From NCBI GenBank assembly GCA_002712765.1, contig PAUP01000038.1, positions 1 through 51,304 of the forward strand: a stretch of DNA of 51,304 bases, written 5' to 3'. The notes beneath the pieces are model-generated. The model did no database searches. It had not been told where the DNA came from and worked only from the letters and a program-made list of their open reading frames with translations. Position numbers and translations under genes: made by a program. Below are positions 1-51,304 of the stretch, one piece after another (positions within the stretch are counted from its first letter, which is position 1; each line of letters opens with the position of its first letter). Origin of the DNA: Cytophagaceae bacterium (lineage in GTDB: Bacteria > Bacteroidota > Bacteroidia > Flavobacteriales > Flavobacteriaceae).

Positions 1-78
1 TAGTTTTCAACAAAAATGCCCCTTTTTCGATAATTGCATGCTATTTTAACAAAATAGATACGAATACGACGGCTATAC

Positions 79-636
79 TTAGATAGCTTGTAGTTTTCTT
101 TTGGCTAGTAAGCGCCAATGACCTATCCCTATTAGGGTCCCTACCAAAGCGCCCACCAGTATATCACCAGGATAATGCACTCCAACATAAATACGGCTAA
201 GAACAAACAAGAATGGCCAGATATAAAGTACATAAACCCATGTAAAACGATGTCGTAAGGCCAGTACAACAAAGGTCGTTACCGCAAAAGAAACTGCGGC
301 ATGACCTGAAAAAAAACTAAAATCAAAAGGAGATTGCAATACCCTAATCATCTCTGCCATATCACCGGCGTTATTGGGGCGTAACCGGCCTACCGAGTTC
401 TTTACTCCTTCGGTAATACCAAGGCTTACAAAAACAGTCACAATGGTCAAAAATATACCGAGCAAGGCCCTTCTGCGCGAGTAAGCCAAGAAAAATAGCA
501 CAAACATGAATACATAAAAGGGTATCCAATGTTCAATTTGAGTTACGAAAATCCAAAATGCATCCCAACGTTCTATTCCGAGATTATTGAGAAAGATAAA
601 TAACTCACGATCCCACTGTTCGAGTTGTTGCCACAT
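79..636 (-). CDS. PAP2-family membrane phosphatase
   Basis: A 185-residue membrane protein with the three phosphatase signatures of the PAP2/lipid phosphate phosphatase family: K79 with RLRP (84-87), FSGH (109-112) with the catalytic His, and SR (147-148) followed by H154 and D158. About five hydrophobic segments place the active site at the outer face of the inner membrane. Family members remove phosphate from undecaprenyl pyrophosphate, phosphatidylglycerol phosphate or related lipids; the substrate here cannot be told. The start codon overlaps the tatA stop by one base (TAATG), so the two are probably translated together. Confidence 0.9.
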   Translation of the reverse strand: MWQQLEQWDRELFIFLNNLGIERWDAFWIFVTQIEHWIPFYVFMFVLFFLAYSRRRALLGIFLTIVTVFVSLGITEGVKNSVGRLRPNNAGDMAEMIRVLQSPFDFSFFSGHAAVSFAVTTFVVLALRHRFTWVYVLYIWPFLFVLSRIYVGVHYPGDILVGALVGTLIGIGHWRLLAKRKLQAI

Positions 637-917
637 TAAAAGTTTCGTTTGATCGGCCCAGTGACATCATTAATGTCTTCTTTGGCCTTATCAATTTCTT
701 TTTTTATGTCTTTGGTAATATCGACATCAATGCCGTGATCTTCGGCACTTTTGGTGATTTCAGATTTGATATCATTGGTAGCATCCTTAAGCTGACGCAT
801 TCCTTTACCAAGACCACGTGCAATTTCGGGTACCTTATCTGCACCAAAAACCATAATCACTATGAATATGATAAAAGCGATCTCTACGCCACTAATAAAG
901 AGAAATGGAACTATCAT
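636..917 (-). CDS. tatA: Sec-independent translocase subunit TatA/TatE
   Basis: A 93-residue protein with one N-terminal transmembrane helix (about residues 8-24), the conserved FG hinge at 24-25, an amphipathic helix (KVPEIARGLGKG) and a charged C-terminal tail. This is the standard TatA architecture. It forms the pore that passes folded twin-arginine substrates across the inner membrane with TatC, which is not in this window. It is followed directly by the PAP2 gene with a one-base stop/start overlap. Length is normal for a flavobacterial TatA. Confidence 0.93.
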   Translation of the reverse strand: MIVPFLFISGVEIAFIIFIVIMVFGADKVPEIARGLGKGMRQLKDATNDIKSEITKSAEDHGIDVDITKDIKKEIDKAKEDINDVTGPIKRNF

Positions 918-1061
918 AGCGCAAAGATAAGCATTGCCCTATACAATCGCCATAGATACAAATGCATAAATTTTTGATTTTGGCACACCTACACCCAATA
1001 TTGAGATACAAAAAAACGGAATGATAAGAACACCATTCCGTTTGTACATTTTGCGCTATTT

Positions 1062-1075
1062 GCTTTCGCGAAAGC
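1062..1075. repeat. Iterated palindrome GCTTTCGCGAAAGC, copy 1 (intergenic)
   Basis: Perfect 14-bp palindrome between the M1 peptidase stop and tatA. One of ten exact copies in the window (see also 9981, 11325, 14402, 18624, 21150, 34897, 40989, 42305, 49032). No poly-T tract follows, so it is not a simple terminator. Confidence 0.9.
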
Positions 1076-1129
1076 ATGACCTAAAAGGATTCAAGACCAA
1101 AGCGAGCACATAGCGATTAAGTCTATGAC

Positions 1130-3430
1130 TTATTCCTTGATTTTCTCTTTGAACTTATCAAATTCTCCAAGCTTTTTAGGTTTTGGCCAGCTGTTGTTAT
1201 CGGTATCAATATCTGCTGTTTCCAAATCAGGATCTACCGTAATCTTTACAATCTCCTTATCTGAAGCCAAGGCTTTACTTACCTGAGAATCATTCTTACG
1301 CCAGATTTGTGCAGGATAGGTCACCTTTTCCTTCGTACCATCGGCATATTCATATTCGACAATAATAGGCATCGGGATACCTCCTGGCTTTTCAAAAACA
1401 ATTTGATACAAGTGTTTTGGCGCTTCCATATTGGCACGCTCTTCTGGAGTAAAGTTATCCATCATATACTCCTTTAATGTAGGCGCATTTTCTAGCATAG
1501 ACTTCCCTTTCATGGCAGGGTCAAACTCTTCGCTATCTTCGTCTACTACATATACAGCATCTATAGTACTTGGATCTGTAATACCATAACGAGCCAATAA
1601 CTCTTTACCTTCTTTGGTAGCTTTGTCTGTAACATAGTATGATTTTACCTCTTTCACTCCGATATCAACATACTCTGTACTGTAAAACCATCCTCTCCAG
1701 TACCAATCCAAATCTACAGCCGATGCATCCTCCATGGTGCGGAAGAAATCATCTGGGGTTGGGTGTTTAAACATCCAGCGCTGTGCATAGGTTTTAAAAG
1801 CATGATCAAATAATTCTGGTCCCATTACCGTCTCTCTTAAAATGTTAAGCGCTGTAGCGGGCTTACCATAAGCGTTTGCCCCTAGGCTAAACGCATTTTC
1901 AGGATTGGACATTATAGGCGCGATACGCTCTTGATTACCTTTCATATAAGGAACAATCTTAGATGGCGCTCCTCTTCGTGAAGGGTATTTTTCATTGGGC
2001 GCTATGGCCGAAGGATATTTCTCTCCAAACTCCTGCTCGGTGAGGTATTGCATAAAGGTATCTAATCCTTCATCCATCCAGCCCCACTGACGCTCGTCAC
2101 TATTTACAATCATTGGGAAATAGTTGTGTCCTACCTCGTGAATTATCACAGAGATCATCCCGTATTTTACACGATCACTATAGGTGCCGTCTTCATTAGG
2201 ACGCCCGTAGTTCCAACAAATCATTGGATACTCCATCCCTTGTCCTTTGGCGTGTACAGAAATAGCCTTAGGATAAGGATAGTTAAAGGTAAACTTTGAA
2301 TAGGTATCAAGCGTTTGAACAACGGCTTTAGTCGAATACTCTTCCCATAATGGATTTCCTTCTGGTGGATAAATCGAAATCGCCATCACATTGCGCTCCG
2401 GAAAACGAACAGCCTGAGCATCCATAATATAACGTCTAGAAGAAGTAAAGGCAAAATCACGTACATTCTCGGCGCGTAGCTTCCACGTTTTAGAACTTCT
2501 TGACTTTCCTGCCGCTATTTGCTCGGCTTCTGCTTGTGTTCTAATGATAACAGGCTTGTCAAAAGACTTTTGAGCTTGCTCCCAGCGTTTGTACTCTTCT
2601 TTGCTGTAAACGTCTTTTAGGTTAACGATCTCTCCAGTTCCGTCGAGAAGATGGTCTGCAGGAACAGTGATGTCTACCTCATAATCTCCAAAGGGTAACG
2701 CAAATTCTCCATTACCCCAAAACTGATAGTTTTGCCAGCCTTCCACATCGTTGTATACCGCCATTCTCGGGAAAAATTGAGCAATGATATATCCTCTGTT
2801 TCCATCGGCATAAGTTTCATACCCAGAACGCGCGCGGTTTACCGTGTGATCTGGTATGTTGTAATTCCAACGAATAGTAAATGCATAGGTATCGCCTGCT
2901 TTTAAAGGCTCGGCCATATCGATGCGCATCATAGTCCAGTTAATCGTGTACTTAAGTGGCTTCCCATCTTTAGACACCTCGGTAATTTTGAATCCACCTT
3001 CAAAAGGAGCCCCCATATATTGACCAACAAAACCACCGGTTTGAGCTACAGGCGAAATCCCACTGCCATTTTTGTCTTTGGCTGGAGAATCTGGTGCTCT
3101 TACATTTTGATCTAATTGTACCCATAGGTATTCTAGATCATCTGGTGAATTATTGGTATAGGTAATTTTTTCGACGCCTGTAATGGTTTGAAGATCATCG
3201 TTGAGATCGATTTTCATTTCATAATCGGCGGTGTTTTGGTAATACGCATGACCAGGGGCGCCCGAAGCCGTACGGTATTGGTTTGGCGTAGACATATCGG
3301 TATAAAGCTGACGAAATTTATTGACATTTTCATGTCCTCCTGGACGCTCTTCGGTGTCAGTCTCCTGCGCAAAGGCTGTCATACCAAAGAAAGTAAGCAC
3401 AGCAAAGCAGGCAATTTTAATAGGATTCAT
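1130..3430 (-). CDS. Secreted M1-family zinc metallopeptidase
   Basis: A 766-residue gluzincin. A signal peptide ends near residue 21 (TAFAQ). The catalytic HEVGHN begins at H431, with zinc ligands H431 and H435 and the third ligand E454, which is the exact HExxH-18-E spacing of M1 aminopeptidases. The N-terminal half is the beta-rich domain typical of the family. It probably acts as a periplasmic or surface aminopeptidase feeding on peptides. The DUF6702 gene lies 61 bp upstream, and four carboxypeptidase-regulatory-like paralogues precede that, all on the same strand. Confidence 0.9.
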   Translation of the reverse strand: MNPIKIACFAVLTFFGMTAFAQETDTEERPGGHENVNKFRQLYTDMSTPNQYRTASGAPGHAYYQNTADYEMKIDLNDDLQTITGVEKITYTNNSPDDLEYLWVQLDQNVRAPDSPAKDKNGSGISPVAQTGGFVGQYMGAPFEGGFKITEVSKDGKPLKYTINWTMMRIDMAEPLKAGDTYAFTIRWNYNIPDHTVNRARSGYETYADGNRGYIIAQFFPRMAVYNDVEGWQNYQFWGNGEFALPFGDYEVDITVPADHLLDGTGEIVNLKDVYSKEEYKRWEQAQKSFDKPVIIRTQAEAEQIAAGKSRSSKTWKLRAENVRDFAFTSSRRYIMDAQAVRFPERNVMAISIYPPEGNPLWEEYSTKAVVQTLDTYSKFTFNYPYPKAISVHAKGQGMEYPMICWNYGRPNEDGTYSDRVKYGMISVIIHEVGHNYFPMIVNSDERQWGWMDEGLDTFMQYLTEQEFGEKYPSAIAPNEKYPSRRGAPSKIVPYMKGNQERIAPIMSNPENAFSLGANAYGKPATALNILRETVMGPELFDHAFKTYAQRWMFKHPTPDDFFRTMEDASAVDLDWYWRGWFYSTEYVDIGVKEVKSYYVTDKATKEGKELLARYGITDPSTIDAVYVVDEDSEEFDPAMKGKSMLENAPTLKEYMMDNFTPEERANMEAPKHLYQIVFEKPGGIPMPIIVEYEYADGTKEKVTYPAQIWRKNDSQVSKALASDKEIVKITVDPDLETADIDTDNNSWPKPKKLGEFDKFKEKIKE

Positions 3431-3491
3431 AAGTTGTTTTTGAATTTAATTTAAAGGCTAAAAATAGGTATTCAGATCGGCTTTTGTGAAA

Positions 3492-3992
3492 TTATTCTGA
3501 AAAGTTTAACACGGCTTTGGCATTTCCATTTTCGAGTAATAAACTCTTCTTTTTTCCATAAATTTCGGTGTGCATCATGTTTTTTTGCTCAGGAAAAAGA
3601 TCCATAAGCAAGGTGTTCTCTATGATCAAATTTTCGACCTTTGCTATCCCTTCGATTTCTGAGTACACCACCACATAATCATCTTCATATTCCTTTCCCA
3701 AGACAGTTAGCCTTTGTTTCTGGCCATTCAAAGTAATTTCCAATTTGGCCTGCATGTATTTTTCGAGATAACGATCTAGTAAGGCTTGATCTGCTGTAGC
3801 ATCAACGATGATAGCGCTGTCATATCGCTCTTGAAGTACATCTTCCAAATCATCGTAAAACAATCGGGTAATCATTTGAAGCGAAGCCGCCTTTTCATTG
3901 TAGGCCAAGTCGGTGACACTGAGATAGTATTTATGTGCTGTTGCAGCGAGTAGTAGTGGAGCAAACAGACACAAGAGCATTACTTTTTTCAT
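3492..3992 (-). CDS. DUF6702 family secreted protein
   Basis: A 166-residue protein with a signal peptide (residues 1 to about 18) and an early HKYYLSVTDL segment followed by an acidic FYDDLEDVL stretch, as I recall for DUF6702. Members sit next to M1 peptidases in many flavobacteria, as here. No catalytic motif is visible. It is probably periplasmic; whether it is a chaperone or partner of the peptidase is only inferred from linkage. The short leader to the next gene upstream carries a spaced palindrome at 4004-4020. Confidence 0.75.
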   Translation of the reverse strand: MKKVMLLCLFAPLLLAATAHKYYLSVTDLAYNEKAASLQMITRLFYDDLEDVLQERYDSAIIVDATADQALLDRYLEKYMQAKLEITLNGQKQRLTVLGKEYEDDYVVVYSEIEGIAKVENLIIENTLLMDLFPEQKNMMHTEIYGKKKSLLLENGNAKAVLNFSE

Positions 3993-4003
3993 AGGGTATA
4001 GAT

Positions 4004-4020
4004 TTTCGCTTAAAGCGAAA
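4004..4020. repeat. Spaced palindrome TTTCGCTT-A-AAGCGAAA
   Basis: Two 8-bp arms around one central base, in the 72-bp gap between the DUF6702 gene and the first paralogue. The same arms recur at 33094-33110, and a longer-spaced relative at 38791-38811. The half-site TTTCGC is shared with the 14-bp iterated palindrome. Confidence 0.8.
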
Positions 4021-4064
4021 TAATAATTTTGATTTACATCGTTCTTATTTCAAAAAATGTGCCG

Positions 4065-4844
4065 CTAATCTTCTTCCCTTAGGCTATTGTATTGTTTTGA
4101 CTTTTGCATCATAAAATCAAGCAAACCTAAAGCATCACCTTGATCGACATAATTTTTGGCAGTTTCATCCTCGAAGACATAGTATACAAAATCTTCGATG
4201 CGTTCTTTGTCGATATTGAGCTCTTTCATATACAAGGTATCCGAAAATTGATATCGGGTGCGTTGGACCTTTTGTTCAAACCTACTTACAGCAATGTGTT
4301 TTTTGAGCATCTTAAGTCGTCCTGTAATCGCGTTGATTAAACCGTCTAGTGGTATGCCTGACCCACTGGTGACAGCCGTGTAATAGCGACGTTCTTCGAC
4401 GGTGCGTTTTGGAGCAGTATTGCGCGGCAGCCCTAAGTCTTCGGGATATAACTGAGGCTGGCCCTTGGTAAGGGTAGCATCTTTAGATAAGTTTCCAGAA
4501 AGATCGATATTACTTATTTCGACCTCTTGTAGCTGATTGATTTTAGGGATGAGATAAAGCGAAATTCGCTTGCGGTTAAACATGGTCTGATTGACCACAA
4601 ATTGCCGAGACTCATATTGAATAGCACTGATATTCACAGTGTCATTTACACTTACCTCCAGCTCAAAGGTACCGTCTGTTCTTGTAGTAGTACCTTTTCG
4701 TTTGCTCAAATTTACCACATTGAGCGACGATTTATCAATAGTGTCATTGAGCACCTTACCCGCTAACAGGACGGTATCCTGAGCCAGTAGAGCTGTACCC
4801 GTCAAAAGAAACACACTACATATCAATACTATTTTTAGCTTCAT
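4065..4844 (-). CDS. Carboxypeptidase-regulatory-like domain protein, paralogue 1
   Basis: A 259-residue secreted protein with a signal peptide ending near residue 21 (LLAQ). Residues about 25-110 form a beta-sandwich of the CarboxypepD_reg type, with the family string NVVNLSKRKGTTTRTDGTF. A linker (LSGNLSKDA) and a helical C-terminal part with a conserved RTRYQFSD motif follow. It is the last of four tandem paralogues. No enzyme residues are evident. The related TonB-plug-adjacent domains suggest a role at the outer membrane, but the function is unknown. Four bases separate it from paralogue 2. Confidence 0.8.
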   Translation of the reverse strand: MKLKIVLICSVFLLTGTALLAQDTVLLAGKVLNDTIDKSSLNVVNLSKRKGTTTRTDGTFELEVSVNDTVNISAIQYESRQFVVNQTMFNRKRISLYLIPKINQLQEVEISNIDLSGNLSKDATLTKGQPQLYPEDLGLPRNTAPKRTVEERRYYTAVTSGSGIPLDGLINAITGRLKMLKKHIAVSRFEQKVQRTRYQFSDTLYMKELNIDKERIEDFVYYVFEDETAKNYVDQGDALGLLDFMMQKSKQYNSLREED

Positions 4845-4848
4845 ACCA

Positions 4849-5688
4849 TCATTTTTTAGGGGTGTGTTTTGACAACTCTTTTTGCTTCAAAGTTATAAAG
4901 GATTTTGATTGATGTTGAAAATACATAAACAAATCTAGCAAGGTGCCTTTTTTAACGTTTTCTCTAGCCTTGTCGTCGCTCCAGGCATAGAAGACAAAAT
5001 CATCAATCCATTCTGGGCGTAGTTGCCATTGCTGTATATAGATGGAGTCAGAAAATAGCGTTCGTATCTTGTCTACCTCGGTCTGAAAATTGGAAACAGC
5101 TATGTGTTTTTTTAATCGATTGGTCTTGCCCGTAATCCCATTTATTACGGCAAGCAGCGGGATATCTAGCCGCATATTGTACCTACCTACCATATCTGGA
5201 CCTCTGGTAGTCGCTGTATAGAGTCGTCGCTCTTCTTTAGTTCTCTTTGAGGCAGTATTGGCAGGTAGATTGGCTCGCTTTGCATCATATACTTTTTTTG
5301 AATCAAATCCTGCCCCATCTCGTAGTAAGCTACCACTTAAAGACAAATCATATATAACAACTTCTTCTAAAGCTGTTACTTTAGGGAGGAGATATAGTGC
5401 TAACTGCGCCCTTTGGAATATGGTATTGGTGATCTTAAACTGTTTGGATTCATACTGTACAGCATTAATCAGAAGTGTATCTCCTTTACTTACATCTATT
5501 TCGAATGCACCAGTGCTAGTGGTGATCACTCCCATTTCTTTATTGAGATTGACAATAGTAATATCAGAAGTACCTAGTGAATCGTTCAGAATTTGACCTT
5601 GTAATACGACCACGGCTCGATCTTGTGCGTTTATGGCTTGCGCACCGCACAAAATAATACCAAACAAAAAACACAAACACCTCATCAA
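4849..5688 (-). CDS. Carboxypeptidase-regulatory-like domain protein, paralogue 2
   Basis: A 279-residue secreted protein with a signal peptide ending near residue 21 (INAQ). It shares the paralogue architecture: a beta-sandwich with GQILNDSLGTSDITIVNL, an LYLLPKVTALEEV segment, LSGSLLRD, a KRTKEERRLYTA linker and a helical tail. It is the longest of the four, with an extra segment around the RYNMRLDIPL stretch and a lysine-rich C-terminus. The start may be either of two adjacent ATGs. One base separates it from paralogue 3, so the genes are certainly co-transcribed. Confidence 0.8.
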   Translation of the reverse strand: MMRCLCFLFGIILCGAQAINAQDRAVVVLQGQILNDSLGTSDITIVNLNKEMGVITTSTGAFEIDVSKGDTLLINAVQYESKQFKITNTIFQRAQLALYLLPKVTALEEVVIYDLSLSGSLLRDGAGFDSKKVYDAKRANLPANTASKRTKEERRLYTATTRGPDMVGRYNMRLDIPLLAVINGITGKTNRLKKHIAVSNFQTEVDKIRTLFSDSIYIQQWQLRPEWIDDFVFYAWSDDKARENVKKGTLLDLFMYFQHQSKSFITLKQKELSKHTPKK

Positions 5689-5689
5689 A

Positions 5690-6487
5690 TTACTGTTTTG
5701 TTTTTTGAAGGGATTGATCTTTCTGCTCTCGGGCTTTTAACCTGAGGTAGATAGGTGCTTTTTCTATAAAAAATTGGAGTAGCGCTATTTTATCATTCGT
5801 ATTAACAGCGTTTTCCCTTAACTCATCTTCAAAACAAAAAAAGACAAAATCGTCTATAAGTGCTTCGGGTATGTGCAAGGTCTCAATGTAGATACTGTCA
5901 TTAAATTTTGCACGATTACGATCTACCTTGGCCTGAAATTGAGCCACTTCAAGATGTTTTTTAAAGCGTTTATAATCCCCATTTAAAAGACTGATCAAGC
6001 TGCCTAAAGCACCTGCGCCACCAGTAACCCCATAAAAGCGCCGCTCTTCTGCAGATCTATAGGGAGCGGTCTTCCCTGGGATACCAAAATCGCTGGCGAG
6101 GTATTGTTTTTGAAGCTCCGTGGTTTTTACATCCTGTTTTAAATTCCCCGAAAGGGAAATGGAAGATAATCGCACCTCATCTAAGGCAGTAATCTTAGGA
6201 ATCATATATAATTGCAGTCGTGCTCTACCAAGGATTGACTCACTAATCACTAAACGTCTTGGCTCGTATTGTACGGCGGTCAAATGCAGTGTATCTCCAA
6301 GACGTACTTCAATTTCAAAGCGTCCTTCTGGTGTGGTAATGGTTCCTTTTTCACGGCTTAGATTAACAATGGTTATACCGCTATTATCTAGCGTGTCATT
6401 GAGAATTTGACCTTTCAAAATAGCCAATTCTTGCCCTTGGGCACTTATAAAAAGTCCCATCAATATGTAACACAGTAAGCGTTTCAA
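5690..6487 (-). CDS. Carboxypeptidase-regulatory-like domain protein, paralogue 3
   Basis: A 265-residue secreted protein with a signal peptide ending near residue 18 (SAQG). It has the same layout as its neighbours: KGQILNDTLDNSGITIVNL early, LYMIPKITALDEV, LSGNLKQD, a YRSAEERRFYG linker and a RAKFNDSIY tail motif. It is closest by eye to paralogues 1 and 2. The glycine-rich linker after the conserved YRSAEERR is shorter than in paralogue 2. No known active site is present. Confidence 0.8.
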   Translation of the reverse strand: MKRLLCYILMGLFISAQGQELAILKGQILNDTLDNSGITIVNLSREKGTITTPEGRFEIEVRLGDTLHLTAVQYEPRRLVISESILGRARLQLYMIPKITALDEVRLSSISLSGNLKQDVKTTELQKQYLASDFGIPGKTAPYRSAEERRFYGVTGGAGALGSLISLLNGDYKRFKKHLEVAQFQAKVDRNRAKFNDSIYIETLHIPEALIDDFVFFCFEDELRENAVNTNDKIALLQFFIEKAPIYLRLKAREQKDQSLQKTKQ

Positions 6488-6490
6488 GAA

Positions 6491-7273
6491 TTACTCTTTG
6501 GAAGCTTTGTAAGATTTTCGTTGCACTAGTAAAAACTCAATCAAGTCGAGCTCTCTACCCTTTTTTAGAAGTTCGGCATCCAAGCCTTGTGCTTCGGCGT
6601 AAAAAATAAAAGGTCCTATTTCTTCGATATCGAGTTTAAAGTTCTTTTTAAAAAAAGTATCATCATACATGGTACGCAATTCACTATCGACATTAACAGC
6701 TATAGCATTTTTGTCAATGACATATCGATCTCGTTTTTGAAAAATCGCTTTAAAGATATTGACAAAATTTAGTCCATTTTGAAAATTAAATCCCTCCATA
6801 GCTTCGTTTTCGACACTAGTCTGGGCATCGGCGACAATCTCGTATTTATTTTCAATCTCGTAAAGCGACACTTCTGGGAAAGGATTGATACGCGTGGTTT
6901 TCACTTTACCTATATCTACGGTGATATTTCCAGACAAATCATAGGGTGTTACAATAACATCATCGAGCACGGTAAGATTTTCTATTAATTCTAAGCGCAT
7001 TTTTTGCTTGGCAATTATCCCTTCGTCTATAACCACGATGACATCATTGTACTGCAAGGCGCTAAAAATAACACGATCATTCTCACCCATTTTTAAGGTA
7101 AAATACCCCTCCTCGTCTGTAATGGTACCTTGATTTGAAGAGGTATTATAAACTGTTATGCCTTCATTATCGTCGCCATCTGGAACGAGAATTTGACCTT
7201 TAACCGCAATTCTAAAATCTTGCGCGCTCAGACCTAAGGTCAAAAAAAGAAATAGGAAGTAGAGTTTTCTCAT
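6491..7273 (-). CDS. Carboxypeptidase-regulatory-like domain protein, paralogue 4 (divergent)
   Basis: A 260-residue secreted protein with a signal peptide ending near residue 17 (LSAQ). It is the first gene of the run and the most diverged: the beta-sandwich (VKGQILVPDGDDNEGITVYN, then TITDEEGYF) and LSGNITVD are kept, but the EERR linker is replaced by a ASVENEAMEGF-like region. The helical tail (ELRTMYDDTFF) still aligns with the RxxFxD motif of the others. It lies divergent to pepE, with a long inverted repeat in the shared upstream region. Confidence 0.75.
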   Translation of the reverse strand: MRKLYFLFLFLTLGLSAQDFRIAVKGQILVPDGDDNEGITVYNTSSNQGTITDEEGYFTLKMGENDRVIFSALQYNDVIVVIDEGIIAKQKMRLELIENLTVLDDVIVTPYDLSGNITVDIGKVKTTRINPFPEVSLYEIENKYEIVADAQTSVENEAMEGFNFQNGLNFVNIFKAIFQKRDRYVIDKNAIAVNVDSELRTMYDDTFFKKNFKLDIEEIGPFIFYAEAQGLDAELLKKGRELDLIEFLLVQRKSYKASKE

Positions 7274-7366
7274 ATTGTAGTTTTATTTCAGGTTAAAGAA
7301 ACGACAGGAAGTCCTAGCAAAAACTTAATTGATGCCTAAACTTTTGTTAAGAGGCTCTTTCCTTAA

Positions 7367-7403
7367 ATTTACAACAAACTATCGAGATTGTTTGTTGTAA
7401 ATT
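7367..7403. promoter_or_regulatory. Long inverted repeat between divergent genes
   Basis: Arms of about 13-14 bp, AATTTACAACAAAC and GTTTGTTGTAAATT, flank a spacer of roughly 9 bp. The right arm ends about 8 bases before the pepE ATG at 7412, so the repeat lies in the probable pepE leader or promoter and upstream of the four-paralogue run. It could be an operator or a 5' hairpin. It has no U-tract, so it is not a terminator. Confidence 0.6.
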
Positions 7404-7411
7404 CTAAATCT

Positions 7412-8119
7412 ATGTCCAAAAATTTATTAATCGCGAGTACCTCTACTGTCTTTGGAAGTGGGTTTCTTGAGTACTTACTACCTCAATTAAAAAAACACTT
7501 TGAGGGCTGCAAGACTTTGTTGTTTATTCCATATGCCCGTCCTGGAGGAATAAGCCATGATGCCTATACCAACAAGGTAGGTACTGTTTTTAATGCCTTA
7601 AACATTAATGTAAGAGGCATACATACGTATTCAAATCCCGTCCAAGCGGTCGCAGAGGCAGACGCTATATTTACAGGAGGTGGTAATACTTTTGTACTTG
7701 TTAATACCTTGTATCAATTAGAATTAATGCGCCCACTTAGAGATGTCTTGCTAAGCGGCACTCCTTATCTTGGCACTAGTGCCGGTAGCAACATCTGTGG
7801 TTTGACCATACACACCACAAATGATATGCCTATCATATATCCGCCCTCGTTCAAAACCTTAGGCGTTTTACCATTTAATATAAATCCTCACTATTTAGAT
7901 CCTAAAGAAAATGACACACATATGGGAGAGACTAGAGAAACACGCATCAAGGAGTTTCACGCATTTAACAATGTGCCTGTTGTGGGTTTGCGGGAAGGAA
8001 GCTGGCTAGAAGTTACCGATAACACTATACGATTAAAGGGGAAGCATACAGCGCGAGTATTTGAAAAAGACCTCTTGCCCTATGAAGTGCAGTCTAACAC
8101 CCTACTTGACCTACAATAA
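7412..8119 (+). CDS. pepE: Dipeptidase E (peptidase S51)
   Basis: 235 residues from the ATG at 7412; the in-frame TTG at 7388 lies in the right arm of an inverted repeat and is a less likely start. The nucleophile elbow GTSAGS gives Ser123, with D138 and H160 matching in spacing the Ser-Asp-His triad of Salmonella PepE (120/135/157). It cleaves Asp-X dipeptides in the cytoplasm, and no signal peptide is present. It is monocistronic, followed by a hairpin terminator. Confidence 0.92.
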   Translation: MSKNLLIASTSTVFGSGFLEYLLPQLKKHFEGCKTLLFIPYARPGGISHDAYTNKVGTVFNALNINVRGIHTYSNPVQAVAEADAIFTGGGNTFVLVNTLYQLELMRPLRDVLLSGTPYLGTSAGSNICGLTIHTTNDMPIIYPPSFKTLGVLPFNINPHYLDPKENDTHMGETRETRIKEFHAFNNVPVVGLREGSWLEVTDNTIRLKGKHTARVFEKDLLPYEVQSNTLLDLQ

Positions 8120-8149
8120 AAAAAGGCCTTGTTTACACAAGACCTTTTT
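8120..8149 (+). terminator. Intrinsic terminator after pepE, probably bidirectional
   Basis: Hairpin AAAAAGG-C-CTTGT / ACAAG-A-CCTTTTT with a 4-base loop and one mismatch, starting at the pepE stop and ending in T5. The A-tract on the other side could stop transcripts coming from the tRNA on the minus strand. Confidence 0.8.
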
Positions 8150-8150
8150 G

Positions 8151-8223
8151 AGCGGGAGACCGGGTTCGAACCGGCGACATTCAGCTTGGAAGGCTGACGC
8201 TCTACCAGCTGAGCTACTCCCGC
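8151..8223 (-). tRNA. tRNA-Gly (anticodon UCC)
   Basis: A 73-nt cloverleaf on the minus strand. The acceptor stem GCGGGAG pairs with CTCCCGC; the D arm contains AGCTCAG and GGTAGAGC; the anticodon stem TCAGC/GCTGA holds the loop CTTCCAA with anticodon TCC; the T arm has GGTTCGAACC. The discriminator base is U, usual for bacterial tRNA-Gly. CCA is not encoded. Confidence 0.97.
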
Positions 8224-8267
8224 TGATAGACAGCACAAAAATAGCTTTTTTTTCAAAATAGAAAAGC

Positions 8268-8402
8268 CTATCTCCTAAATTTTGACATGAATTTGAGCTG
8301 TGATTTGTGCCCTTCAAACCAAGTACAAATCTTACTAAACCCCACATTATCTTTAACTTGCTCGGGGTCAATCCTTTTGTGCTTCTTGAGATACGCATTC
8401 AA
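8268..8402 (-). CDS. Possible 44-residue basic protein or gene relic beside the tRNA
   Basis: An open frame from a TTG at 8402 to a TAG at 8268-8270, preceded in frame by a stop just upstream. The peptide (starting NAYLKKHKRIDPEQVKDN, later ICTWFEGHKS, ending KFRR) has protein-like composition with Lys/Arg-rich ends. There is no ATG, so it is either a small gene with a TTG start or the 3' end of a decayed gene. I do not recognise the family. It is upstream of the tRNA on the same strand. Confidence 0.3.
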   Translation of the reverse strand: MNAYLKKHKRIDPEQVKDNVGFSKICTWFEGHKSQLKFMSKFRR

Positions 8403-8500
8403 GTACTACACCTTTTCTATGGCCTATGCTTTTAAATGAATAATTTTTGTAATAGAGCGCAACTATAGGCTTGGTTTTATTAATTTTAGCTAAAAAGCGA

Positions 8501-8779
8501 ATGGACATTCAGCATAAAGAGACAGATCAACGTGGCTTCTTTTTTATAAAAGGAGAACGAGGTGTAATATCAGAACTGACCTACACCAAAGAAGAAGGAG
8601 TCCTTACCATAGATCATACAGAAACTAAGATCCCTCAAGAAGGTAAAGGTTTGGCTTCAAAACTTGTAGCTGCTGTGGTTGATTATGCCAGAGAACATCG
8701 CTATACAATTGAACCGCTCTGTCCCTTTGCCGAGGTACAGTTTGACAAACATCAAGAATACAAAGATGTGCGCGCTTAA
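8501..8779 (+). CDS. Small YjdJ-type GNAT N-acetyltransferase
   Basis: 92 residues from the ATG at 8501 (an upstream in-frame TTG at 8471 would add a hydrophobic stretch with no counterpart in the family). It has the short GNAT fold with IPQEGKGLASKLV as the acetyl-CoA loop and IEPLCPFAEVQF towards the end. Members are minimal acetyltransferases of unknown substrate, found from bacteria to animals. Its end overlaps the next gene's likely start (8766) by 14 bases, which suggests translational coupling. Confidence 0.85.
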   Translation: MDIQHKETDQRGFFFIKGERGVISELTYTKEEGVLTIDHTETKIPQEGKGLASKLVAAVVDYAREHRYTIEPLCPFAEVQFDKHQEYKDVRA

Positions 8780-9713
8780 ATCCCTTACTGTACAATCTAC
8801 ACGCTTGTTACTTCGGCCTTTTAGAGATGATGATGCCACAGCGCTATTGGCCCTAAATTCAGACCCCAAAGTATTAGAATTTACAGCAGATGCACCTTTT
8901 CAAGATAAAGCAGACGCCTTAGACTTTATCAAAACCTATCGCAAAGATACACCAGCGGGTCTAGGTCGATATGCTGTTATACGCCGTCAGGACGAGGAAT
9001 TTTTAGGATGGTGTGGTCTTAAATATCATCCCGAAGCCGATGTGGTAGATCTTGGATATCGATTTTTCCAAGCGCATTGGAATAAAGGCTATGCCACCGA
9101 AGCAGCCAATGCGATGATTACTTATGGTTTTGACCGTTTAAAATATCCTTTTTTGGTAGCGCATTCGCACATCAAAAACTTTGGCTCTCAAAAGGTATTA
9201 GAACGTTGCGACTTTAAACAGATCAAACAAATTACCTACGACAACCAACCCGCTTTTTTGTACAAAAAAGATAATCCAGAGTATAGTATTAAAGAAATTT
9301 CGGCTCGGCAAACGTGGCCTGTGCGCCATCCCGTTTTGCGTAAAGGCCGACCTTTAGAAGAGGTCTATATGCAAGCCGATGAAGCCCCAACCACCTTTCA
9401 CTTAGGGGTATATTACAAAAAAGAGCTCGTAGGAGTGGCCAGTTTTATGGAGGATACTCATCCCGATTTTGAAGGAAAACAAGCACGCCTTAGAGGTATG
9501 GCCGTGCTACCAGACTATCGCAAAAAAGGGTTGGCTGGACTCTTATTAAAAAAAGGAGAAAACCTATTACGACAAAAGGACAAAGACCTGCTTTGGTTCA
9601 ATGCCCGCATAGTGGCACTGTCTTTTTACAAAAAAATGGGATATCAAACCATTGGTTCAGAATTTGATATACCTTTGGTTGGACCTCATTATGTGATGAA
9701 AAAAAACTTATAA
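8766..9713 (+). CDS. Double GNAT acetyltransferase
   Basis: 315 residues from the ATG at 8766; the longer open frame back to 8679 lies wholly in the preceding gene and is not likely used. The N-terminal half (about 1-175) resembles RimJ/RimL-type GNATs (TRLLLRPFRDDDA near the start, HWNKGYATEA as CoA loop). The C-terminal half (about 180-315) is a second GNAT with GMAVLPDYRKKGLAGLLL. Both CoA loops look intact, so two activities are possible; substrates are unknown. It overlaps its neighbours on both sides (14 bases and 1 base). Confidence 0.85.
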   Translation: MCALKSLTVQSTRLLLRPFRDDDATALLALNSDPKVLEFTADAPFQDKADALDFIKTYRKDTPAGLGRYAVIRRQDEEFLGWCGLKYHPEADVVDLGYRFFQAHWNKGYATEAANAMITYGFDRLKYPFLVAHSHIKNFGSQKVLERCDFKQIKQITYDNQPAFLYKKDNPEYSIKEISARQTWPVRHPVLRKGRPLEEVYMQADEAPTTFHLGVYYKKELVGVASFMEDTHPDFEGKQARLRGMAVLPDYRKKGLAGLLLKKGENLLRQKDKDLLWFNARIVALSFYKKMGYQTIGSEFDIPLVGPHYVMKKNL

Positions 9714-10432
9714 TGCTCAGAACACTCATTACACTCTTCTTACTATTGCCTGCCGTTCTAACCCTAGTATACAGTCAAGAACGTATTTCAGAGGCACAAT
9801 TATTAGGTCAAGGACAACCCAAACTGATCGAGGGAGAAGGATATCGACTACGACCAGAAGCAGCGCTGGCCTTTGAGCGGATGAAAAAAGCAGCGCTCAA
9901 GGACGGTATTTCCATTAAAGTGGTTTCTTCCTATCGCGATTATGCCCATCAAAATCGTATTTGGGAAAGAAAATATAAACGCTTTCGCGAAAGCGGCCTC
10001 CAACCCAAACAAGCGATAGAAAAAATTATCGCCTATTCTACCATTCCAGGCACTTCAAGACATCATTGGGGTACCGATATCGATTTAATTGATGCGGCTC
10101 CTAAAGTAGACGGAGATGTCTTGGTGGCTTCAAAATTTCATGGCACAGGCCCTTTTTGTAAATTCAAACAATGGATGGATGAGCACGCCAATAGTTTTGG
10201 CTTCTATTTGGTCTATACCGATGTCTTAGACAGAAAAGGATTTAAGTACGAACCTTGGCACTACAGCTATGCCCCCTTATCGATTAACTATCTCAAAGCC
10301 TATAATCGTCTAGATATACAAGGTCGTTTGACCGCGGCTCAACTCATGGGAAGTACTCATTTTACACCCTCATTTGTGAGTGGGTATTTGCAAGAGCATA
10401 TCAACGATATTAATCCTGAGCTTAAAGAGTAA
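9713..10432 (+). CDS. Secreted M15 D-alanyl-D-alanine carboxypeptidase (VanY-like)
   Basis: 239 residues with a signal peptide of about 21 residues. The LAS-type metal site is visible: SRHHWGTDID gives H117 and D124, and PWH gives H183; SSYRDYAHQ is the conserved upstream segment. The family trims peptidoglycan side chains in the periplasm. The start overlaps the preceding stop by one base (TAATG), so it is coupled to the two GNAT genes. An iterated palindrome (9981-9994) codes for R90-F-R-E-S94. Confidence 0.9.
   Translation: MLRTLITLFLLLPAVLTLVYSQERISEAQLLGQGQPKLIEGEGYRLRPEAALAFERMKKAALKDGISIKVVSSYRDYAHQNRIWERKYKRFRESGLQPKQAIEKIIAYSTIPGTSRHHWGTDIDLIDAAPKVDGDVLVASKFHGTGPFCKFKQWMDEHANSFGFYLVYTDVLDRKGFKYEPWHYSYAPLSINYLKAYNRLDIQGRLTAAQLMGSTHFTPSFVSGYLQEHINDINPELKE
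9981..9994. repeat. Iterated palindrome GCTTTCGCGAAAGC, copy 2 (in M15 gene)
   Basis: Exact copy inside the M15 peptidase gene, read in frame as R-F-R-E-S (G at codon position 2). It extends to a 16-bp palindrome with the flanking C and G. Confidence 0.9.
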
Positions 10433-10435
10433 GTT

Positions 10436-11431
10436 TTATAAGGTTTCTATCAACTTTTTTTCGGCAAGAGCTTCTTTAAAATCGGAGCGGCTTTGCAAGG
10501 CCTTTGCAATCCAGCGTTGTGCGTTATCTTTATCCTGCTTATGGCGGTAGATTTGCGCCATTCTAAAATAGGCCCAATCTTTAGGCACCCCATCCTTTAC
10601 CGTATACTGTTCTATATACCGATGCAAACATGCAATACCCTGATCTAACCCTATGCCATATTGCCCTGCAACTTTACCTAATTGATAGTGCAATCTGTTA
10701 TTATCTTGATGTTTTTGTTGAGCTTGCTGTAGGGTAGTGATGGCCTGCTCGGGCTGATTTTGTTTTTCATAATGCTCATAGAGCTTTGTATAACAAGTAA
10801 CAGACCCACCTATAGCCACTGCTTCTTTATAATTGCGTTCGGCTTCTTTGGGTTTATTAGAGTACTCTGCAATATATCCTTTGGCGAGATAACCATCTAC
10901 GGGAGATATTGCCATAAGTTCGTTGGCATAAGTTAAAGCCTTAAACTCGCTTCCGCCTACAATCCCAGGCAACTGCATATAGAGTTCTACTAAGGCCCAA
11001 CGCACCTCGACATGATTTCTATCCAAACGGGCAGCGGTGTGAAAAGCTTCTTTGATATCTCCAATGAGTCCTAGGGCACGTAACTTGTTAATTTCAAGGG
11101 CCTTCATCCCCATAACGCCACCATATTTGTAATGGTAATTAGCCACCTTAGGTTGTAAGGCTACCAATTGCTCGTAATAAGCAATGGCCGTGTCCCACTC
11201 CTTGGCATAACCAGAGATATCACCTAGGTATTCTATGGTTTTAAGATCCTTTGGATGCGCTTTGAGGTACTGTTTAAATAAAGGTGCCGCTTTGGCGTAT
11301 TCCTGATTGTTGTAGTAGGCTTGCGCTTTCGCGAAAGCGTCCATACCCCCATTAAGCTGCTGAGCCTGAGCATTGATCGTTGTAGCACTAAGCCACAAAC
11401 CTAAGACGATTAAAAATATACGATAGTTCAT
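10436..11431 (-). CDS. Secreted TPR-repeat protein
   Basis: 331 residues from the ATG at 11431, chosen over 11464 because it begins a clean signal peptide (MNYRIFLIVLGLWLSA, cut near TTINAQAQ) and because a -7 box lies at 11458-11465. The body is a run of tetratricopeptide repeats (AQAYYNNQEYAKAAPLFKQY, later AEWALVELY-like and YRHKQDKDNAQRWIAKAL units), so it is probably a periplasmic scaffold. The partner is unknown. Its 3' end meets the M15 gene tail to tail with a 3-base gap. An iterated palindrome codes for the A-F-A-K-A just after the signal peptide. Confidence 0.8.
   Translation of the reverse strand: MNYRIFLIVLGLWLSATTINAQAQQLNGGMDAFAKAQAYYNNQEYAKAAPLFKQYLKAHPKDLKTIEYLGDISGYAKEWDTAIAYYEQLVALQPKVANYHYKYGGVMGMKALEINKLRALGLIGDIKEAFHTAARLDRNHVEVRWALVELYMQLPGIVGGSEFKALTYANELMAISPVDGYLAKGYIAEYSNKPKEAERNYKEAVAIGGSVTCYTKLYEHYEKQNQPEQAITTLQQAQQKHQDNNRLHYQLGKVAGQYGIGLDQGIACLHRYIEQYTVKDGVPKDWAYFRMAQIYRHKQDKDNAQRWIAKALQSRSDFKEALAEKKLIETL
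11325..11338. repeat. Iterated palindrome GCTTTCGCGAAAGC, copy 3 (in TPR gene)
   Basis: Exact copy, read on the minus strand as A-F-A-K-A near the N-terminus of the TPR protein. Extends to 16 bp with flanking C/G. Confidence 0.9.
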
Positions 11432-11457
11432 GCGATGCAAATATGCAAAATGCCTGC

Positions 11458-11465
11458 CAAACATA
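11458..11465 (-). promoter_or_regulatory. Bacteroidota -7 box (TATGTTTG) for the TPR gene
   Basis: Minus-strand TATGTTTG fits TAnnTTTG and sits 27 bases before the ATG at 11431. No good -33 TTG was found at the usual spacing, so this rests on the -7 box and gene position only. Confidence 0.4.
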
Positions 11466-11467
11466 CC

Positions 11468-11995
11468 TTAGTTTTTTGGTGGATATTTTGAGTAGAGTTT
11501 GGCAACAACTTTCTCCATATGAGCGGCTCTTTTCTCTGGAGTACTTTGTAGACTGCGACTGCTTTCGGTATAAGCCTCCCATACTATTGTATTGCTTTTG
11601 GCATCAATGATCACCAAGGTAAGTTCCCACTCCTGCTGTTGTCTACCCACAGGAATACCTCCTCCTACACTCACCCCTAGATTGCCACCAGCACTTCCTA
11701 CGCCTACCCCTAGTTGCGTTGGAGAATCACTGGTAAAGATGTTGGTATTTGTTTGTAACCAGAGATCGGGAGTTTCAGATTTGGAAAGACCACGCAGCGC
11801 GAGCAGGCTGTCAGAATATTTGATAAAGCGTCGTTTGTCCAATTCTGAAAAATCTCGGTCTTGACCAAAGTCATAATTATAGGTATACACGCTATCAAAG
11901 TCAAAGGAATCGTCGTAGTCATGCGAGACATACACAGACCGACATCCAAAACAGCAACAGCTAATGAGAAGTATTAATAGGTATCGCATTTTCAA
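11468..11995 (-). CDS. DUF4136-type lipoprotein
   Basis: 175 residues with a lipoprotein signal (CCCFGC, lipidated Cys about 18). After it comes a short tyrosine- and aspartate-rich segment (YDDSFDFDSVYTYNYDF), typical of DUF4136 N-termini, then a glycine-rich stretch (GVGVGSAGGNLGVSVGGG) and a beta-rich end with TIVWEAYTES. It is an outer-membrane or periplasmic lipoprotein of unknown role. It is 36 bases upstream of the TPR gene on the same strand, so possibly co-transcribed, although the TPR gene also has its own -7 box. Confidence 0.75.
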   Translation of the reverse strand: MKMRYLLILLISCCCFGCRSVYVSHDYDDSFDFDSVYTYNYDFGQDRDFSELDKRRFIKYSDSLLALRGLSKSETPDLWLQTNTNIFTSDSPTQLGVGVGSAGGNLGVSVGGGIPVGRQQQEWELTLVIIDAKSNTIVWEAYTESSRSLQSTPEKRAAHMEKVVAKLYSKYPPKN

Positions 11996-12044
11996 GATTT
12001 CTAATGTGATAACCTATAATATACGGCTTTGTTGTATAAGCGCG

Positions 12045-13043
12045 CTATTTATTGAGCATTTGCCACAGTTTATCTTTTAAGGCGGTTAATCCTTGTTGGG
12101 TCACTGCCGAAATAAACAAATAGTCTATAGGCAACTCGGCATCGAGTTCTTGGGTGAGCTCGACACGTAGCTCATCATCTAACATATCGCTTTTGGTAAT
12201 AGCGATAAGTCGCTCTTTATCCAGCATTTCTGGATTGTACTTTTGCAATTCATTGAGCAAGATCTCATATTGTCCAGAAATGCTGTCGGCATCGGCAGGT
12301 ATCATAAACAACAAGGTAGAATTACGCTCTATATGACGTAAAAACCGATGTCCAATACCCTTCCCCTCTGAAGCGCCTTCAATAATTCCTGGAATATCTG
12401 CAATGACAAAGGTTTGATAATCTCGGTATTGCACAATACCTAGATTGGGTTTGAGGGTTGTAAATTCATAATTGGCAATTTTGGGTTTGGCCGCAGTAAT
12501 TACAGATAATAACGTAGATTTTCCCACATTAGGAAAACCAACCAAACCTACATCGGCTAGCACTTTTAACTCTAGGGTAAGTGAGACTTCATAACCGTCG
12601 ATACCAGGTTGTGCATAGCGCGGGGTTTGATTTACTGAATTTTTAAAATGCCAATTACCTCGACCCCCCATACCGCCTTGGGCGGCAATAAATTCTTGTC
12701 CATCTTCTGTAATTTCAAAAATCACCTTGTCTGTCTCGGTATCTTTAATCGTAGTACCCAAGGGAACGTCAACATAAAGATCTTCACCGTCCTGACCCGT
12801 AGATCGTGATTTGGATCCGTTACCGCCATGACCGGCTCTCAGGTGTCTTTTAAATTTTAGGTGTAAAAGCGTCCACAGATTTTCCTTCCCTCTAATAATA
12901 ATATGACCGCCACGGCCACCATCACCACCATCAGGACCTCCTTTTTCAATAAACTTCTCTCGATGCAAATGCGCCGAACCTGCCCCGCCATTACCAGAGG
13001 TAACGTGAAGTTTAACATAATCAACAAAATTTCCTTCTGTCAT
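12045..13043 (-). CDS. obg: GTPase Obg/CgtA
   Basis: 332 residues from the ATG at 13043 ([13 protein letters not shown]), the usual Obg start; the open frame upstream to 13091 has no family counterpart. It has the glycine-rich Obg fold at the N-terminus ([10 protein letters not shown]), then the G domain with GFPNVGKST (G1), DIPGIIEGA (G3) and TKSD (G4). It is an essential GTPase acting in 50S ribosome assembly and stress control. It lies 93 bases downstream of the HPRT-adenylate kinase fusion on the same strand; adk-obg linkage is common in this group. Confidence 0.97.
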
Positions 13044-13136
13044 ATCGTCCTGCTTTTTTGTTGGTGTATCTTCTAGGCCATCTTTATACAACGACTAAGA
13101 ACCCATAATTTACATTATCGCTTTGTTGGAGATTCT

Positions 13137-14249
13137 CTACAATTGATCGATCACATCGCTAAGACGCGCTGTGATTTCTTCAACACTACCTACACCATCG
13201 ACACCGTGGTACTTATCCTGCTGCTCGTAGAACTCTTTTAAAATAGCCGTTTCGGCATAATATACAGCAATGCGATTACGGATTACGGCCTCATCGGCAT
13301 CATCGGCACGCCCAGAGGTCTTACCGCGCTCAAGTAAGCGTTGTACCAATACCTCATCGTCTACCTCTAGCGCTACCATGGCTGCGATTTCTGTACCCAT
13401 TCCTTCAAGTAGCTCTGCCAAAGATTTTGCCTGAGCCTCAGTACGCGGAAATCCGTCAAAGATAAAACCATTGGCATTAGGGCTTTTTTCTACCTCTGCC
13501 TTAAGCATATCTATAGTTACCGAATCTGGCACTAATTGACCTTTATCCATATAAGACTTGGCAAGGGTGCCAAGCTCGGTACCATTTTTAATATTATATC
13601 TAAAAACATCACCGGTCGAAATGTGAACCAAGTGGTATTTCTCTTTTAAGACTTCAGCTTGTGTACCTTTTCCAGCACCTGGAGGGCCGAACAATACTAA
13701 ATTTTTCATCTGTGCTTGTTTTAATTTGTAAATAGCCGTCAGATTACGGCCCAAACCATTGTAATCGAGACCAAAACCTACTACAAAATCATTAGGTATT
13801 TCTAACCCTATAAAATCAATAGCATATGGTTTCTGATAGGCTTGTGGTTTATAGAACAGCGTGGCAATACTAAAGCTTGCTACTTCTTCCTGTTCGAGTA
13901 TTTGGATTATTGTTTCTATTGTGTTTCCGGAATCAACAATGTCTTCTACCACGATGACATCTCTACCTTTGAGTGAGGGCTCTGCGCCCATGACCGTAAA
14001 AACTTCATCTTTTTGTTTTGTCCCGTCATAACTGGCCACTTTTATAAAACTCAATTCGCATTCGCCATCAAATTTTTTGATCAATTCGGCGGCAAAGAGA
14101 AAGGCGCCATTGAGCACGGTCAAAAATACAGGTCGCTGTTGCGCATAACGATCATTTAATCGCACGGCAACACCGTTTACGGCTTGTTGCACCTCAGTTT
14201 TTGAGATACATTTTTCGAATACTAAATCGTGTAATTGGACTGTTTTCAT
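13137..14249 (-). CDS. Hypoxanthine phosphoribosyltransferase-adenylate kinase fusion
   Basis: 370 residues, two complete enzymes in one frame. Residues 1 to about 175 are a purine phosphoribosyltransferase, with the PRPP-binding VEDIVDSGNT at 101-110. From M181 the chain is an adenylate kinase with P-loop GPPGAGKGT (188-196), DGFPRT and the short LID form (ERGKTSGRADD) of about 190 residues. The first makes IMP/GMP from free bases, the second interconverts AMP, ADP and ATP. Met181 could serve as an internal start. A -7 box lies at 14266-14273. The gene diverges from purK. Confidence 0.93.
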   Translation of the reverse strand: MKTVQLHDLVFEKCISKTEVQQAVNGVAVRLNDRYAQQRPVFLTVLNGAFLFAAELIKKFDGECELSFIKVASYDGTKQKDEVFTVMGAEPSLKGRDVIVVEDIVDSGNTIETIIQILEQEEVASFSIATLFYKPQAYQKPYAIDFIGLEIPNDFVVGFGLDYNGLGRNLTAIYKLKQAQMKNLVLFGPPGAGKGTQAEVLKEKYHLVHISTGDVFRYNIKNGTELGTLAKSYMDKGQLVPDSVTIDMLKAEVEKSPNANGFIFDGFPRTEAQAKSLAELLEGMGTEIAAMVALEVDDEVLVQRLLERGKTSGRADDADEAVIRNRIAVYYAETAILKEFYEQQDKYHGVDGVGSVEEITARLSDVIDQL

Positions 14250-14265
14250 ATCGCTCTAGACTGCG

Positions 14266-14273
14266 CAAAGATA
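14266..14273 (-). promoter_or_regulatory. Bacteroidota -7 box (TATCTTTG) for the HPRT-Adk gene
   Basis: Minus-strand TATCTTTG is a full match to TAnnTTTG, 17 bases before the ATG at 14249, implying a very short leader. No clear -33 TTG at about 19 bases upstream. Confidence 0.5.
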
Positions 14274-14379
14274 CCATACGTAAGTTATATATCTTTACTT
14301 CGGTTCTCAAATTCTTAAAATGGCGATAAACCTCCAAATGTTGTTAAAGGCATTGGCTGTTTTCTGAATTCGTTTTTTG

Positions 14380-14387
14380 TATTTTTG
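14380..14387 (+). promoter_or_regulatory. Bacteroidota -7 box (TATTTTTG) for purK
   Basis: TATTTTTG matches TAnnTTTG 38 bases before the purK ATG. A TTG at about 24 bases upstream is slightly too far for an ideal -33. The transcript would start near 14394 and carry the palindrome at 14402-14415 in its leader. Confidence 0.45.
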
Positions 14388-14401
14388 AAACTCAGATAAT
14401 A

Positions 14402-14415
14402 GCTTTCGCGAAAGC
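14402..14415. repeat. Iterated palindrome GCTTTCGCGAAAGC, copy 4 (purK leader)
   Basis: Exact copy ending 9 bases before the purK ATG at 14425 and downstream of the predicted -7 box, so it would be in the mRNA leader where a hairpin or bound protein could affect translation. Confidence 0.9.
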
Positions 14416-14424
14416 GTGCAACTT

Positions 14425-15570
14425 ATGAAAAACTACTTCTCTTCTTCCTTCAAACTAGGCATATTAGGCGGTGGTCAATTGGGCAAAATGATGCTTTATG
14501 ACACACGCAAATACGATATACAAACCTATGTGATTGACCCCAGTGATGCGGCGCCTTGCAAAATAGCCTGTGATCATTTTGAGCAGGGCAGTTTGATGGA
14601 CTACGATACGGTTTATCAATTTGGACAAAAGGTAGACCTGCTTACCTTCGAGATTGAAACGGTCAATGTTGAGGCGCTTGAGGCCTTAGAAAAAGAAGGA
14701 AAAGCGGTGTATCCACAAGCTGCTGTCTTGCGTAAAATTCAGGACAAGGGCGTTCAAAAACAATACTACAAAGATCACAATATACCCACTGCAGCCTTTG
14801 AGCGTCACTCCAATAAAGACGCATTGATGCAGCACTTACCAGATATGCCTTTTGTTTGGAAGTCTTGTACAGGAGGTTATGACGGTAAAGGGGTGGCCGT
14901 AATACGAGAGCAATCAGATTTAGAAAATCTGCCAGATGTCGCCTGTATTGCCGAGAAGATGATTCCCTTTAAAAATGAGCTGGCTGTCATTGTAGCTCGT
15001 AATGTATCTGGAGAGGTCAAAACCTACCCTGTTGTAGAAATGGAATTTCACCCAGAAGCCAATCAGGTAGAATATGTGATCTGTCCAGCTCGAATTGATC
15101 CAGAAGTTTCAGAAAAAGCACGGGCTGTTGCGACAAAGGTATCTAAGGCTTTTGAGCATGTAGGTCTTCTCGCTGTAGAAATGTTTCAAACCGAAGACGA
15201 TACTATTTTAGTAAATGAGGTTGCCCCAAGACCTCACAACAGTGGGCATTATAGCATAGAAGGCAGCTTTACCAACCAATTTGAACAACACTTAAGAGCC
15301 ATACTCGATTTACCGCTGGGAAAGACCGAAAGTAAACTAGGCGCTGTTATGGTCAACTTGGTAGGGGCCGAAAATCATACGGGCGATGTCTACTATCAAA
15401 ACATTGAAAAAATTATGACCATGGATGGTGTAACGCCACACATCTATGGTAAAAAACAAACCAGACCCTTTAGAAAAATGGGGCATGTCACTATAGTTGA
15501 TCACGATTTGGCGGCCGCGCGAAAAACGGCCGAAAAAGCTAAGAAGTCAATTCGGGTGATCAGTCAATAA
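14425..15570 (+). CDS. purK: 5-(carboxyamino)imidazole ribonucleotide synthase
   Basis: 381 residues from the ATG at 14425; the GTG at 14416 follows the palindrome directly and is less likely. N-terminal GILGGGQLGKMM nucleotide-binding loop, then the ATP-grasp core (KSCTGGYDGKGV) and NEVAPRPHNSGHY near the active site. It carboxylates AIR with ATP and bicarbonate in de novo purine synthesis, and the product passes to PurE, encoded 26 bases downstream. The palindrome in its leader could be regulatory. Confidence 0.97.
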   Translation: MKNYFSSSFKLGILGGGQLGKMMLYDTRKYDIQTYVIDPSDAAPCKIACDHFEQGSLMDYDTVYQFGQKVDLLTFEIETVNVEALEALEKEGKAVYPQAAVLRKIQDKGVQKQYYKDHNIPTAAFERHSNKDALMQHLPDMPFVWKSCTGGYDGKGVAVIREQSDLENLPDVACIAEKMIPFKNELAVIVARNVSGEVKTYPVVEMEFHPEANQVEYVICPARIDPEVSEKARAVATKVSKAFEHVGLLAVEMFQTEDDTILVNEVAPRPHNSGHYSIEGSFTNQFEQHLRAILDLPLGKTESKLGAVMVNLVGAENHTGDVYYQNIEKIMTMDGVTPHIYGKKQTRPFRKMGHVTIVDHDLAAARKTAEKAKKSIRVISQ

Positions 15571-15596
15571 TAAGCTCAATTAAAATCTCACTTAAT

Positions 15597-16073
15597 ATGA
15601 AAGTAGGCGTTATAATGGGAAGTACCAGTGATCTTCCAATCATGCAAGATGCGGTAGATGTGCTCAAAGAATTAGGCATAGAGACCGAAATTGACATTGT
15701 GAGTGCACACCGTACTCCAGACAAATTATTTGATTACGGAAAGCACGCACACCAGCGCGGGATTCATGTCATTATTGCTGGAGCCGGAGGTGCTGCCCAC
15801 TTGCCCGGTATGATCGCATCACTATCACCGCTTCCGGTTATTGGAGTGCCCGTAAAATCACGTAATTCTATCGATGGATGGGATTCGGTATTGTCGATCT
15901 TGCAAATGCCCGGCGGGGTTCCTGTAGCTACAGTTGCTCTTGATGGCGCAAAAAATGCGGGTATTTTGGCCGCTCAGATTTTGGGGGCAACCCAGACTGA
16001 GATTAGACAACGCATACTCACATACAAAGAAGGACTTAAACAAAAGGTAATAGATGGAGCCAAAAACCTCTAG
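15597..16073 (+). CDS. purE: N5-CAIR mutase
   Basis: 158 residues with the class I PurE signatures MGSTSDLP near the N-terminus, SAHRTP for the catalytic His, and GAGGAAHLPGM. It rearranges N5-CAIR to CAIR, the step after PurK. It forms an operon with purK and ends at a strong hairpin terminator. Confidence 0.97.
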   Translation: MKVGVIMGSTSDLPIMQDAVDVLKELGIETEIDIVSAHRTPDKLFDYGKHAHQRGIHVIIAGAGGAAHLPGMIASLSPLPVIGVPVKSRNSIDGWDSVLSILQMPGGVPVATVALDGAKNAGILAAQILGATQTEIRQRILTYKEGLKQKVIDGAKNL

Positions 16074-16077
16074 AAGC

Positions 16078-16106
16078 AAAGACCGCCCCATAGAGGAGCG
16101 GTCTTT
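16078..16106 (+). terminator. Intrinsic terminator of purKE
   Basis: Perfect 9-bp arms AAAGACCGC / GCGGTCTTT around an 11-base loop, starting 4 bases after the purE stop. The stem itself ends in TTT; a longer T-run is absent. Confidence 0.8.
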
Positions 16107-16328
16107 ATCAATGCTTATACGGGGGAATGAAATCTTATTTATTAACCATTCTAAATATTAATCAAACCTTCTCAAGCATTGAGTGGGGGAATTATTTTTA
16201 ACTTAAACTCGAGTCAAAATTAAAAAGGGTCGAGATTAGGCACTGCAATTATAAGAATTTTCTTGTATTTATCGATTTAAAGTACAAATAATTCGATCAA
16301 ATACACAAATTATAGCATATTTTTAACA

Positions 16329-18374
16329 ATGACTGACATTTCTTTAACTTCAAACCCATTACTGCAACCTTTTGATGAAGCCCCCTTTTCTAAGATAGAG
16401 CATCATCATTTTCAACCTGCTATTGAGGAAGCTATACGCCTTGGTCGCAAGGAAATAGACAACATTACAAATCAAACAGCTGCTCCAACTTTTGATAATA
16501 CTATTGCAGCTTTAGATTATGCAGCTGCCCAGTTAGATCGTGTATCCAGTATCTTTTTTAATCTCAATAGTGCAGAGACCAATGAGGAGATTCAAGAGAT
16601 AGCACAACGCGTATCACCACTGCTCACCGAGTTTGGTAATGACATCACATTAAATGAAGCATTGTTTGCACGTATTAAAAAGATATACGCTCAAAAAGAC
16701 GCTTTGGATCTTTCGGAAGAACAAAAAACCTTACTCGAAAAAAAGTATAAGAGTTTTTCTAGAAACGGTGCCAATCTAAGTGAGGACAAGAAAAATCGTT
16801 TGCGTCAAATAGATACCCAATTGGCCAAGTTATCGCTACAATTTGGAGAAAATGTACTGGCCGATACCAACGCCTTTGAACTACATCTCACTCAAGAAGA
16901 CCAACTCGCGGGGCTACCCGACAGTGCCAAAGAAGCCGCTGCTGCTTTGGCCAAGAGCCAAGACAAAGAGGGCTGGCTGATCACTTTGGATTATCCGAGT
17001 TATATTCCATTTATGAAATATGCCCAGCGCAGAGATTTGCGCAAAAAACTCTCTCTAGCCTTTGGCAGTAGAGCCTTTCACGACGATGATAATGACAATC
17101 AAAACAACGTATTAGAAATTGCTAACCTTCGTCATGAGCGGGCGCAATTATTGGGCTACAAATCCCATGCTCACTTTGTACTCGAACAACGCATGGCCAA
17201 GACTCCAGAAAAAGTCACCTCTTTCTTAGAGAATTTACTCGATAAAGCCAAACCAGCTGCGCAGCGAGAATTTGCCGAATTATCCAATTTTGCGCAAGTC
17301 GAAGATGGGATAGATACTTTACAAAAATGGGATGGCGCCTTTTATGCCGAAAAATTAAAAAAGCAATTATTTGATCTCGATGACGAGGCCTTAAAACCCT
17401 ATTTCAAACTAGAGAACGTGATTGCTGGTGTCTTTACCGTAGCCGAAAAATTATTTGGCCTACAGTTTAAAGCGGTAGATGATGTCGAGGTATATCACCA
17501 AGATGTAAAAACGTATCGTGTTTATGATCAGGATGAGCGGTATATCGCTTTGTTTTATGCCGACTTTCACCCGCGTAAAGGCAAGCGAGGCGGGGCGTGG
17601 ATGACGTCTTTTAAGGGACAAATGATTAAAGATGGTGTCAATCATAGACCGCATATCTCAAATGTGTGCAACTTTACGCCTTCTACACCTACAAAACCTT
17701 CTTTGTTAACCTTTAACGAGGTAACTACGCTTTTTCATGAATTTGGACATGGATTGCATGGCATGCTCGCCAATACCACCTATCCAAGTTTGTCTGGCAC
17801 CTCGGTATTTTGGGATTTTGTTGAACTGCCCTCACAGGTGCTCGAAAATTGGTGTTATCAACAAGAAGCCTTAGAACTTTTTGCACATCACTACGACACT
17901 GGTGAGGTTATCCCGATGGAGCTCATCCAAAAGATCAAAGCCTCGGCTACCTTTCACGAAGGTATGCAAACAATGCGGCAACTCAGTTTTGGTATGTTAG
18001 ATATGGCTTGGCACGGTAGCGATCCTAGTACAATTACCAACGTCAAGGCTTTTGAAACAGCCGCTTTTGCTCCAACCCGATTGTACCCAGAAACCCCAGA
18101 AACCTGTATGAGTACTTCTTTTAGTCATATTTTTCAAGGAGGGTATGCTGCCGGATATTACAGTTATAAGTGGGCCGAAGTACTGGATGCCGATGCCTTT
18201 GAATTTTTTAGTGAGCAAGGCATTTTTAATAGTGCTATTGGATCATCATTCCGGGAGCACGTCTTGTCAAAAGGAGGCACCGAAGACCCAATGCTTCTCT
18301 ATAAGCGCTTTAGAGGGCAAGAGCCACAAGCCGATGCCTTATTGCGAAGAGCAGGTCTTATAGAAAAGAAATAA
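16329..18374 (+). CDS. M3-family oligopeptidase (Dcp/OpdA type)
   Basis: 681 residues, no signal peptide. The catalytic HEFGH is at 470-474, with E499 as third zinc ligand, the spacing expected for thimet-type M3 peptidases. It matches the length of bacterial peptidyl-dipeptidase Dcp and oligopeptidase A; I cannot separate them by eye. It degrades short peptides in the cytoplasm. Upstream is a 220-bp AT-rich region with no promoter I can name. Its end converges with the glycosyltransferase gene, 5 bases apart. Confidence 0.92.
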   Translation: MTDISLTSNPLLQPFDEAPFSKIEHHHFQPAIEEAIRLGRKEIDNITNQTAAPTFDNTIAALDYAAAQLDRVSSIFFNLNSAETNEEIQEIAQRVSPLLTEFGNDITLNEALFARIKKIYAQKDALDLSEEQKTLLEKKYKSFSRNGANLSEDKKNRLRQIDTQLAKLSLQFGENVLADTNAFELHLTQEDQLAGLPDSAKEAAAALAKSQDKEGWLITLDYPSYIPFMKYAQRRDLRKKLSLAFGSRAFHDDDNDNQNNVLEIANLRHERAQLLGYKSHAHFVLEQRMAKTPEKVTSFLENLLDKAKPAAQREFAELSNFAQVEDGIDTLQKWDGAFYAEKLKKQLFDLDDEALKPYFKLENVIAGVFTVAEKLFGLQFKAVDDVEVYHQDVKTYRVYDQDERYIALFYADFHPRKGKRGGAWMTSFKGQMIKDGVNHRPHISNVCNFTPSTPTKPSLLTFNEVTTLFHEFGHGLHGMLANTTYPSLSGTSVFWDFVELPSQVLENWCYQQEALELFAHHYDTGEVIPMELIQKIKASATFHEGMQTMRQLSFGMLDMAWHGSDPSTITNVKAFETAAFAPTRLYPETPETCMSTSFSHIFQGGYAAGYYSYKWAEVLDADAFEFFSEQGIFNSAIGSSFREHVLSKGGTEDPMLLYKRFRGQEPQADALLRRAGLIEKK

Positions 18375-18410
18375 GTGGCTTATTGTTTGTTTTTTAAGGC
18401 AATCCACTTA
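18372..18410. terminator. Possible hairpin between convergent genes
   Basis: TAAGTGG (18372-18378) and CCACTTA (18404-18410), with inner ATTG/CAAT, enclose a T-rich loop across the ends of the M3 peptidase and glycosyltransferase genes. A bidirectional terminator is plausible but the stem is bulged. Confidence 0.3.
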
Positions 18411-19597
18411 GACATGTATTTGCTGGCTCTCAGCTGGTGAAAATGCAACATTTGCCCTGTAAAATTGGCCTGGCGGTGTGCTGACAGTCGTGCTTGTATT
18501 TGCAGCATTTTATCGATTAAGGCTGGAGCATGTCTTTGTTTTTGAAAACGTGTATTGACAATTTCTACACCTTGTCTTTGTGCCTCGAGCCATAATTGAG
18601 GGCTGGTGTATAATGCTATGGCCGCTTTCGCGAAAGCTAAAGGCTCATCTTCTACCCTACCACACCAGCGGGTCGTATCATACATGCCCTCGGCACCTAT
18701 ACTCGTGGTGACTGAAGGTGTCCCGCATTGCATGGCATCGATCAGTTTACCTTTTAAACCTGCACCAAAACGCAGTGGCGCTAATAATACTTTGGCATGT
18801 TGTATGACTTTGTGAGCATCAGGTGCCCTCCCTTTGATCAAAAAACCTTGCGCCTCATTGTGTAATTGGAAGACCTTATCTGAAGGATAGGCTCCGTAAA
18901 TTTCTACACTAGCCTTGGGTAAAGCCTTTCGGATAATGGGCCAAATCGCTTTTTTTAGATAAAGGGTAGCATCCCAGTTAGGCGGATGTAAAAAATTACC
19001 AATACTAATAAAATGCGCTCTATCTTCAAATGAAATCAACGGGGAAGCTGGGGAAGAAACTAAAAAAGGAACATAATGTAACAAGGCCAAAGGGACTTGA
19101 AATTGATGTTGTAAGAGTTCGATCTCATACTCAGAAATCATCAAGGTGAGATCACACCTATAGATGCTCGCTATTTCTCTTTTGGCCACATCGCTAAAAA
19201 GATCTTGAGTAGTACAGTTTCTGTCTTGGGTAACTGCCGTGGCTCTAGCCTTGCGCAGACAGTGCAAATCTTCGGTGTCCAAAACTCTCATAGCATTAGG
19301 GCAGCGATCATATACCCGCCATCCGTATTGCTCTTCGGTGATGTAGCGATCAAAAAGCACTATATCTGGTTGTAAGTCCTGGACAAAAACATCAAAGCTA
19401 TCGTCGTTGAGTTGTATGGCTTGCAGCTTGATCCCGAGCGTGCCTAGATCAAAGGCATGTTCACTGGGCTTTGCGGCCGTAGCAAAAGTAAGTTCCCACC
19501 CCGCCTTATCAAAAGCTTCTAAGAGTTGCAACATCCTACTTCCTGCAGCTGTTGATCGAGGTTCTACCCATGTACTACCAATGATGATCAACTTCAT
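18380..19597 (-). CDS. GT4-type glycosyltransferase
   Basis: 405 residues with a GT-B layout: an N-terminal Rossmann-like half beginning KLIIIGSTWVEPRSTAAGSR, and a C-terminal half with KVLLAPLRFGAGLKGKLIDA and a TPSVTTSIGAEGM segment, the usual nucleotide-sugar binding region of GT4 enzymes. It probably adds a sugar to a cell-surface glycan; the substrate is unknown and no other glycan genes are nearby. An iterated palindrome (18624-18637) encodes A-F-A-K-A. The start codon gives a normal N-terminus. Confidence 0.82.
   Translation of the reverse strand: MKLIIIGSTWVEPRSTAAGSRMLQLLEAFDKAGWELTFATAAKPSEHAFDLGTLGIKLQAIQLNDDSFDVFVQDLQPDIVLFDRYITEEQYGWRVYDRCPNAMRVLDTEDLHCLRKARATAVTQDRNCTTQDLFSDVAKREIASIYRCDLTLMISEYEIELLQHQFQVPLALLHYVPFLVSSPASPLISFEDRAHFISIGNFLHPPNWDATLYLKKAIWPIIRKALPKASVEIYGAYPSDKVFQLHNEAQGFLIKGRAPDAHKVIQHAKVLLAPLRFGAGLKGKLIDAMQCGTPSVTTSIGAEGMYDTTRWCGRVEDEPLAFAKAAIALYTSPQLWLEAQRQGVEIVNTRFQKQRHAPALIDKMLQIQARLSAHRQANFTGQMLHFHQLRASKYMSKWIALKNKQ
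18624..18637. repeat. Iterated palindrome GCTTTCGCGAAAGC, copy 5 (in glycosyltransferase gene)
   Basis: Exact copy inside the glycosyltransferase gene, read on the minus strand as A-F-A-K-A, the same frame as copies 3 and 10. Confidence 0.9.
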
Positions 19598-19618
19598 AAA
19601 AAACGTATCTATTTAGGC

Positions 19619-20302
19619 TTAAATCGAAATATAGTAAGTCACATTAAACCAGCTAATACTTTCTAATTGACCTTCTAGAAAAGTATCAAACCGATTGTCA
19701 AATCCTACTTCAATTTTGTTTTTATTGGCAAAATTATAACCCAAAAATACCAAAATTCGGATTTCGAGATCACGAGTATCTCCTTGAATTTCATAAAGAT
19801 ATTCGTTGTTGGCTTTGAGATAAAATTCCTGAGGGTCTAGTGTGAGCCCACTCAAAGGAAATTCTGAAGAGAGGCGGTATCTAAAACGCCAACTCACCGC
19901 TGCATCAGGGATAAAGGTCTGATCGGTCACAAAGCGATGCCCCAATCTAAAACTATTTAAATTTTGGACCATGGCAAATTGTTGTATGCTTCTTGTTATC
20001 CATTGACGATCTCGCCTTCTAAGTAAAAATCCTCCAGATAATCTACTATTTACACCCATCCTTCGCGTTACTACTGGAGCGAGGTCTACCAATTCCTGTT
20101 CAAACATGAACTGGTCTTGAGTATACAAGAGTTGACGTGTTTCTAGTTTGACATTGAGCTTGTAATTGTCATTGAGCTTTTTGTTGAGATTTACCACTGG
20201 CATCAATCCAAACTCGTGCCCGTTTTGAGCCTGTAAAGCCCAACACACCAAGCTTAAACCTATCCACAAACAAGCTGATTTAATATTCAAGATGATCGGC
20301 AT
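19619..20302 (-). CDS. DUF2490 outer-membrane protein
   Basis: 227 residues from the ATG at 20302, which starts a good signal peptide (CLWIGLSLVCWALQAQ); the longer open frame to 20407 runs inside the upstream gene. The mature part is alternating polar/hydrophobic beta strands (LETRQLLYTQDQ, FRLGHRF, WRFRYRLSSEF) ending in an aromatic strand, as in DUF2490 barrels. It overlaps the preceding gene by 23 bases. Function unknown; probably a small outer-membrane barrel. Confidence 0.75.
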   Translation of the reverse strand: MPIILNIKSACLWIGLSLVCWALQAQNGHEFGLMPVVNLNKKLNDNYKLNVKLETRQLLYTQDQFMFEQELVDLAPVVTRRMGVNSRLSGGFLLRRRDRQWITRSIQQFAMVQNLNSFRLGHRFVTDQTFIPDAAVSWRFRYRLSSEFPLSGLTLDPQEFYLKANNEYLYEIQGDTRDLEIRILVFLGYNFANKNKIEVGFDNRFDTFLEGQLESISWFNVTYYISI

Positions 20303-20864
20303 TTTTTTGAATGATAACTGCTTTAGAAAGTAGTCTTCCACTTTGGTCAAATAAAAATTCGACTTCTCTCGAGGTTTTGTCTGACTTGACCTTTGCAACA
20401 ATTTCAAATCGCGTGACTACTCTAGGCATCGCTGTAATTCCAGATTGTTGTAGAAAAGCTAATACTATCTCTGGCTTGCCGCTATATTGGATTTGAGTCT
20501 TACAGATCCTATGTCGTTTGTACTGCGCTTCAAAAAACAGGTCTAAGGCGGTTTTAAGTGTATCGGGCAGGCTGCGATAGGACCGTTCGATCTCGACATC
20601 TTCTAGTAGACCACTGTTGTTAAACTCGACACTATAACGACGCTTGTTTCGTTTGAATTTGGCCTCAATAGTACTGCGCTCTAAACCCTGCTCCTTATAC
20701 CATTTGACCTTACGCTCCTGAGCTAAATCATCAACAAAACGCAGCGCAGGCACAGGCACTGCCTCTTTTGACATACGATACTCTTTTTCCAATTTGGTCT
20801 GAGCGACCAATGGTAGGCTAGCGACAAACCAAATGATCAGACTATATCTCCATGTAGACATCAT
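20280..20864 (-). CDS. Secreted protein of unknown function
   Basis: 194 residues with a signal peptide ending near LPLVAQ (about residue 21). The rest is rich in Lys/Arg and Glu, with a possible duplicated beta unit (YSVEFNNSGLLEDVEIERS and VEFLFDQSGRLLSKAVI), which recalls PepSY-like folds. I do not recognise a named family. It lies directly upstream of, and overlaps, the DUF2490 gene, so the two are likely to act together in the envelope. Confidence 0.65.
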   Translation of the reverse strand: MMSTWRYSLIIWFVASLPLVAQTKLEKEYRMSKEAVPVPALRFVDDLAQERKVKWYKEQGLERSTIEAKFKRNKRRYSVEFNNSGLLEDVEIERSYRSLPDTLKTALDLFFEAQYKRHRICKTQIQYSGKPEIVLAFLQQSGITAMPRVVTRFEIVAKVKSDKTSREVEFLFDQSGRLLSKAVIIQKNADHLEY

Positions 20865-20922
20865 AAGTGGATAAGGTTATATTTTGAGATGAGTTACAAA
20901 GATACAGTAGCGCGTCTTAGTG

Positions 20923-22119
20923 TCACCAGCGATTCCAATGACAATTTTTATAGGAGGCTTTATGAGTGTGTACTTCTCTGTGGCGTATTAACAAATGAGT
21001 CTCCCCCATCTCCTTTGATCTAAACCCCAACAAATGTAAAACTGGTCTACGTAAAAATCGGGCAATTCGTTTATCTACTAATAATGCATTAGCACTATCT
21101 TTTGAGCGTTTTACACCGGGGAGATACTTTAGTAATTGCTCAAGTTTTAGCTTTCGCGAAAGCGTAGACAGCTTCAAAAAAAAAGGCGCCACGGGTCGTA
21201 TCAGAAAAAATCCATCGGCGCCTTGATCCTGATACAAGGGCATGAATAATTGGGTATTTGTGGTTGCGTGTAATGGTCTACCGTTTAACTGGGCCAAATG
21301 TGTTCCCTTTTCTACCGTTTGAAAGTTCATAAACCCAGGATTCATCTTGAATTGATCTGAGGACGCAATGGCCTGGCGATGAAATATTTCGAAAATCTGT
21401 TGTTGATCATTGAGCCTGTCATGATAGGTCTTAAAATCGATATGATGTTTGGAAATAGCGCCTGCATAGACCATTGACAAATAGATAAAGGCCATGTGAT
21501 TATCTACCGCGCCACCGTCTTGATGCTGCCCTCCTTCAAAACCAAAGGATACATATCCCAATTGATTTAAATAGCTCAACAGCGGCCCGTCGAGATACTC
21601 TTCAACCCCTAAAATCATGGGGATAGGATATTGCTGGGTAAAGCGTCTATTGATCAAACTATCATTTACCGTCATAAAGGGTTTAGTGGGGCCTGAAGTA
21701 GTATGCAGATCAAAGAAATAGACTGGGCCTTTTTCCTTTTTTAAAATTTTACGAAGTTCTCGATATAAAGCGAGCTGTTGTTTTTCATCTTGTGTATGGG
21801 GTATAAAGTCTCCCTTGTCTATGGCATCAATGCGCTGTTGATCCCAAATGCGATTTAAATCTTGCTTTTCATATCTCCTGCCTCGTTCTAAAGCCCACAA
21901 GTGACCTGCCACCCCATATACCGAACCAAATACGGTCGCCTTTGAATTTTCTAAGGCGCCAAAAACGTTGTAAAGCGCCTTAACTCCTGCGGGCTCGTTA
22001 CCATGAATTCCAGCAATAAAAATCAAACAGGGGCCTGAAAATTCCCCTTGTATCTGACCAATAATCCTAGAAAGTGGCATGACTGGCCTCACCATTATAG
22101 AAGCTGGCTTATTGGTCAA
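20923..22119 (-). CDS. Succinylglutamate desuccinylase/aspartoacylase-family zinc deacylase
   Basis: Up to 398 residues; the start may be at 22119, 22095 or 22080. The M14-type site is visible: GIHGNEPAG gives zinc ligands H39 and E42, DLNR (87-90) and DLHTTSG with H139 follow, and GFEGGQHQ supplies the probable catalytic Glu. Family members remove acyl groups from amino acids or small peptides. With the first start it overlaps the upstream ligase-CBS gene by 11 bases. The C-terminal third has no match I know. An iterated palindrome codes for L-S-R-K (21150-21163). Confidence 0.85.
   Translation of the reverse strand: MTNKPASIMVRPVMPLSRIIGQIQGEFSGPCLIFIAGIHGNEPAGVKALYNVFGALENSKATVFGSVYGVAGHLWALERGRRYEKQDLNRIWDQQRIDAIDKGDFIPHTQDEKQQLALYRELRKILKKEKGPVYFFDLHTTSGPTKPFMTVNDSLINRRFTQQYPIPMILGVEEYLDGPLLSYLNQLGYVSFGFEGGQHQDGGAVDNHMAFIYLSMVYAGAISKHHIDFKTYHDRLNDQQQIFEIFHRQAIASSDQFKMNPGFMNFQTVEKGTHLAQLNGRPLHATTNTQLFMPLYQDQGADGFFLIRPVAPFFLKLSTLSRKLKLEQLLKYLPGVKRSKDSANALLVDKRIARFLRRPVLHLLGFRSKEMGETHLLIRHREVHTHKASYKNCHWNRW
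21150..21163. repeat. Iterated palindrome GCTTTCGCGAAAGC, copy 6 (in deacylase gene)
   Basis: Exact copy in the deacylase gene, read as L-S-R-K, the third reading frame. With copies 2, 3, 5 and 10, all three frames are used. Confidence 0.9.
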
Positions 22120-23974
22120 AACGAGAAATATCTTCTATGGTTACTATCCCGACAAGTTGATTTTTCTGCATGACAGGTAAACAGCCGATCTCGAGTTTCT
22201 TCATCTTTGCTATCGCATCGCTAATGGCCAGTGAGACATCTGCGGTAATGACTGTTTTTACCATAATATCGGCTACGGTACCCAGGTTTTCACTTTGAGT
22301 TGCCTGTTTTAAATGATCTAAATGTGTCCAAGTGAGCAGACCTACCAAGTTCTCATGGTGATCAACAACGGGTAAGTGATGGATTTTTTTCCAAGCCATT
22401 ATACGCAGCGTAAATTCGGCGGTATCGTCTAGAAATGCTGTAAATAATTGTGTAGACATAATATGGCCTATCTTGGAGGCATGCTCATGAGCTAATGTGT
22501 CTAGTTTTGGGATATCCCAGCTGTGAATAGGATGATTGGTCTGTTGCTTTGTATACAATTGTTGGGTAAGTGCAATAAGCGCTTGGTCTTGTTTGAGTTG
22601 TTTTTTGTTATTTCTATACGCTTTTACCATCCATTGTGAGGCAGTGTGGGTAGCTACTCGCTTCTTTATGGTTCCTAAATAGTGATCTATAGCCGATACA
22701 GGCATATTAATTTGGGCAAGACCTTTTGCTGCGATTGGTATGAATTCTTTGAGTAACAGATCTTGTAATGTGTGATAAGAACCATTCCACCATTGTAAGG
22801 CCTCTGAACCGTATTGGGCAGCCTTCATAAAATTGGATTTGGCATGTTTGAAATCCATTTGGGTCGTCATGTCGTCAAAAGCCGTTGGTCGGCCTATCAT
22901 CAGGCCTACCCAAAAAGCAAAATTTGCCATCTGATCTGCCACTGTAGGGCCGGCCGCGATATAACGATTTTCAATACGAAGATGCGCCTTACCTCCGCCT
23001 ACGCCATAACAAGGACGATTCCAAGGGTAAATAGTACCATTGTGAAGATTGAGTGCTTCTAGTTTTGGAATGACCCCGCTACGCACTAAATCCATAGAGG
23101 AGGCTTCTATGTCTTTTGATAAAATTATTTTGTATCGCGACACCTCGTGTTTGATCAAATCTATTACGCTTCCGCTTGCCCAAGACTCTCCAAATGTAAC
23201 GCGTGCCTGCTGATCTTTTAATGCATATGAGCTATTACGGGTATCGATACTTTGTTGAAATAGTGCAACCCTAGTTTCTTGCCATAGTTCTCTTCCAAAC
23301 AAAAGTGGAGAGCCTACACTTACACCCAAAACTGGACCTGCTATAGCTTGAGACCAATTGTAACTGCTTACAAAGTCATCTGGATCAATTTGTAAATGCA
23401 TTTGAAAACTTGTAATCCAGGATTCAAACATCACACAATCATGACGTATAGACAACTCGTCAACACCGGTTAAATGCATCGAAAAATCACCACCTCGCAA
23501 GGCTTTTAATTGCTCATTAAGTGCAAAATATCTAGGCAGTTCGGTCATGTACTGCAAATCTATTTCGTGTGTAGAGATCGATGGCAATATACCTGTCAAC
23601 ACGACTTTGGTTTGATGCTTGTGCGCCACTTTGTTGACCTTAGCCAATAATTGTTGAAGTTGCTGTTCTATTTTGGCGAAAGCCTCGTGATTTAAATCAA
23701 AAGGATCTAAGTTAATCTCGAGATTATACTTGGCCAACTCTGTCGTGAAATGCGGATCGTCGACTTGTTTTAAGACCAAAGCTGCCTTATCTGAAGGACG
23801 CCAAGCGCTATTGAGCAAACAGAGTTCCTGTTCGGCACCAATACGCTGTATGCCTTTTTCGATAAGCTGATGCTCGAGCATATACTCTAAGGCAGCAATA
23901 TCGTCAAGAAGGTGTTTGATAAATTGTTGCCTTTTGGTCCGGTTAGACGTTACATGCGTATCTAAAACTCCCAT
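22109..23974 (-). CDS. GCS2-type carboxylate-amine ligase with C-terminal CBS pair
   Basis: 621 residues from the ATG at 23974 (GVLDTHVTSN); the frame continues to 24010 without support. Residues about 30-450 resemble glutamate-cysteine ligase type 2: RIGAEQELCLL, ELAKYNLEINLDP and LRIENRYIAAGP carry the usual acidic metal and nucleotide residues. Two CBS motifs at the C-terminus (AWKKIHHLPVVDHHENLVGL and MKKLEIGCLPVMQKNQLVGI) form a likely adenosine-nucleotide sensor. It probably makes an amide or peptide bond on a small carboxylate; the substrate is unknown. The gene overlaps the deacylase gene downstream. Confidence 0.82.
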   Translation of the reverse strand: MGVLDTHVTSNRTKRQQFIKHLLDDIAALEYMLEHQLIEKGIQRIGAEQELCLLNSAWRPSDKAALVLKQVDDPHFTTELAKYNLEINLDPFDLNHEAFAKIEQQLQQLLAKVNKVAHKHQTKVVLTGILPSISTHEIDLQYMTELPRYFALNEQLKALRGGDFSMHLTGVDELSIRHDCVMFESWITSFQMHLQIDPDDFVSSYNWSQAIAGPVLGVSVGSPLLFGRELWQETRVALFQQSIDTRNSSYALKDQQARVTFGESWASGSVIDLIKHEVSRYKIILSKDIEASSMDLVRSGVIPKLEALNLHNGTIYPWNRPCYGVGGGKAHLRIENRYIAAGPTVADQMANFAFWVGLMIGRPTAFDDMTTQMDFKHAKSNFMKAAQYGSEALQWWNGSYHTLQDLLLKEFIPIAAKGLAQINMPVSAIDHYLGTIKKRVATHTASQWMVKAYRNNKKQLKQDQALIALTQQLYTKQQTNHPIHSWDIPKLDTLAHEHASKIGHIMSTQLFTAFLDDTAEFTLRIMAWKKIHHLPVVDHHENLVGLLTWTHLDHLKQATQSENLGTVADIMVKTVITADVSLAISDAIAKMKKLEIGCLPVMQKNQLVGIVTIEDISRFDQ

Positions 23975-24106
23975 AATATGCCTGTTTTGACTCAGGTAAC
24001 ATCCTAGCAATGGAAAGCGTGAGATTCTTTATCTCTACTTTATTGCTATGGCTGTCTTTACCCCTAAGTATTAGTGCATATTACTGTAAAACACATGAGC
24101 TGCCAA

Positions 24107-24118
24107 TGACATATGTCA
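24107..24118. promoter_or_regulatory. Perfect palindrome TGACATATGTCA upstream of the ligase-CBS gene
   Basis: A 12-bp palindrome 133 bases before the ligase ATG, followed at 24170-24185 by GCATTA-GATT-TAATGC. Either could be an operator; single occurrence, so weak. Confidence 0.25.
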
Positions 24119-24213
24119 GTTTAGGCAGCAACCGAAGCCACTTTTAGGTAGAAAAAACATATGCATATCGCATTAGATTTAATGCAATTGATGAAATAGC
24201 GTGCGCAGAACTG

Positions 24214-25872
24214 CTAGTTGTCAATATCAGATCTCAGATAGGCAAAGGCTTCCGCAATATTGGCAAAAATATGCTCATCACTTACCAAGTCTGGGATGAT
24301 GTCGATAGATTTGAACATATCACAAGGCTGTTCCTGTATGTTAACCATCAACACTTTGACTCCGCGTTGTTCGAGATCAAAGATAATATCTTCAAGGGTA
24401 TACAAGCCAGACTGATCAATGAGTGGCACTTGGTCCATGCGTATAATTAAAGCCTCAATATCAGGATCGAGCGTCGACATTTGATTTTTTAAATGCGTGG
24501 TATACCCAAAAAACAAAGGACCCTTTAAATGTTTGATCAAGACCTTGTCCTTATAAGCGTCATAAAAAGCAAGTTCGTCCTGCCAGGGTTTCTCATTCTT
24601 TAAATCATCAAGCGTTTCAAGTGTAATCCCTTCTTCTCCTATGTCGCTCGCCTTTTTCATAAATAAGATACAGGCTAAGGCTACACCAATACCAACGGCC
24701 TGGATTAAACTGCCAAAAGTGGTAATTAATAAAACAATGACCAATACAACGGCATCGGCTTTAGGGACACGAAATAAATGTTTTAAACCCTTGGTATCAA
24801 TAATCTTAAAACCAATTGGAATAAGTAATCCCGCCAGTACAGACAACGGAATATAGGCTGCGAGCGATCCAAGACCCAAAAGCACGGCCAATAGAAACAG
24901 TCCGTGTATGGTTCCAGAAATTCGTGTTTTTCCTCCCGCATTAATATTGACCACAGTTCCTTTGGTTGCTCCCGCCCCAGGGATGCCTCCAAAGATAGCC
25001 GCTAGCATATTGCCTACTCCTTGACCTATAAGCTCTCTATTACTATTATGACGGGTTTTTGTCATATTATCGGCAATTACCGAAGTGAGTAACGAGTCAA
25101 TACTTCCTAAAACAGCGAGTACAGCCGCATATTCGAGTATAAGAGAATAACTCTCTGCAGGAATATTACTAAACATGGTGTCTATCTGAAGGTTAGGAAT
25201 CCCAGAAGGAATATCGCCTATAATAGGCACATCCCAACCTAAAAAGTAACCTGCCAAGGCAGCAACTATTAAAGCAACCAAAGCACTTGGTATGGCCTTA
25301 GTGATATAGGGAAAGACATAATAAATCACTACAGTCAACCCTCCTAAAGCAAGGGCGTAAATATTAAAGTCGGTAAAAGCTCGGGGCAAATCTTGTAGTA
25401 CTGCAAAGGTATTCTTGGCCGATGAAAGCCCTACAAAAGGAAATAATTGTAAGATGATGATAATAAGACCCACACCGCTCATGAATCCTGAAACTACGGG
25501 GTACGGAAAATACTTTACATAGCCCGCTATATTGAGCAGGCCAAATATAATTTGAAGCGCACCACCTAAAAGAAAACTGAGCAAGATGATCCCCAAGGCA
25601 GACTCAAGACTACCCGTAATTTGGATCGCGGCCGTGACCAGCGCCGCAGAAACTACTGTCATGGGTCCAGTAGGTCCGCTGGCCTGAGTTGGAGTACCAC
25701 CAAAAATAGCCGCAAAAATACCCACCATGATCGCACCGTACAGCCCTGCTGTAGCACCTAATCCTGATTGTACTCCAAAGGCTAGTGCTAATGGCAGTGC
25801 GACCACTCCGGCTACTATACCCCCAGTGAGATCTCCCTTTATATTACTAAAGTCGATAATTTTTGAGCTCAT
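24214..25872 (-). CDS. SulP-family anion transporter with STAS domain
   Basis: 552 residues with about ten hydrophobic helices and the SulP signature near the N-terminus (GIVAGVVALPLALAFGVQSG, and GPTGPMTVV). Residues about 430-545 form a STAS domain (IIRMDQVPLIDQSGLYTLEDI). Family members carry sulfate, bicarbonate or other anions across the inner membrane; the ion cannot be told here. No carbonic anhydrase is adjacent. The gene is alone, with 240 bp before the next start and 357 bp upstream. Confidence 0.93.
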   Translation of the reverse strand: MSSKIIDFSNIKGDLTGGIVAGVVALPLALAFGVQSGLGATAGLYGAIMVGIFAAIFGGTPTQASGPTGPMTVVSAALVTAAIQITGSLESALGIILLSFLLGGALQIIFGLLNIAGYVKYFPYPVVSGFMSGVGLIIIILQLFPFVGLSSAKNTFAVLQDLPRAFTDFNIYALALGGLTVVIYYVFPYITKAIPSALVALIVAALAGYFLGWDVPIIGDIPSGIPNLQIDTMFSNIPAESYSLILEYAAVLAVLGSIDSLLTSVIADNMTKTRHNSNRELIGQGVGNMLAAIFGGIPGAGATKGTVVNINAGGKTRISGTIHGLFLLAVLLGLGSLAAYIPLSVLAGLLIPIGFKIIDTKGLKHLFRVPKADAVVLVIVLLITTFGSLIQAVGIGVALACILFMKKASDIGEEGITLETLDDLKNEKPWQDELAFYDAYKDKVLIKHLKGPLFFGYTTHLKNQMSTLDPDIEALIIRMDQVPLIDQSGLYTLEDIIFDLEQRGVKVLMVNIQEQPCDMFKSIDIIPDLVSDEHIFANIAEAFAYLRSDIDN

Positions 25873-26229
25873 AAATTGATGTTGTTTTGGTTTGGTTGTG
25901 CGTTGTATATACGCTTCTTAAACTTCTAAGGTATTAAATTAATAAATGCTTTAATAGTTCAAGAACTGTATAAACAGAAACTTTATACCAAATAAGCATT
26001 TACCCAAAAAAGGTGTGCCTGCTAATCCTATATAAAATTGACAGGTTATACTGGTTTGCGCAACCACAAAACACATCACCACAGATTGAGCTTATAAGCC
26101 CATCACCTCATCCATATACACTAACAAAGATTGATAGATGGTAGACTACACACAGCCGATCTGACTCGAGAATACGATCCAAATAAAAATGTGTGTAACG
26201 CTGTTATGACACCCAAGTCTTGCGCTTAT
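25873..26229. other. 357-bp gap with no gene found
   Basis: AT-rich sequence upstream of the SulP gene. I found no TAnnTTTG box, RNA gene, convincing hairpin or coding relic. Confidence 0.5.
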
Positions 26230-26667
26230 TTATTGTTTAAACAGTGCCTTGGTTTTTACCCAGAAGATATCAGAGTCATAAAACTGTAGTCTTGTTTTGA
26301 CAATGCGATCGGAGGTATCACGGGGATGCTTGCTAACAAATCTAGCCTTGCTCCCATCTAGGTCTAAGCTAAAGGTGTCATTTAGATCTTGGGTTTTGTC
26401 GGTTTTCAGGGTTATTAATTTACCCTTAGCTGTCCAAGTGCCTCTGCCGTAAAGATCAACTATTTGAGGGATGCCCTTTTTATTGTCCGAATGCGAATGA
26501 AAGTTAAAACGCCCATTTTCTTCTAGAATGAGCGTATAGACATGATTATGGGTGGCTGGGTCTCCCGTTTCTAATTTGTAGGTTCCAGCTATAGGATAGG
26601 TTTGCCCATAGGATACACCTATATTCACAAATAGGAATAGAAATACGATTCTAATAATCATAAGCAT
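26230..26667 (-). CDS. Small secreted beta-rich protein of unknown function
   Basis: 145 residues with a signal peptide ending near residue 21 (VSYGQ). The mature part looks like a lipocalin or META-like barrel: IAGTYKLETG at the start, YTLILEENGRFNFHS, GRGTWTAKGKLITLKTD and FSLDLDGSKARF. This pattern is common for Bacteroidota lipocalin-like proteins that bind small molecules or respond to stress, but I cannot assign a family. Followed 50 bases downstream by an SDR-like gene. Confidence 0.7.
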   Translation of the reverse strand: MLMIIRIVFLFLFVNIGVSYGQTYPIAGTYKLETGDPATHNHVYTLILEENGRFNFHSHSDNKKGIPQIVDLYGRGTWTAKGKLITLKTDKTQDLNDTFSLDLDGSKARFVSKHPRDTSDRIVKTRLQFYDSDIFWVKTKALFKQ

Positions 26668-26717
26668 TGTTATAAGGTGTTCAAGATAACCCTAAATAGG
26701 TATACATAGAAAGCTTT

Positions 26718-27320
26718 TTAGTCATAGACACGAATGACTTGACCATTATCCAGACCTTTAACGCTTCTTACATAAGCATTTACCACTTTGGTCATTGGGA
26801 TAGGGTTATGACCGGGAAAATAGGTTTTATACTTTTCATAGGCATCTGCCACCATCCCAGACGAGACAACATTAATACGTATTTCTGAGGCCAACTCCAA
26901 AGCAGCAGCTTTTACAAAACTGTGTATCGCCCCATTTACCATAGCTGCACTACTGGTCTTGGCAACCGGATCGTCTGCGAGTATACCCGTTGTTAAGGTG
27001 ATCGATCCTTTGGGGTTGATATAATCCCGTCCTATACGTACTAGGTTGACCTGCCCCATTAATTTGCTTTTAATCCCTATATAATAATCTGCCTCTGTCA
27101 GGGTATCAAAGCTGTCCCATTTGGCTTCACCAGCCACACAGATCACAGCGTCTACCTTCCCAATCTTGTCAAACAACTGCCTTATCGAATCACTGTCTTT
27201 AATGTCTACACAAAGAGTTGGAGTACTTCTACCCGCAACAATCACCTTATCCTCCTGTTCAAAATGGGTTACTAAGCGTTGCCCAATCGTCCCTGTACCA
27301 CCTATAATTACAATTTTCAT
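26718..27320 (-). CDS. SDR-like Rossmann protein lacking the usual catalytic Tyr
   Basis: 200 residues. The N-terminal GGTGTIGQRL dinucleotide loop and the ICVAGEA segment fit short-chain dehydrogenases. At the position of YxxxK the sequence is AAMVNGAIHSFVKAAAL, so the Tyr is absent although a Lys remains; a Ser precedes it (TSSAAM). It may bind NAD(P) without classical dehydrogenase chemistry, as other short SDRs of this type do. A palindrome variant lies 22 bases upstream of the start. Confidence 0.82.
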   Translation of the reverse strand: MKIVIIGGTGTIGQRLVTHFEQEDKVIVAGRSTPTLCVDIKDSDSIRQLFDKIGKVDAVICVAGEAKWDSFDTLTEADYYIGIKSKLMGQVNLVRIGRDYINPKGSITLTTGILADDPVAKTSSAAMVNGAIHSFVKAAALELASEIRINVVSSGMVADAYEKYKTYFPGHNPIPMTKVVNAYVRSVKGLDNGQVIRVYD

Positions 27321-27341
27321 TTCTATGTTATTTTTATTTAT

Positions 27342-27355
27342 GCTTTCGCGAAAAC
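27342..27355. repeat. Iterated palindrome variant GCTTTCGCGAAAAC
   Basis: One base differs from the 14-bp palindrome at the right end. It lies 22 bases upstream of the SDR-like gene start. Confidence 0.7.
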
Positions 27356-27396
27356 AGCCTCACATGCCCCTAAAGATCAACGAGCAGCTTGAACCA

Positions 27397-27921
27397 CTAG
27401 CACGTTTTACGAACACCCTCTAATAAATCTTCATGAAGGTCGAGGCCTTCTTCTGTTTTATGCAATACAGATATGTCTCCTGTAGACTCTAAAACTACGG
27501 CCTCTACCTGATCAAAATCAAGTACATTGGCCTCTCTTAATTTGGCGATTAACTGGGACTTTTCGATACGTGCATACTTTAAATTCTTATATAGTATGTT
27601 TTGCTTTTCCATTAAAAGCAAGGGCTTGTTAGAAATCAAAGTATTGAGCAAGGAAGATTTTCGTTGCAAATACGAAAATACAAAAGTAAGCACTAATAAA
27701 CTCCCGATAGCTATGGCGCCGTGCGCAATAGTTGTACTTGAAGTTAATGTTGAAGAAATTATACTACCTATGGCCACGGTAAAAGCAAAATCATAGGCCG
27801 TAAATTTGGCAAAAGAGCGCAACCCTATAAGTCGGGTTAATACAATTATAACGACAAAAATGAGTAGACTCCCGAGCATGGTTTCCCATAAGGGATCTTT
27901 AAAATTATAAATCCATTCCAT
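27397..27921 (-). CDS. DUF421/YetF-family membrane protein
   Basis: 174 residues with three N-terminal transmembrane helices (up to about residue 85) and a cytoplasmic part (NKPLLLMEKQNILYKNLKYA, DQVEAVVLESTGDISVL). This is the DUF421 layout, of which YetF is an example. The second half is shorter than in the longest members. Roles proposed for the family are in membrane stress and sporulation in other phyla; none is established here. Its end is 76 bases from the SDR gene start on the same strand. Confidence 0.88.
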   Translation of the reverse strand: MEWIYNFKDPLWETMLGSLLIFVVIIVLTRLIGLRSFAKFTAYDFAFTVAIGSIISSTLTSSTTIAHGAIAIGSLLVLTFVFSYLQRKSSLLNTLISNKPLLLMEKQNILYKNLKYARIEKSQLIAKLREANVLDFDQVEAVVLESTGDISVLHKTEEGLDLHEDLLEGVRKTC

Positions 27922-28056
27922 ACGCTTGATTTTTAAAAATTTATATGAACACCATGGCTTGTCAAAATACTATTGTAAGTAGCTTAAGGCAAACTACCCA
28001 ATGGCTATCAGGTTATTTGTAGGGCTACAGCATTAGACCTCTTTAATAGGGTCCAA

Positions 28057-29589
28057 TTAATATTTTTCAGGATGTTTGATAATATTGTTAGCCCTTTCTT
28101 TTAAGGCATTGAGTTTGTCTTTATCCATTTTGTGCAATAGGCTCATCATCATATTCATGCGTTGATTATCTTCAAAAAAGGTTTGTTTTTCGTCCAGAAA
28201 ATTCCAGTAAAGTGCATTAAACGGACAAGCGTCGTCTTCGGTTTTTTTAGATACTTTGTAGTGACAGCCTTTGCAGTAATTACTCATTTTATTGATATAA
28301 CTACCACTTGACACATAAGGTTTGGTAGCCACAATCCCACCATCAGCAAATTGGCTCATCCCTCGGGTATTGGTAATCTCTACCCACTCAATGGCATCGA
28401 TATACACCCCGAGATACCACTCACAAACCTGATCGGGATGTGTCATGGTTAAAAGCGCATAATTTCCCGTAATCATCAGTCGCTGAATATGATGGGCATA
28501 GGCGCTATCAAGACTTTGCTTAATCGCATGATGCATACAATTCATTTTAGTCTTGGCTGTCCAATAAAATTCAGGCAAATCATTTTGATTGTCCAAACGA
28601 TTGGCGCGTCTATAACTAGGCATTTCTTTCCAATAAATACCGCGCATATACTCTCTCCATCCTATAATTTGACGCACAAACCCCTCGACCTGCGAAATAT
28701 CTATTTCGTCCTCATGCGCTCGCCAATATTCGATCACGGTATTGACCACCTCCTTGGGGTGAAGCATTTTACTATTTAAGGCAAACGACAACCTGCTGTG
28801 AAATAAATAATGTTGGTCTGTATGCATGGCATCCTGAAAATCTCCAAAATGCACCAAGAGGTGTTCACAAAAATAATTGAGCACCGATAGACTATCTTGT
28901 CGAGAGGTGGGCCAATTAAAATTGTCTGGCTCGATACTTCCCATAGTTACAACACCATGATCTTGAATAAGCGTTACAAGCTTAGAGACATCCTTTCTAA
29001 AACCCCGTTCATGCGGAATGTCTATCTCTTCTTTCCATTTTTTACGATTGCTTTTATCAAAGTTCCACTGGCCACCTTCGGGATGATCATCATTAATGAT
29101 CATGATATCGTATTTCTTGCGCATATGACGATAGAAATACTCCATGGTATACTGCTTTTTACCTTCATAAAAACTTGCTAGATCTGTTCTTGACGTTAGA
29201 AAGTGCTCTGTGTCATAGGTTTTTGAGCTAATCTTTAAATTGGCACAGAAACTAGTGAGTTGTTCATCCAGTCTATACTCGTCTGGCAATTGATATTCAA
29301 AGTGATCAATCTCATGCGTATCAAAGAGCTGCTGGAGATTTTTGGTAAGATCTTGCTGGTTCTTTTTATCATCAAGAGTATAATAAACTACCCGTTTACC
29401 ACGCTCTTCCAGCCACTGCTTAAAGTTGCGCATACTTTGAAAAAAAGCAACTACTTTCTGTATGTGATGTTTGGTATAATCGGTCTCTTGGCGCATTTCT
29501 GCCATAAAGTAGATCACATTTTCATTTGAAGAAGTGTACCACGAATGTTTGAAATTTAATTGATCTCCAAGTATGAGTCGTAATGTCAT
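28057..29589 (-). CDS. FeS-type cryptochrome/photolyase (PhrB-like)
   Basis: 510 residues, the length of the bacterial FeS photolyase group (Agrobacterium PhrB, Rhodobacter CryB). It opens with TLRLILGDQLN, characteristic of this group, and towards the C-terminus has C in HPDQVCEWYLGV, then CKGC and DACPFN; these four cysteines are the expected [4Fe-4S] ligands. It repairs (6-4) photoproducts, or may sense light, with FAD. It stands alone, upstream of DUF421 and with DUF3140 behind it. Confidence 0.92.
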   Translation of the reverse strand: MTLRLILGDQLNFKHSWYTSSNENVIYFMAEMRQETDYTKHHIQKVVAFFQSMRNFKQWLEERGKRVVYYTLDDKKNQQDLTKNLQQLFDTHEIDHFEYQLPDEYRLDEQLTSFCANLKISSKTYDTEHFLTSRTDLASFYEGKKQYTMEYFYRHMRKKYDIMIINDDHPEGGQWNFDKSNRKKWKEEIDIPHERGFRKDVSKLVTLIQDHGVVTMGSIEPDNFNWPTSRQDSLSVLNYFCEHLLVHFGDFQDAMHTDQHYLFHSRLSFALNSKMLHPKEVVNTVIEYWRAHEDEIDISQVEGFVRQIIGWREYMRGIYWKEMPSYRRANRLDNQNDLPEFYWTAKTKMNCMHHAIKQSLDSAYAHHIQRLMITGNYALLTMTHPDQVCEWYLGVYIDAIEWVEITNTRGMSQFADGGIVATKPYVSSGSYINKMSNYCKGCHYKVSKKTEDDACPFNALYWNFLDEKQTFFEDNQRMNMMMSLLHKMDKDKLNALKERANNIIKHPEKY

Positions 29590-29750
29590 AGTTTAGTAAT
29601 TATCGCTGCCCTGTACCTTAGCACAAATGGCTAAAGATTGTGGGAAAATATATGCCTGTTTTACCCTCTAAAGATAAGCATCATTTTAAGCCTAAGCTTC
29701 CTGAATAAGAGCAATATTTTTGAGCTTATTTAATTAAAGTCTCAGTGTCT

Positions 29751-29783
29751 AGACATGTTTTAAGCGCTGAAACAGACATGTCT
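29751..29783. repeat. Inverted repeat AGACATGT / ACATGTCT
   Basis: Eight-bp arms 17 bases apart, between the photolyase gene and the DUF3140 gene. Inner GTTT/AAAC can lengthen the stem. Its place just after the DUF3140 stop suggests a hairpin or terminator, but no T-run follows. Confidence 0.35.
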
Positions 29784-29844
29784 TGCCATACTTGAAATGC
29801 ATTCCAAAAGATCTTTTTTAGAAGAATCGCTCATAGTTTTTACT

Positions 29845-30186
29845 TTAACAATCCATTGCTTTACAAGGGTCGTGACCCCAATTTTTTAGACTATAGCGCC
29901 AGTCCGAATCTTTAATATCTCCATCTGGTTTTTGGGCCTTGTGTCTTTTGATATACCCAATGACCTTACGCATATGGTCTAACTGATCTTCACTGAGGTC
30001 ATCCTTCTTGGTCTTTTTAATCGAGATGATTTGCTTGCCACTTTTATGACCAATGGCCTCCCCATCACCACTATCCTGACCTACCGATTTTGAGGCATCG
30101 GTCTTTAACCAATTTTCTAATTCGCTGGGTGTCATATTAACTAGATCATAAAATTCTGAATAGGTAGTATCCTTTGATTTTGACAT
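29845..30186 (-). CDS. DUF3140 family protein
   Basis: 113 residues, highly charged, with VNMTPSELENWLKTDAS, a GHKSGKQIISI segment and YIKRHKAQKP followed by DWRYSLKNWGHDP, the DUF3140 pattern. It is thought to be DNA-binding or stress-linked in some bacteria, but this is not shown. It is small, soluble and has no signal peptide. It ends in CKAMDC; the cysteines might bind metal. Lies between the DinB and photolyase genes. Confidence 0.8.
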   Translation of the reverse strand: MSKSKDTTYSEFYDLVNMTPSELENWLKTDASKSVGQDSGDGEAIGHKSGKQIISIKKTKKDDLSEDQLDHMRKVIGYIKRHKAQKPDGDIKDSDWRYSLKNWGHDPCKAMDC

Positions 30187-30283
30187 TTTAGTTGAAAAGT
30201 ACAGAATCTCTCCTTAGGCAGTTAGCACTAACGCTTTGGTTATTACTCCATAAACGCTAGTCGTAAATCACGCAAAGCTCGGG

Positions 30284-30829
30284 CTACTGATACAAAACAT
30301 ATCGAGGAGGCGTTACATTATTAAGGCGAAGGTATACCAGCATTTGAGCGCGATGATGTGTGATATGATCTGACAGTAAAAGTAGTATCTGTCTTTTGTT
30401 ACGATCCAACCCAAGATAATCCAACCGTGTATCAAAATCGTTTACATCAAAATTTTTTAAAAAACGGATAGTATGATTGAAAGTCTCATTTACGGTTGCC
30501 ATCATTTGCTCTTTAGACTTTTGAGCAACCTGTAATTCAAAATCGGTATTCCAATCTCTAGCCGGGCGGCCACCCAGTAGTGATTGACAGTGCCAATCCA
30601 TAGCCCATGCAATATGCATCAAATGCGCAGCAAAACTCATAGATTCTGGTGTAGGCTTGTAACTGTAACTGTGTTCTGGCATTCTCTCGGCCACCAATAA
30701 AATATAATTGCGCGAGTTTTCTAAACGCTCCAAATAATCTGTAATAAGCCTTGTATCCTGATCTTGAGCCAGGACATAAGGGCTCAAGAATACAAAACAT
30801 GCGATAATGAATAGCTGTCGACATATCAT
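30284..30829 (-). CDS. Exported DinB-family protein
   Basis: 181 residues with a signal peptide ending near residue 21 (YVLAQ). The four-helix DinB/YfiT fold follows: PEHSYSYKPTPESMSF, an AAHLMHIAWAMDWH helix with the first metal His, and DHITHHRAQMLVYLRL with the other His pair. Three His ligands are visible. DinB proteins bind metal and often carry thiol-transferase-like activity; an exported form is less usual. Function unknown. Confidence 0.8.
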   Translation of the reverse strand: MICRQLFIIACFVFLSPYVLAQDQDTRLITDYLERLENSRNYILLVAERMPEHSYSYKPTPESMSFAAHLMHIAWAMDWHCQSLLGGRPARDWNTDFELQVAQKSKEQMMATVNETFNHTIRFLKNFDVNDFDTRLDYLGLDRNKRQILLLLSDHITHHRAQMLVYLRLNNVTPPRYVLYQ

Positions 30830-30943
30830 GCTGTTGCGTTTTAAAGTTTTAAAAGATATAAGATAGCTTCTTAAAAATCCTTGACAATATACACCTATGA
30901 TATTAAAACATTGTAAATGAATTCATTGAACTTACTCTATAAA

Positions 30944-30951
30944 TAATTTTG
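30944..30951 (+). promoter_or_regulatory. -7 box (TAATTTTG) for the DUF2306 gene
   Basis: TAATTTTG matches TAnnTTTG 13 bases before the ATG, with a TTG 15 bases upstream (shorter than the usual spacing of about 19). Implies an almost leaderless transcript. Confidence 0.4.
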
Positions 30952-30963
30952 TAGCTTGTTCCT

Positions 30964-31602
30964 ATGAAGTTTTCAAAAAAAAGCCATCAGATTTGGTTAA
31001 TCACCATGGCGGTTCTGGCTATAGTAACAGGTATGTATCCAGCAGTCTTTGCCTTTGTTCCAGAAGCTCGAGGTCTTTTTTCAAATAAAGCTGAAGCGTT
31101 GATCACGAGTTCTTGGTATGTCCCCACATTTATGGTACATATAGGATTTGGGGCTATAGCGATATTGGCTGGAAGCACACAATTCTTCAAACGGTTGCGA
31201 CAGCGTCGCTTACAACTGCATCGAACGTTGGGAAAAATATACATCTTAGCAGTAATTCCCAGTGGTCTTACGGGACTTATCGTAGGATTCTATGCCACTG
31301 GCACTTGGTATTCTAAAGCGGGTTTTATTTGCTTGGCATTGGGATGGCTCATCACCACAATTATAGCATACAGTAGCATAAAAAATGGCAATATCCTTGC
31401 ACATCAAAAATGGATGATGCGTAGTTATGCATTCTGTTTTGCTTTTGTCACCTTTAGAATATATTTAGGTCTTGGGGCAGCCTTAGGACTGCCTTTTAAC
31501 GCCTATTACTCCTATTTGTCTTTTTTGTGTTGGGTTCCCAATATTGTATTTATAGAATGGCGTATACAACGCTTAAGAGCTGGATTAGTGCCCATTACAT
31601 AA
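30964..31602 (+). CDS. DUF2306 membrane protein
   Basis: 212 residues with about six hydrophobic helices. The family hallmarks are present: FMVHIGFGAIAILAGSTQFF, RRLQLHRTLGKIYI with its conserved His, and LAHQKWMMRSYAFCFAFVTFR. The positively charged loop and His residues might hold heme or another cofactor, but the function is not known. It faces away from the minus-strand DinB gene and converges with the RibD-like gene. Confidence 0.88.
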   Translation: MKFSKKSHQIWLITMAVLAIVTGMYPAVFAFVPEARGLFSNKAEALITSSWYVPTFMVHIGFGAIAILAGSTQFFKRLRQRRLQLHRTLGKIYILAVIPSGLTGLIVGFYATGTWYSKAGFICLALGWLITTIIAYSSIKNGNILAHQKWMMRSYAFCFAFVTFRIYLGLGAALGLPFNAYYSYLSFLCWVPNIVFIEWRIQRLRAGLVPIT

Positions 31603-31645
31603 AATCAACGCTCATTATATAGTAAGACCAAGGGGCTACTAAGAT

Positions 31646-32194
31646 CTAACTTGAGGCCTTGGCATACAGTAAGGTATAGGTGAGTATTTCTAAGCCCTTA
31701 TCGTATGAGGCTCTTTCTTCTAACTGAGATATTACAGCCGTTTGGCTATTTCCAAACAGGGGTATACCAGAACCTAAAATGATGGGGTTTAATTTTATTT
31801 TGACCCTATCAATGAGTTGATGGTCGAGAAGCCAACCTGCCAATTGCCCACCACCACATAAATATATATCGGTAGTAGCCTCTTGTTTTAGTGACAAAAT
31901 GCGATCTATAGATAAAGGCACTATTGTTATTTGAGAAGAACAAGGATTGAGTTCTAGCGTCTCAGAAAAGATATAATGTTTCATATGAGGATAGGCTGGT
32001 TGCCCTGGTTTAAGACCAAAGCGATAGCCAAATTCGTAGGTTTTACGACCCATTATTACGGTTTGAAACTCCTTTAAATCTTTCAGGTATTGCGCAATAC
32101 CATCTTCACTTTCTACAAATTTGCTCACATCATCTTCTGGCCCAGCGATATAACCATCTAAGGAGGAGGCGACATAATAAATTATTTTTTTCAT
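31646..32194 (-). CDS. Dihydrofolate reductase/RibD-C family protein
   Basis: 182 residues with the RibD C-terminal fold: YYVASSLDGYIAGPEDD at the start, VIMGRKTYEFGYRFGLKP, and DIYLCGGGQLAGWLLDHQLI. The GGG loop binds NADPH. Members of this YwjB/YyaP-like group are probably NADPH-dependent reductases; the substrate is unknown. It stands alone, 73 bp upstream of the VOC gene's 3' end, with both on the minus strand. Confidence 0.88.
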   Translation of the reverse strand: MKKIIYYVASSLDGYIAGPEDDVSKFVESEDGIAQYLKDLKEFQTVIMGRKTYEFGYRFGLKPGQPAYPHMKHYIFSETLELNPCSSQITIVPLSIDRILSLKQEATTDIYLCGGGQLAGWLLDHQLIDRVKIKLNPIILGSGIPLFGNSQTAVISQLEERASYDKGLEILTYTLLYAKASS

Positions 32195-32267
32195 CCCTTC
32201 TACAGCGTTATAAGATTATACGGTTTACTTCAGCATAAACCCCTTTTCAAGGATATTCGCAAAGGGG

Positions 32268-32624
32268 CTATTGTGACTGCCCAAAGGTCAATAAATTGGT
32301 ATCTGGATCGAGTATTGAGAATTCGCGCTGTCCCCAAGGCTTTGTTTCCAATTTGCCATTGGGATGAATTTGCACCTTATTCTCTAAAAAAGCCTGATAT
32401 ACCGCATCTATAGTATTAGTACGAATATATACCTGCCCATAATTTTCTTTGGGGTTAAGCCCAGCAAACTCAAAAAAGTGAATTTGAATCTCATCTTTTT
32501 GAACCATGAGATATCCGTCATAATCTGTATCACCCACAGTTTTAAAGCCCAAACCATCTATATAAAAAGCCTTGGTCTTGTTTTTATCTCTCATAGGCAA
32601 TTTAGGGTGGATGGCTGTTAGCAT
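32268..32624 (-). CDS. VOC/glyoxalase-bleomycin resistance family protein
   Basis: 118 residues with the two beta-alpha-beta-beta-beta units of the VOC superfamily: LPMRDKNKTKAFYIDGLGF at the start, QIHFFEF in the middle and GQREFSILDPDTNLLTFGQ at the end. The usual metal-ligand spots are occupied by H and E residues (IHFFEF, REFS). It may be a bleomycin-binding or dioxygenase-like protein; the substrate is unknown. Confidence 0.85.
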   Translation of the reverse strand: MLTAIHPKLPMRDKNKTKAFYIDGLGFKTVGDTDYDGYLMVQKDEIQIHFFEFAGLNPKENYGQVYIRTNTIDAVYQAFLENKVQIHPNGKLETKPWGQREFSILDPDTNLLTFGQSQ

Positions 32625-32939
32625 TGCATTACGATTTTTTAGGTATAGACAGGGTACGGCAAAAAATACCTTTTTAGTATTGACCTCTATTTAACGTTCA
32701 AAAGGTAGTCTATTAAGGGGTTAGCTGCAAAGTCAATCGCAATAATTTGCTCGATCTTAGTAATGCAAGAATTATAAAAGATAAAAATGCAGCAATGGTC
32801 TTGTGTACTTTTCGTTTTTGGGAAAGTTAGTCTAAGCAGTTGTCGGGACAAACTAGAACTCTTAATATAGCTCCTTTTTTTTAATAGAATAGTACCCCTT
32901 GTCCAGTCGTATACGTCATTTTTTCTACAGTCCTCCTAC
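32625..32939. other. 315-bp stretch with no gene found
   Basis: AT-rich sequence between the VOC gene and the 59-residue frame. No RNA, promoter or long open frame recognised. Confidence 0.5.
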
Positions 32940-33119
32940 CTATCGTTTGCCGCTAGGATAAAACTGGTATATGGCGCTTTCTGCCATATCGTTGTTTTGG
33001 GCTACGTTTTTTCTGTAAAAATGGGAATTTGCCACCATCCAAAACATAGAAGTAAGGCGATAGCCATTACGTATGATTTGTTCTTTTACTGATTTTCGCT
33101 TTAAGCGAAATGGCACCAC
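32940..33119 (-). CDS. Possible 59-residue protein or relic beginning in the spaced palindrome
   Basis: A frame from GTG at 33119 to TAG at 32940-32942, directly after an in-frame TAG. The C-terminal part (SMFWMVANSHFYRKNVAQ, then NDMAESAIYQFYPSGKR) has normal amino-acid composition and looks once-coding; the N-terminal part is the palindrome at 33094-33110, read as F-R-L-K-R-K. It may be the 3' end of a decayed gene. I do not recognise it. Confidence 0.3.
   Translation of the reverse strand: MVPFRLKRKSVKEQIIRNGYRLTSMFWMVANSHFYRKNVAQNNDMAESAIYQFYPSGKR
33094..33110. repeat. Spaced palindrome TTTCGCTT-T-AAGCGAAA, second copy
   Basis: Same arms as 4004-4020 with the centre base changed to its complement, that is, the same element in the opposite orientation. 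It lies within the possible 59-residue frame. Confidence 0.8.
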
Positions 33120-33199
33120 CTAATAAGGTCTATTGTATCAGGAGAATTAATAATAACTGACAGCCACTATAGATCTAAGCCCGAACTCACTTAGAAGTT

Positions 33200-33601
33200 T
33201 TAAGAAGACGTAGCTCGCATTAAATGGACAAATACATAGGCAAAAAAGAGACAGAATATCAAATCATTGAGTCCGTAAATGCCATAAAAAATACCCGCAA
33301 GGACATCTTCCCTATACACCTGAGCCACACTATTTGAAGACTGCCAAGAGATCCAGTGATACCCATATATAAATTTTTCGATAGCAAAGACACCCACAAG
33401 CCAAGCTACAGAAGCAAATTTGCGCGCTACAGAAATGTAGGCAAGCCCCCACATAAGTATCATTAATAACCCAAAATTAGACATGACCTCAGGGTCGTAT
33501 TTGGCAAGGACAGGGTTGTTAAAAAACTTAGAAAAAAGCAATACAGACATATTCATTATGCCAGCGAGTAGAAATCCGTTTTTGATGATATTGGTTCTCA
33601 T
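33200..33601 (-). CDS. Small integral membrane protein of unknown function
   Basis: 133 residues with four hydrophobic segments: NGFLLAGIMNMSVLLFSKF, FGLLMILMWGLAYISVA, ASVAWLVGVFAIEKFIYGYH and IFYGIYGLNDLIFCLFFAYV. The aromatic-rich YGYHWISWQSS stretch joins the third and fourth. No family recognised; the pattern is common in Bacteroidota. It is alone, with 180-200 bp gaps on both sides. Confidence 0.7.
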   Translation of the reverse strand: MRTNIIKNGFLLAGIMNMSVLLFSKFFNNPVLAKYDPEVMSNFGLLMILMWGLAYISVARKFASVAWLVGVFAIEKFIYGYHWISWQSSNSVAQVYREDVLAGIFYGIYGLNDLIFCLFFAYVFVHLMRATSS

Positions 33602-33798
33602 GTGGTAATCCTAAATTTTGTGCACAGGATAACTCATTTTCTTCCTTATAAGATAAACTATCTTCTTGAAATAGCGCAAAATGCCACTTGTTTTTATTCC
33701 AATTTTGTATTGATTATTGAAATGACACCTAATATAGCAAGGCCGGTCGCAATTGTATGAAGTTGAGATTATTACATCATAAAAAAGCGTATAACTTT

Positions 33799-34713
33799 TT
33801 AGAAAATAGACAATTCGGAGCGGGTTGTAAATTCTTCCAAAAACTTCATTCCTTTATACGAATTTCCTTTCTTATTTAAAGTGGGGCTCCAAACCGCAAT
33901 AGCATATTGATCGGGATGCACGGCAATTATACCACCTCCTACACCGCTCTTACCTGGAAGGCCCACCTTAAAAGCAAACTCACCAGACTCGTCATAAAAA
34001 CCACATGTTTGCATTAGGGCATTGATTCGTTTTGACTGGGCCTCACTTAAAATAGTGCGGTTGTTTTTAACTACGATACCATTATTGGCCAGAAACAAAA
34101 ATGTTTCAGAAAGGTCTTTACAGTTCATTTCTAAGGAGCAAAGTGCATAGTAGAAATCAAGTACCGCCTCGGGTTCATTTTTTATTTGCCCAAAGGACTT
34201 AATAAAATTACAAAGCGCCACATTTCTGTAACCTACTGCTTTTTCTGATTGTGCGATTCTTTCTGAGTAATCGATAGACGTATTATCTGACATACTTTGA
34301 ACAAAACGAATAAAATCATCTTTAGGATGCTCGAGATGACTCAATAAGATATCGGCAACTACCAAAGCACCCGCATTTAGAAAAGGATTTCTAGGAATAC
34401 CTCTATCTGCTTCGAGCTGTACGAGTGAATTAAATGGCGTTCCTGAGGGCTCTACTCCTACGCGTTTCCACATGTCGTCTCCAACAATGCGATAGGCAAA
34501 AATTAAGGAGAGTACCTTGGCAATACTCTGTATAGAAAAAGGCGTATTGTAATCACCCATCCCAAAATGCTTCTGATCAACAGTTGATATATGCACCCCA
34601 AATTGCTTGGGATCTACTTTGGCCAATTCAGGAATGTAAGCAGCCAATGCCCCACGCTGTTCTATAGTGTCAATTTTTTTAAAAACCTCTTTTAGTACGC
34701 CTTCTAATTGCAT
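33799..34713 (-). CDS. glsA: Glutaminase
   Basis: 304 residues, a normal length. The glutaminase fold, related to class A beta-lactamases, is seen from PFSIQSIAKVLSL (Ser-x-x-Lys, the nucleophile pair), RNPFLNAGALVVADIL, and PGKSGVGGGIIAVHP near the end. It hydrolyses glutamine to glutamate and ammonia in the cytoplasm. Lone gene on the minus strand, with a long gap on the upstream side that holds an iterated palindrome. Confidence 0.95.
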   Translation of the reverse strand: MQLEGVLKEVFKKIDTIEQRGALAAYIPELAKVDPKQFGVHISTVDQKHFGMGDYNTPFSIQSIAKVLSLIFAYRIVGDDMWKRVGVEPSGTPFNSLVQLEADRGIPRNPFLNAGALVVADILLSHLEHPKDDFIRFVQSMSDNTSIDYSERIAQSEKAVGYRNVALCNFIKSFGQIKNEPEAVLDFYYALCSLEMNCKDLSETFLFLANNGIVVKNNRTILSEAQSKRINALMQTCGFYDESGEFAFKVGLPGKSGVGGGIIAVHPDQYAIAVWSPTLNKKGNSYKGMKFLEEFTTRSELSIF

Positions 34714-35034
34714 CTGTTTATCTATTATAGTATACCCAACGATATGTTCTTACAGAACAATACTTGGCTCAACAAATATTCGTCAATATCAAGTAATAAC
34801 CTAATAAAATAGTTTAGTTTATAACAACCCATACACAACGACAACCAGAATTTTGAGCATATATCAGGATACTTGTATATGATGTGGAGAGGGTACGCTT
34901 TCGCGAAAGCCAAAAGCATAGCATCATTACACAAGCTTGAAAGATCGTTCTGCTTCCCATACTATTATACTTGGGCCAAGACTAATACGGCAATGCCGAG
35001 ACGCATATGCTACCCTAAAGGACTGAAAACATTG
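34714..35034. other. 321-bp gap with one iterated palindrome
   Basis: Between the glutaminase start and the amidohydrolase end. It holds the palindrome at 34897-34910; two short overlapping open frames that use the palindrome as A-F-A-K-A on opposite strands have no support. No promoter seen. Confidence 0.5.
34897..34910. repeat. Iterated palindrome GCTTTCGCGAAAGC, copy 7 (intergenic)
   Basis: Exact copy 184 bases upstream of the glutaminase start and 125 bases beyond the amidohydrolase stop. Confidence 0.9.
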
Positions 35035-36744
35035 TTATTGACGCCTATACACAACCGCTCCCTCCTTTATTGTTGAAAGTACGATAATGTCTTTAATAGC
35101 ATCGGTTGACACCTTCAAAGGATTATCAGATAAAACAACCATATCGGCCAATTTTCCTTCTTCAAGCGTTCCTTTAAGGCTTTCCTCATAATGTTGATAT
35201 GCCGACCAAGAAGTGATGGCCTGCAAGGCTTGATAAGGCGTGAGTCTTTCATCAGGACCTATTACCTTTCCAGATCGCGATGTTCGGGCTACAGCTGTCC
35301 ATACCACTCGCATTAAATTAGGTAAAGCCACAGGTGCATCGGTATGGATAGTTACATCTATCCCTTTATCTAAGGCGGTTTTTACAGGACTGATGTGTTG
35401 CACCAGAGAATCTCCAATTAATTGGGTGTGCCAATCACCCCAATAATAGGTATGCAACGGAAATAAGGATGCTATGAGATTCATTTCTCTGGCGTCATCA
35501 AGTTGATCTTCACGGATATATTGCCCGTGAATAATAACATCTCTACGTCCCTCTTTTCCATATTGCTGCTGTAGTGGTTTGAGAGTGCGAATGAATTGAT
35601 CTATAGCTGCGTCACCATTGGTGTGAGAAAGAATTTGCCATTTGTTCTTAAATGCTTTTTCATATATGGTAGTGAGTACACTATCATTTGGAATAGCAGG
35701 ATAGCCGTTATAGTCATGTGGCATCCCCTCGGGGGGTATAAGATACGGCGCTGTACGCCAGGCTGTTCTACCTTGAGGAGAACCGTCTAAGGTTACTTTC
35801 ATACCTCCAATCCTATAGCCATTGGTATAGTTTCTATCGTTCCACTTGCTATCCATGTATTTATCGACAAAGGCATAATCTATATAGCTTACTACATCTA
35901 ATTTAAGCAAGTTGCTTTCGGCCACTTGAGCGAGCATTTCGTGGTTTTGCATAGCTCTTCCTTCTTGAGCTGTGGTATACCCGTATGACAGTGCCATTTG
36001 TTGACCAGCTTCAAAAAATTTGATAACTGCTTCCTGAGATTTTGGAGCTATAGCCTCTAACATATAAGGAATAGCAGCCAATTCTTCTAATACGCCATTG
36101 GGTACCGACGAATTATTCTCTCGCCTAATAATACCGCCTTCTGGATCTTTAGAAGAAGCATCAATTCCTAGTTTTTCCAATCCTACAGAGTTTACCACAG
36201 CAAAGTGACCTGAAATGTGAGTAATCATAATAGGATACTCGGTACTCACTAGATCGAGATCGTGTTTGGTAGGAAATCGTTTTTCTTTCAGAACAGAATC
36301 ATCAAAGCCAGTTCCAAAAATCCAACCGGTGAGTGCACGGTTTTCTGGTGTATTCCAATCTTTGAGTACCTCAATCAAGGTTTGAATATCATCAACATTT
36401 GCATCTGGAGAAGCCAAGAGCTGTGCACCTATGGCTTTAGCCCCAAAATTTGCAAAATGCGCATGCCCATCAATAAAACCTGGAAGAAGTGTCTTTCCTT
36501 TTAAATCAATTATAGTTGTGGGCGCCCCACTTAGCTCAAGGATAGATTGTTTACTACCTGTTTTATAAATTTTGCCATCCTTTAACGCAATGGCTTCCAT
36601 ATATTGAGGGTTGTCTCCAACCATTGATACTATATCACCACCGTGGTAAATGACGTCTACAACCGTATTTGAATCATGTGATTCTTTGCTTTCCTTGCAG
36701 CTCAATAGCGCAAAAAAAAGCAACAAAAAGTAAATTTGTTTCAT
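35035..36744 (-). CDS. Amidohydrolase-family lipoprotein (YtcJ-like)
   Basis: 569 residues from the ATG at 36744, which begins a lipoprotein signal (IYFLLLFFALLSC); the frame to 36771 is shadow. The amidohydrolase 3 fold has GKTLLPGFIDGHAHFA (first two metal His), MKVTLDGSPQGRTAW, ILSHTNGDAAIDQF and VTIHTDAPVALP with the final Asp. It probably hydrolyses an amide, possibly an amino-acid derivative, in the periplasm. Anchored by a lipid, unlike cytoplasmic YtcJ. Nothing next to it points to a substrate. Confidence 0.9.
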   Translation of the reverse strand: MKQIYFLLLFFALLSCKESKESHDSNTVVDVIYHGGDIVSMVGDNPQYMEAIALKDGKIYKTGSKQSILELSGAPTTIIDLKGKTLLPGFIDGHAHFANFGAKAIGAQLLASPDANVDDIQTLIEVLKDWNTPENRALTGWIFGTGFDDSVLKEKRFPTKHDLDLVSTEYPIMITHISGHFAVVNSVGLEKLGIDASSKDPEGGIIRRENNSSVPNGVLEELAAIPYMLEAIAPKSQEAVIKFFEAGQQMALSYGYTTAQEGRAMQNHEMLAQVAESNLLKLDVVSYIDYAFVDKYMDSKWNDRNYTNGYRIGGMKVTLDGSPQGRTAWRTAPYLIPPEGMPHDYNGYPAIPNDSVLTTIYEKAFKNKWQILSHTNGDAAIDQFIRTLKPLQQQYGKEGRRDVIIHGQYIREDQLDDAREMNLIASLFPLHTYYWGDWHTQLIGDSLVQHISPVKTALDKGIDVTIHTDAPVALPNLMRVVWTAVARTSRSGKVIGPDERLTPYQALQAITSWSAYQHYEESLKGTLEEGKLADMVVLSDNPLKVSTDAIKDIIVLSTIKEGAVVYRRQ

Positions 36745-36978
36745 AGTTTTTTTTGAAGCCCTAAAATACAAAATTTGAAAAAATGTAATTACTGATATAC
36801 AAGTAATTAGCCAAAAAAAATGACAATAACGCTATGTTACAAGCACAGCTACTGCTATACACTGAAAATTCGTTAAAATGACTTACAAAAAAATAGTATA
36901 AGCATCTGTTTACTATGGTAAATCCTCAAGCATTGACTAAAGCATCATTTAGTTCTATTCAAATTCTTCGCTCTTGTT

Positions 36979-37527
36979 TTAATCGCGTAACTGTCTTAAA
37001 AAGCGATGCTCCTTTAAAATGCTCTTGACAATGATTATACCAATGACCACAAAAGTAATGACTCCCGAAATGAGAATATAGGTGTAGAATCCTGCTGAAA
37101 GGTATTGCTCTAAATAAGGTAGCAACAGATAAAACCCATAAATATAAAGTAAGAAACACATTGGAGTAAGCCCACCATTTATTAAAAGACGAACTTTATA
37201 ATATTTCTTTAGATAATCGTAATAGGCATTATGTGTTAGGGAGATCACCTTTTGCTCTTTACGATATAATGATAAAAGCTCTAATACAATTCTAAACGCA
37301 AGACTTGTTATCATAAGCGTCAAACCTAGATTAAAGGAATTCCAGTCGGGAAAGGCAAAATAAAAAGCATAGATCAACACCATCATCGCGGTTATTGCCA
37401 TTACAGCAATACTGATGTATTGGCGGCTGCGTTGGGCTTTTGCTTTAGCAATGATATCATTAGGCCCCAAAGCTTCGTTTTTGCCTACCTGATTTTTCCA
37501 AAGTTGATTTAAATTATCATTTTCCAT
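36979..37527 (-). CDS. Membrane protein coupled to the ECF sigma factor
   Basis: 182 residues: a soluble N-terminal 30 residues (LNQLWKNQVGKNEALGP) followed by four transmembrane helices. The N-terminus might bind the sigma factor, as in anti-sigma proteins, but no zinc or other known anti-sigma motif is seen. The start overlaps the sigma-factor stop by 11 bases, so expression is coupled. Similar genes behind ECF factors are seen in other Bacteroidota. The anti-sigma role is inferred from context. Confidence 0.7.
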   Translation of the reverse strand: MENDNLNQLWKNQVGKNEALGPNDIIAKAKAQRSRQYISIAVMAITAMMVLIYAFYFAFPDWNSFNLGLTLMITSLAFRIVLELLSLYRKEQKVISLTHNAYYDYLKKYYKVRLLINGGLTPMCFLLYIYGFYLLLPYLEQYLSAGFYTYILISGVITFVVIGIIIVKSILKEHRFLRQLRD

Positions 37528-38011
37528 TTTTGATGCATTTTAATAGTGATTTTCTTATGCGGCTCAAACGCGTTCTTACCGTACCATGAGCCAATCCTAG
37601 AGAAGCTGCGATAGTAGCTTGGGGGATGTCTTCTAACTCTAATAATATGAGGGCCTTGTTTTGTTTATTCAATAAGTCAATACAGCGATATAAACGTTGA
37701 ACGTTTTCTTCAGTATCAATTGGAGCAGATTCACTTTCAGGTAATGGTGATAATAGTTCTTCCTTAACAGAGAGATCTTTTTTGGATTTTCGCAAATCAC
37801 CCAGACATACATTGACAGCAATTCTATAGATCCACGTATCAATAGATGATTGAGCCTTAAAAGAGTTTCTATGCTTCCAAACCTTAATAAAAGCTTGTTG
37901 ATGCCAATCTTTTGCAATATCATGATTGCCAGAGGCATACCCCAAACACAACCGATATACTTTTGCAGAATACAAATTATAGCTGCGTGTAAATTCTTGT
38001 TCTGTAATCAT
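37517..38011 (-). CDS. ECF RNA polymerase sigma factor
   Basis: 164 residues from the ATG at 38011, in favour of the longer frame to 38053 because it matches the usual start of the family and gives a TAATG overlap with the hydrolase stop. Sigma-2 region: YSAKVYRLCLGYAS, then QQAFIKVWKHRNSF; sigma-4 helix-turn-helix near the end (ATIAASLGLAHGTVRTRLSR). It is the middle gene of a three-gene operon, between an exported hydrolase and a membrane protein. The target promoter is unknown. Confidence 0.92.
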   Translation of the reverse strand: MITEQEFTRSYNLYSAKVYRLCLGYASGNHDIAKDWHQQAFIKVWKHRNSFKAQSSIDTWIYRIAVNVCLGDLRKSKKDLSVKEELLSPLPESESAPIDTEENVQRLYRCIDLLNKQNKALILLELEDIPQATIAASLGLAHGTVRTRLSRIRKSLLKCIKNGK

Positions 38012-38859
38012 TAATGAGCTGCTAAAATCAGTTGTATGCGTTGTAAGAACCAATTGGGTTTGTCCAACATGATAAAATGAGCACTGTCTTGTGCCACTAC
38101 AAGATTATAATCTTTCAAATTCGCATATTGATCGCTATACGTTTGCTTGACCATCGCTTCGCCATAAGGCTGTGAAGCTGCAATAATAGTCACTGGAATA
38201 TCGATTTGCTTTAATGCTTCCCTAAGATCTAATTTGAGATAATCGGTATACCCATAGACATAGGTTTTACGATCAGATTGAAGCATCCAATTTTTAATTT
38301 TTTGCTGTGCAGCTGGCTCAAGACTCATTCCTTTTGACATTGCCGCGGCCATTTGTTCAAAAGCAGTGGCATCCATAGCCAATTGCTGATCGTTATAAGG
38401 ACTTTCATAAACCAAGTTTTCAGGATTGTAATTGGGAATCATTAGCGCCCCAGCAGCGGGTAACGCATCTACAAGTATGATATGGTTGAGTTCTATTTGT
38501 GATTGGGAGGCGAGCCATAGAGCGATGGTACCTCCTAAACTATGCCCGACTACCGATGTATTTTTCAAGTTGTTTTTTAAAATGTATTCTTTTATCGCCG
38601 TATTGACCTTGGGCAACCACGGAAAGCTAATGGGCGCTTTGCCCCCAAAACCAGCTAGGGTGACCACATGACATTCGTAATTCTTTTCTAATTCTTTGAC
38701 CATAGGATCCCATATTGATCCAGGCACTGTAAATCCAGGAATCAATAGAAGAGGCTGCCCCTTGCCAGTAACTTGAACATGAATAGGTGTACTTTCGCTT
38801 TGAGCGAAAGTAGGTAGCGTTAGAAAAAGGACTAAGTAGAGTAGTATTGTATTTTTCAT
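38011..38859 (-). CDS. Exported alpha/beta hydrolase
   Basis: 282 residues with a signal peptide ending near residue 19 (TFAQ). The fold shows PLLLIPGFTVPGSIWDP as oxyanion loop, the nucleophile elbow GHSLGG, and DSAHFIMLD for the catalytic His. It is an esterase, lipase or similar enzyme in the periplasm. It heads an operon with a sigma factor, with a one-base TAATG overlap. The spaced palindrome at 38791-38811 codes for part of the segment just after the signal peptide. Confidence 0.88.
   Translation of the reverse strand: MKNTILLYLVLFLTLPTFAQSESTPIHVQVTGKGQPLLLIPGFTVPGSIWDPMVKELEKNYECHVVTLAGFGGKAPISFPWLPKVNTAIKEYILKNNLKNTSVVGHSLGGTIALWLASQSQIELNHIILVDALPAAGALMIPNYNPENLVYESPYNDQQLAMDATAFEQMAAAMSKGMSLEPAAQQKIKNWMLQSDRKTYVYGYTDYLKLDLREALKQIDIPVTIIAASQPYGEAMVKQTYSDQYANLKDYNLVVAQDSAHFIMLDKPNWFLQRIQLILAAH
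38791..38811. repeat. Spaced palindrome ACTTTCGCT-TTG-AGCGAAAGT
   Basis: Nine-bp arms with a 3-base centre, inside the hydrolase gene near the signal-peptide cleavage site. Same TTTCGC half-sites as the other palindromes, with wider spacing than in 4004-4020. Confidence 0.75.
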
Positions 38860-39011
38860 TGTTTAAGCGTTTTGTTGCCCTTTAGATGCAACATTTCAAA
38901 AATGTTACATCCCGTGGGGAGAGCTGTCTCAAACATTTGAAAATTTTAAGAAAAGAAAAAGGTATAAAACCCGAAGCAAGCCACCCAAAATAATGGACCA
39001 TAAGTCAATTA

Positions 39012-39437
39012 TTACACAAGAATACATTGCCATGATATTCCATATTTATCTTCACACCAACCAAACTTTTTACCAAAGCCGTAGTCTCCCTCACCTGCAT
39101 AGTTATCTAATGGAACCATCACTTTACCTCCATTTGAAGACAGCTTGTCAAACCAAGTTTGTATCGATGTTTCTGAAGGATCGCTTATTAAAATTGAAAC
39201 CCCTGGTGAAAATGACCAAACGTGATTGTAATTACTCTCAGAAACCATATACTCGATTCCGTTCAAAGTAAATATCCCGTGTTTGATAAGCTGTGGTGTA
39301 CCCCCAGGCTCTCCCTCTTCATAGTGAACTAGGCTTTTAATTTCTGAATTAGGAAAAATAGAAGTATACCACTGTATTGCTTCCTGTGCTTTTCCACATT
39401 GTTTACCTACAAAAGTTAAAAAGGTTGTTGTTTTCAT
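39012..39437 (-). CDS. PhnB-like VOC family protein
   Basis: 141 residues of the PhnB/3-dmu-9_3-mt type: TFVGKQCGKAQEAIQWYTSI near the start, HGIFTLNGIEYMVSES in the middle and YGFGKKFGWCEDKYGISWQ at the end. This is the typical DUF1338/PhnB fold with a VOC scaffold. The family includes uncharacterised stress-linked enzymes; no substrate is known. Lone gene with an AT-rich gap and a palindrome variant upstream. Confidence 0.87.
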   Translation of the reverse strand: MKTTTFLTFVGKQCGKAQEAIQWYTSIFPNSEIKSLVHYEEGEPGGTPQLIKHGIFTLNGIEYMVSESNYNHVWSFSPGVSILISDPSETSIQTWFDKLSSNGGKVMVPLDNYAGEGDYGFGKKFGWCEDKYGISWQCILV

Positions 39438-39536
39438 ATGTTACGTTTTTATGTCATAGTCAGTTTGCGCCTTTTACTCAGACTTTAGTCAAACATTGAT
39501 ATACGGCCTCACTATGTCGTAATATATTCTTTTTTG

Positions 39537-39550
39537 GCTTTCGCGAAAAT
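39537..39550. repeat. Iterated palindrome variant GCTTTCGCGAAAAT
   Basis: Keeps the TTTCGCGAAA core; differs in the last two bases. Sits about 100 bases upstream of the PhnB-like gene. Confidence 0.65.
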
Positions 39551-39715
39551 TACATTTTTTCCTTTGGTCTGGTTTGAAATAGATTTGATCGACCGTAAAG
39601 GACTACAAAAGGTTTATGTAGACATTTTTTGCACTAAAAAAAGCCGTTAACTAATGATCCTTTTGAGCTTATTCTTTGCAAGGAGTATAAGATTCACTAT
39701 TGGGCCAAAAGGCAC

Positions 39716-40603
39716 TTATACCTTATCAGACAACATATTTTTTTCATATTGGTTATGAATCAAAATTATTACCCATCCAAAAAACACAGCCAATACGATA
39801 AGTACCGTACTTATTGACCCACTTACCCCAAAAGAGAGTCGAATTAGTATAGTAGAAACCACAAATCCAGAATTCCGAATAATTTTATGAAATCTATTCG
39901 TGTAAAAGAAGGAGATTAAGAGAAGTACGACATCAACTAAAATAAGTACTGTAAAAAACTCATCAAAGAACAGGTTGTTAATCGTTTCTATACCAGGGAA
40001 AGTATTTGTTGATAGTGATATTCCTCCCATCCAATTGATCAATGTCACCAAGGCCATAATAAAGAATATGGGCACCAAAACCACGGCGATTATTTTTTTA
40101 CGAAGTATAAATCTTTCAATTTTTGGCTTTGTACTGTCGTCTTGAGGAACCTTACGCATGCCTTGTTTCTGAAATTGATAGATCAAATAGAAAAGTATGA
40201 TAGATGCTAAGATATCATAGGTAAACTGCAAATCACTTTTAATTTCAAACCAGTTTGACGAGAATTCAATAACCGATAGGTCTTTAAATAGTTTTCGAAT
40301 AATGATTAGCGTTATTATTTCGTATTGTTTGGTAATGTAGGTTGTAAATGACTTGGGCAAATAATAAATCAATAAGTACACCTCATAAATAAGTATAAAA
40401 GAAAAGGGCGTATAAATAGCAGATATAGGATTGGTAAAAAATGCTGATTCTGACAAAAAATGAATCAGGTCAAATTTTGACAAGTAAATCAATATGAGGT
40501 GTACAAAAAACCCAATCAGTGCAATATAGAGTATGACTTTTTCTATCCGTTTTTTTGTGTTTTCGGAGAGAAATAACTCATATAGTGTATTTAATAAATT
40601 CAT
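39716..40603 (-). CDS. Polytopic membrane protein of unknown function
   Basis: 295 residues. A short cytoplasmic start (LSENTKKRIEKV) leads to about seven hydrophobic helices, with one soluble loop around EFSSNWFEIKSDLQ and another with RKVPQDDSTKPKIERFILRK. The arrangement is common in Bacteroidota proteins of unknown function. I see no transporter or channel signature. The gene is flanked by long gaps and has no close neighbour on its strand. Confidence 0.75.
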   Translation of the reverse strand: MNLLNTLYELFLSENTKKRIEKVILYIALIGFFVHLILIYLSKFDLIHFLSESAFFTNPISAIYTPFSFILIYEVYLLIYYLPKSFTTYITKQYEIITLIIIRKLFKDLSVIEFSSNWFEIKSDLQFTYDILASIILFYLIYQFQKQGMRKVPQDDSTKPKIERFILRKKIIAVVLVPIFFIMALVTLINWMGGISLSTNTFPGIETINNLFFDEFFTVLILVDVVLLLISFFYTNRFHKIIRNSGFVVSTILIRLSFGVSGSISTVLIVLAVFFGWVIILIHNQYEKNMLSDKV

Positions 40604-40660
40604 ATCCGCTTTAACTTATGGGTTTGTATATACATTACCACTACCCCCTATTTCTGGGTA

Positions 40661-40759
40661 TTACTCTGTGAGCCATTTTATAGCACTACGTATCTGAGCA
40701 TCATCTTCAAGACTTGTATTATGTGCAAATTCTAAGTATTGATCTACAGCTGTGGTATC
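40661..40759 (-). pseudogene. 3' end of a decayed gene
   Basis: An open minus-strand frame ending in a normal stop (TAA at 40661-40663) and translating to TAVDQYLEFAHNTSLEDDA then QIRSAIKWLTE. The composition is clearly protein-like, but upstream in frame there are stops and no start. It reads as the C-terminal tail of a lost gene. The family is not recognised. Confidence 0.4.
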
Positions 40760-40988
40760 TCACCATCACACAAGACGAATATCATTAGCGTAATCACATT
40801 ATTCTAAGGATAGCTACACAAATTGCGCTAGACGAATACTGCCGATGTTTAAAGATAACTCAAACGATTTCCAGACGCAACCTAAATTCTTATTTCGTAA
40901 TACCCATATGGTCATATAGATAAAGAATAAGATCAAACACAACGGGGACGCTTACACTAAAAATTATAAAGACAAAAAACAGCTATTC

Positions 40989-41002
40989 GCTTTCGCGAAA
41001 GC
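40989..41002. repeat. Iterated palindrome GCTTTCGCGAAAGC, copy 8 (intergenic)
   Basis: Exact copy, 46 bases beyond the stop of the DUF4421-like gene; 16 bp with flanking C/G. Confidence 0.9.
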
Positions 41003-41047
41003 GGTAACACCTTTCAAAAAGGCATCAAATTATTATAAAAGAATAGG

Positions 41048-42079
41048 TTAATTGAGTCGTTTAAAAACCTTTTCGACCGCTTTAGGAGGGTCAAATCTAT
41101 AGCCAAAATACAGCTTGGCAAACAACCTATCGTTTGCGATGTTGGTGGTGCTATTTTCATTGTACCAGGTGGTCTCAAATTTAAGGTTGACGCCATAAAT
41201 CCATTTTCTAGAACTATAGCCCAATTGTATCCCTCCGTCTAGAGACAGCGGGTAGTAGGTGTTGTTTTCGGTCTTAGTCGTATTGCTCTGACCGCTCTTT
41301 GAAAATCGAATACCAAAAACTGGAGAGGCATATACCGATAGAAACCAATTGTCGTGAAGCACCGCGGTATAATAATATTCTGGGGCTAGGCCTATATCAA
41401 AACTATTCTCATAGGATTTGGCATTACTTAAAGTACCAGAAAAACGCGTAAAACCATATCGCAGGGTCGGGATAAAGCTACCCGCACTTTTACGTTGCCA
41501 CTCGGTATTATACACCACATTTCTGAGAGAGAAGTTTGGGTTTAGAACGTAAGACGTTGAACCGCCCCAAAAAATCGTTTTGAGATCTGGAAACTGAATA
41601 TACAAATCTTCCCCTTCTATCCAGTTGGGAATAAAATCTGCTGTGTTTTCTACATAAAAGCCCTCCACTCTTTGGTACTGTAGCTCTTGCGTCCAATTGC
41701 CAAGAAAAAAACGAAAACTATAATCCTGATAGGTCGATTCGCCTTTTACATTGTTATCATTGTTCTCAGAAAAAAAAGTAGGCGCAAATCCAATACTCGC
41801 CCCTATAAATTCATAGTCCAAAGACAATACCAGTCTATACTGATTATTGGCAATTAGCCTAAGGTCTGAATCATTTTCTGATCGTAGGCTATACCCATCG
41901 GTTTGGGTATCGAAATTGGCCTTAATAATGATCTTATCTACAAACGACAAAATTGCCGTAGTGTCTTTAACTTTTGACTGCTGGAGATTCTGACTAACAA
42001 GGGCAGCACTACTTACAAAAAACAGTAAAAGAAAAACAGTTTTATTCACGTAGGCATTTTTAAATTCACTCTTAAACAA
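41048..42079 (-). CDS. DUF4421-like outer-membrane protein
   Basis: 343 residues with a signal peptide of about 29 residues (VFLLLFFVSSAALVSQ). The mature part is a run of amphipathic strands: KIIIKANFDTQTDGYSLRS, ANNQYRLVLSLDYEFIGAS, YSFRFFLGNWTQELQYQR and NPNFSLRNVVYNTEWQRKS, a pattern I associate with DUF4421. It ends in a strand with FGYRFDPP and a short basic tail. It should be a beta-barrel in the outer membrane; ligand unknown. A GTG at VNKTV is an alternative start. Confidence 0.72.
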   Translation of the reverse strand: MFKSEFKNAYVNKTVFLLLFFVSSAALVSQNLQQSKVKDTTAILSFVDKIIIKANFDTQTDGYSLRSENDSDLRLIANNQYRLVLSLDYEFIGASIGFAPTFFSENNDNNVKGESTYQDYSFRFFLGNWTQELQYQRVEGFYVENTADFIPNWIEGEDLYIQFPDLKTIFWGGSTSYVLNPNFSLRNVVYNTEWQRKSAGSFIPTLRYGFTRFSGTLSNAKSYENSFDIGLAPEYYYTAVLHDNWFLSVYASPVFGIRFSKSGQSNTTKTENNTYYPLSLDGGIQLGYSSRKWIYGVNLKFETTWYNENSTTNIANDRLFAKLYFGYRFDPPKAVEKVFKRLN

Positions 42080-42304
42080 AGGCCAGAATGAGCAGACTTT
42101 GTTTGGCGTCTAAAGATAACTCGAATCTCATATAGGCCCTTCCCCAAAGTCGAATTATTATTGTGTGAACAGCATTTTTGGCTGTATCCTCGGTATAAGC
42201 GGCATTGCCTAGGCATTGGGATTAACACATTAATCCATCATTTGTTAAAAGGGGGCCAAGCAAAAGCCCTAACACATCTTTGATTTGTCGTTTTTTTATA
42301 TTGC

Positions 42305-42318
42305 GCTTTCGCGAAAGC
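42305..42318. repeat. Iterated palindrome GCTTTCGCGAAAGC, copy 9 (intergenic)
   Basis: Exact copy, 6 bases beyond the stop of the cupin gene, between it and the DUF4421-like gene. Could double as a transcript-end hairpin, but there is no T-run on the minus strand. Confidence 0.9.
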
Positions 42319-42324
42319 ATAGGC

Positions 42325-42759
42325 TTACACAAATCGCAATTTGTACTTACCGCAGATATCGCCTATCATTTCCAAATTTGGTGGGCCGGGTGGCAATGCT
42401 GCTAATTCTTCAAACATCGTTTCTAATCCGGCTGGAAAAATACTCAAAAGTGCTTTGGCTTTTTGGTCTCCAACCACCTTCCAGGAATGCGGAATCCCTC
42501 TTGGACAGAAGATCATATCTCCAGCAGTCAAGGTAGTAGATTTGTGATCGATCAACATTTCTACCTGACCACTAAGGACATGAAATACCTCATCTTCATT
42601 CTCATGTACATGAGGCGGAATACCCGTACCGGGATCGTTGTTTTGTTCGATGAGTGCAAATTGACCATTGGTGTCTTTAGAAGATAGTTTGATAATCTGA
42701 TTATCACCCATAACGTTTAACTTATGGCCTGCCTCATTTTTTACAATTTTTGGATTCAT
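42325..42759 (-). CDS. Cupin-domain protein
   Basis: 144 residues with a single conserved cupin barrel. Motif 1 is PPHVHENEDEVFHVLSGQVE, with three metal ligands (two His and Glu); motif 2 is PRGIPHSWKVVG with the fourth His. The metal site looks complete, so it may be a dioxygenase, isomerase or binding protein; the substrate is unknown. Lone gene; about 160 bp upstream before the next gene. Confidence 0.88.
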   Translation of the reverse strand: MNPKIVKNEAGHKLNVMGDNQIIKLSSKDTNGQFALIEQNNDPGTGIPPHVHENEDEVFHVLSGQVEMLIDHKSTTLTAGDMIFCPRGIPHSWKVVGDQKAKALLSIFPAGLETMFEELAALPPGPPNLEMIGDICGKYKLRFV

Positions 42760-42921
42760 TTTATCGTTGAGTTAGTAGTTACACCTATCCTAAGAACAAA
42801 AGAAAACGCTTTCTTACCACCAAGATACTACCCTGCCTCTAGAGGTATTTTATCCTGATTCTCATCACCAAAAGACAGCACAGCTGGCTACCATCTCAAT
42901 ACTTTATCTCTTACGAACGTC

Positions 42922-43611
42922 CTATTTTTCTATGTCAGAAATTTTGTAATTAATTACGATATAGTTGGGTGATTCATCCAACAATTCTTGTGTTGCTTTA
43001 TCATTTTCTTTGAGGTTAACTACACCACAAAACCTATGAAAATTGTGTTTTTTATCAAGCCATGACGATGCAAAAATCAAAAGCGGGACCTTTTTATTTA
43101 ATTGCCACTTTGTCTCTTGATAAGCTCTCCAATTGTAAAATTGCCTATGGTCTGTCCTTCCCAAATTTATTTCTTTAGTTGTACCCATGGCGTAAGTACG
43201 TATATTGAGCGTGCTGAGATTCTCATCGGTTTTGGTAAAGATTTTTATCAAATCAATAAATCCTTGATTATAGTCTCCATCGATCCAAAAACCGTAATCA
43301 TTGCTATCGTCAAGTAGTGTATCGGTTTTGATGAGCTTGCTATCAACATATTCGTCTGCAAAAATTTGAAGTCTATATTGCTTATCAAAATTACCTATAT
43401 CAAACTTATGCACTCGAACTCCCGCAAGTTCTAACGCCTCTAACAGGTCAAGTGTGCTGATGTCACCCTGTCGATACATATTGTTAGCATCTTCCTTTTC
43501 TAATGCTGTGCGAGGATCTTGTAGCCGCTCAGATTGGGCATAAAGATCTATTGAAAGAAATAAAAAAAGGAGGAGTACCGCAGTACTTTTTAAGATAGAT
43601 GTTACAGCCAT
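42922..43611 (-). CDS. Secreted protein of unknown function
   Basis: 229 residues from the ATG at 43611, which begins a signal peptide (STAVLLLFLFLSIDLYAQ); the frame to 43674 has no support. The mature protein carries a helix-strand rich region with DISTLDLLEALELAGVRVHK, YGFWIDGDYNQGFIDLIK and a C-terminal VNLKENDKATQELLDES. No family recognised; possibly one of the small DUF50xx families of Bacteroidota. Lone gene between the cupin and PfpI genes. Confidence 0.65.
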   Translation of the reverse strand: MAVTSILKSTAVLLLFLFLSIDLYAQSERLQDPRTALEKEDANNMYRQGDISTLDLLEALELAGVRVHKFDIGNFDKQYRLQIFADEYVDSKLIKTDTLLDDSNDYGFWIDGDYNQGFIDLIKIFTKTDENLSTLNIRTYAMGTTKEINLGRTDHRQFYNWRAYQETKWQLNKKVPLLIFASSWLDKKHNFHRFCGVVNLKENDKATQELLDESPNYIVINYKISDIEK

Positions 43612-43744
43612 ATGTTGATGTAAAGTCACAGTCTTATGCTTTATTTTTAAGAGAAGGAGGCTGCCATGAAACATACCTTCTTGGGTATTTTGCCCTTTAA
43701 AGATAAATTTATTCTCATATTATCGTATAGATTAGACCCATTTT

Positions 43745-44497
43745 TTATAGGTTATAATCTTGAAGTCGATCGAGATAGAGGTAACTTTCTACAAATTTTC
43801 TATGGGCTTTATCGGTTAGTAATTCAACTAATTCTAGGGCTGCTATATAACTTGCCAAATTACCATTAGTAGATAAAAATTTGCCATCTTTCACAAAAGT
43901 GATCAAACTGTCGTTTTGTACTTTTAAATTGGGATAATCTTTTTGTAGTTGCTCACCACCCCCTATCCAGGTTACAATTTTCTTGCCGTCTGCAATTCCT
44001 GATTTTCCAATAAGTTGGGCCCCTGCACAATTACTCACCGTATACAGGGTTTCAGCATTTTTTTGTCGTATAAAATTTACAATGTCCTGATTGTTGACCT
44101 GAGCATACATATCATAGGCACTTGGCACAAAAAGCGCAGTCAAAGTTGGACAGTTTTTAAAAGTATAATCTGGGATAAACCGCATTCCCTCCTCGGTAAC
44201 GACAGGATTTTCAGATTGGGCAATGGTAATGACATTAAAGAGCTGCTCTCCGGCTTGAGATGGTTTTGCAAAGACATCTGATGCGGCAATGACTTCACTT
44301 TGTAACACCCCATCATACATCAACAGCCCTATAGTAGGTAAGTCTGATTGAAATGCTTTGATATGTTTACTTGTGGTATCTGCCTCCTTCTTATCGCTGC
44401 TAAACTCAGGATTGGCTATTTTGGCCTTTGAATTGTTTGTGCTGCAACTCGCCAAAATAAGTGTCAAAATTAGCAGCGTACTTTTAAAGGCGTCCAT
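43745..44497 (-). CDS. DJ-1/PfpI-family lipoprotein
   Basis: 250 residues with a lipoprotein signal (LILASC) and a charged linker before the domain. The class I glutamine amidotransferase-like fold follows: TIGLLMYDGVLQSEVIAASD at the start, and the nucleophile elbow TVSNCAGAQLIGKSG holding the conserved Cys. Members of this group include transcription-regulator-linked proteins and chaperones. A lipid-anchored, extracytoplasmic form is uncommon. Lone gene; the MFS gene upstream on the same strand is 61 bp away. Confidence 0.85.
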   Translation of the reverse strand: MDAFKSTLLILTLILASCSTNNSKAKIANPEFSSDKKEADTTSKHIKAFQSDLPTIGLLMYDGVLQSEVIAASDVFAKPSQAGEQLFNVITIAQSENPVVTEEGMRFIPDYTFKNCPTLTALFVPSAYDMYAQVNNQDIVNFIRQKNAETLYTVSNCAGAQLIGKSGIADGKKIVTWIGGGEQLQKDYPNLKVQNDSLITFVKDGKFLSTNGNLASYIAALELVELLTDKAHRKFVESYLYLDRLQDYNL

Positions 44498-44558
44498 CTG
44501 TTCTCATTTTTTACAAATGTAAGACTAAAGCAATAAAAAGCTTCTAATCTAATGGCGA

Positions 44559-45746
44559 TTAGGTATGAGCAGATATGGTTTTGTGTTTTTTGCTCAATAC
44601 GATCAATCCAATTATTGGACCTATGGCCAAAAAGACATACATATACGTAGGACTCACACGGGTTTGTATTACTGTTAGGAGTTGAATACTTACAATGGTA
44701 ATAGAGAAACCGATACAGTTTACGATAGTAAGAGCTGTTCCTTTTAATTCTCGTGCGGCATTGTGGGCAACCATTGTAGAGAAAAGCGGAGAATCTGCAA
44801 TGACAACCATTCCCCAAAAAAATAGAAAACCTACAAAAATTGCTTCTGAAGACACGATAAAGAAGAAGGGAGAAACAAGACAACAAAGAGCCGAAAGTAA
44901 CAGGGCTGAAAAAGCGACTCTTTTGGTCCCAAAGGCGTGTGCGAGATACCCCCCTAATACACAGGCCAATCCTCCTATGGCTATAATTAAAAAAGAGAGT
45001 AGTGGTATATTAAAGGCCGTTTGAGGATGAAGCCCCCCATAGGTCTTTAACATAACTGGAACAAAGGCCCAAAAGGCATACAATTCCCACATATGCCCAA
45101 AATATCCAAAGGCCGCCGAACGAAATGTGGGGCGTCCAAATACACCAAAAAATGCTGTAAGATCTATTTTATTGCCCGATTTTCTAAAAGGACCGTTACC
45201 TACCAACAATACCATGAACAGCCCTCCTACTATGGCAAGACAAGAGGTTAGGATCAATACCCATTTCCATGACAATGATCCTGTTATTTCTTTAGCCAGA
45301 TGTGGAAATGCGGTACCCACAACCAAGGCCCCCACCAAGAACCCAAGCGATTTTCCGAGTCCTTTTTTATAATAATCTGCCGCAATCTTCATACCTACGG
45401 GGTAAATGCCTGCCAAGAAAAAACCAGTTAAAAATCGAAGCGCCAGTATACTTGCCATACTGTTTCCTTCCCAAACAATCCCAAGATTAAAAAGCGCTCC
45501 AATCAAAGCGCAACCAAAAAACACCTTTGATGGTGCAAAACGGTCGGCAATGGTCAAAATAGCAAAGAGCAAGGTGCCTACTATAAAGCCCAATTGCACA
45601 GCCGAGGTCAAATGGCCCAAGGCCTTGTTAGAGAGCTCAAAACTGGCTACCAGATCAGTCATTACTCCATTGCCAGCAAACCATAATGAGGTACAGCAAA
45701 ACTGAGAGAAAACGATAACTGGAAGAATCAATTTTGATGATTTCAA
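44559..45746 (-). CDS. Major facilitator superfamily transporter
   Basis: 395 residues with twelve predicted transmembrane helices. Motif-like loops are present after helix 2 (ADRFAPSKVFFG) and after helix 8 (YLAHAFGTKRVA). The N-terminal half resembles nitrate or sugar-phosphate type carriers, but no substrate signature is clear. It may be co-transcribed with the PfpI gene 61 bp downstream. A 138-residue frame inside it on the same strand is a shadow. Confidence 0.9.
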   Translation of the reverse strand: MKSSKLILPVIVFSQFCCTSLWFAGNGVMTDLVASFELSNKALGHLTSAVQLGFIVGTLLFAILTIADRFAPSKVFFGCALIGALFNLGIVWEGNSMASILALRFLTGFFLAGIYPVGMKIAADYYKKGLGKSLGFLVGALVVGTAFPHLAKEITGSLSWKWVLILTSCLAIVGGLFMVLLVGNGPFRKSGNKIDLTAFFGVFGRPTFRSAAFGYFGHMWELYAFWAFVPVMLKTYGGLHPQTAFNIPLLSFLIIAIGGLACVLGGYLAHAFGTKRVAFSALLLSALCCLVSPFFFIVSSEAIFVGFLFFWGMVVIADSPLFSTMVAHNAARELKGTALTIVNCIGFSITIVSIQLLTVIQTRVSPTYMYVFLAIGPIIGLIVLSKKHKTISAHT

Positions 45747-45801
45747 TAGATTTTGATCAAAGTGCGTTGTAAATGTTCTAGGTGGCTCAAGAGCCGCATT
45801 T

Positions 45802-47115
45802 TTAATTAATAATCAGTTTCTTTACCTGACTGCCGTTAGCTTTATTTTTGACCTCAATAAAATAAATACCTGAACTCAAATCTGATAGGTTAAGTATAAG
45901 GCTATCGGGAGCAGTTAGATGGAGTTCTTTTTTTATTTGTCCTAACCGATTTAGAATTCTTAGAGAATTTGGGCTGGAGGCATGATCAAAGTCTATACGT
46001 AGTTGATTACTCGTAGGGTTGGGATATATTTGAAAGAAACTAGCCATTTCTACAGTTGAAATTGACAAGCTATTACAACTAGGAGCAATACCCGATTGTT
46101 GGTTTAAAACACCATTGTCTACATACCAATTTTCCCAGAGCCCGCCCGTGCCCGTTTCCCAGTCATTTAGATCAAAGGTATTTGACCCATCAGGAGTACC
46201 CTTAACAGAATATACTTTTATGGCTTCATTTCCGAGATTCCAATCTAGTGAATTACCCGCTGTACAGTTCTCGGGTAGTACACTTTCTAATTCGCAATTG
46301 GTCTGAATAAAATAGGCGTTGTCATTGTGCGAAGGATATTCTCCATAGACTTTGGCTATACCACTGGTATCGATACAGACGGCTGTATACTCATCACAAG
46401 CAATACCTCTGGCGGCAACACCTTCATCAACCAAAATTCGCGCTAAGAAAACAAGATGTCTTCCTTTTCTGTCTGGATTATCGTAGTGACTATCTGTAAT
46501 AACATCCGATAAAAAGGGATTAGAAATAAATGACATCGAATCTACGGTGACATTGGTATCATAAGGGTCGGATAGCGCGGTCGAGGAAGTAATAGTACCG
46601 TTTTGTGCAGAAAAGTAATAGCCTCCCTGTATAGCCATCCCCGCACTTGTACCCCCTACCACTATATTTCTGGTTGCAATGGCCTCATTAATGAGGCTAT
46701 CAATAGCTGTATTTCTCCAATAGGATATGTAATCCCATTGGTCACCTCCTGCTATCCATATTGCCTCGGCTTGCGCTATTTTTTGATGTATGTAAGTCTC
46801 GTCTGAGGCTGTGGCGTCGTGAAAGACTATGGTCTCAACCGAATTAAGACTCACCCCTAAGCTCGAGTACATATAGTCGTTATATCCATCACTACCCGAT
46901 GTTCTTAGTACAAGTACATCTCCTCCATTTGCTTGTTGCAAAAACCAAGTCATTGCATTGTCATCTTCTGTGGCACCGCCCATTAAGCAGACGCCTCCTG
47001 ATGGTACCGTCATGACATCAGTCGAATTTCCTGTAAAATAAGATGTATAATTTTGACCACATATGGTCGAAATACAACACATAACAATAGAGATCAAAAG
47101 AACAAATTGTTTCAT
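45802..47115 (-). CDS. Secreted cyanophycinase-like S51 peptidase with T9SS sorting domain
   Basis: 437 residues. A signal peptide (to about residue 20, ICGQ), an S51 catalytic domain (about 25-330) and a C-terminal Por/type IX sorting domain (from about FQIYPNPTSNQ to the end, with SSGIYFIEVKNK). The nucleophile elbow is GGTSAGMAIQGG. Cyanophycinases release Asp-Arg dipeptides from cyanophycin; here a secreted enzyme could act on such polymers or on other beta-Asp peptides. It is the second S51 member in the window, with pepE. Confidence 0.9.
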   Translation of the reverse strand: MKQFVLLISIVMCCISTICGQNYTSYFTGNSTDVMTVPSGGVCLMGGATEDDNAMTWFLQQANGGDVLVLRTSGSDGYNDYMYSSLGVSLNSVETIVFHDATASDETYIHQKIAQAEAIWIAGGDQWDYISYWRNTAIDSLINEAIATRNIVVGGTSAGMAIQGGYYFSAQNGTITSSTALSDPYDTNVTVDSMSFISNPFLSDVITDSHYDNPDRKGRHLVFLARILVDEGVAARGIACDEYTAVCIDTSGIAKVYGEYPSHNDNAYFIQTNCELESVLPENCTAGNSLDWNLGNEAIKVYSVKGTPDGSNTFDLNDWETGTGGLWENWYVDNGVLNQQSGIAPSCNSLSISTVEMASFFQIYPNPTSNQLRIDFDHASSPNSLRILNRLGQIKKELHLTAPDSLILNLSDLSSGIYFIEVKNKANGSQVKKLIIN

Positions 47116-47285
47116 ATAACCCTTTTTTTAATAGGCCTGCAACACGCTACCTTTTAATCTATTACAAGCGGCTGTCACAGCCTTTACAAGTATACAAGGA
47201 TAATTGCACAAAGCAAAATAGGCAAATGATTAGATACTTAATGTGTTTTAGCAAAGTGTCAAACTAGGTCGTAAAAAACTATAGC

Positions 47286-48404
47286 TTAGCCACGTTTTGC
47301 AAAGGTAAAGTCTTTTAATTCTTCTCCGTCAAATCTCCACAATAAGCCATAACGCCCACCAAACCATATGTTTCCATCTTTATCTTCAGAAATAGTTTTT
47401 ACATCATTTAGTTGGTCACTGTTCTCAATATCAAAGGGTATAAAGGCTGTACCGTCATAGGTATACACTCCTTTTCGTGCATAACTCGCCACCCAAAGGG
47501 TGCCGTTACTATCTTCCAGAAAAGTAGCCATGGCAATTTGATTGTCTTGATTTGCATCAGGCACGTTTACAAATGTATCATCTTCATATTTGTATATCCC
47601 ACCATTTCGAGTACCTACCCATAGATGCTCTTTTCTATCTATATAAAGGCTAGCAATCATCCCATCACCAAAACCATCTTTTAAAGCGTGATCAATAAAT
47701 CTTCCTTCTGTAAATTGACTGATCCCGCCGTGAGAGAACGAAGAAAACCAAATGTCTCCATCATGGGCTTCAACGATACTCAATATGACATTGTGATGTA
47801 AACTGTCGGGCATAAGCTTGCCTTTTTCTTTTAAATAAGAAGTAAACTTATTTTTATCATACCTATACGCTCCAGCACCATTTGATCCTATCCAAAAATC
47901 TCCTGTTTTATCCTGAATTAGACTCACGACTGCCTTTGGATTAACGATGGGATATACCTGCTCTAGCCAATCAGTCATTACCGTATCTTTAGGAATAGGA
48001 ATGGTTTCAAAGTTGACACCGTTATAGCGACACAAGCCATTTTGGGTGCCAAACCACATCATATCATCACTGTCTTGCAGTATTGCCCAAACTTGATTCC
48101 CACACAGTCCTTCTGCGGTGCTATAATTGGTAAAGTCTGTCCCATCGTATGTAAAAATGCCCTCTTTTGTTGTTGCAAACCACATCATTCCTGAGGCGTC
48201 TAAAAAACCGCTAGTCACTATATCTCCCGAATCATAGGGTGTAGACTGAGGCTCTTTGGCGGTCACATGCGCTACACTATGTTTATCCGTATTTTCACCT
48301 TTTTTTAAAGTGGTATGGATTTTACTTTCGCAGCCAGCGCAAATAAACCCCACCAGTATTACCAAAAAAAAGCTACGTTGTCTCATCATCATATCTTTCT
48401 TCAA
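47286..48404 (-). CDS. Two-component-regulator-propeller lipoprotein
   Basis: 372 residues with a lipoprotein signal (VGFICAGC). Then come about seven repeats of the DGTDFTNYSTAEGL / DDMMWFGTQNGLCRYNG / DIWFSSFSHGGIS / HLWVGTRNGGIYKYEDD type, the Reg_prop motif of hybrid two-component sensors. It lacks the Y_Y_Y, histidine-kinase and regulator domains of those sensors, so it is a stand-alone surface or periplasmic beta-propeller. It may bind a glycan or protein. Confidence 0.85.
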   Translation of the reverse strand: MKKDMMMRQRSFFLVILVGFICAGCESKIHTTLKKGENTDKHSVAHVTAKEPQSTPYDSGDIVTSGFLDASGMMWFATTKEGIFTYDGTDFTNYSTAEGLCGNQVWAILQDSDDMMWFGTQNGLCRYNGVNFETIPIPKDTVMTDWLEQVYPIVNPKAVVSLIQDKTGDFWIGSNGAGAYRYDKNKFTSYLKEKGKLMPDSLHHNVILSIVEAHDGDIWFSSFSHGGISQFTEGRFIDHALKDGFGDGMIASLYIDRKEHLWVGTRNGGIYKYEDDTFVNVPDANQDNQIAMATFLEDSNGTLWVASYARKGVYTYDGTAFIPFDIENSDQLNDVKTISEDKDGNIWFGGRYGLLWRFDGEELKDFTFAKRG

Positions 48405-48503
48405 AACTAAACTAATGCTGTAGTCGTACTGGTTTTCTCATGTAAAAAAACGTAAAAAGAATGTCAATTTTTTAGCTGTTAGGGTCAAATGGGTAGATTC
48501 CAT

Positions 48504-48746
48504 CTATTTGTAATGGTGTAGCCAGAGCACTGTATTTCTGCTTAAATAGAATTGTTTAGGGATCATCGGTCTTCTTACGCATAGGTAAGCCATGATCAAA
48601 ACCGCAATAGGCGTCTCCTTCAGCGTATCATCTACGGCAGTAAAAATCAACAAAGTATTGACCAAGTGTTGGGCATTTTTTTTACCGCTTCCAAGCGATG
48701 ACAAAAACGCTACTTTTTTTATAATTTCTGAGTAATTTTCAGGCAT
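48504..48746 (-). CDS. Doubtful 80-residue ORF at the IS110 left end
   Basis: A minus-strand frame with ATG at 48746, reading PENYSEIIKKVAFLSSLGSG and further hydrophobic stretches (LVNTLLIFTAVDD, AVLIMAYLCVRR). It might be the remnant of a gene cut by the insertion, but no matching part was found on the right side of the element. I do not recognise it; it could also be a chance frame. Confidence 0.25.
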   Translation of the reverse strand: MPENYSEIIKKVAFLSSLGSGKKNAQHLVNTLLIFTAVDDTLKETPIAVLIMAYLCVRRPMIPKQFYLSRNTVLWLHHYK

Positions 48747-48759
48747 AGTACTATAGAAA

Positions 48760-48902
48760 TAATTGAGAGAATTAAGGTTAGCTTAGCCATTGAAGCTTTA
48801 GACTTCGACAACAATGATAATCCTCTCTCATACTATTTGCATGTGGTTTAGAGCTTATGCTAAGATCACAATGTGTAGTATTCATTCACATAACCCTATG
48901 TG
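48760..48902 (+). ncRNA. Putative bridge RNA of the IS110 element
   Basis: Two consecutive interrupted hairpins on the transposase strand. First: TGAGAGA (48764-48770) with TCTCTCA (48824-48830), ATTA with TAAT across a 2-base bulge, and inner CATTG/CAATG (48788-48792, 48812-48816). Second: TACTA/TAGTA (48831-48835, 48876-48880), CATGTG with CACAATG (48840-48845, 48867-48873) and inner AGC/GCT. A third hairpin CACATA-ACCC-TATGTG (48887-48902) precedes the gene. Large internal loops in the first two fit target- and donor-binding loops. Assignment is by hand pairing. Confidence 0.5.
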
Positions 48903-48920
48903 GTTGCTTAATCGATTGCT

Positions 48921-49886
48921 ATGAAAAGGTATACAGAAATAATTGGAGTAGATATCAGTAAGGCCGTCTTTGACAGCTTTGGCCCGCTCTCAGGTCATGC
49001 ACAATTTACCAACTCGGATAATGGTTTTTCCGCTTTCGCGAAAGCGTTACCTAAAGATTCACTAATTGTTTTGGAAGCGACGGGATATTACCATTATCGC
49101 CTCGCTCAATTTTTGGATAAAAAAGGTTTTGCTGTCTCTGTGGTAAACCCACTATCTGTAAAACGATTTTTACAGATGAAACTCGCCAAAATCAAAACAG
49201 ACAAAAGCGATGCCAAGGCCATTTGTGAATATGCACAGATCAACGATGTACCTAAGTATGATGCTGTTAGTCACACAAGGTCAGAATGTTTTCAGCTTTT
49301 TAGATTGTTGGAGAGTTATCAAAAAAAAAGCACAGCCACCAAGAACAAAATACACGGTGAACAAGTACTAGGCATTCCGTCTGCGTTTGTATATCGATCA
49401 CTCCAGCGCGATTTAAAACACCTTGAGAAGGAAATTAAGGCAATCGAGCTACGATTACTACGATTGGTCAAAAAAGAACAACAAGAGCAACTTAGCTTGC
49501 TTACTGGCATACCTGGTATTGGACCTAAAACCGCCTTATTTCTTATCATAGCTACAAATGGTTTTAGTAAGTTTGAACGAGCCAGCCAGTTGTGCAGTTA
49601 TGTGGGTATTACTCCAACAATTAGGACTTCAGGCAGTAGTGTACGGGGAAAAAGTAGAATTAGTAAGATTGGTAATAAGCGATTGCGAAACCTATTGTTT
49701 TTGTGTTCATTTTCGGCTTGTAAACACAATCAATCTTGTAGAGCGCTTTACGAGCGTATCGTGGCCAAGGGCAAGAGTAAAAAACTGGCCTTGATTGCCG
49801 TTGCCAACAAACTACTCAAACAAGCTTTTGCCATCGTGAAATCTGGTAGATCCTATGATGAAAATTTCAGCTCAACATTGGTCTAG
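48921..49886 (+). CDS. IS110-family transposase (bridge-RNA-guided recombinase type)
   Basis: 321 residues, intact. N-terminal DEDD/RuvC-like domain: GVDISKAVFD with D11, VLEATGYYH with E52, and KTDKSDAK with D94 and D97. C-terminal Transposase_20 domain from GIPGIGPKTALFLII on, with the Ser-rich TSGSSVRGKSRISKIGNK where the catalytic serine lies. The gene should be active by length. It contains an iterated palindrome (49032-49045) in the A-F-A-K-A frame. Confidence 0.95.
   Translation: MKRYTEIIGVDISKAVFDSFGPLSGHAQFTNSDNGFSAFAKALPKDSLIVLEATGYYHYRLAQFLDKKGFAVSVVNPLSVKRFLQMKLAKIKTDKSDAKAICEYAQINDVPKYDAVSHTRSECFQLFRLLESYQKKSTATKNKIHGEQVLGIPSAFVYRSLQRDLKHLEKEIKAIELRLLRLVKKEQQEQLSLLTGIPGIGPKTALFLIIATNGFSKFERASQLCSYVGITPTIRTSGSSVRGKSRISKIGNKRLRNLLFLCSFSACKHNQSCRALYERIVAKGKSKKLALIAVANKLLKQAFAIVKSGRSYDENFSSTLV
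49032..49045. repeat. Iterated palindrome GCTTTCGCGAAAGC, copy 10 (in IS110 transposase)
   Basis: Exact copy within the transposase gene, residues A38-F-A-K-A42, in the RuvC-like domain; 16 bp with flanking C/G. Shows the motif also occurs in mobile DNA of this lineage. Confidence 0.9.
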
Positions 49887-50007
49887 GACAGTTTTAAAAA
49901 AATTATTTCAAGCCACCGGCCGATAGCTCCATTATCCTAGGTTGTTAGCAATAGCTAGCTACTAAAATGCGAACAGTCGATTTTTGGAATCAATGGGTAC
50001 CAGCAAC

Positions 50008-50733
50008 TTATAGTTGAGTAGGCAAATACAAGGTCATTTTTTCCATCTCAAGATCGTCCAAGTGTCCCATTTTTGTTTTATCATTTGTCATTAAGTGAAG
50101 ATGAACATGTGTGTCGTGATGGGTAAATACGCCCTTGTGTTGGGTAGAGAAAAACCCAATAATTGTAACTTCTTCATCTTTGAGTTCATAATTCATTTGA
50201 CCTTGATGAGCTTCTTGTGGTGAAGAAACTTTTGTAGCCTCTGGTAAATTTTGAATGTGAATGCTGGCGCTTGATATACTTCCCTTAAGCTTAAAAGCGA
50301 AAGGTTTGTCAAAATCAGCTCTCTTTTCTTCAATGACGTTTTCAAGATCTCTAATTGTCTTAATTTTCGAAGACAAATGGATTTCGTTCCATTGGTTTAC
50401 AGTAGCGTAAACAAAAAATGGTGCAGCAACATCAAATGTTTGACTAACAGTAATCGTTGAATCTAATGCGACTTTTGAAACATAACTCACGCCATCGTCA
50501 ACAAGAATTTCTCCTCTTAAATTACGTACAGGCCCTATACCAAAAAGTCCCTCTTTCTCAGAAATTGTATCGAGGTAAATAGTACCGTCTAAAGCTCCTT
50601 TCCACATGACATTTTTCATCGCACCTGCAATAAAAACCTCCGAATTGTTTTGGCTCGCATTGCTTTGTTTTATGCTAGACGTACAACTAAACAAACCGAA
50701 TAGTAAAACCCCTAAAAGTACCCTTTTGATCAT
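50008..50733 (-). CDS. Alpha-acetolactate-decarboxylase-family lipoprotein
   Basis: 241 residues with a lipoprotein signal (FGLFSC, lipidated Cys about 17). The ALDC fold is recognisable: TIYLDTISEKEGLFGIGPVR, RGEILVDDGVSY and the C-terminal metal site THVHLHLMTNDKTKMGHLDD with its His cluster. Cytoplasmic ALDC makes acetoin from acetolactate; a lipid-anchored, exported version has no obvious substrate supply. It lies just after the IS110 element. Confidence 0.85.
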   Translation of the reverse strand: MIKRVLLGVLLFGLFSCTSSIKQSNASQNNSEVFIAGAMKNVMWKGALDGTIYLDTISEKEGLFGIGPVRNLRGEILVDDGVSYVSKVALDSTITVSQTFDVAAPFFVYATVNQWNEIHLSSKIKTIRDLENVIEEKRADFDKPFAFKLKGSISSASIHIQNLPEATKVSSPQEAHQGQMNYELKDEEVTIIGFFSTQHKGVFTHHDTHVHLHLMTNDKTKMGHLDDLEMEKMTLYLPTQL

Positions 50734-50879
50734 AATGTCTTTTTTAAATTACTGCAAGAGCATAACTAGAAGTATTTATGTACATGAGCGCCTGCGATTA
50801 CAAGTATATAAGAATAAACATTGACACCCTAAAAACACGACCCATCCCGTCTTAAAACTACTAGAATCTCGTACTCAAA

Positions 50880-51304
50880 CTATGTCTTACGCACTGGCAT
50901 TTGTTCGACATTATATGCAATTTCTTTTATTTTCAATTTTAACCAAGTCCAATTTCCAGTTTCAAGTTCCCATTCAACTTTTACTTCTGTCGGGATGTTA
51001 ACAGCGTTTCTAATCGATGTTTGTAGTGCCGTGACCGTCCATAGTGAGGGCTCTTTATCTTTGATGTCTTTAAATCTCAAGGCAGTAAATTTTTGAAAAT
51101 TACCCGTATCATCAAAATGAAAAATACCAGATCCTTTTTGGTTATTGATTGTCAAAGTTGCTTTGGCGCTATTTTCATCAATACCCTCCCAAGTAACGTA
51201 CTGGCTTAATGAAGCGGTAGGAAACCAAACGATTTCTGCCAGATAGCGTTGAAGGGTAGCCTGATCAATTTTATCACTGTCTTTTGCATTGGCAACAGTT
51301 ATAA
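50880..51304 (-). CDS. DUF6920/DUF6544-type protein, 5' end cut by the window
   Basis: The frame is open from the window edge to the stop at 50880: 140 residues plus stop. Near the edge is TLQRYLAEIVWFPTASLS, followed by VTWEGIDENSAKATL, matching the DUF6544 pattern (LQRYLAE-WFP and WE-ID-AT). Internal TTG codons (for example at 51155) are Leu, not starts. The N-terminal part lies outside, so length and signal peptide are unknown. Confidence 0.75.
   Translation of the reverse strand, partial: ITVANAKDSDKIDQATLQRYLAEIVWFPTASLSQYVTWEGIDENSAKATLTINNQKGSGIFHFDDTGNFQKFTALRFKDIKDKEPSLWTVTALQTSIRNAVNIPTEVKVEWELETGNWTWLKLKIKEIAYNVEQMPVRKT

Follow-up and report, generated by a model that had tools for sequence, protein, structure and literature searches.

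A near-invariant palindrome repeated at even spacing throughout Dokdonia genomes: a putative DNA-handling signal

The window, a 51 304 nt stretch analysed here at its full length, contains 10 exact copies of the palindrome GCTTTCGCGAAAGC. These and two end variants, at 27342 and 39537, were found on recounting exactly where a sequence-only reading had placed them. By ORFs, five exact copies lie within genes and five outside, the same division as had been reported, although the intergenic status of the copy at 14402 hinges on the true start of the adjoining gene, because the copy ends at 14415 and a mechanically assigned GTG start follows at 14416. The features are as follows (exact copies are unstranded).

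1062..1075, unstranded: GCTTTCGCGAAAGC, exact match, between ORFs
9981..9994, unstranded: GCTTTCGCGAAAGC, exact match, in a VanY-type carboxypeptidase gene (Pfam), encoding RFRES; exact in 4/5 aligned Dokdonia loci
11325..11338, unstranded: GCTTTCGCGAAAGC, exact match, in a TPR protein gene (Pfam, peptide), encoding AFAKA
14402..14415, unstranded: GCTTTCGCGAAAGC, exact match, between an hpt-adk fusion gene and purK (Pfam), adjoining a possible start codon; exact in 1/4 aligned Dokdonia loci
18624..18637, unstranded: GCTTTCGCGAAAGC, exact match, in a glycosyltransferase gene (Pfam), encoding AFAKA; exact in 2/3 aligned Dokdonia loci
21150..21163, unstranded: GCTTTCGCGAAAGC, exact match, in an AstE/AspA-type gene (Pfam, peptide), encoding TLSRKL
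27342..27355, forward strand: asymmetric form, GCTTTCGCGAAA followed by AC, between ORFs; a form frequent in relatives
34897..34910, unstranded: GCTTTCGCGAAAGC, exact match, between ORFs
39537..39550, forward strand: asymmetric form, GCTTTCGCGAAA followed by AT, between ORFs; among two-mismatch forms in relatives, GCTTTCGCGAAAAT is the most frequent (29/79)
40989..41002, unstranded: GCTTTCGCGAAAGC, exact match, between ORFs
42305..42318, unstranded: GCTTTCGCGAAAGC, exact match, between ORFs
49032..49045, unstranded: GCTTTCGCGAAAGC, exact match, in a gene (peptide), encoding AFAKA

Allowing up to two mismatches, the window holds 12 matches against 0.15 in shuffled sequence. Three of the in-gene copies encode the peptide AFAKA, one encodes RFRES and one TLSRKL. 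All three frames are used and copies are conserved both within and between genes, which bears out the view that selection acts on the DNA and not on a peptide.

The genome from which the window derives has 369 copies of GCTTTCGCGAAAGC in 2.77 Mb and no copy of a reversed control word. All 18 Dokdonia genomes searched carry the palindrome, at 369–905 copies per genome. Two further genera of the Flavobacteriaceae are also site-rich; elsewhere in the phylum, most of the genomes surveyed lack the word. Samples of 61–130 kb from intermediate genera contain scattered degenerate copies only, which may be decayed remnants or a diverged dialect; genus dialects occur at position -9. A comparison of the genomic count with a Markov model, proposed earlier as a check, gave 206 copies in 800 kb sampled from a relative (G395) against 0.0005–0.0095 expected (orders 1–5), a frequency far above expectation, as in HIP1; the count is therefore not one that composition would predict.

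Sites recur approximately every 3–4 kb in those Dokdonia relatives that were sampled; the corresponding interval is 5.1 kb for the window and 7.5 kb for the window's genome. The spacing is more even than chance. Copies are about 13-fold denser between genes than within them. In a set of 107, 48 lie in coding sequence, in all frames, and 59 are intergenic, in all gene orientations. Stretches of low GC content hold fewer copies, and values for the intergenic flanks (0.68–0.86 against a background of 0.80 in G395/G398) indicate placement in permissive DNA.

The full element, TTACGCTTTCGCGAAAGCGTAA, exceeds the 14-mer described earlier, and G/T-rich DNA lies 5' of it on both strands. At positions -12 to -26 on both strands the G/T fraction is 0.647 in the window, 0.629–0.649 in five other Dokdonia sets and the pooled loci, 0.703 in genome G296 and 0.627 in viral contigs; farther out from the site it is 0.49–0.57. 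Words enriched in the flanks are GGG, GGT, GTG, TGTG and GGGT. The asymmetric second form, in which GCTTTCGCGAAA is followed by bases other than GC, is frequent in its own right and has a weaker G/T flank bias (0.557 and 0.584). The element is very pure, with 354 exact copies to 38 with one mismatch (ratio 9.3); by our tally, 25 of these 38 are altered in the two outer bases of either end. The palindrome is kept in only one of 79 two-mismatch forms, and the arms do not co-vary. The sequence-only reading could not have revealed that the element is longer and bordered 5' by G/T-rich DNA, that its spacing is even, that an asymmetric form is conserved or that phage contigs bear copies.

In a pair of genomes at 95 % identity, 60 of 61 aligned copies are identical. 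Differences between genomes at the copies are for the most part substitutions. Four pairwise alignments, restricted to copies in alignable DNA, gave 24 non-shared copies; none of these lay opposite a 14-bp gap, and four lay opposite gaps of 1 or 4 bases within the core. A compensating gain close to a loss was seen as two pairs within 2 kb, among only 12 events. The palindrome is a sequence-specific DNA site that is maintained by strong selection or by some corrective mechanism of equal effect, and we infer that a trans-acting factor, which may be a repair or chromosome protein as suggested earlier, reads it on the DNA.

Two copies or more were found on each of at least 15 viral contigs, which also have phage genes and the same G/T flank signature. 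The 20-mer TACGCTTTCGCGAAAGCGTA was found in one viral contig, and a 34-nt consensus gave weak matches only (E 0.9–4) against phages and plasmids. CTTTCGCGAAAG was absent from the literature searched by sequence; occurrences of TTTCGCGAAA belong, by titles and the starts of abstracts, to papers on other subjects. Topic searches of the literature showed no description of the Dokdonia motif among the papers listed.

The word might instead be a short mobile element, an RNA hairpin or a cruciform (REP/BIME, MITE or terminator), propagated by copying or retained for its structure. Such an origin would fit the dispersal of the copies in their hundreds and the intergenic position of 59 of the 107, and the four short gaps inside the core might be read in its favour. 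It is nevertheless extremely improbable. The lack of any insertion-type gap opposite the 24 non-shared copies argues against REP/BIME units and MITEs, as the sequence-only reading had held for the former, and equally against remnants of one dispersed mobile element. An intrinsic terminator is rejected, again in line with that reading, by the coding copies in every frame, the intergenic copies in all orientations and the arms without co-variation. Hairpins and cruciforms fail on the near-absence of palindromic two-mismatch forms and on flank pairing, which shows no consistent excess beyond ±9 (z 2.1 at ±25 alone; ±12, 13 and 16 below shuffles). Also improbable, if less so, is an origin and upkeep of the palindrome through a DNA methylase and a mismatch repair linked to it, the model put forward for HIP1 of cyanobacteria. 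HIP1 (GCGATCGC) and the alternate HIPs (PMC4390886) are likewise short, high-copy, lineage-specific and present in and between genes, with near misses falling mainly on the outer bases. The Dokdonia word also has a GC core at high frequency, and TCGCGA is enriched outside the sites (104 vs 57). However, it is 14–22 bp long where HIP1 is 8 bp, is far sparser and has wide G/T-rich flanks; CGCG outside the sites is depleted (878 vs 1143 expected). Half of the site-rich genomes examined (7 of 14) have no match above the cut-off to either of the two methylase families searched, PF01555 and PF00145, so a methylase driver from these families is not supported. The suggested likeness to HIP1 consequently holds for an iterated, genome-wide palindrome and not for its supposed cause. 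Methylase-driven HIP1, hairpins and mobile-element insertion are all disfavoured, as is a second ParB as reader: six of seven site-rich genomes tested have one ParB_N match, and the window's own genome has two.

Two other possibilities are serious rivals to the interpretation preferred below. A dimeric protein may bind the palindrome every few kilobases, folding, anchoring or guarding the nucleoid, like those of the matS/MatP, SlmA and Noc sites. The perfect palindrome, the need for both halves, high purity, even spacing and copies in every gene orientation are consistent with this, and prophages could adapt to such a site. parS, Noc, SlmA and matS sites are also palindromes of 12–16 bp read by dimeric proteins, but a genome has at most tens of them, arranged by macrodomain, against 369–905 copies of the Dokdonia word; the positions of matS, Noc and SlmA sites follow the origin or terminus. 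Against this, no origin/terminus trend, which it had been proposed to map, was visible by eye in 20 spaced stretches of one genome, G395; nor is a preference for G or T over 15 bases readily produced by a protein footprint, and the single ParB of most site-rich genomes offers no extra reader. A nucleoid role is possible but doubtful. Only slightly less likely is an uptake signal for natural transformation, palindromic but otherwise like the Neisseria DUS or Pasteurellaceae USS: uptake would favour fragments that carry a copy, and recombination would spread and mend the copies. The Dokdonia word resembles such signals in being over-represented, genome-wide, mainly intergenic, more conserved than its surroundings and placed in permissive DNA, with fewer copies at low GC and genus dialects at -9. 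For the Neisseria DUS, PMC2397512 gives about 35 % in genes, comparable with 48 of 107 here, 97 % identity against 85 % around, comparable with the 60 of 61 exact copies, and a spacing tied to exchange length. The ratio of exact to one-mismatch copies there is 2.4, in contrast to 9.3 here, and an uptake signal, a role that is itself putative in Dokdonia, would not be expected to occur on phage contigs as this word does.

The interpretation preferred here, to which we give a probability of roughly one in three, is that the palindrome is an orientation-free recombination or self-recognition signal working like Chi. It is favoured by the site density, G/T flanks, AddAB-like genes, phage copies, even spacing, purity and conservation; the density of Chi in E. 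coli is close to one per 3–4 kb. An enzyme of the AddAB/RecBCD type would unwind and degrade broken DNA, arriving from either side, and the site would mark the point at which to cease degradation and load RecA. In that case the 3'-ending strand would be formed by the G/T-rich 5' DNA, present on both strands, and would give the most stable RecA filaments; filament dissociation is slowest on TGG repeats (PMC3763553). AddAB may be the reader, or a dimeric protein distinct from it. Phages of Dokdonia-type hosts may carry the site because it protects their DNA or aids its recombination. Chi with RecBCD/AddAB (partly after PMC1193525) offers a parallel in density, presence on phages, AddAB-like genes and a G/T-rich RecA-loading side. 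The AddAB-like nuclease domain PF12705 was found in 21 of 21 genomes, with AddB-like and RecB/AddA-like NCBIfam matches that both fall below the curated cut-offs.

Several observations count against a Chi-like signal. Site-poor genera also carry AddAB-like genes. The AddB sequences of the two site-rich lineages do not group together (G575 has no firm position there), and no AddB transfer between these lineages was seen. Known Chi sites are 5–8 nt, asymmetric, strand-biased and read on one strand, so single-direction half words would be expected to be enriched alone. The Dokdonia word is instead a palindrome of at least 14 bp needing both halves; outside full and asymmetric copies GCTTTCGC occurs only 27 times against 17.6 expected, and the asymmetric copies, besides their weaker flank bias, have no significant strand preference (leading strand, 23 vs 12; P=0.09; replichore boundaries drawn by eye). 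Reading on a single strand leaves the palindromic form unaccounted for. The GT-rich islands around Chi in E. coli are ascribed to codon usage in titles cited in PMC3763553, which also reports no preferential nucleation of RecA at Chi or TG-rich DNA.

It is tentatively proposed that some Bacteroidota have a palindromic, orientation-free self-DNA or recombination signal, with RecA-favoured G/T flanks on both strands, near-invariant every few kilobases, decaying in hosts that lack the reader and carried on temperate phages.

Only a small number of short DNA words are known to be positioned and maintained genome-wide in bacteria: Chi, DUS/USS, matS, KOPS and HIP1. Each of these either opened up an area of chromosome biology or has stayed a puzzle. 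The Dokdonia word is very clean: exact copies outnumber those with one mismatch about nine to one, the spacing is even, and every Dokdonia genome searched has copies in the hundreds. Cultured Dokdonia strains exist, so that direct tests by pull-down, ChIP, resection or transformation could be made. Whatever its function, the word labels DNA originating in site-rich lineages, for example a copper-resistance island. One palindrome in hundreds of evenly spaced, near-invariant copies points to a DNA-handling signal in Dokdonia.

In the window, the 14-bp perfect palindrome occurs exactly ten times (starting at 1062, 9981, 11325, 14402, 18624, 21150, 34897, 40989, 42305 and 49032), with end variants at 27342 and 39537, as the sequence-only reading had it; up to two mismatches, there are 12 matches, against 0.15 in shuffles. 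The division into five copies inside ORFs and five between them also holds, as do the encoded peptides (AFAKA three times, RFRES and TLSRKL once each). The copy at 14402 adjoins a possible start codon. A whole-genome count, which that reading had proposed, gives 369 copies in the genome of the window, G000 (2.77 Mb, 78% complete), and none of the reversed word. The window also carries a fused phosphoribosyltransferase–adenylate kinase (hpt-adk) gene at 13137–14249. Its protein is 85–88% identical to those of Dokdonia pacifica, D. sinensis and uncultured Dokdonia, and in a tree of this protein the window falls among these Dokdonia. In genomes G455 and G651 the halves of the fusion match separate adjoining ORFs.

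All 18 Dokdonia genomes contain the palindrome, with 369 to 905 copies each; in G000, G403 and G410 the density is about half that of most others in the genus. Among 395 genomes of the order, 32 have a match: two Dokdonia, G296 of genus g22 (578 copies) and 29 genomes with 1 to 16. A family survey of 397 genomes with the looser word GCTTNCGCGNAAGC gives 606, 690 and 629 in g22, 455 in G575 (genus g273) and at most 21 in all remaining genomes outside Dokdonia. The loose word in eleven named genomes occurs 575–912 times in four Dokdonia, 188 in the MAG of stretch L031, 38 and 35 in the genomes of L032 and L034, and 14, 8, 1 and 0 times in Planktosalinus, Leeuwenhoekiella, Christiangramia and Muricauda. 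A phylum survey (395 genomes) found at most one copy in any genome from other families. A single-gene tree groups G575 with Dokdonia and places g22 separately, with site-poor genera between (modest support); this suggests two gains of the site or several losses. Scattered degenerate copies occur in the intermediate genera.

Four related genomes (G395 and G397–G399) yield, in 1.4 Mb, 354 exact copies, 38 with one mismatch and 79 with two. A hairpin is disfavoured as the thing read: one of the 79 two-mismatch copies remains palindromic, and pairing of the flanks beyond ±9 shows no consistent excess over shuffles, which favours reading of the sequence itself. Across four Dokdonia genomes (510 half sites), the core is extended by C at −8 (0.85), A at −9 (0.65), T at −10 (0.80) and T at −11 (0.61), outside which lies a C-poor, G/T-rich zone that fades out towards about −30. 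The element is therefore TTACGCTTTCGCGAAAGCGTAA, flanked 5′ on each strand by G/T-rich DNA. G and T together make up 0.647 of the bases at −12 to −26 in the window (20 half sites), 0.629–0.649 in the other Dokdonia sets, 0.703 in G296, 0.640 in an island of G322 and 0.627 in viral contigs with at least two copies (near duplicates among them); at −48 to −67 they make up 0.49–0.57. C is depleted around coding as well as intergenic copies, so the coding strand does not explain the depletion. Position −9 shows a dialect, being mostly A in G395 and T or C in G296. A second, asymmetric form, GCTTTCGCGAAA followed by bases other than GC, is frequent; four such copies are common to G395 and G398. In 1 Mb, TTTCGCGAAA occurs 55 times outside full copies (0.7 expected). 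With both forms masked, the half word GCTTTCGC occurs 27 times (17.6 expected), GCTTTCG 53 (64.5), TCGCGA 104 (57.2) and CGCG 878 (1143).

The first 400 kb of G395 contain 107 copies, 59 between crude ORFs and 48 within, a roughly 13-fold higher density between genes, where the crude ORFs leave 8.5% of the sequence. In-gene copies use the three frames 28, 10 and 10 times (AFAKA 28 times), and intergenic copies represent every gene orientation. In each of the six sampled genomes, which are non-independent (five being Dokdonia), neighbouring copies lie at more regular distances than random placement gives (CV 0.51–0.72; 0–4 pairs less than 1 kb apart, against random medians of 5–25). The 206 copies counted in forty 20-kb stretches of G395 have a dispersion index of 0.46 (p 0.0017); the four stretches with GC below 0.37 have 4, 2, 1 and 4 copies, and the remaining 36 average 5.42. 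Twenty spaced stretches of G395 reveal no visible origin/terminus trend. Two adjacent gaps are wider than any others in the first 400 kb of G395; they hold adjoining ORFs of 13.3 and 15.2 kb (L110–L112; G395 contig C1, 288425–320307), which have higher GC and lack the palindrome.

G395 and G409 (95.1% identity) have 60 of 61 aligned copies in common. Copies of G395 are identical in G409 at 27/27 coding and 33/33 intergenic sites (random 14-mers 0.586 and 0.572), in G398 at 19/21 and 18/23 (0.201 and 0.276) and in G397 at 20/21 and 16/23 (0.104 and 0.145). Counting both partners, 36/48 copies are common to G395 and G398, 43/48 to G398 and G397, and 41/47 to G398 and G399. The 24 non-shared copies in four pairs (1, 12, 5 and 6) differ by substitutions only in 20 cases, with additional gaps of 1 or 4 bases in four; none lies opposite a 14-bp gap, a count made within alignable DNA. 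Between less closely related partners, conservation of the intergenic flanks past the core does not exceed background, indicating that flank composition is kept rather than particular bases. Three window copies are traceable into other Dokdonia, and are exact at 4/5 (9981), 1/4 (14402) and 2/3 (18624) loci.

Copper-resistance islands carrying the palindrome are present in otherwise site-poor Flavobacteriaceae (L126–L132; G322 contig C3, 20–120 kb, and G102 contig C1, 300–340 kb). These related islands are 77.7% identical over 5 kb and encode an AcrB-type pump, an outer-membrane factor, a multicopper oxidase and a metal ATPase. In both, two copies stand exactly 933 bp apart, a spacing that recurs in G479, G500 and G597. 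Exact and one-mismatch copies number 16 and 9 in the G322 stretch, against 107 and 8 in G395 (p 0.0004), as expected if copies decay where there is no reader, although a donor with less pure copies would give the same picture. Among the viral matches listed, at least 15 contigs have two or more copies, and 77 of 120 fetched stretches have GC of at least 0.45. Ten proteins from five multi-copy viral stretches include members of portal, major head, HNH, terminase, integrase, tape-measure and primase families; one of the ten belongs to a phage family whose function is unknown, and two lack any match. One phage type, found through its portal protein, comprises five contigs, with three copies at corresponding places in four and two in the fifth; in contig L428 the places correspond despite different flanking DNA. 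Phage contigs with at least two copies and a chromosome-like flank signature include L221, L170, L156, L248 and L425–L428.

A recombination or self-DNA signal working like Chi is the first-placed candidate job for the site, at a probability of 0.35. It fits the density, the copies on phages and the G/T zones, which would end up on the 3′-ending strand once resection from one side or the other had reached the site. Dissociation of RecA filaments is slowest on TGG repeats, though these do not favour nucleation (PMC3763553). AddAB-type PF12705 nucleases are encoded by all 21 genomes examined. The reading is weakened in that lone half words are not enriched, the AddB tree does not bring the two site-rich lineages together and site-poor genera also have AddAB-like genes; in addition, the GT-rich islands of E. 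coli have been attributed to codon usage, according to titles that PMC3763553 cites. Binding by a nucleoid protein, which would suit the palindrome, its purity and its spacing but leaves the G/T zones unexplained, comes second and is somewhat less probable. A DNA-uptake signal seems slightly less probable again: Neisseria uptake sequences have closely similar statistics according to PMC2397512, but the Dokdonia site is purer and also occurs on phages, which fit uptake less well.

The methylase target suggested by the sequence-only reading is not borne out for PF01555 and PF00145, both of which lack a match over the cut-off in 7/14 site-rich genomes; the HIP1 methylation model, as presented in PMC4390886, is likewise a misfit for these families. 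A second ParB was also rejected as reader, being missing in 6/7 site-rich genomes; G000, with two, is the exception.

CTTTCGCGAAAG was not found in the searched literature, and other searches returned no description of such a motif; subscription papers lay mostly outside both. A local repeat, CTTGTGGTC with overlapping words, occurs about 41 times in 21 kb of D. pacifica (L016). Each named signal family has a defining feature that the palindrome either fails or might yet prove to have. In its behaviour the palindrome is of a known kind, the genome-wide iterated signals, and the facts would call both for a reader of the palindrome and for a cost of losing it.
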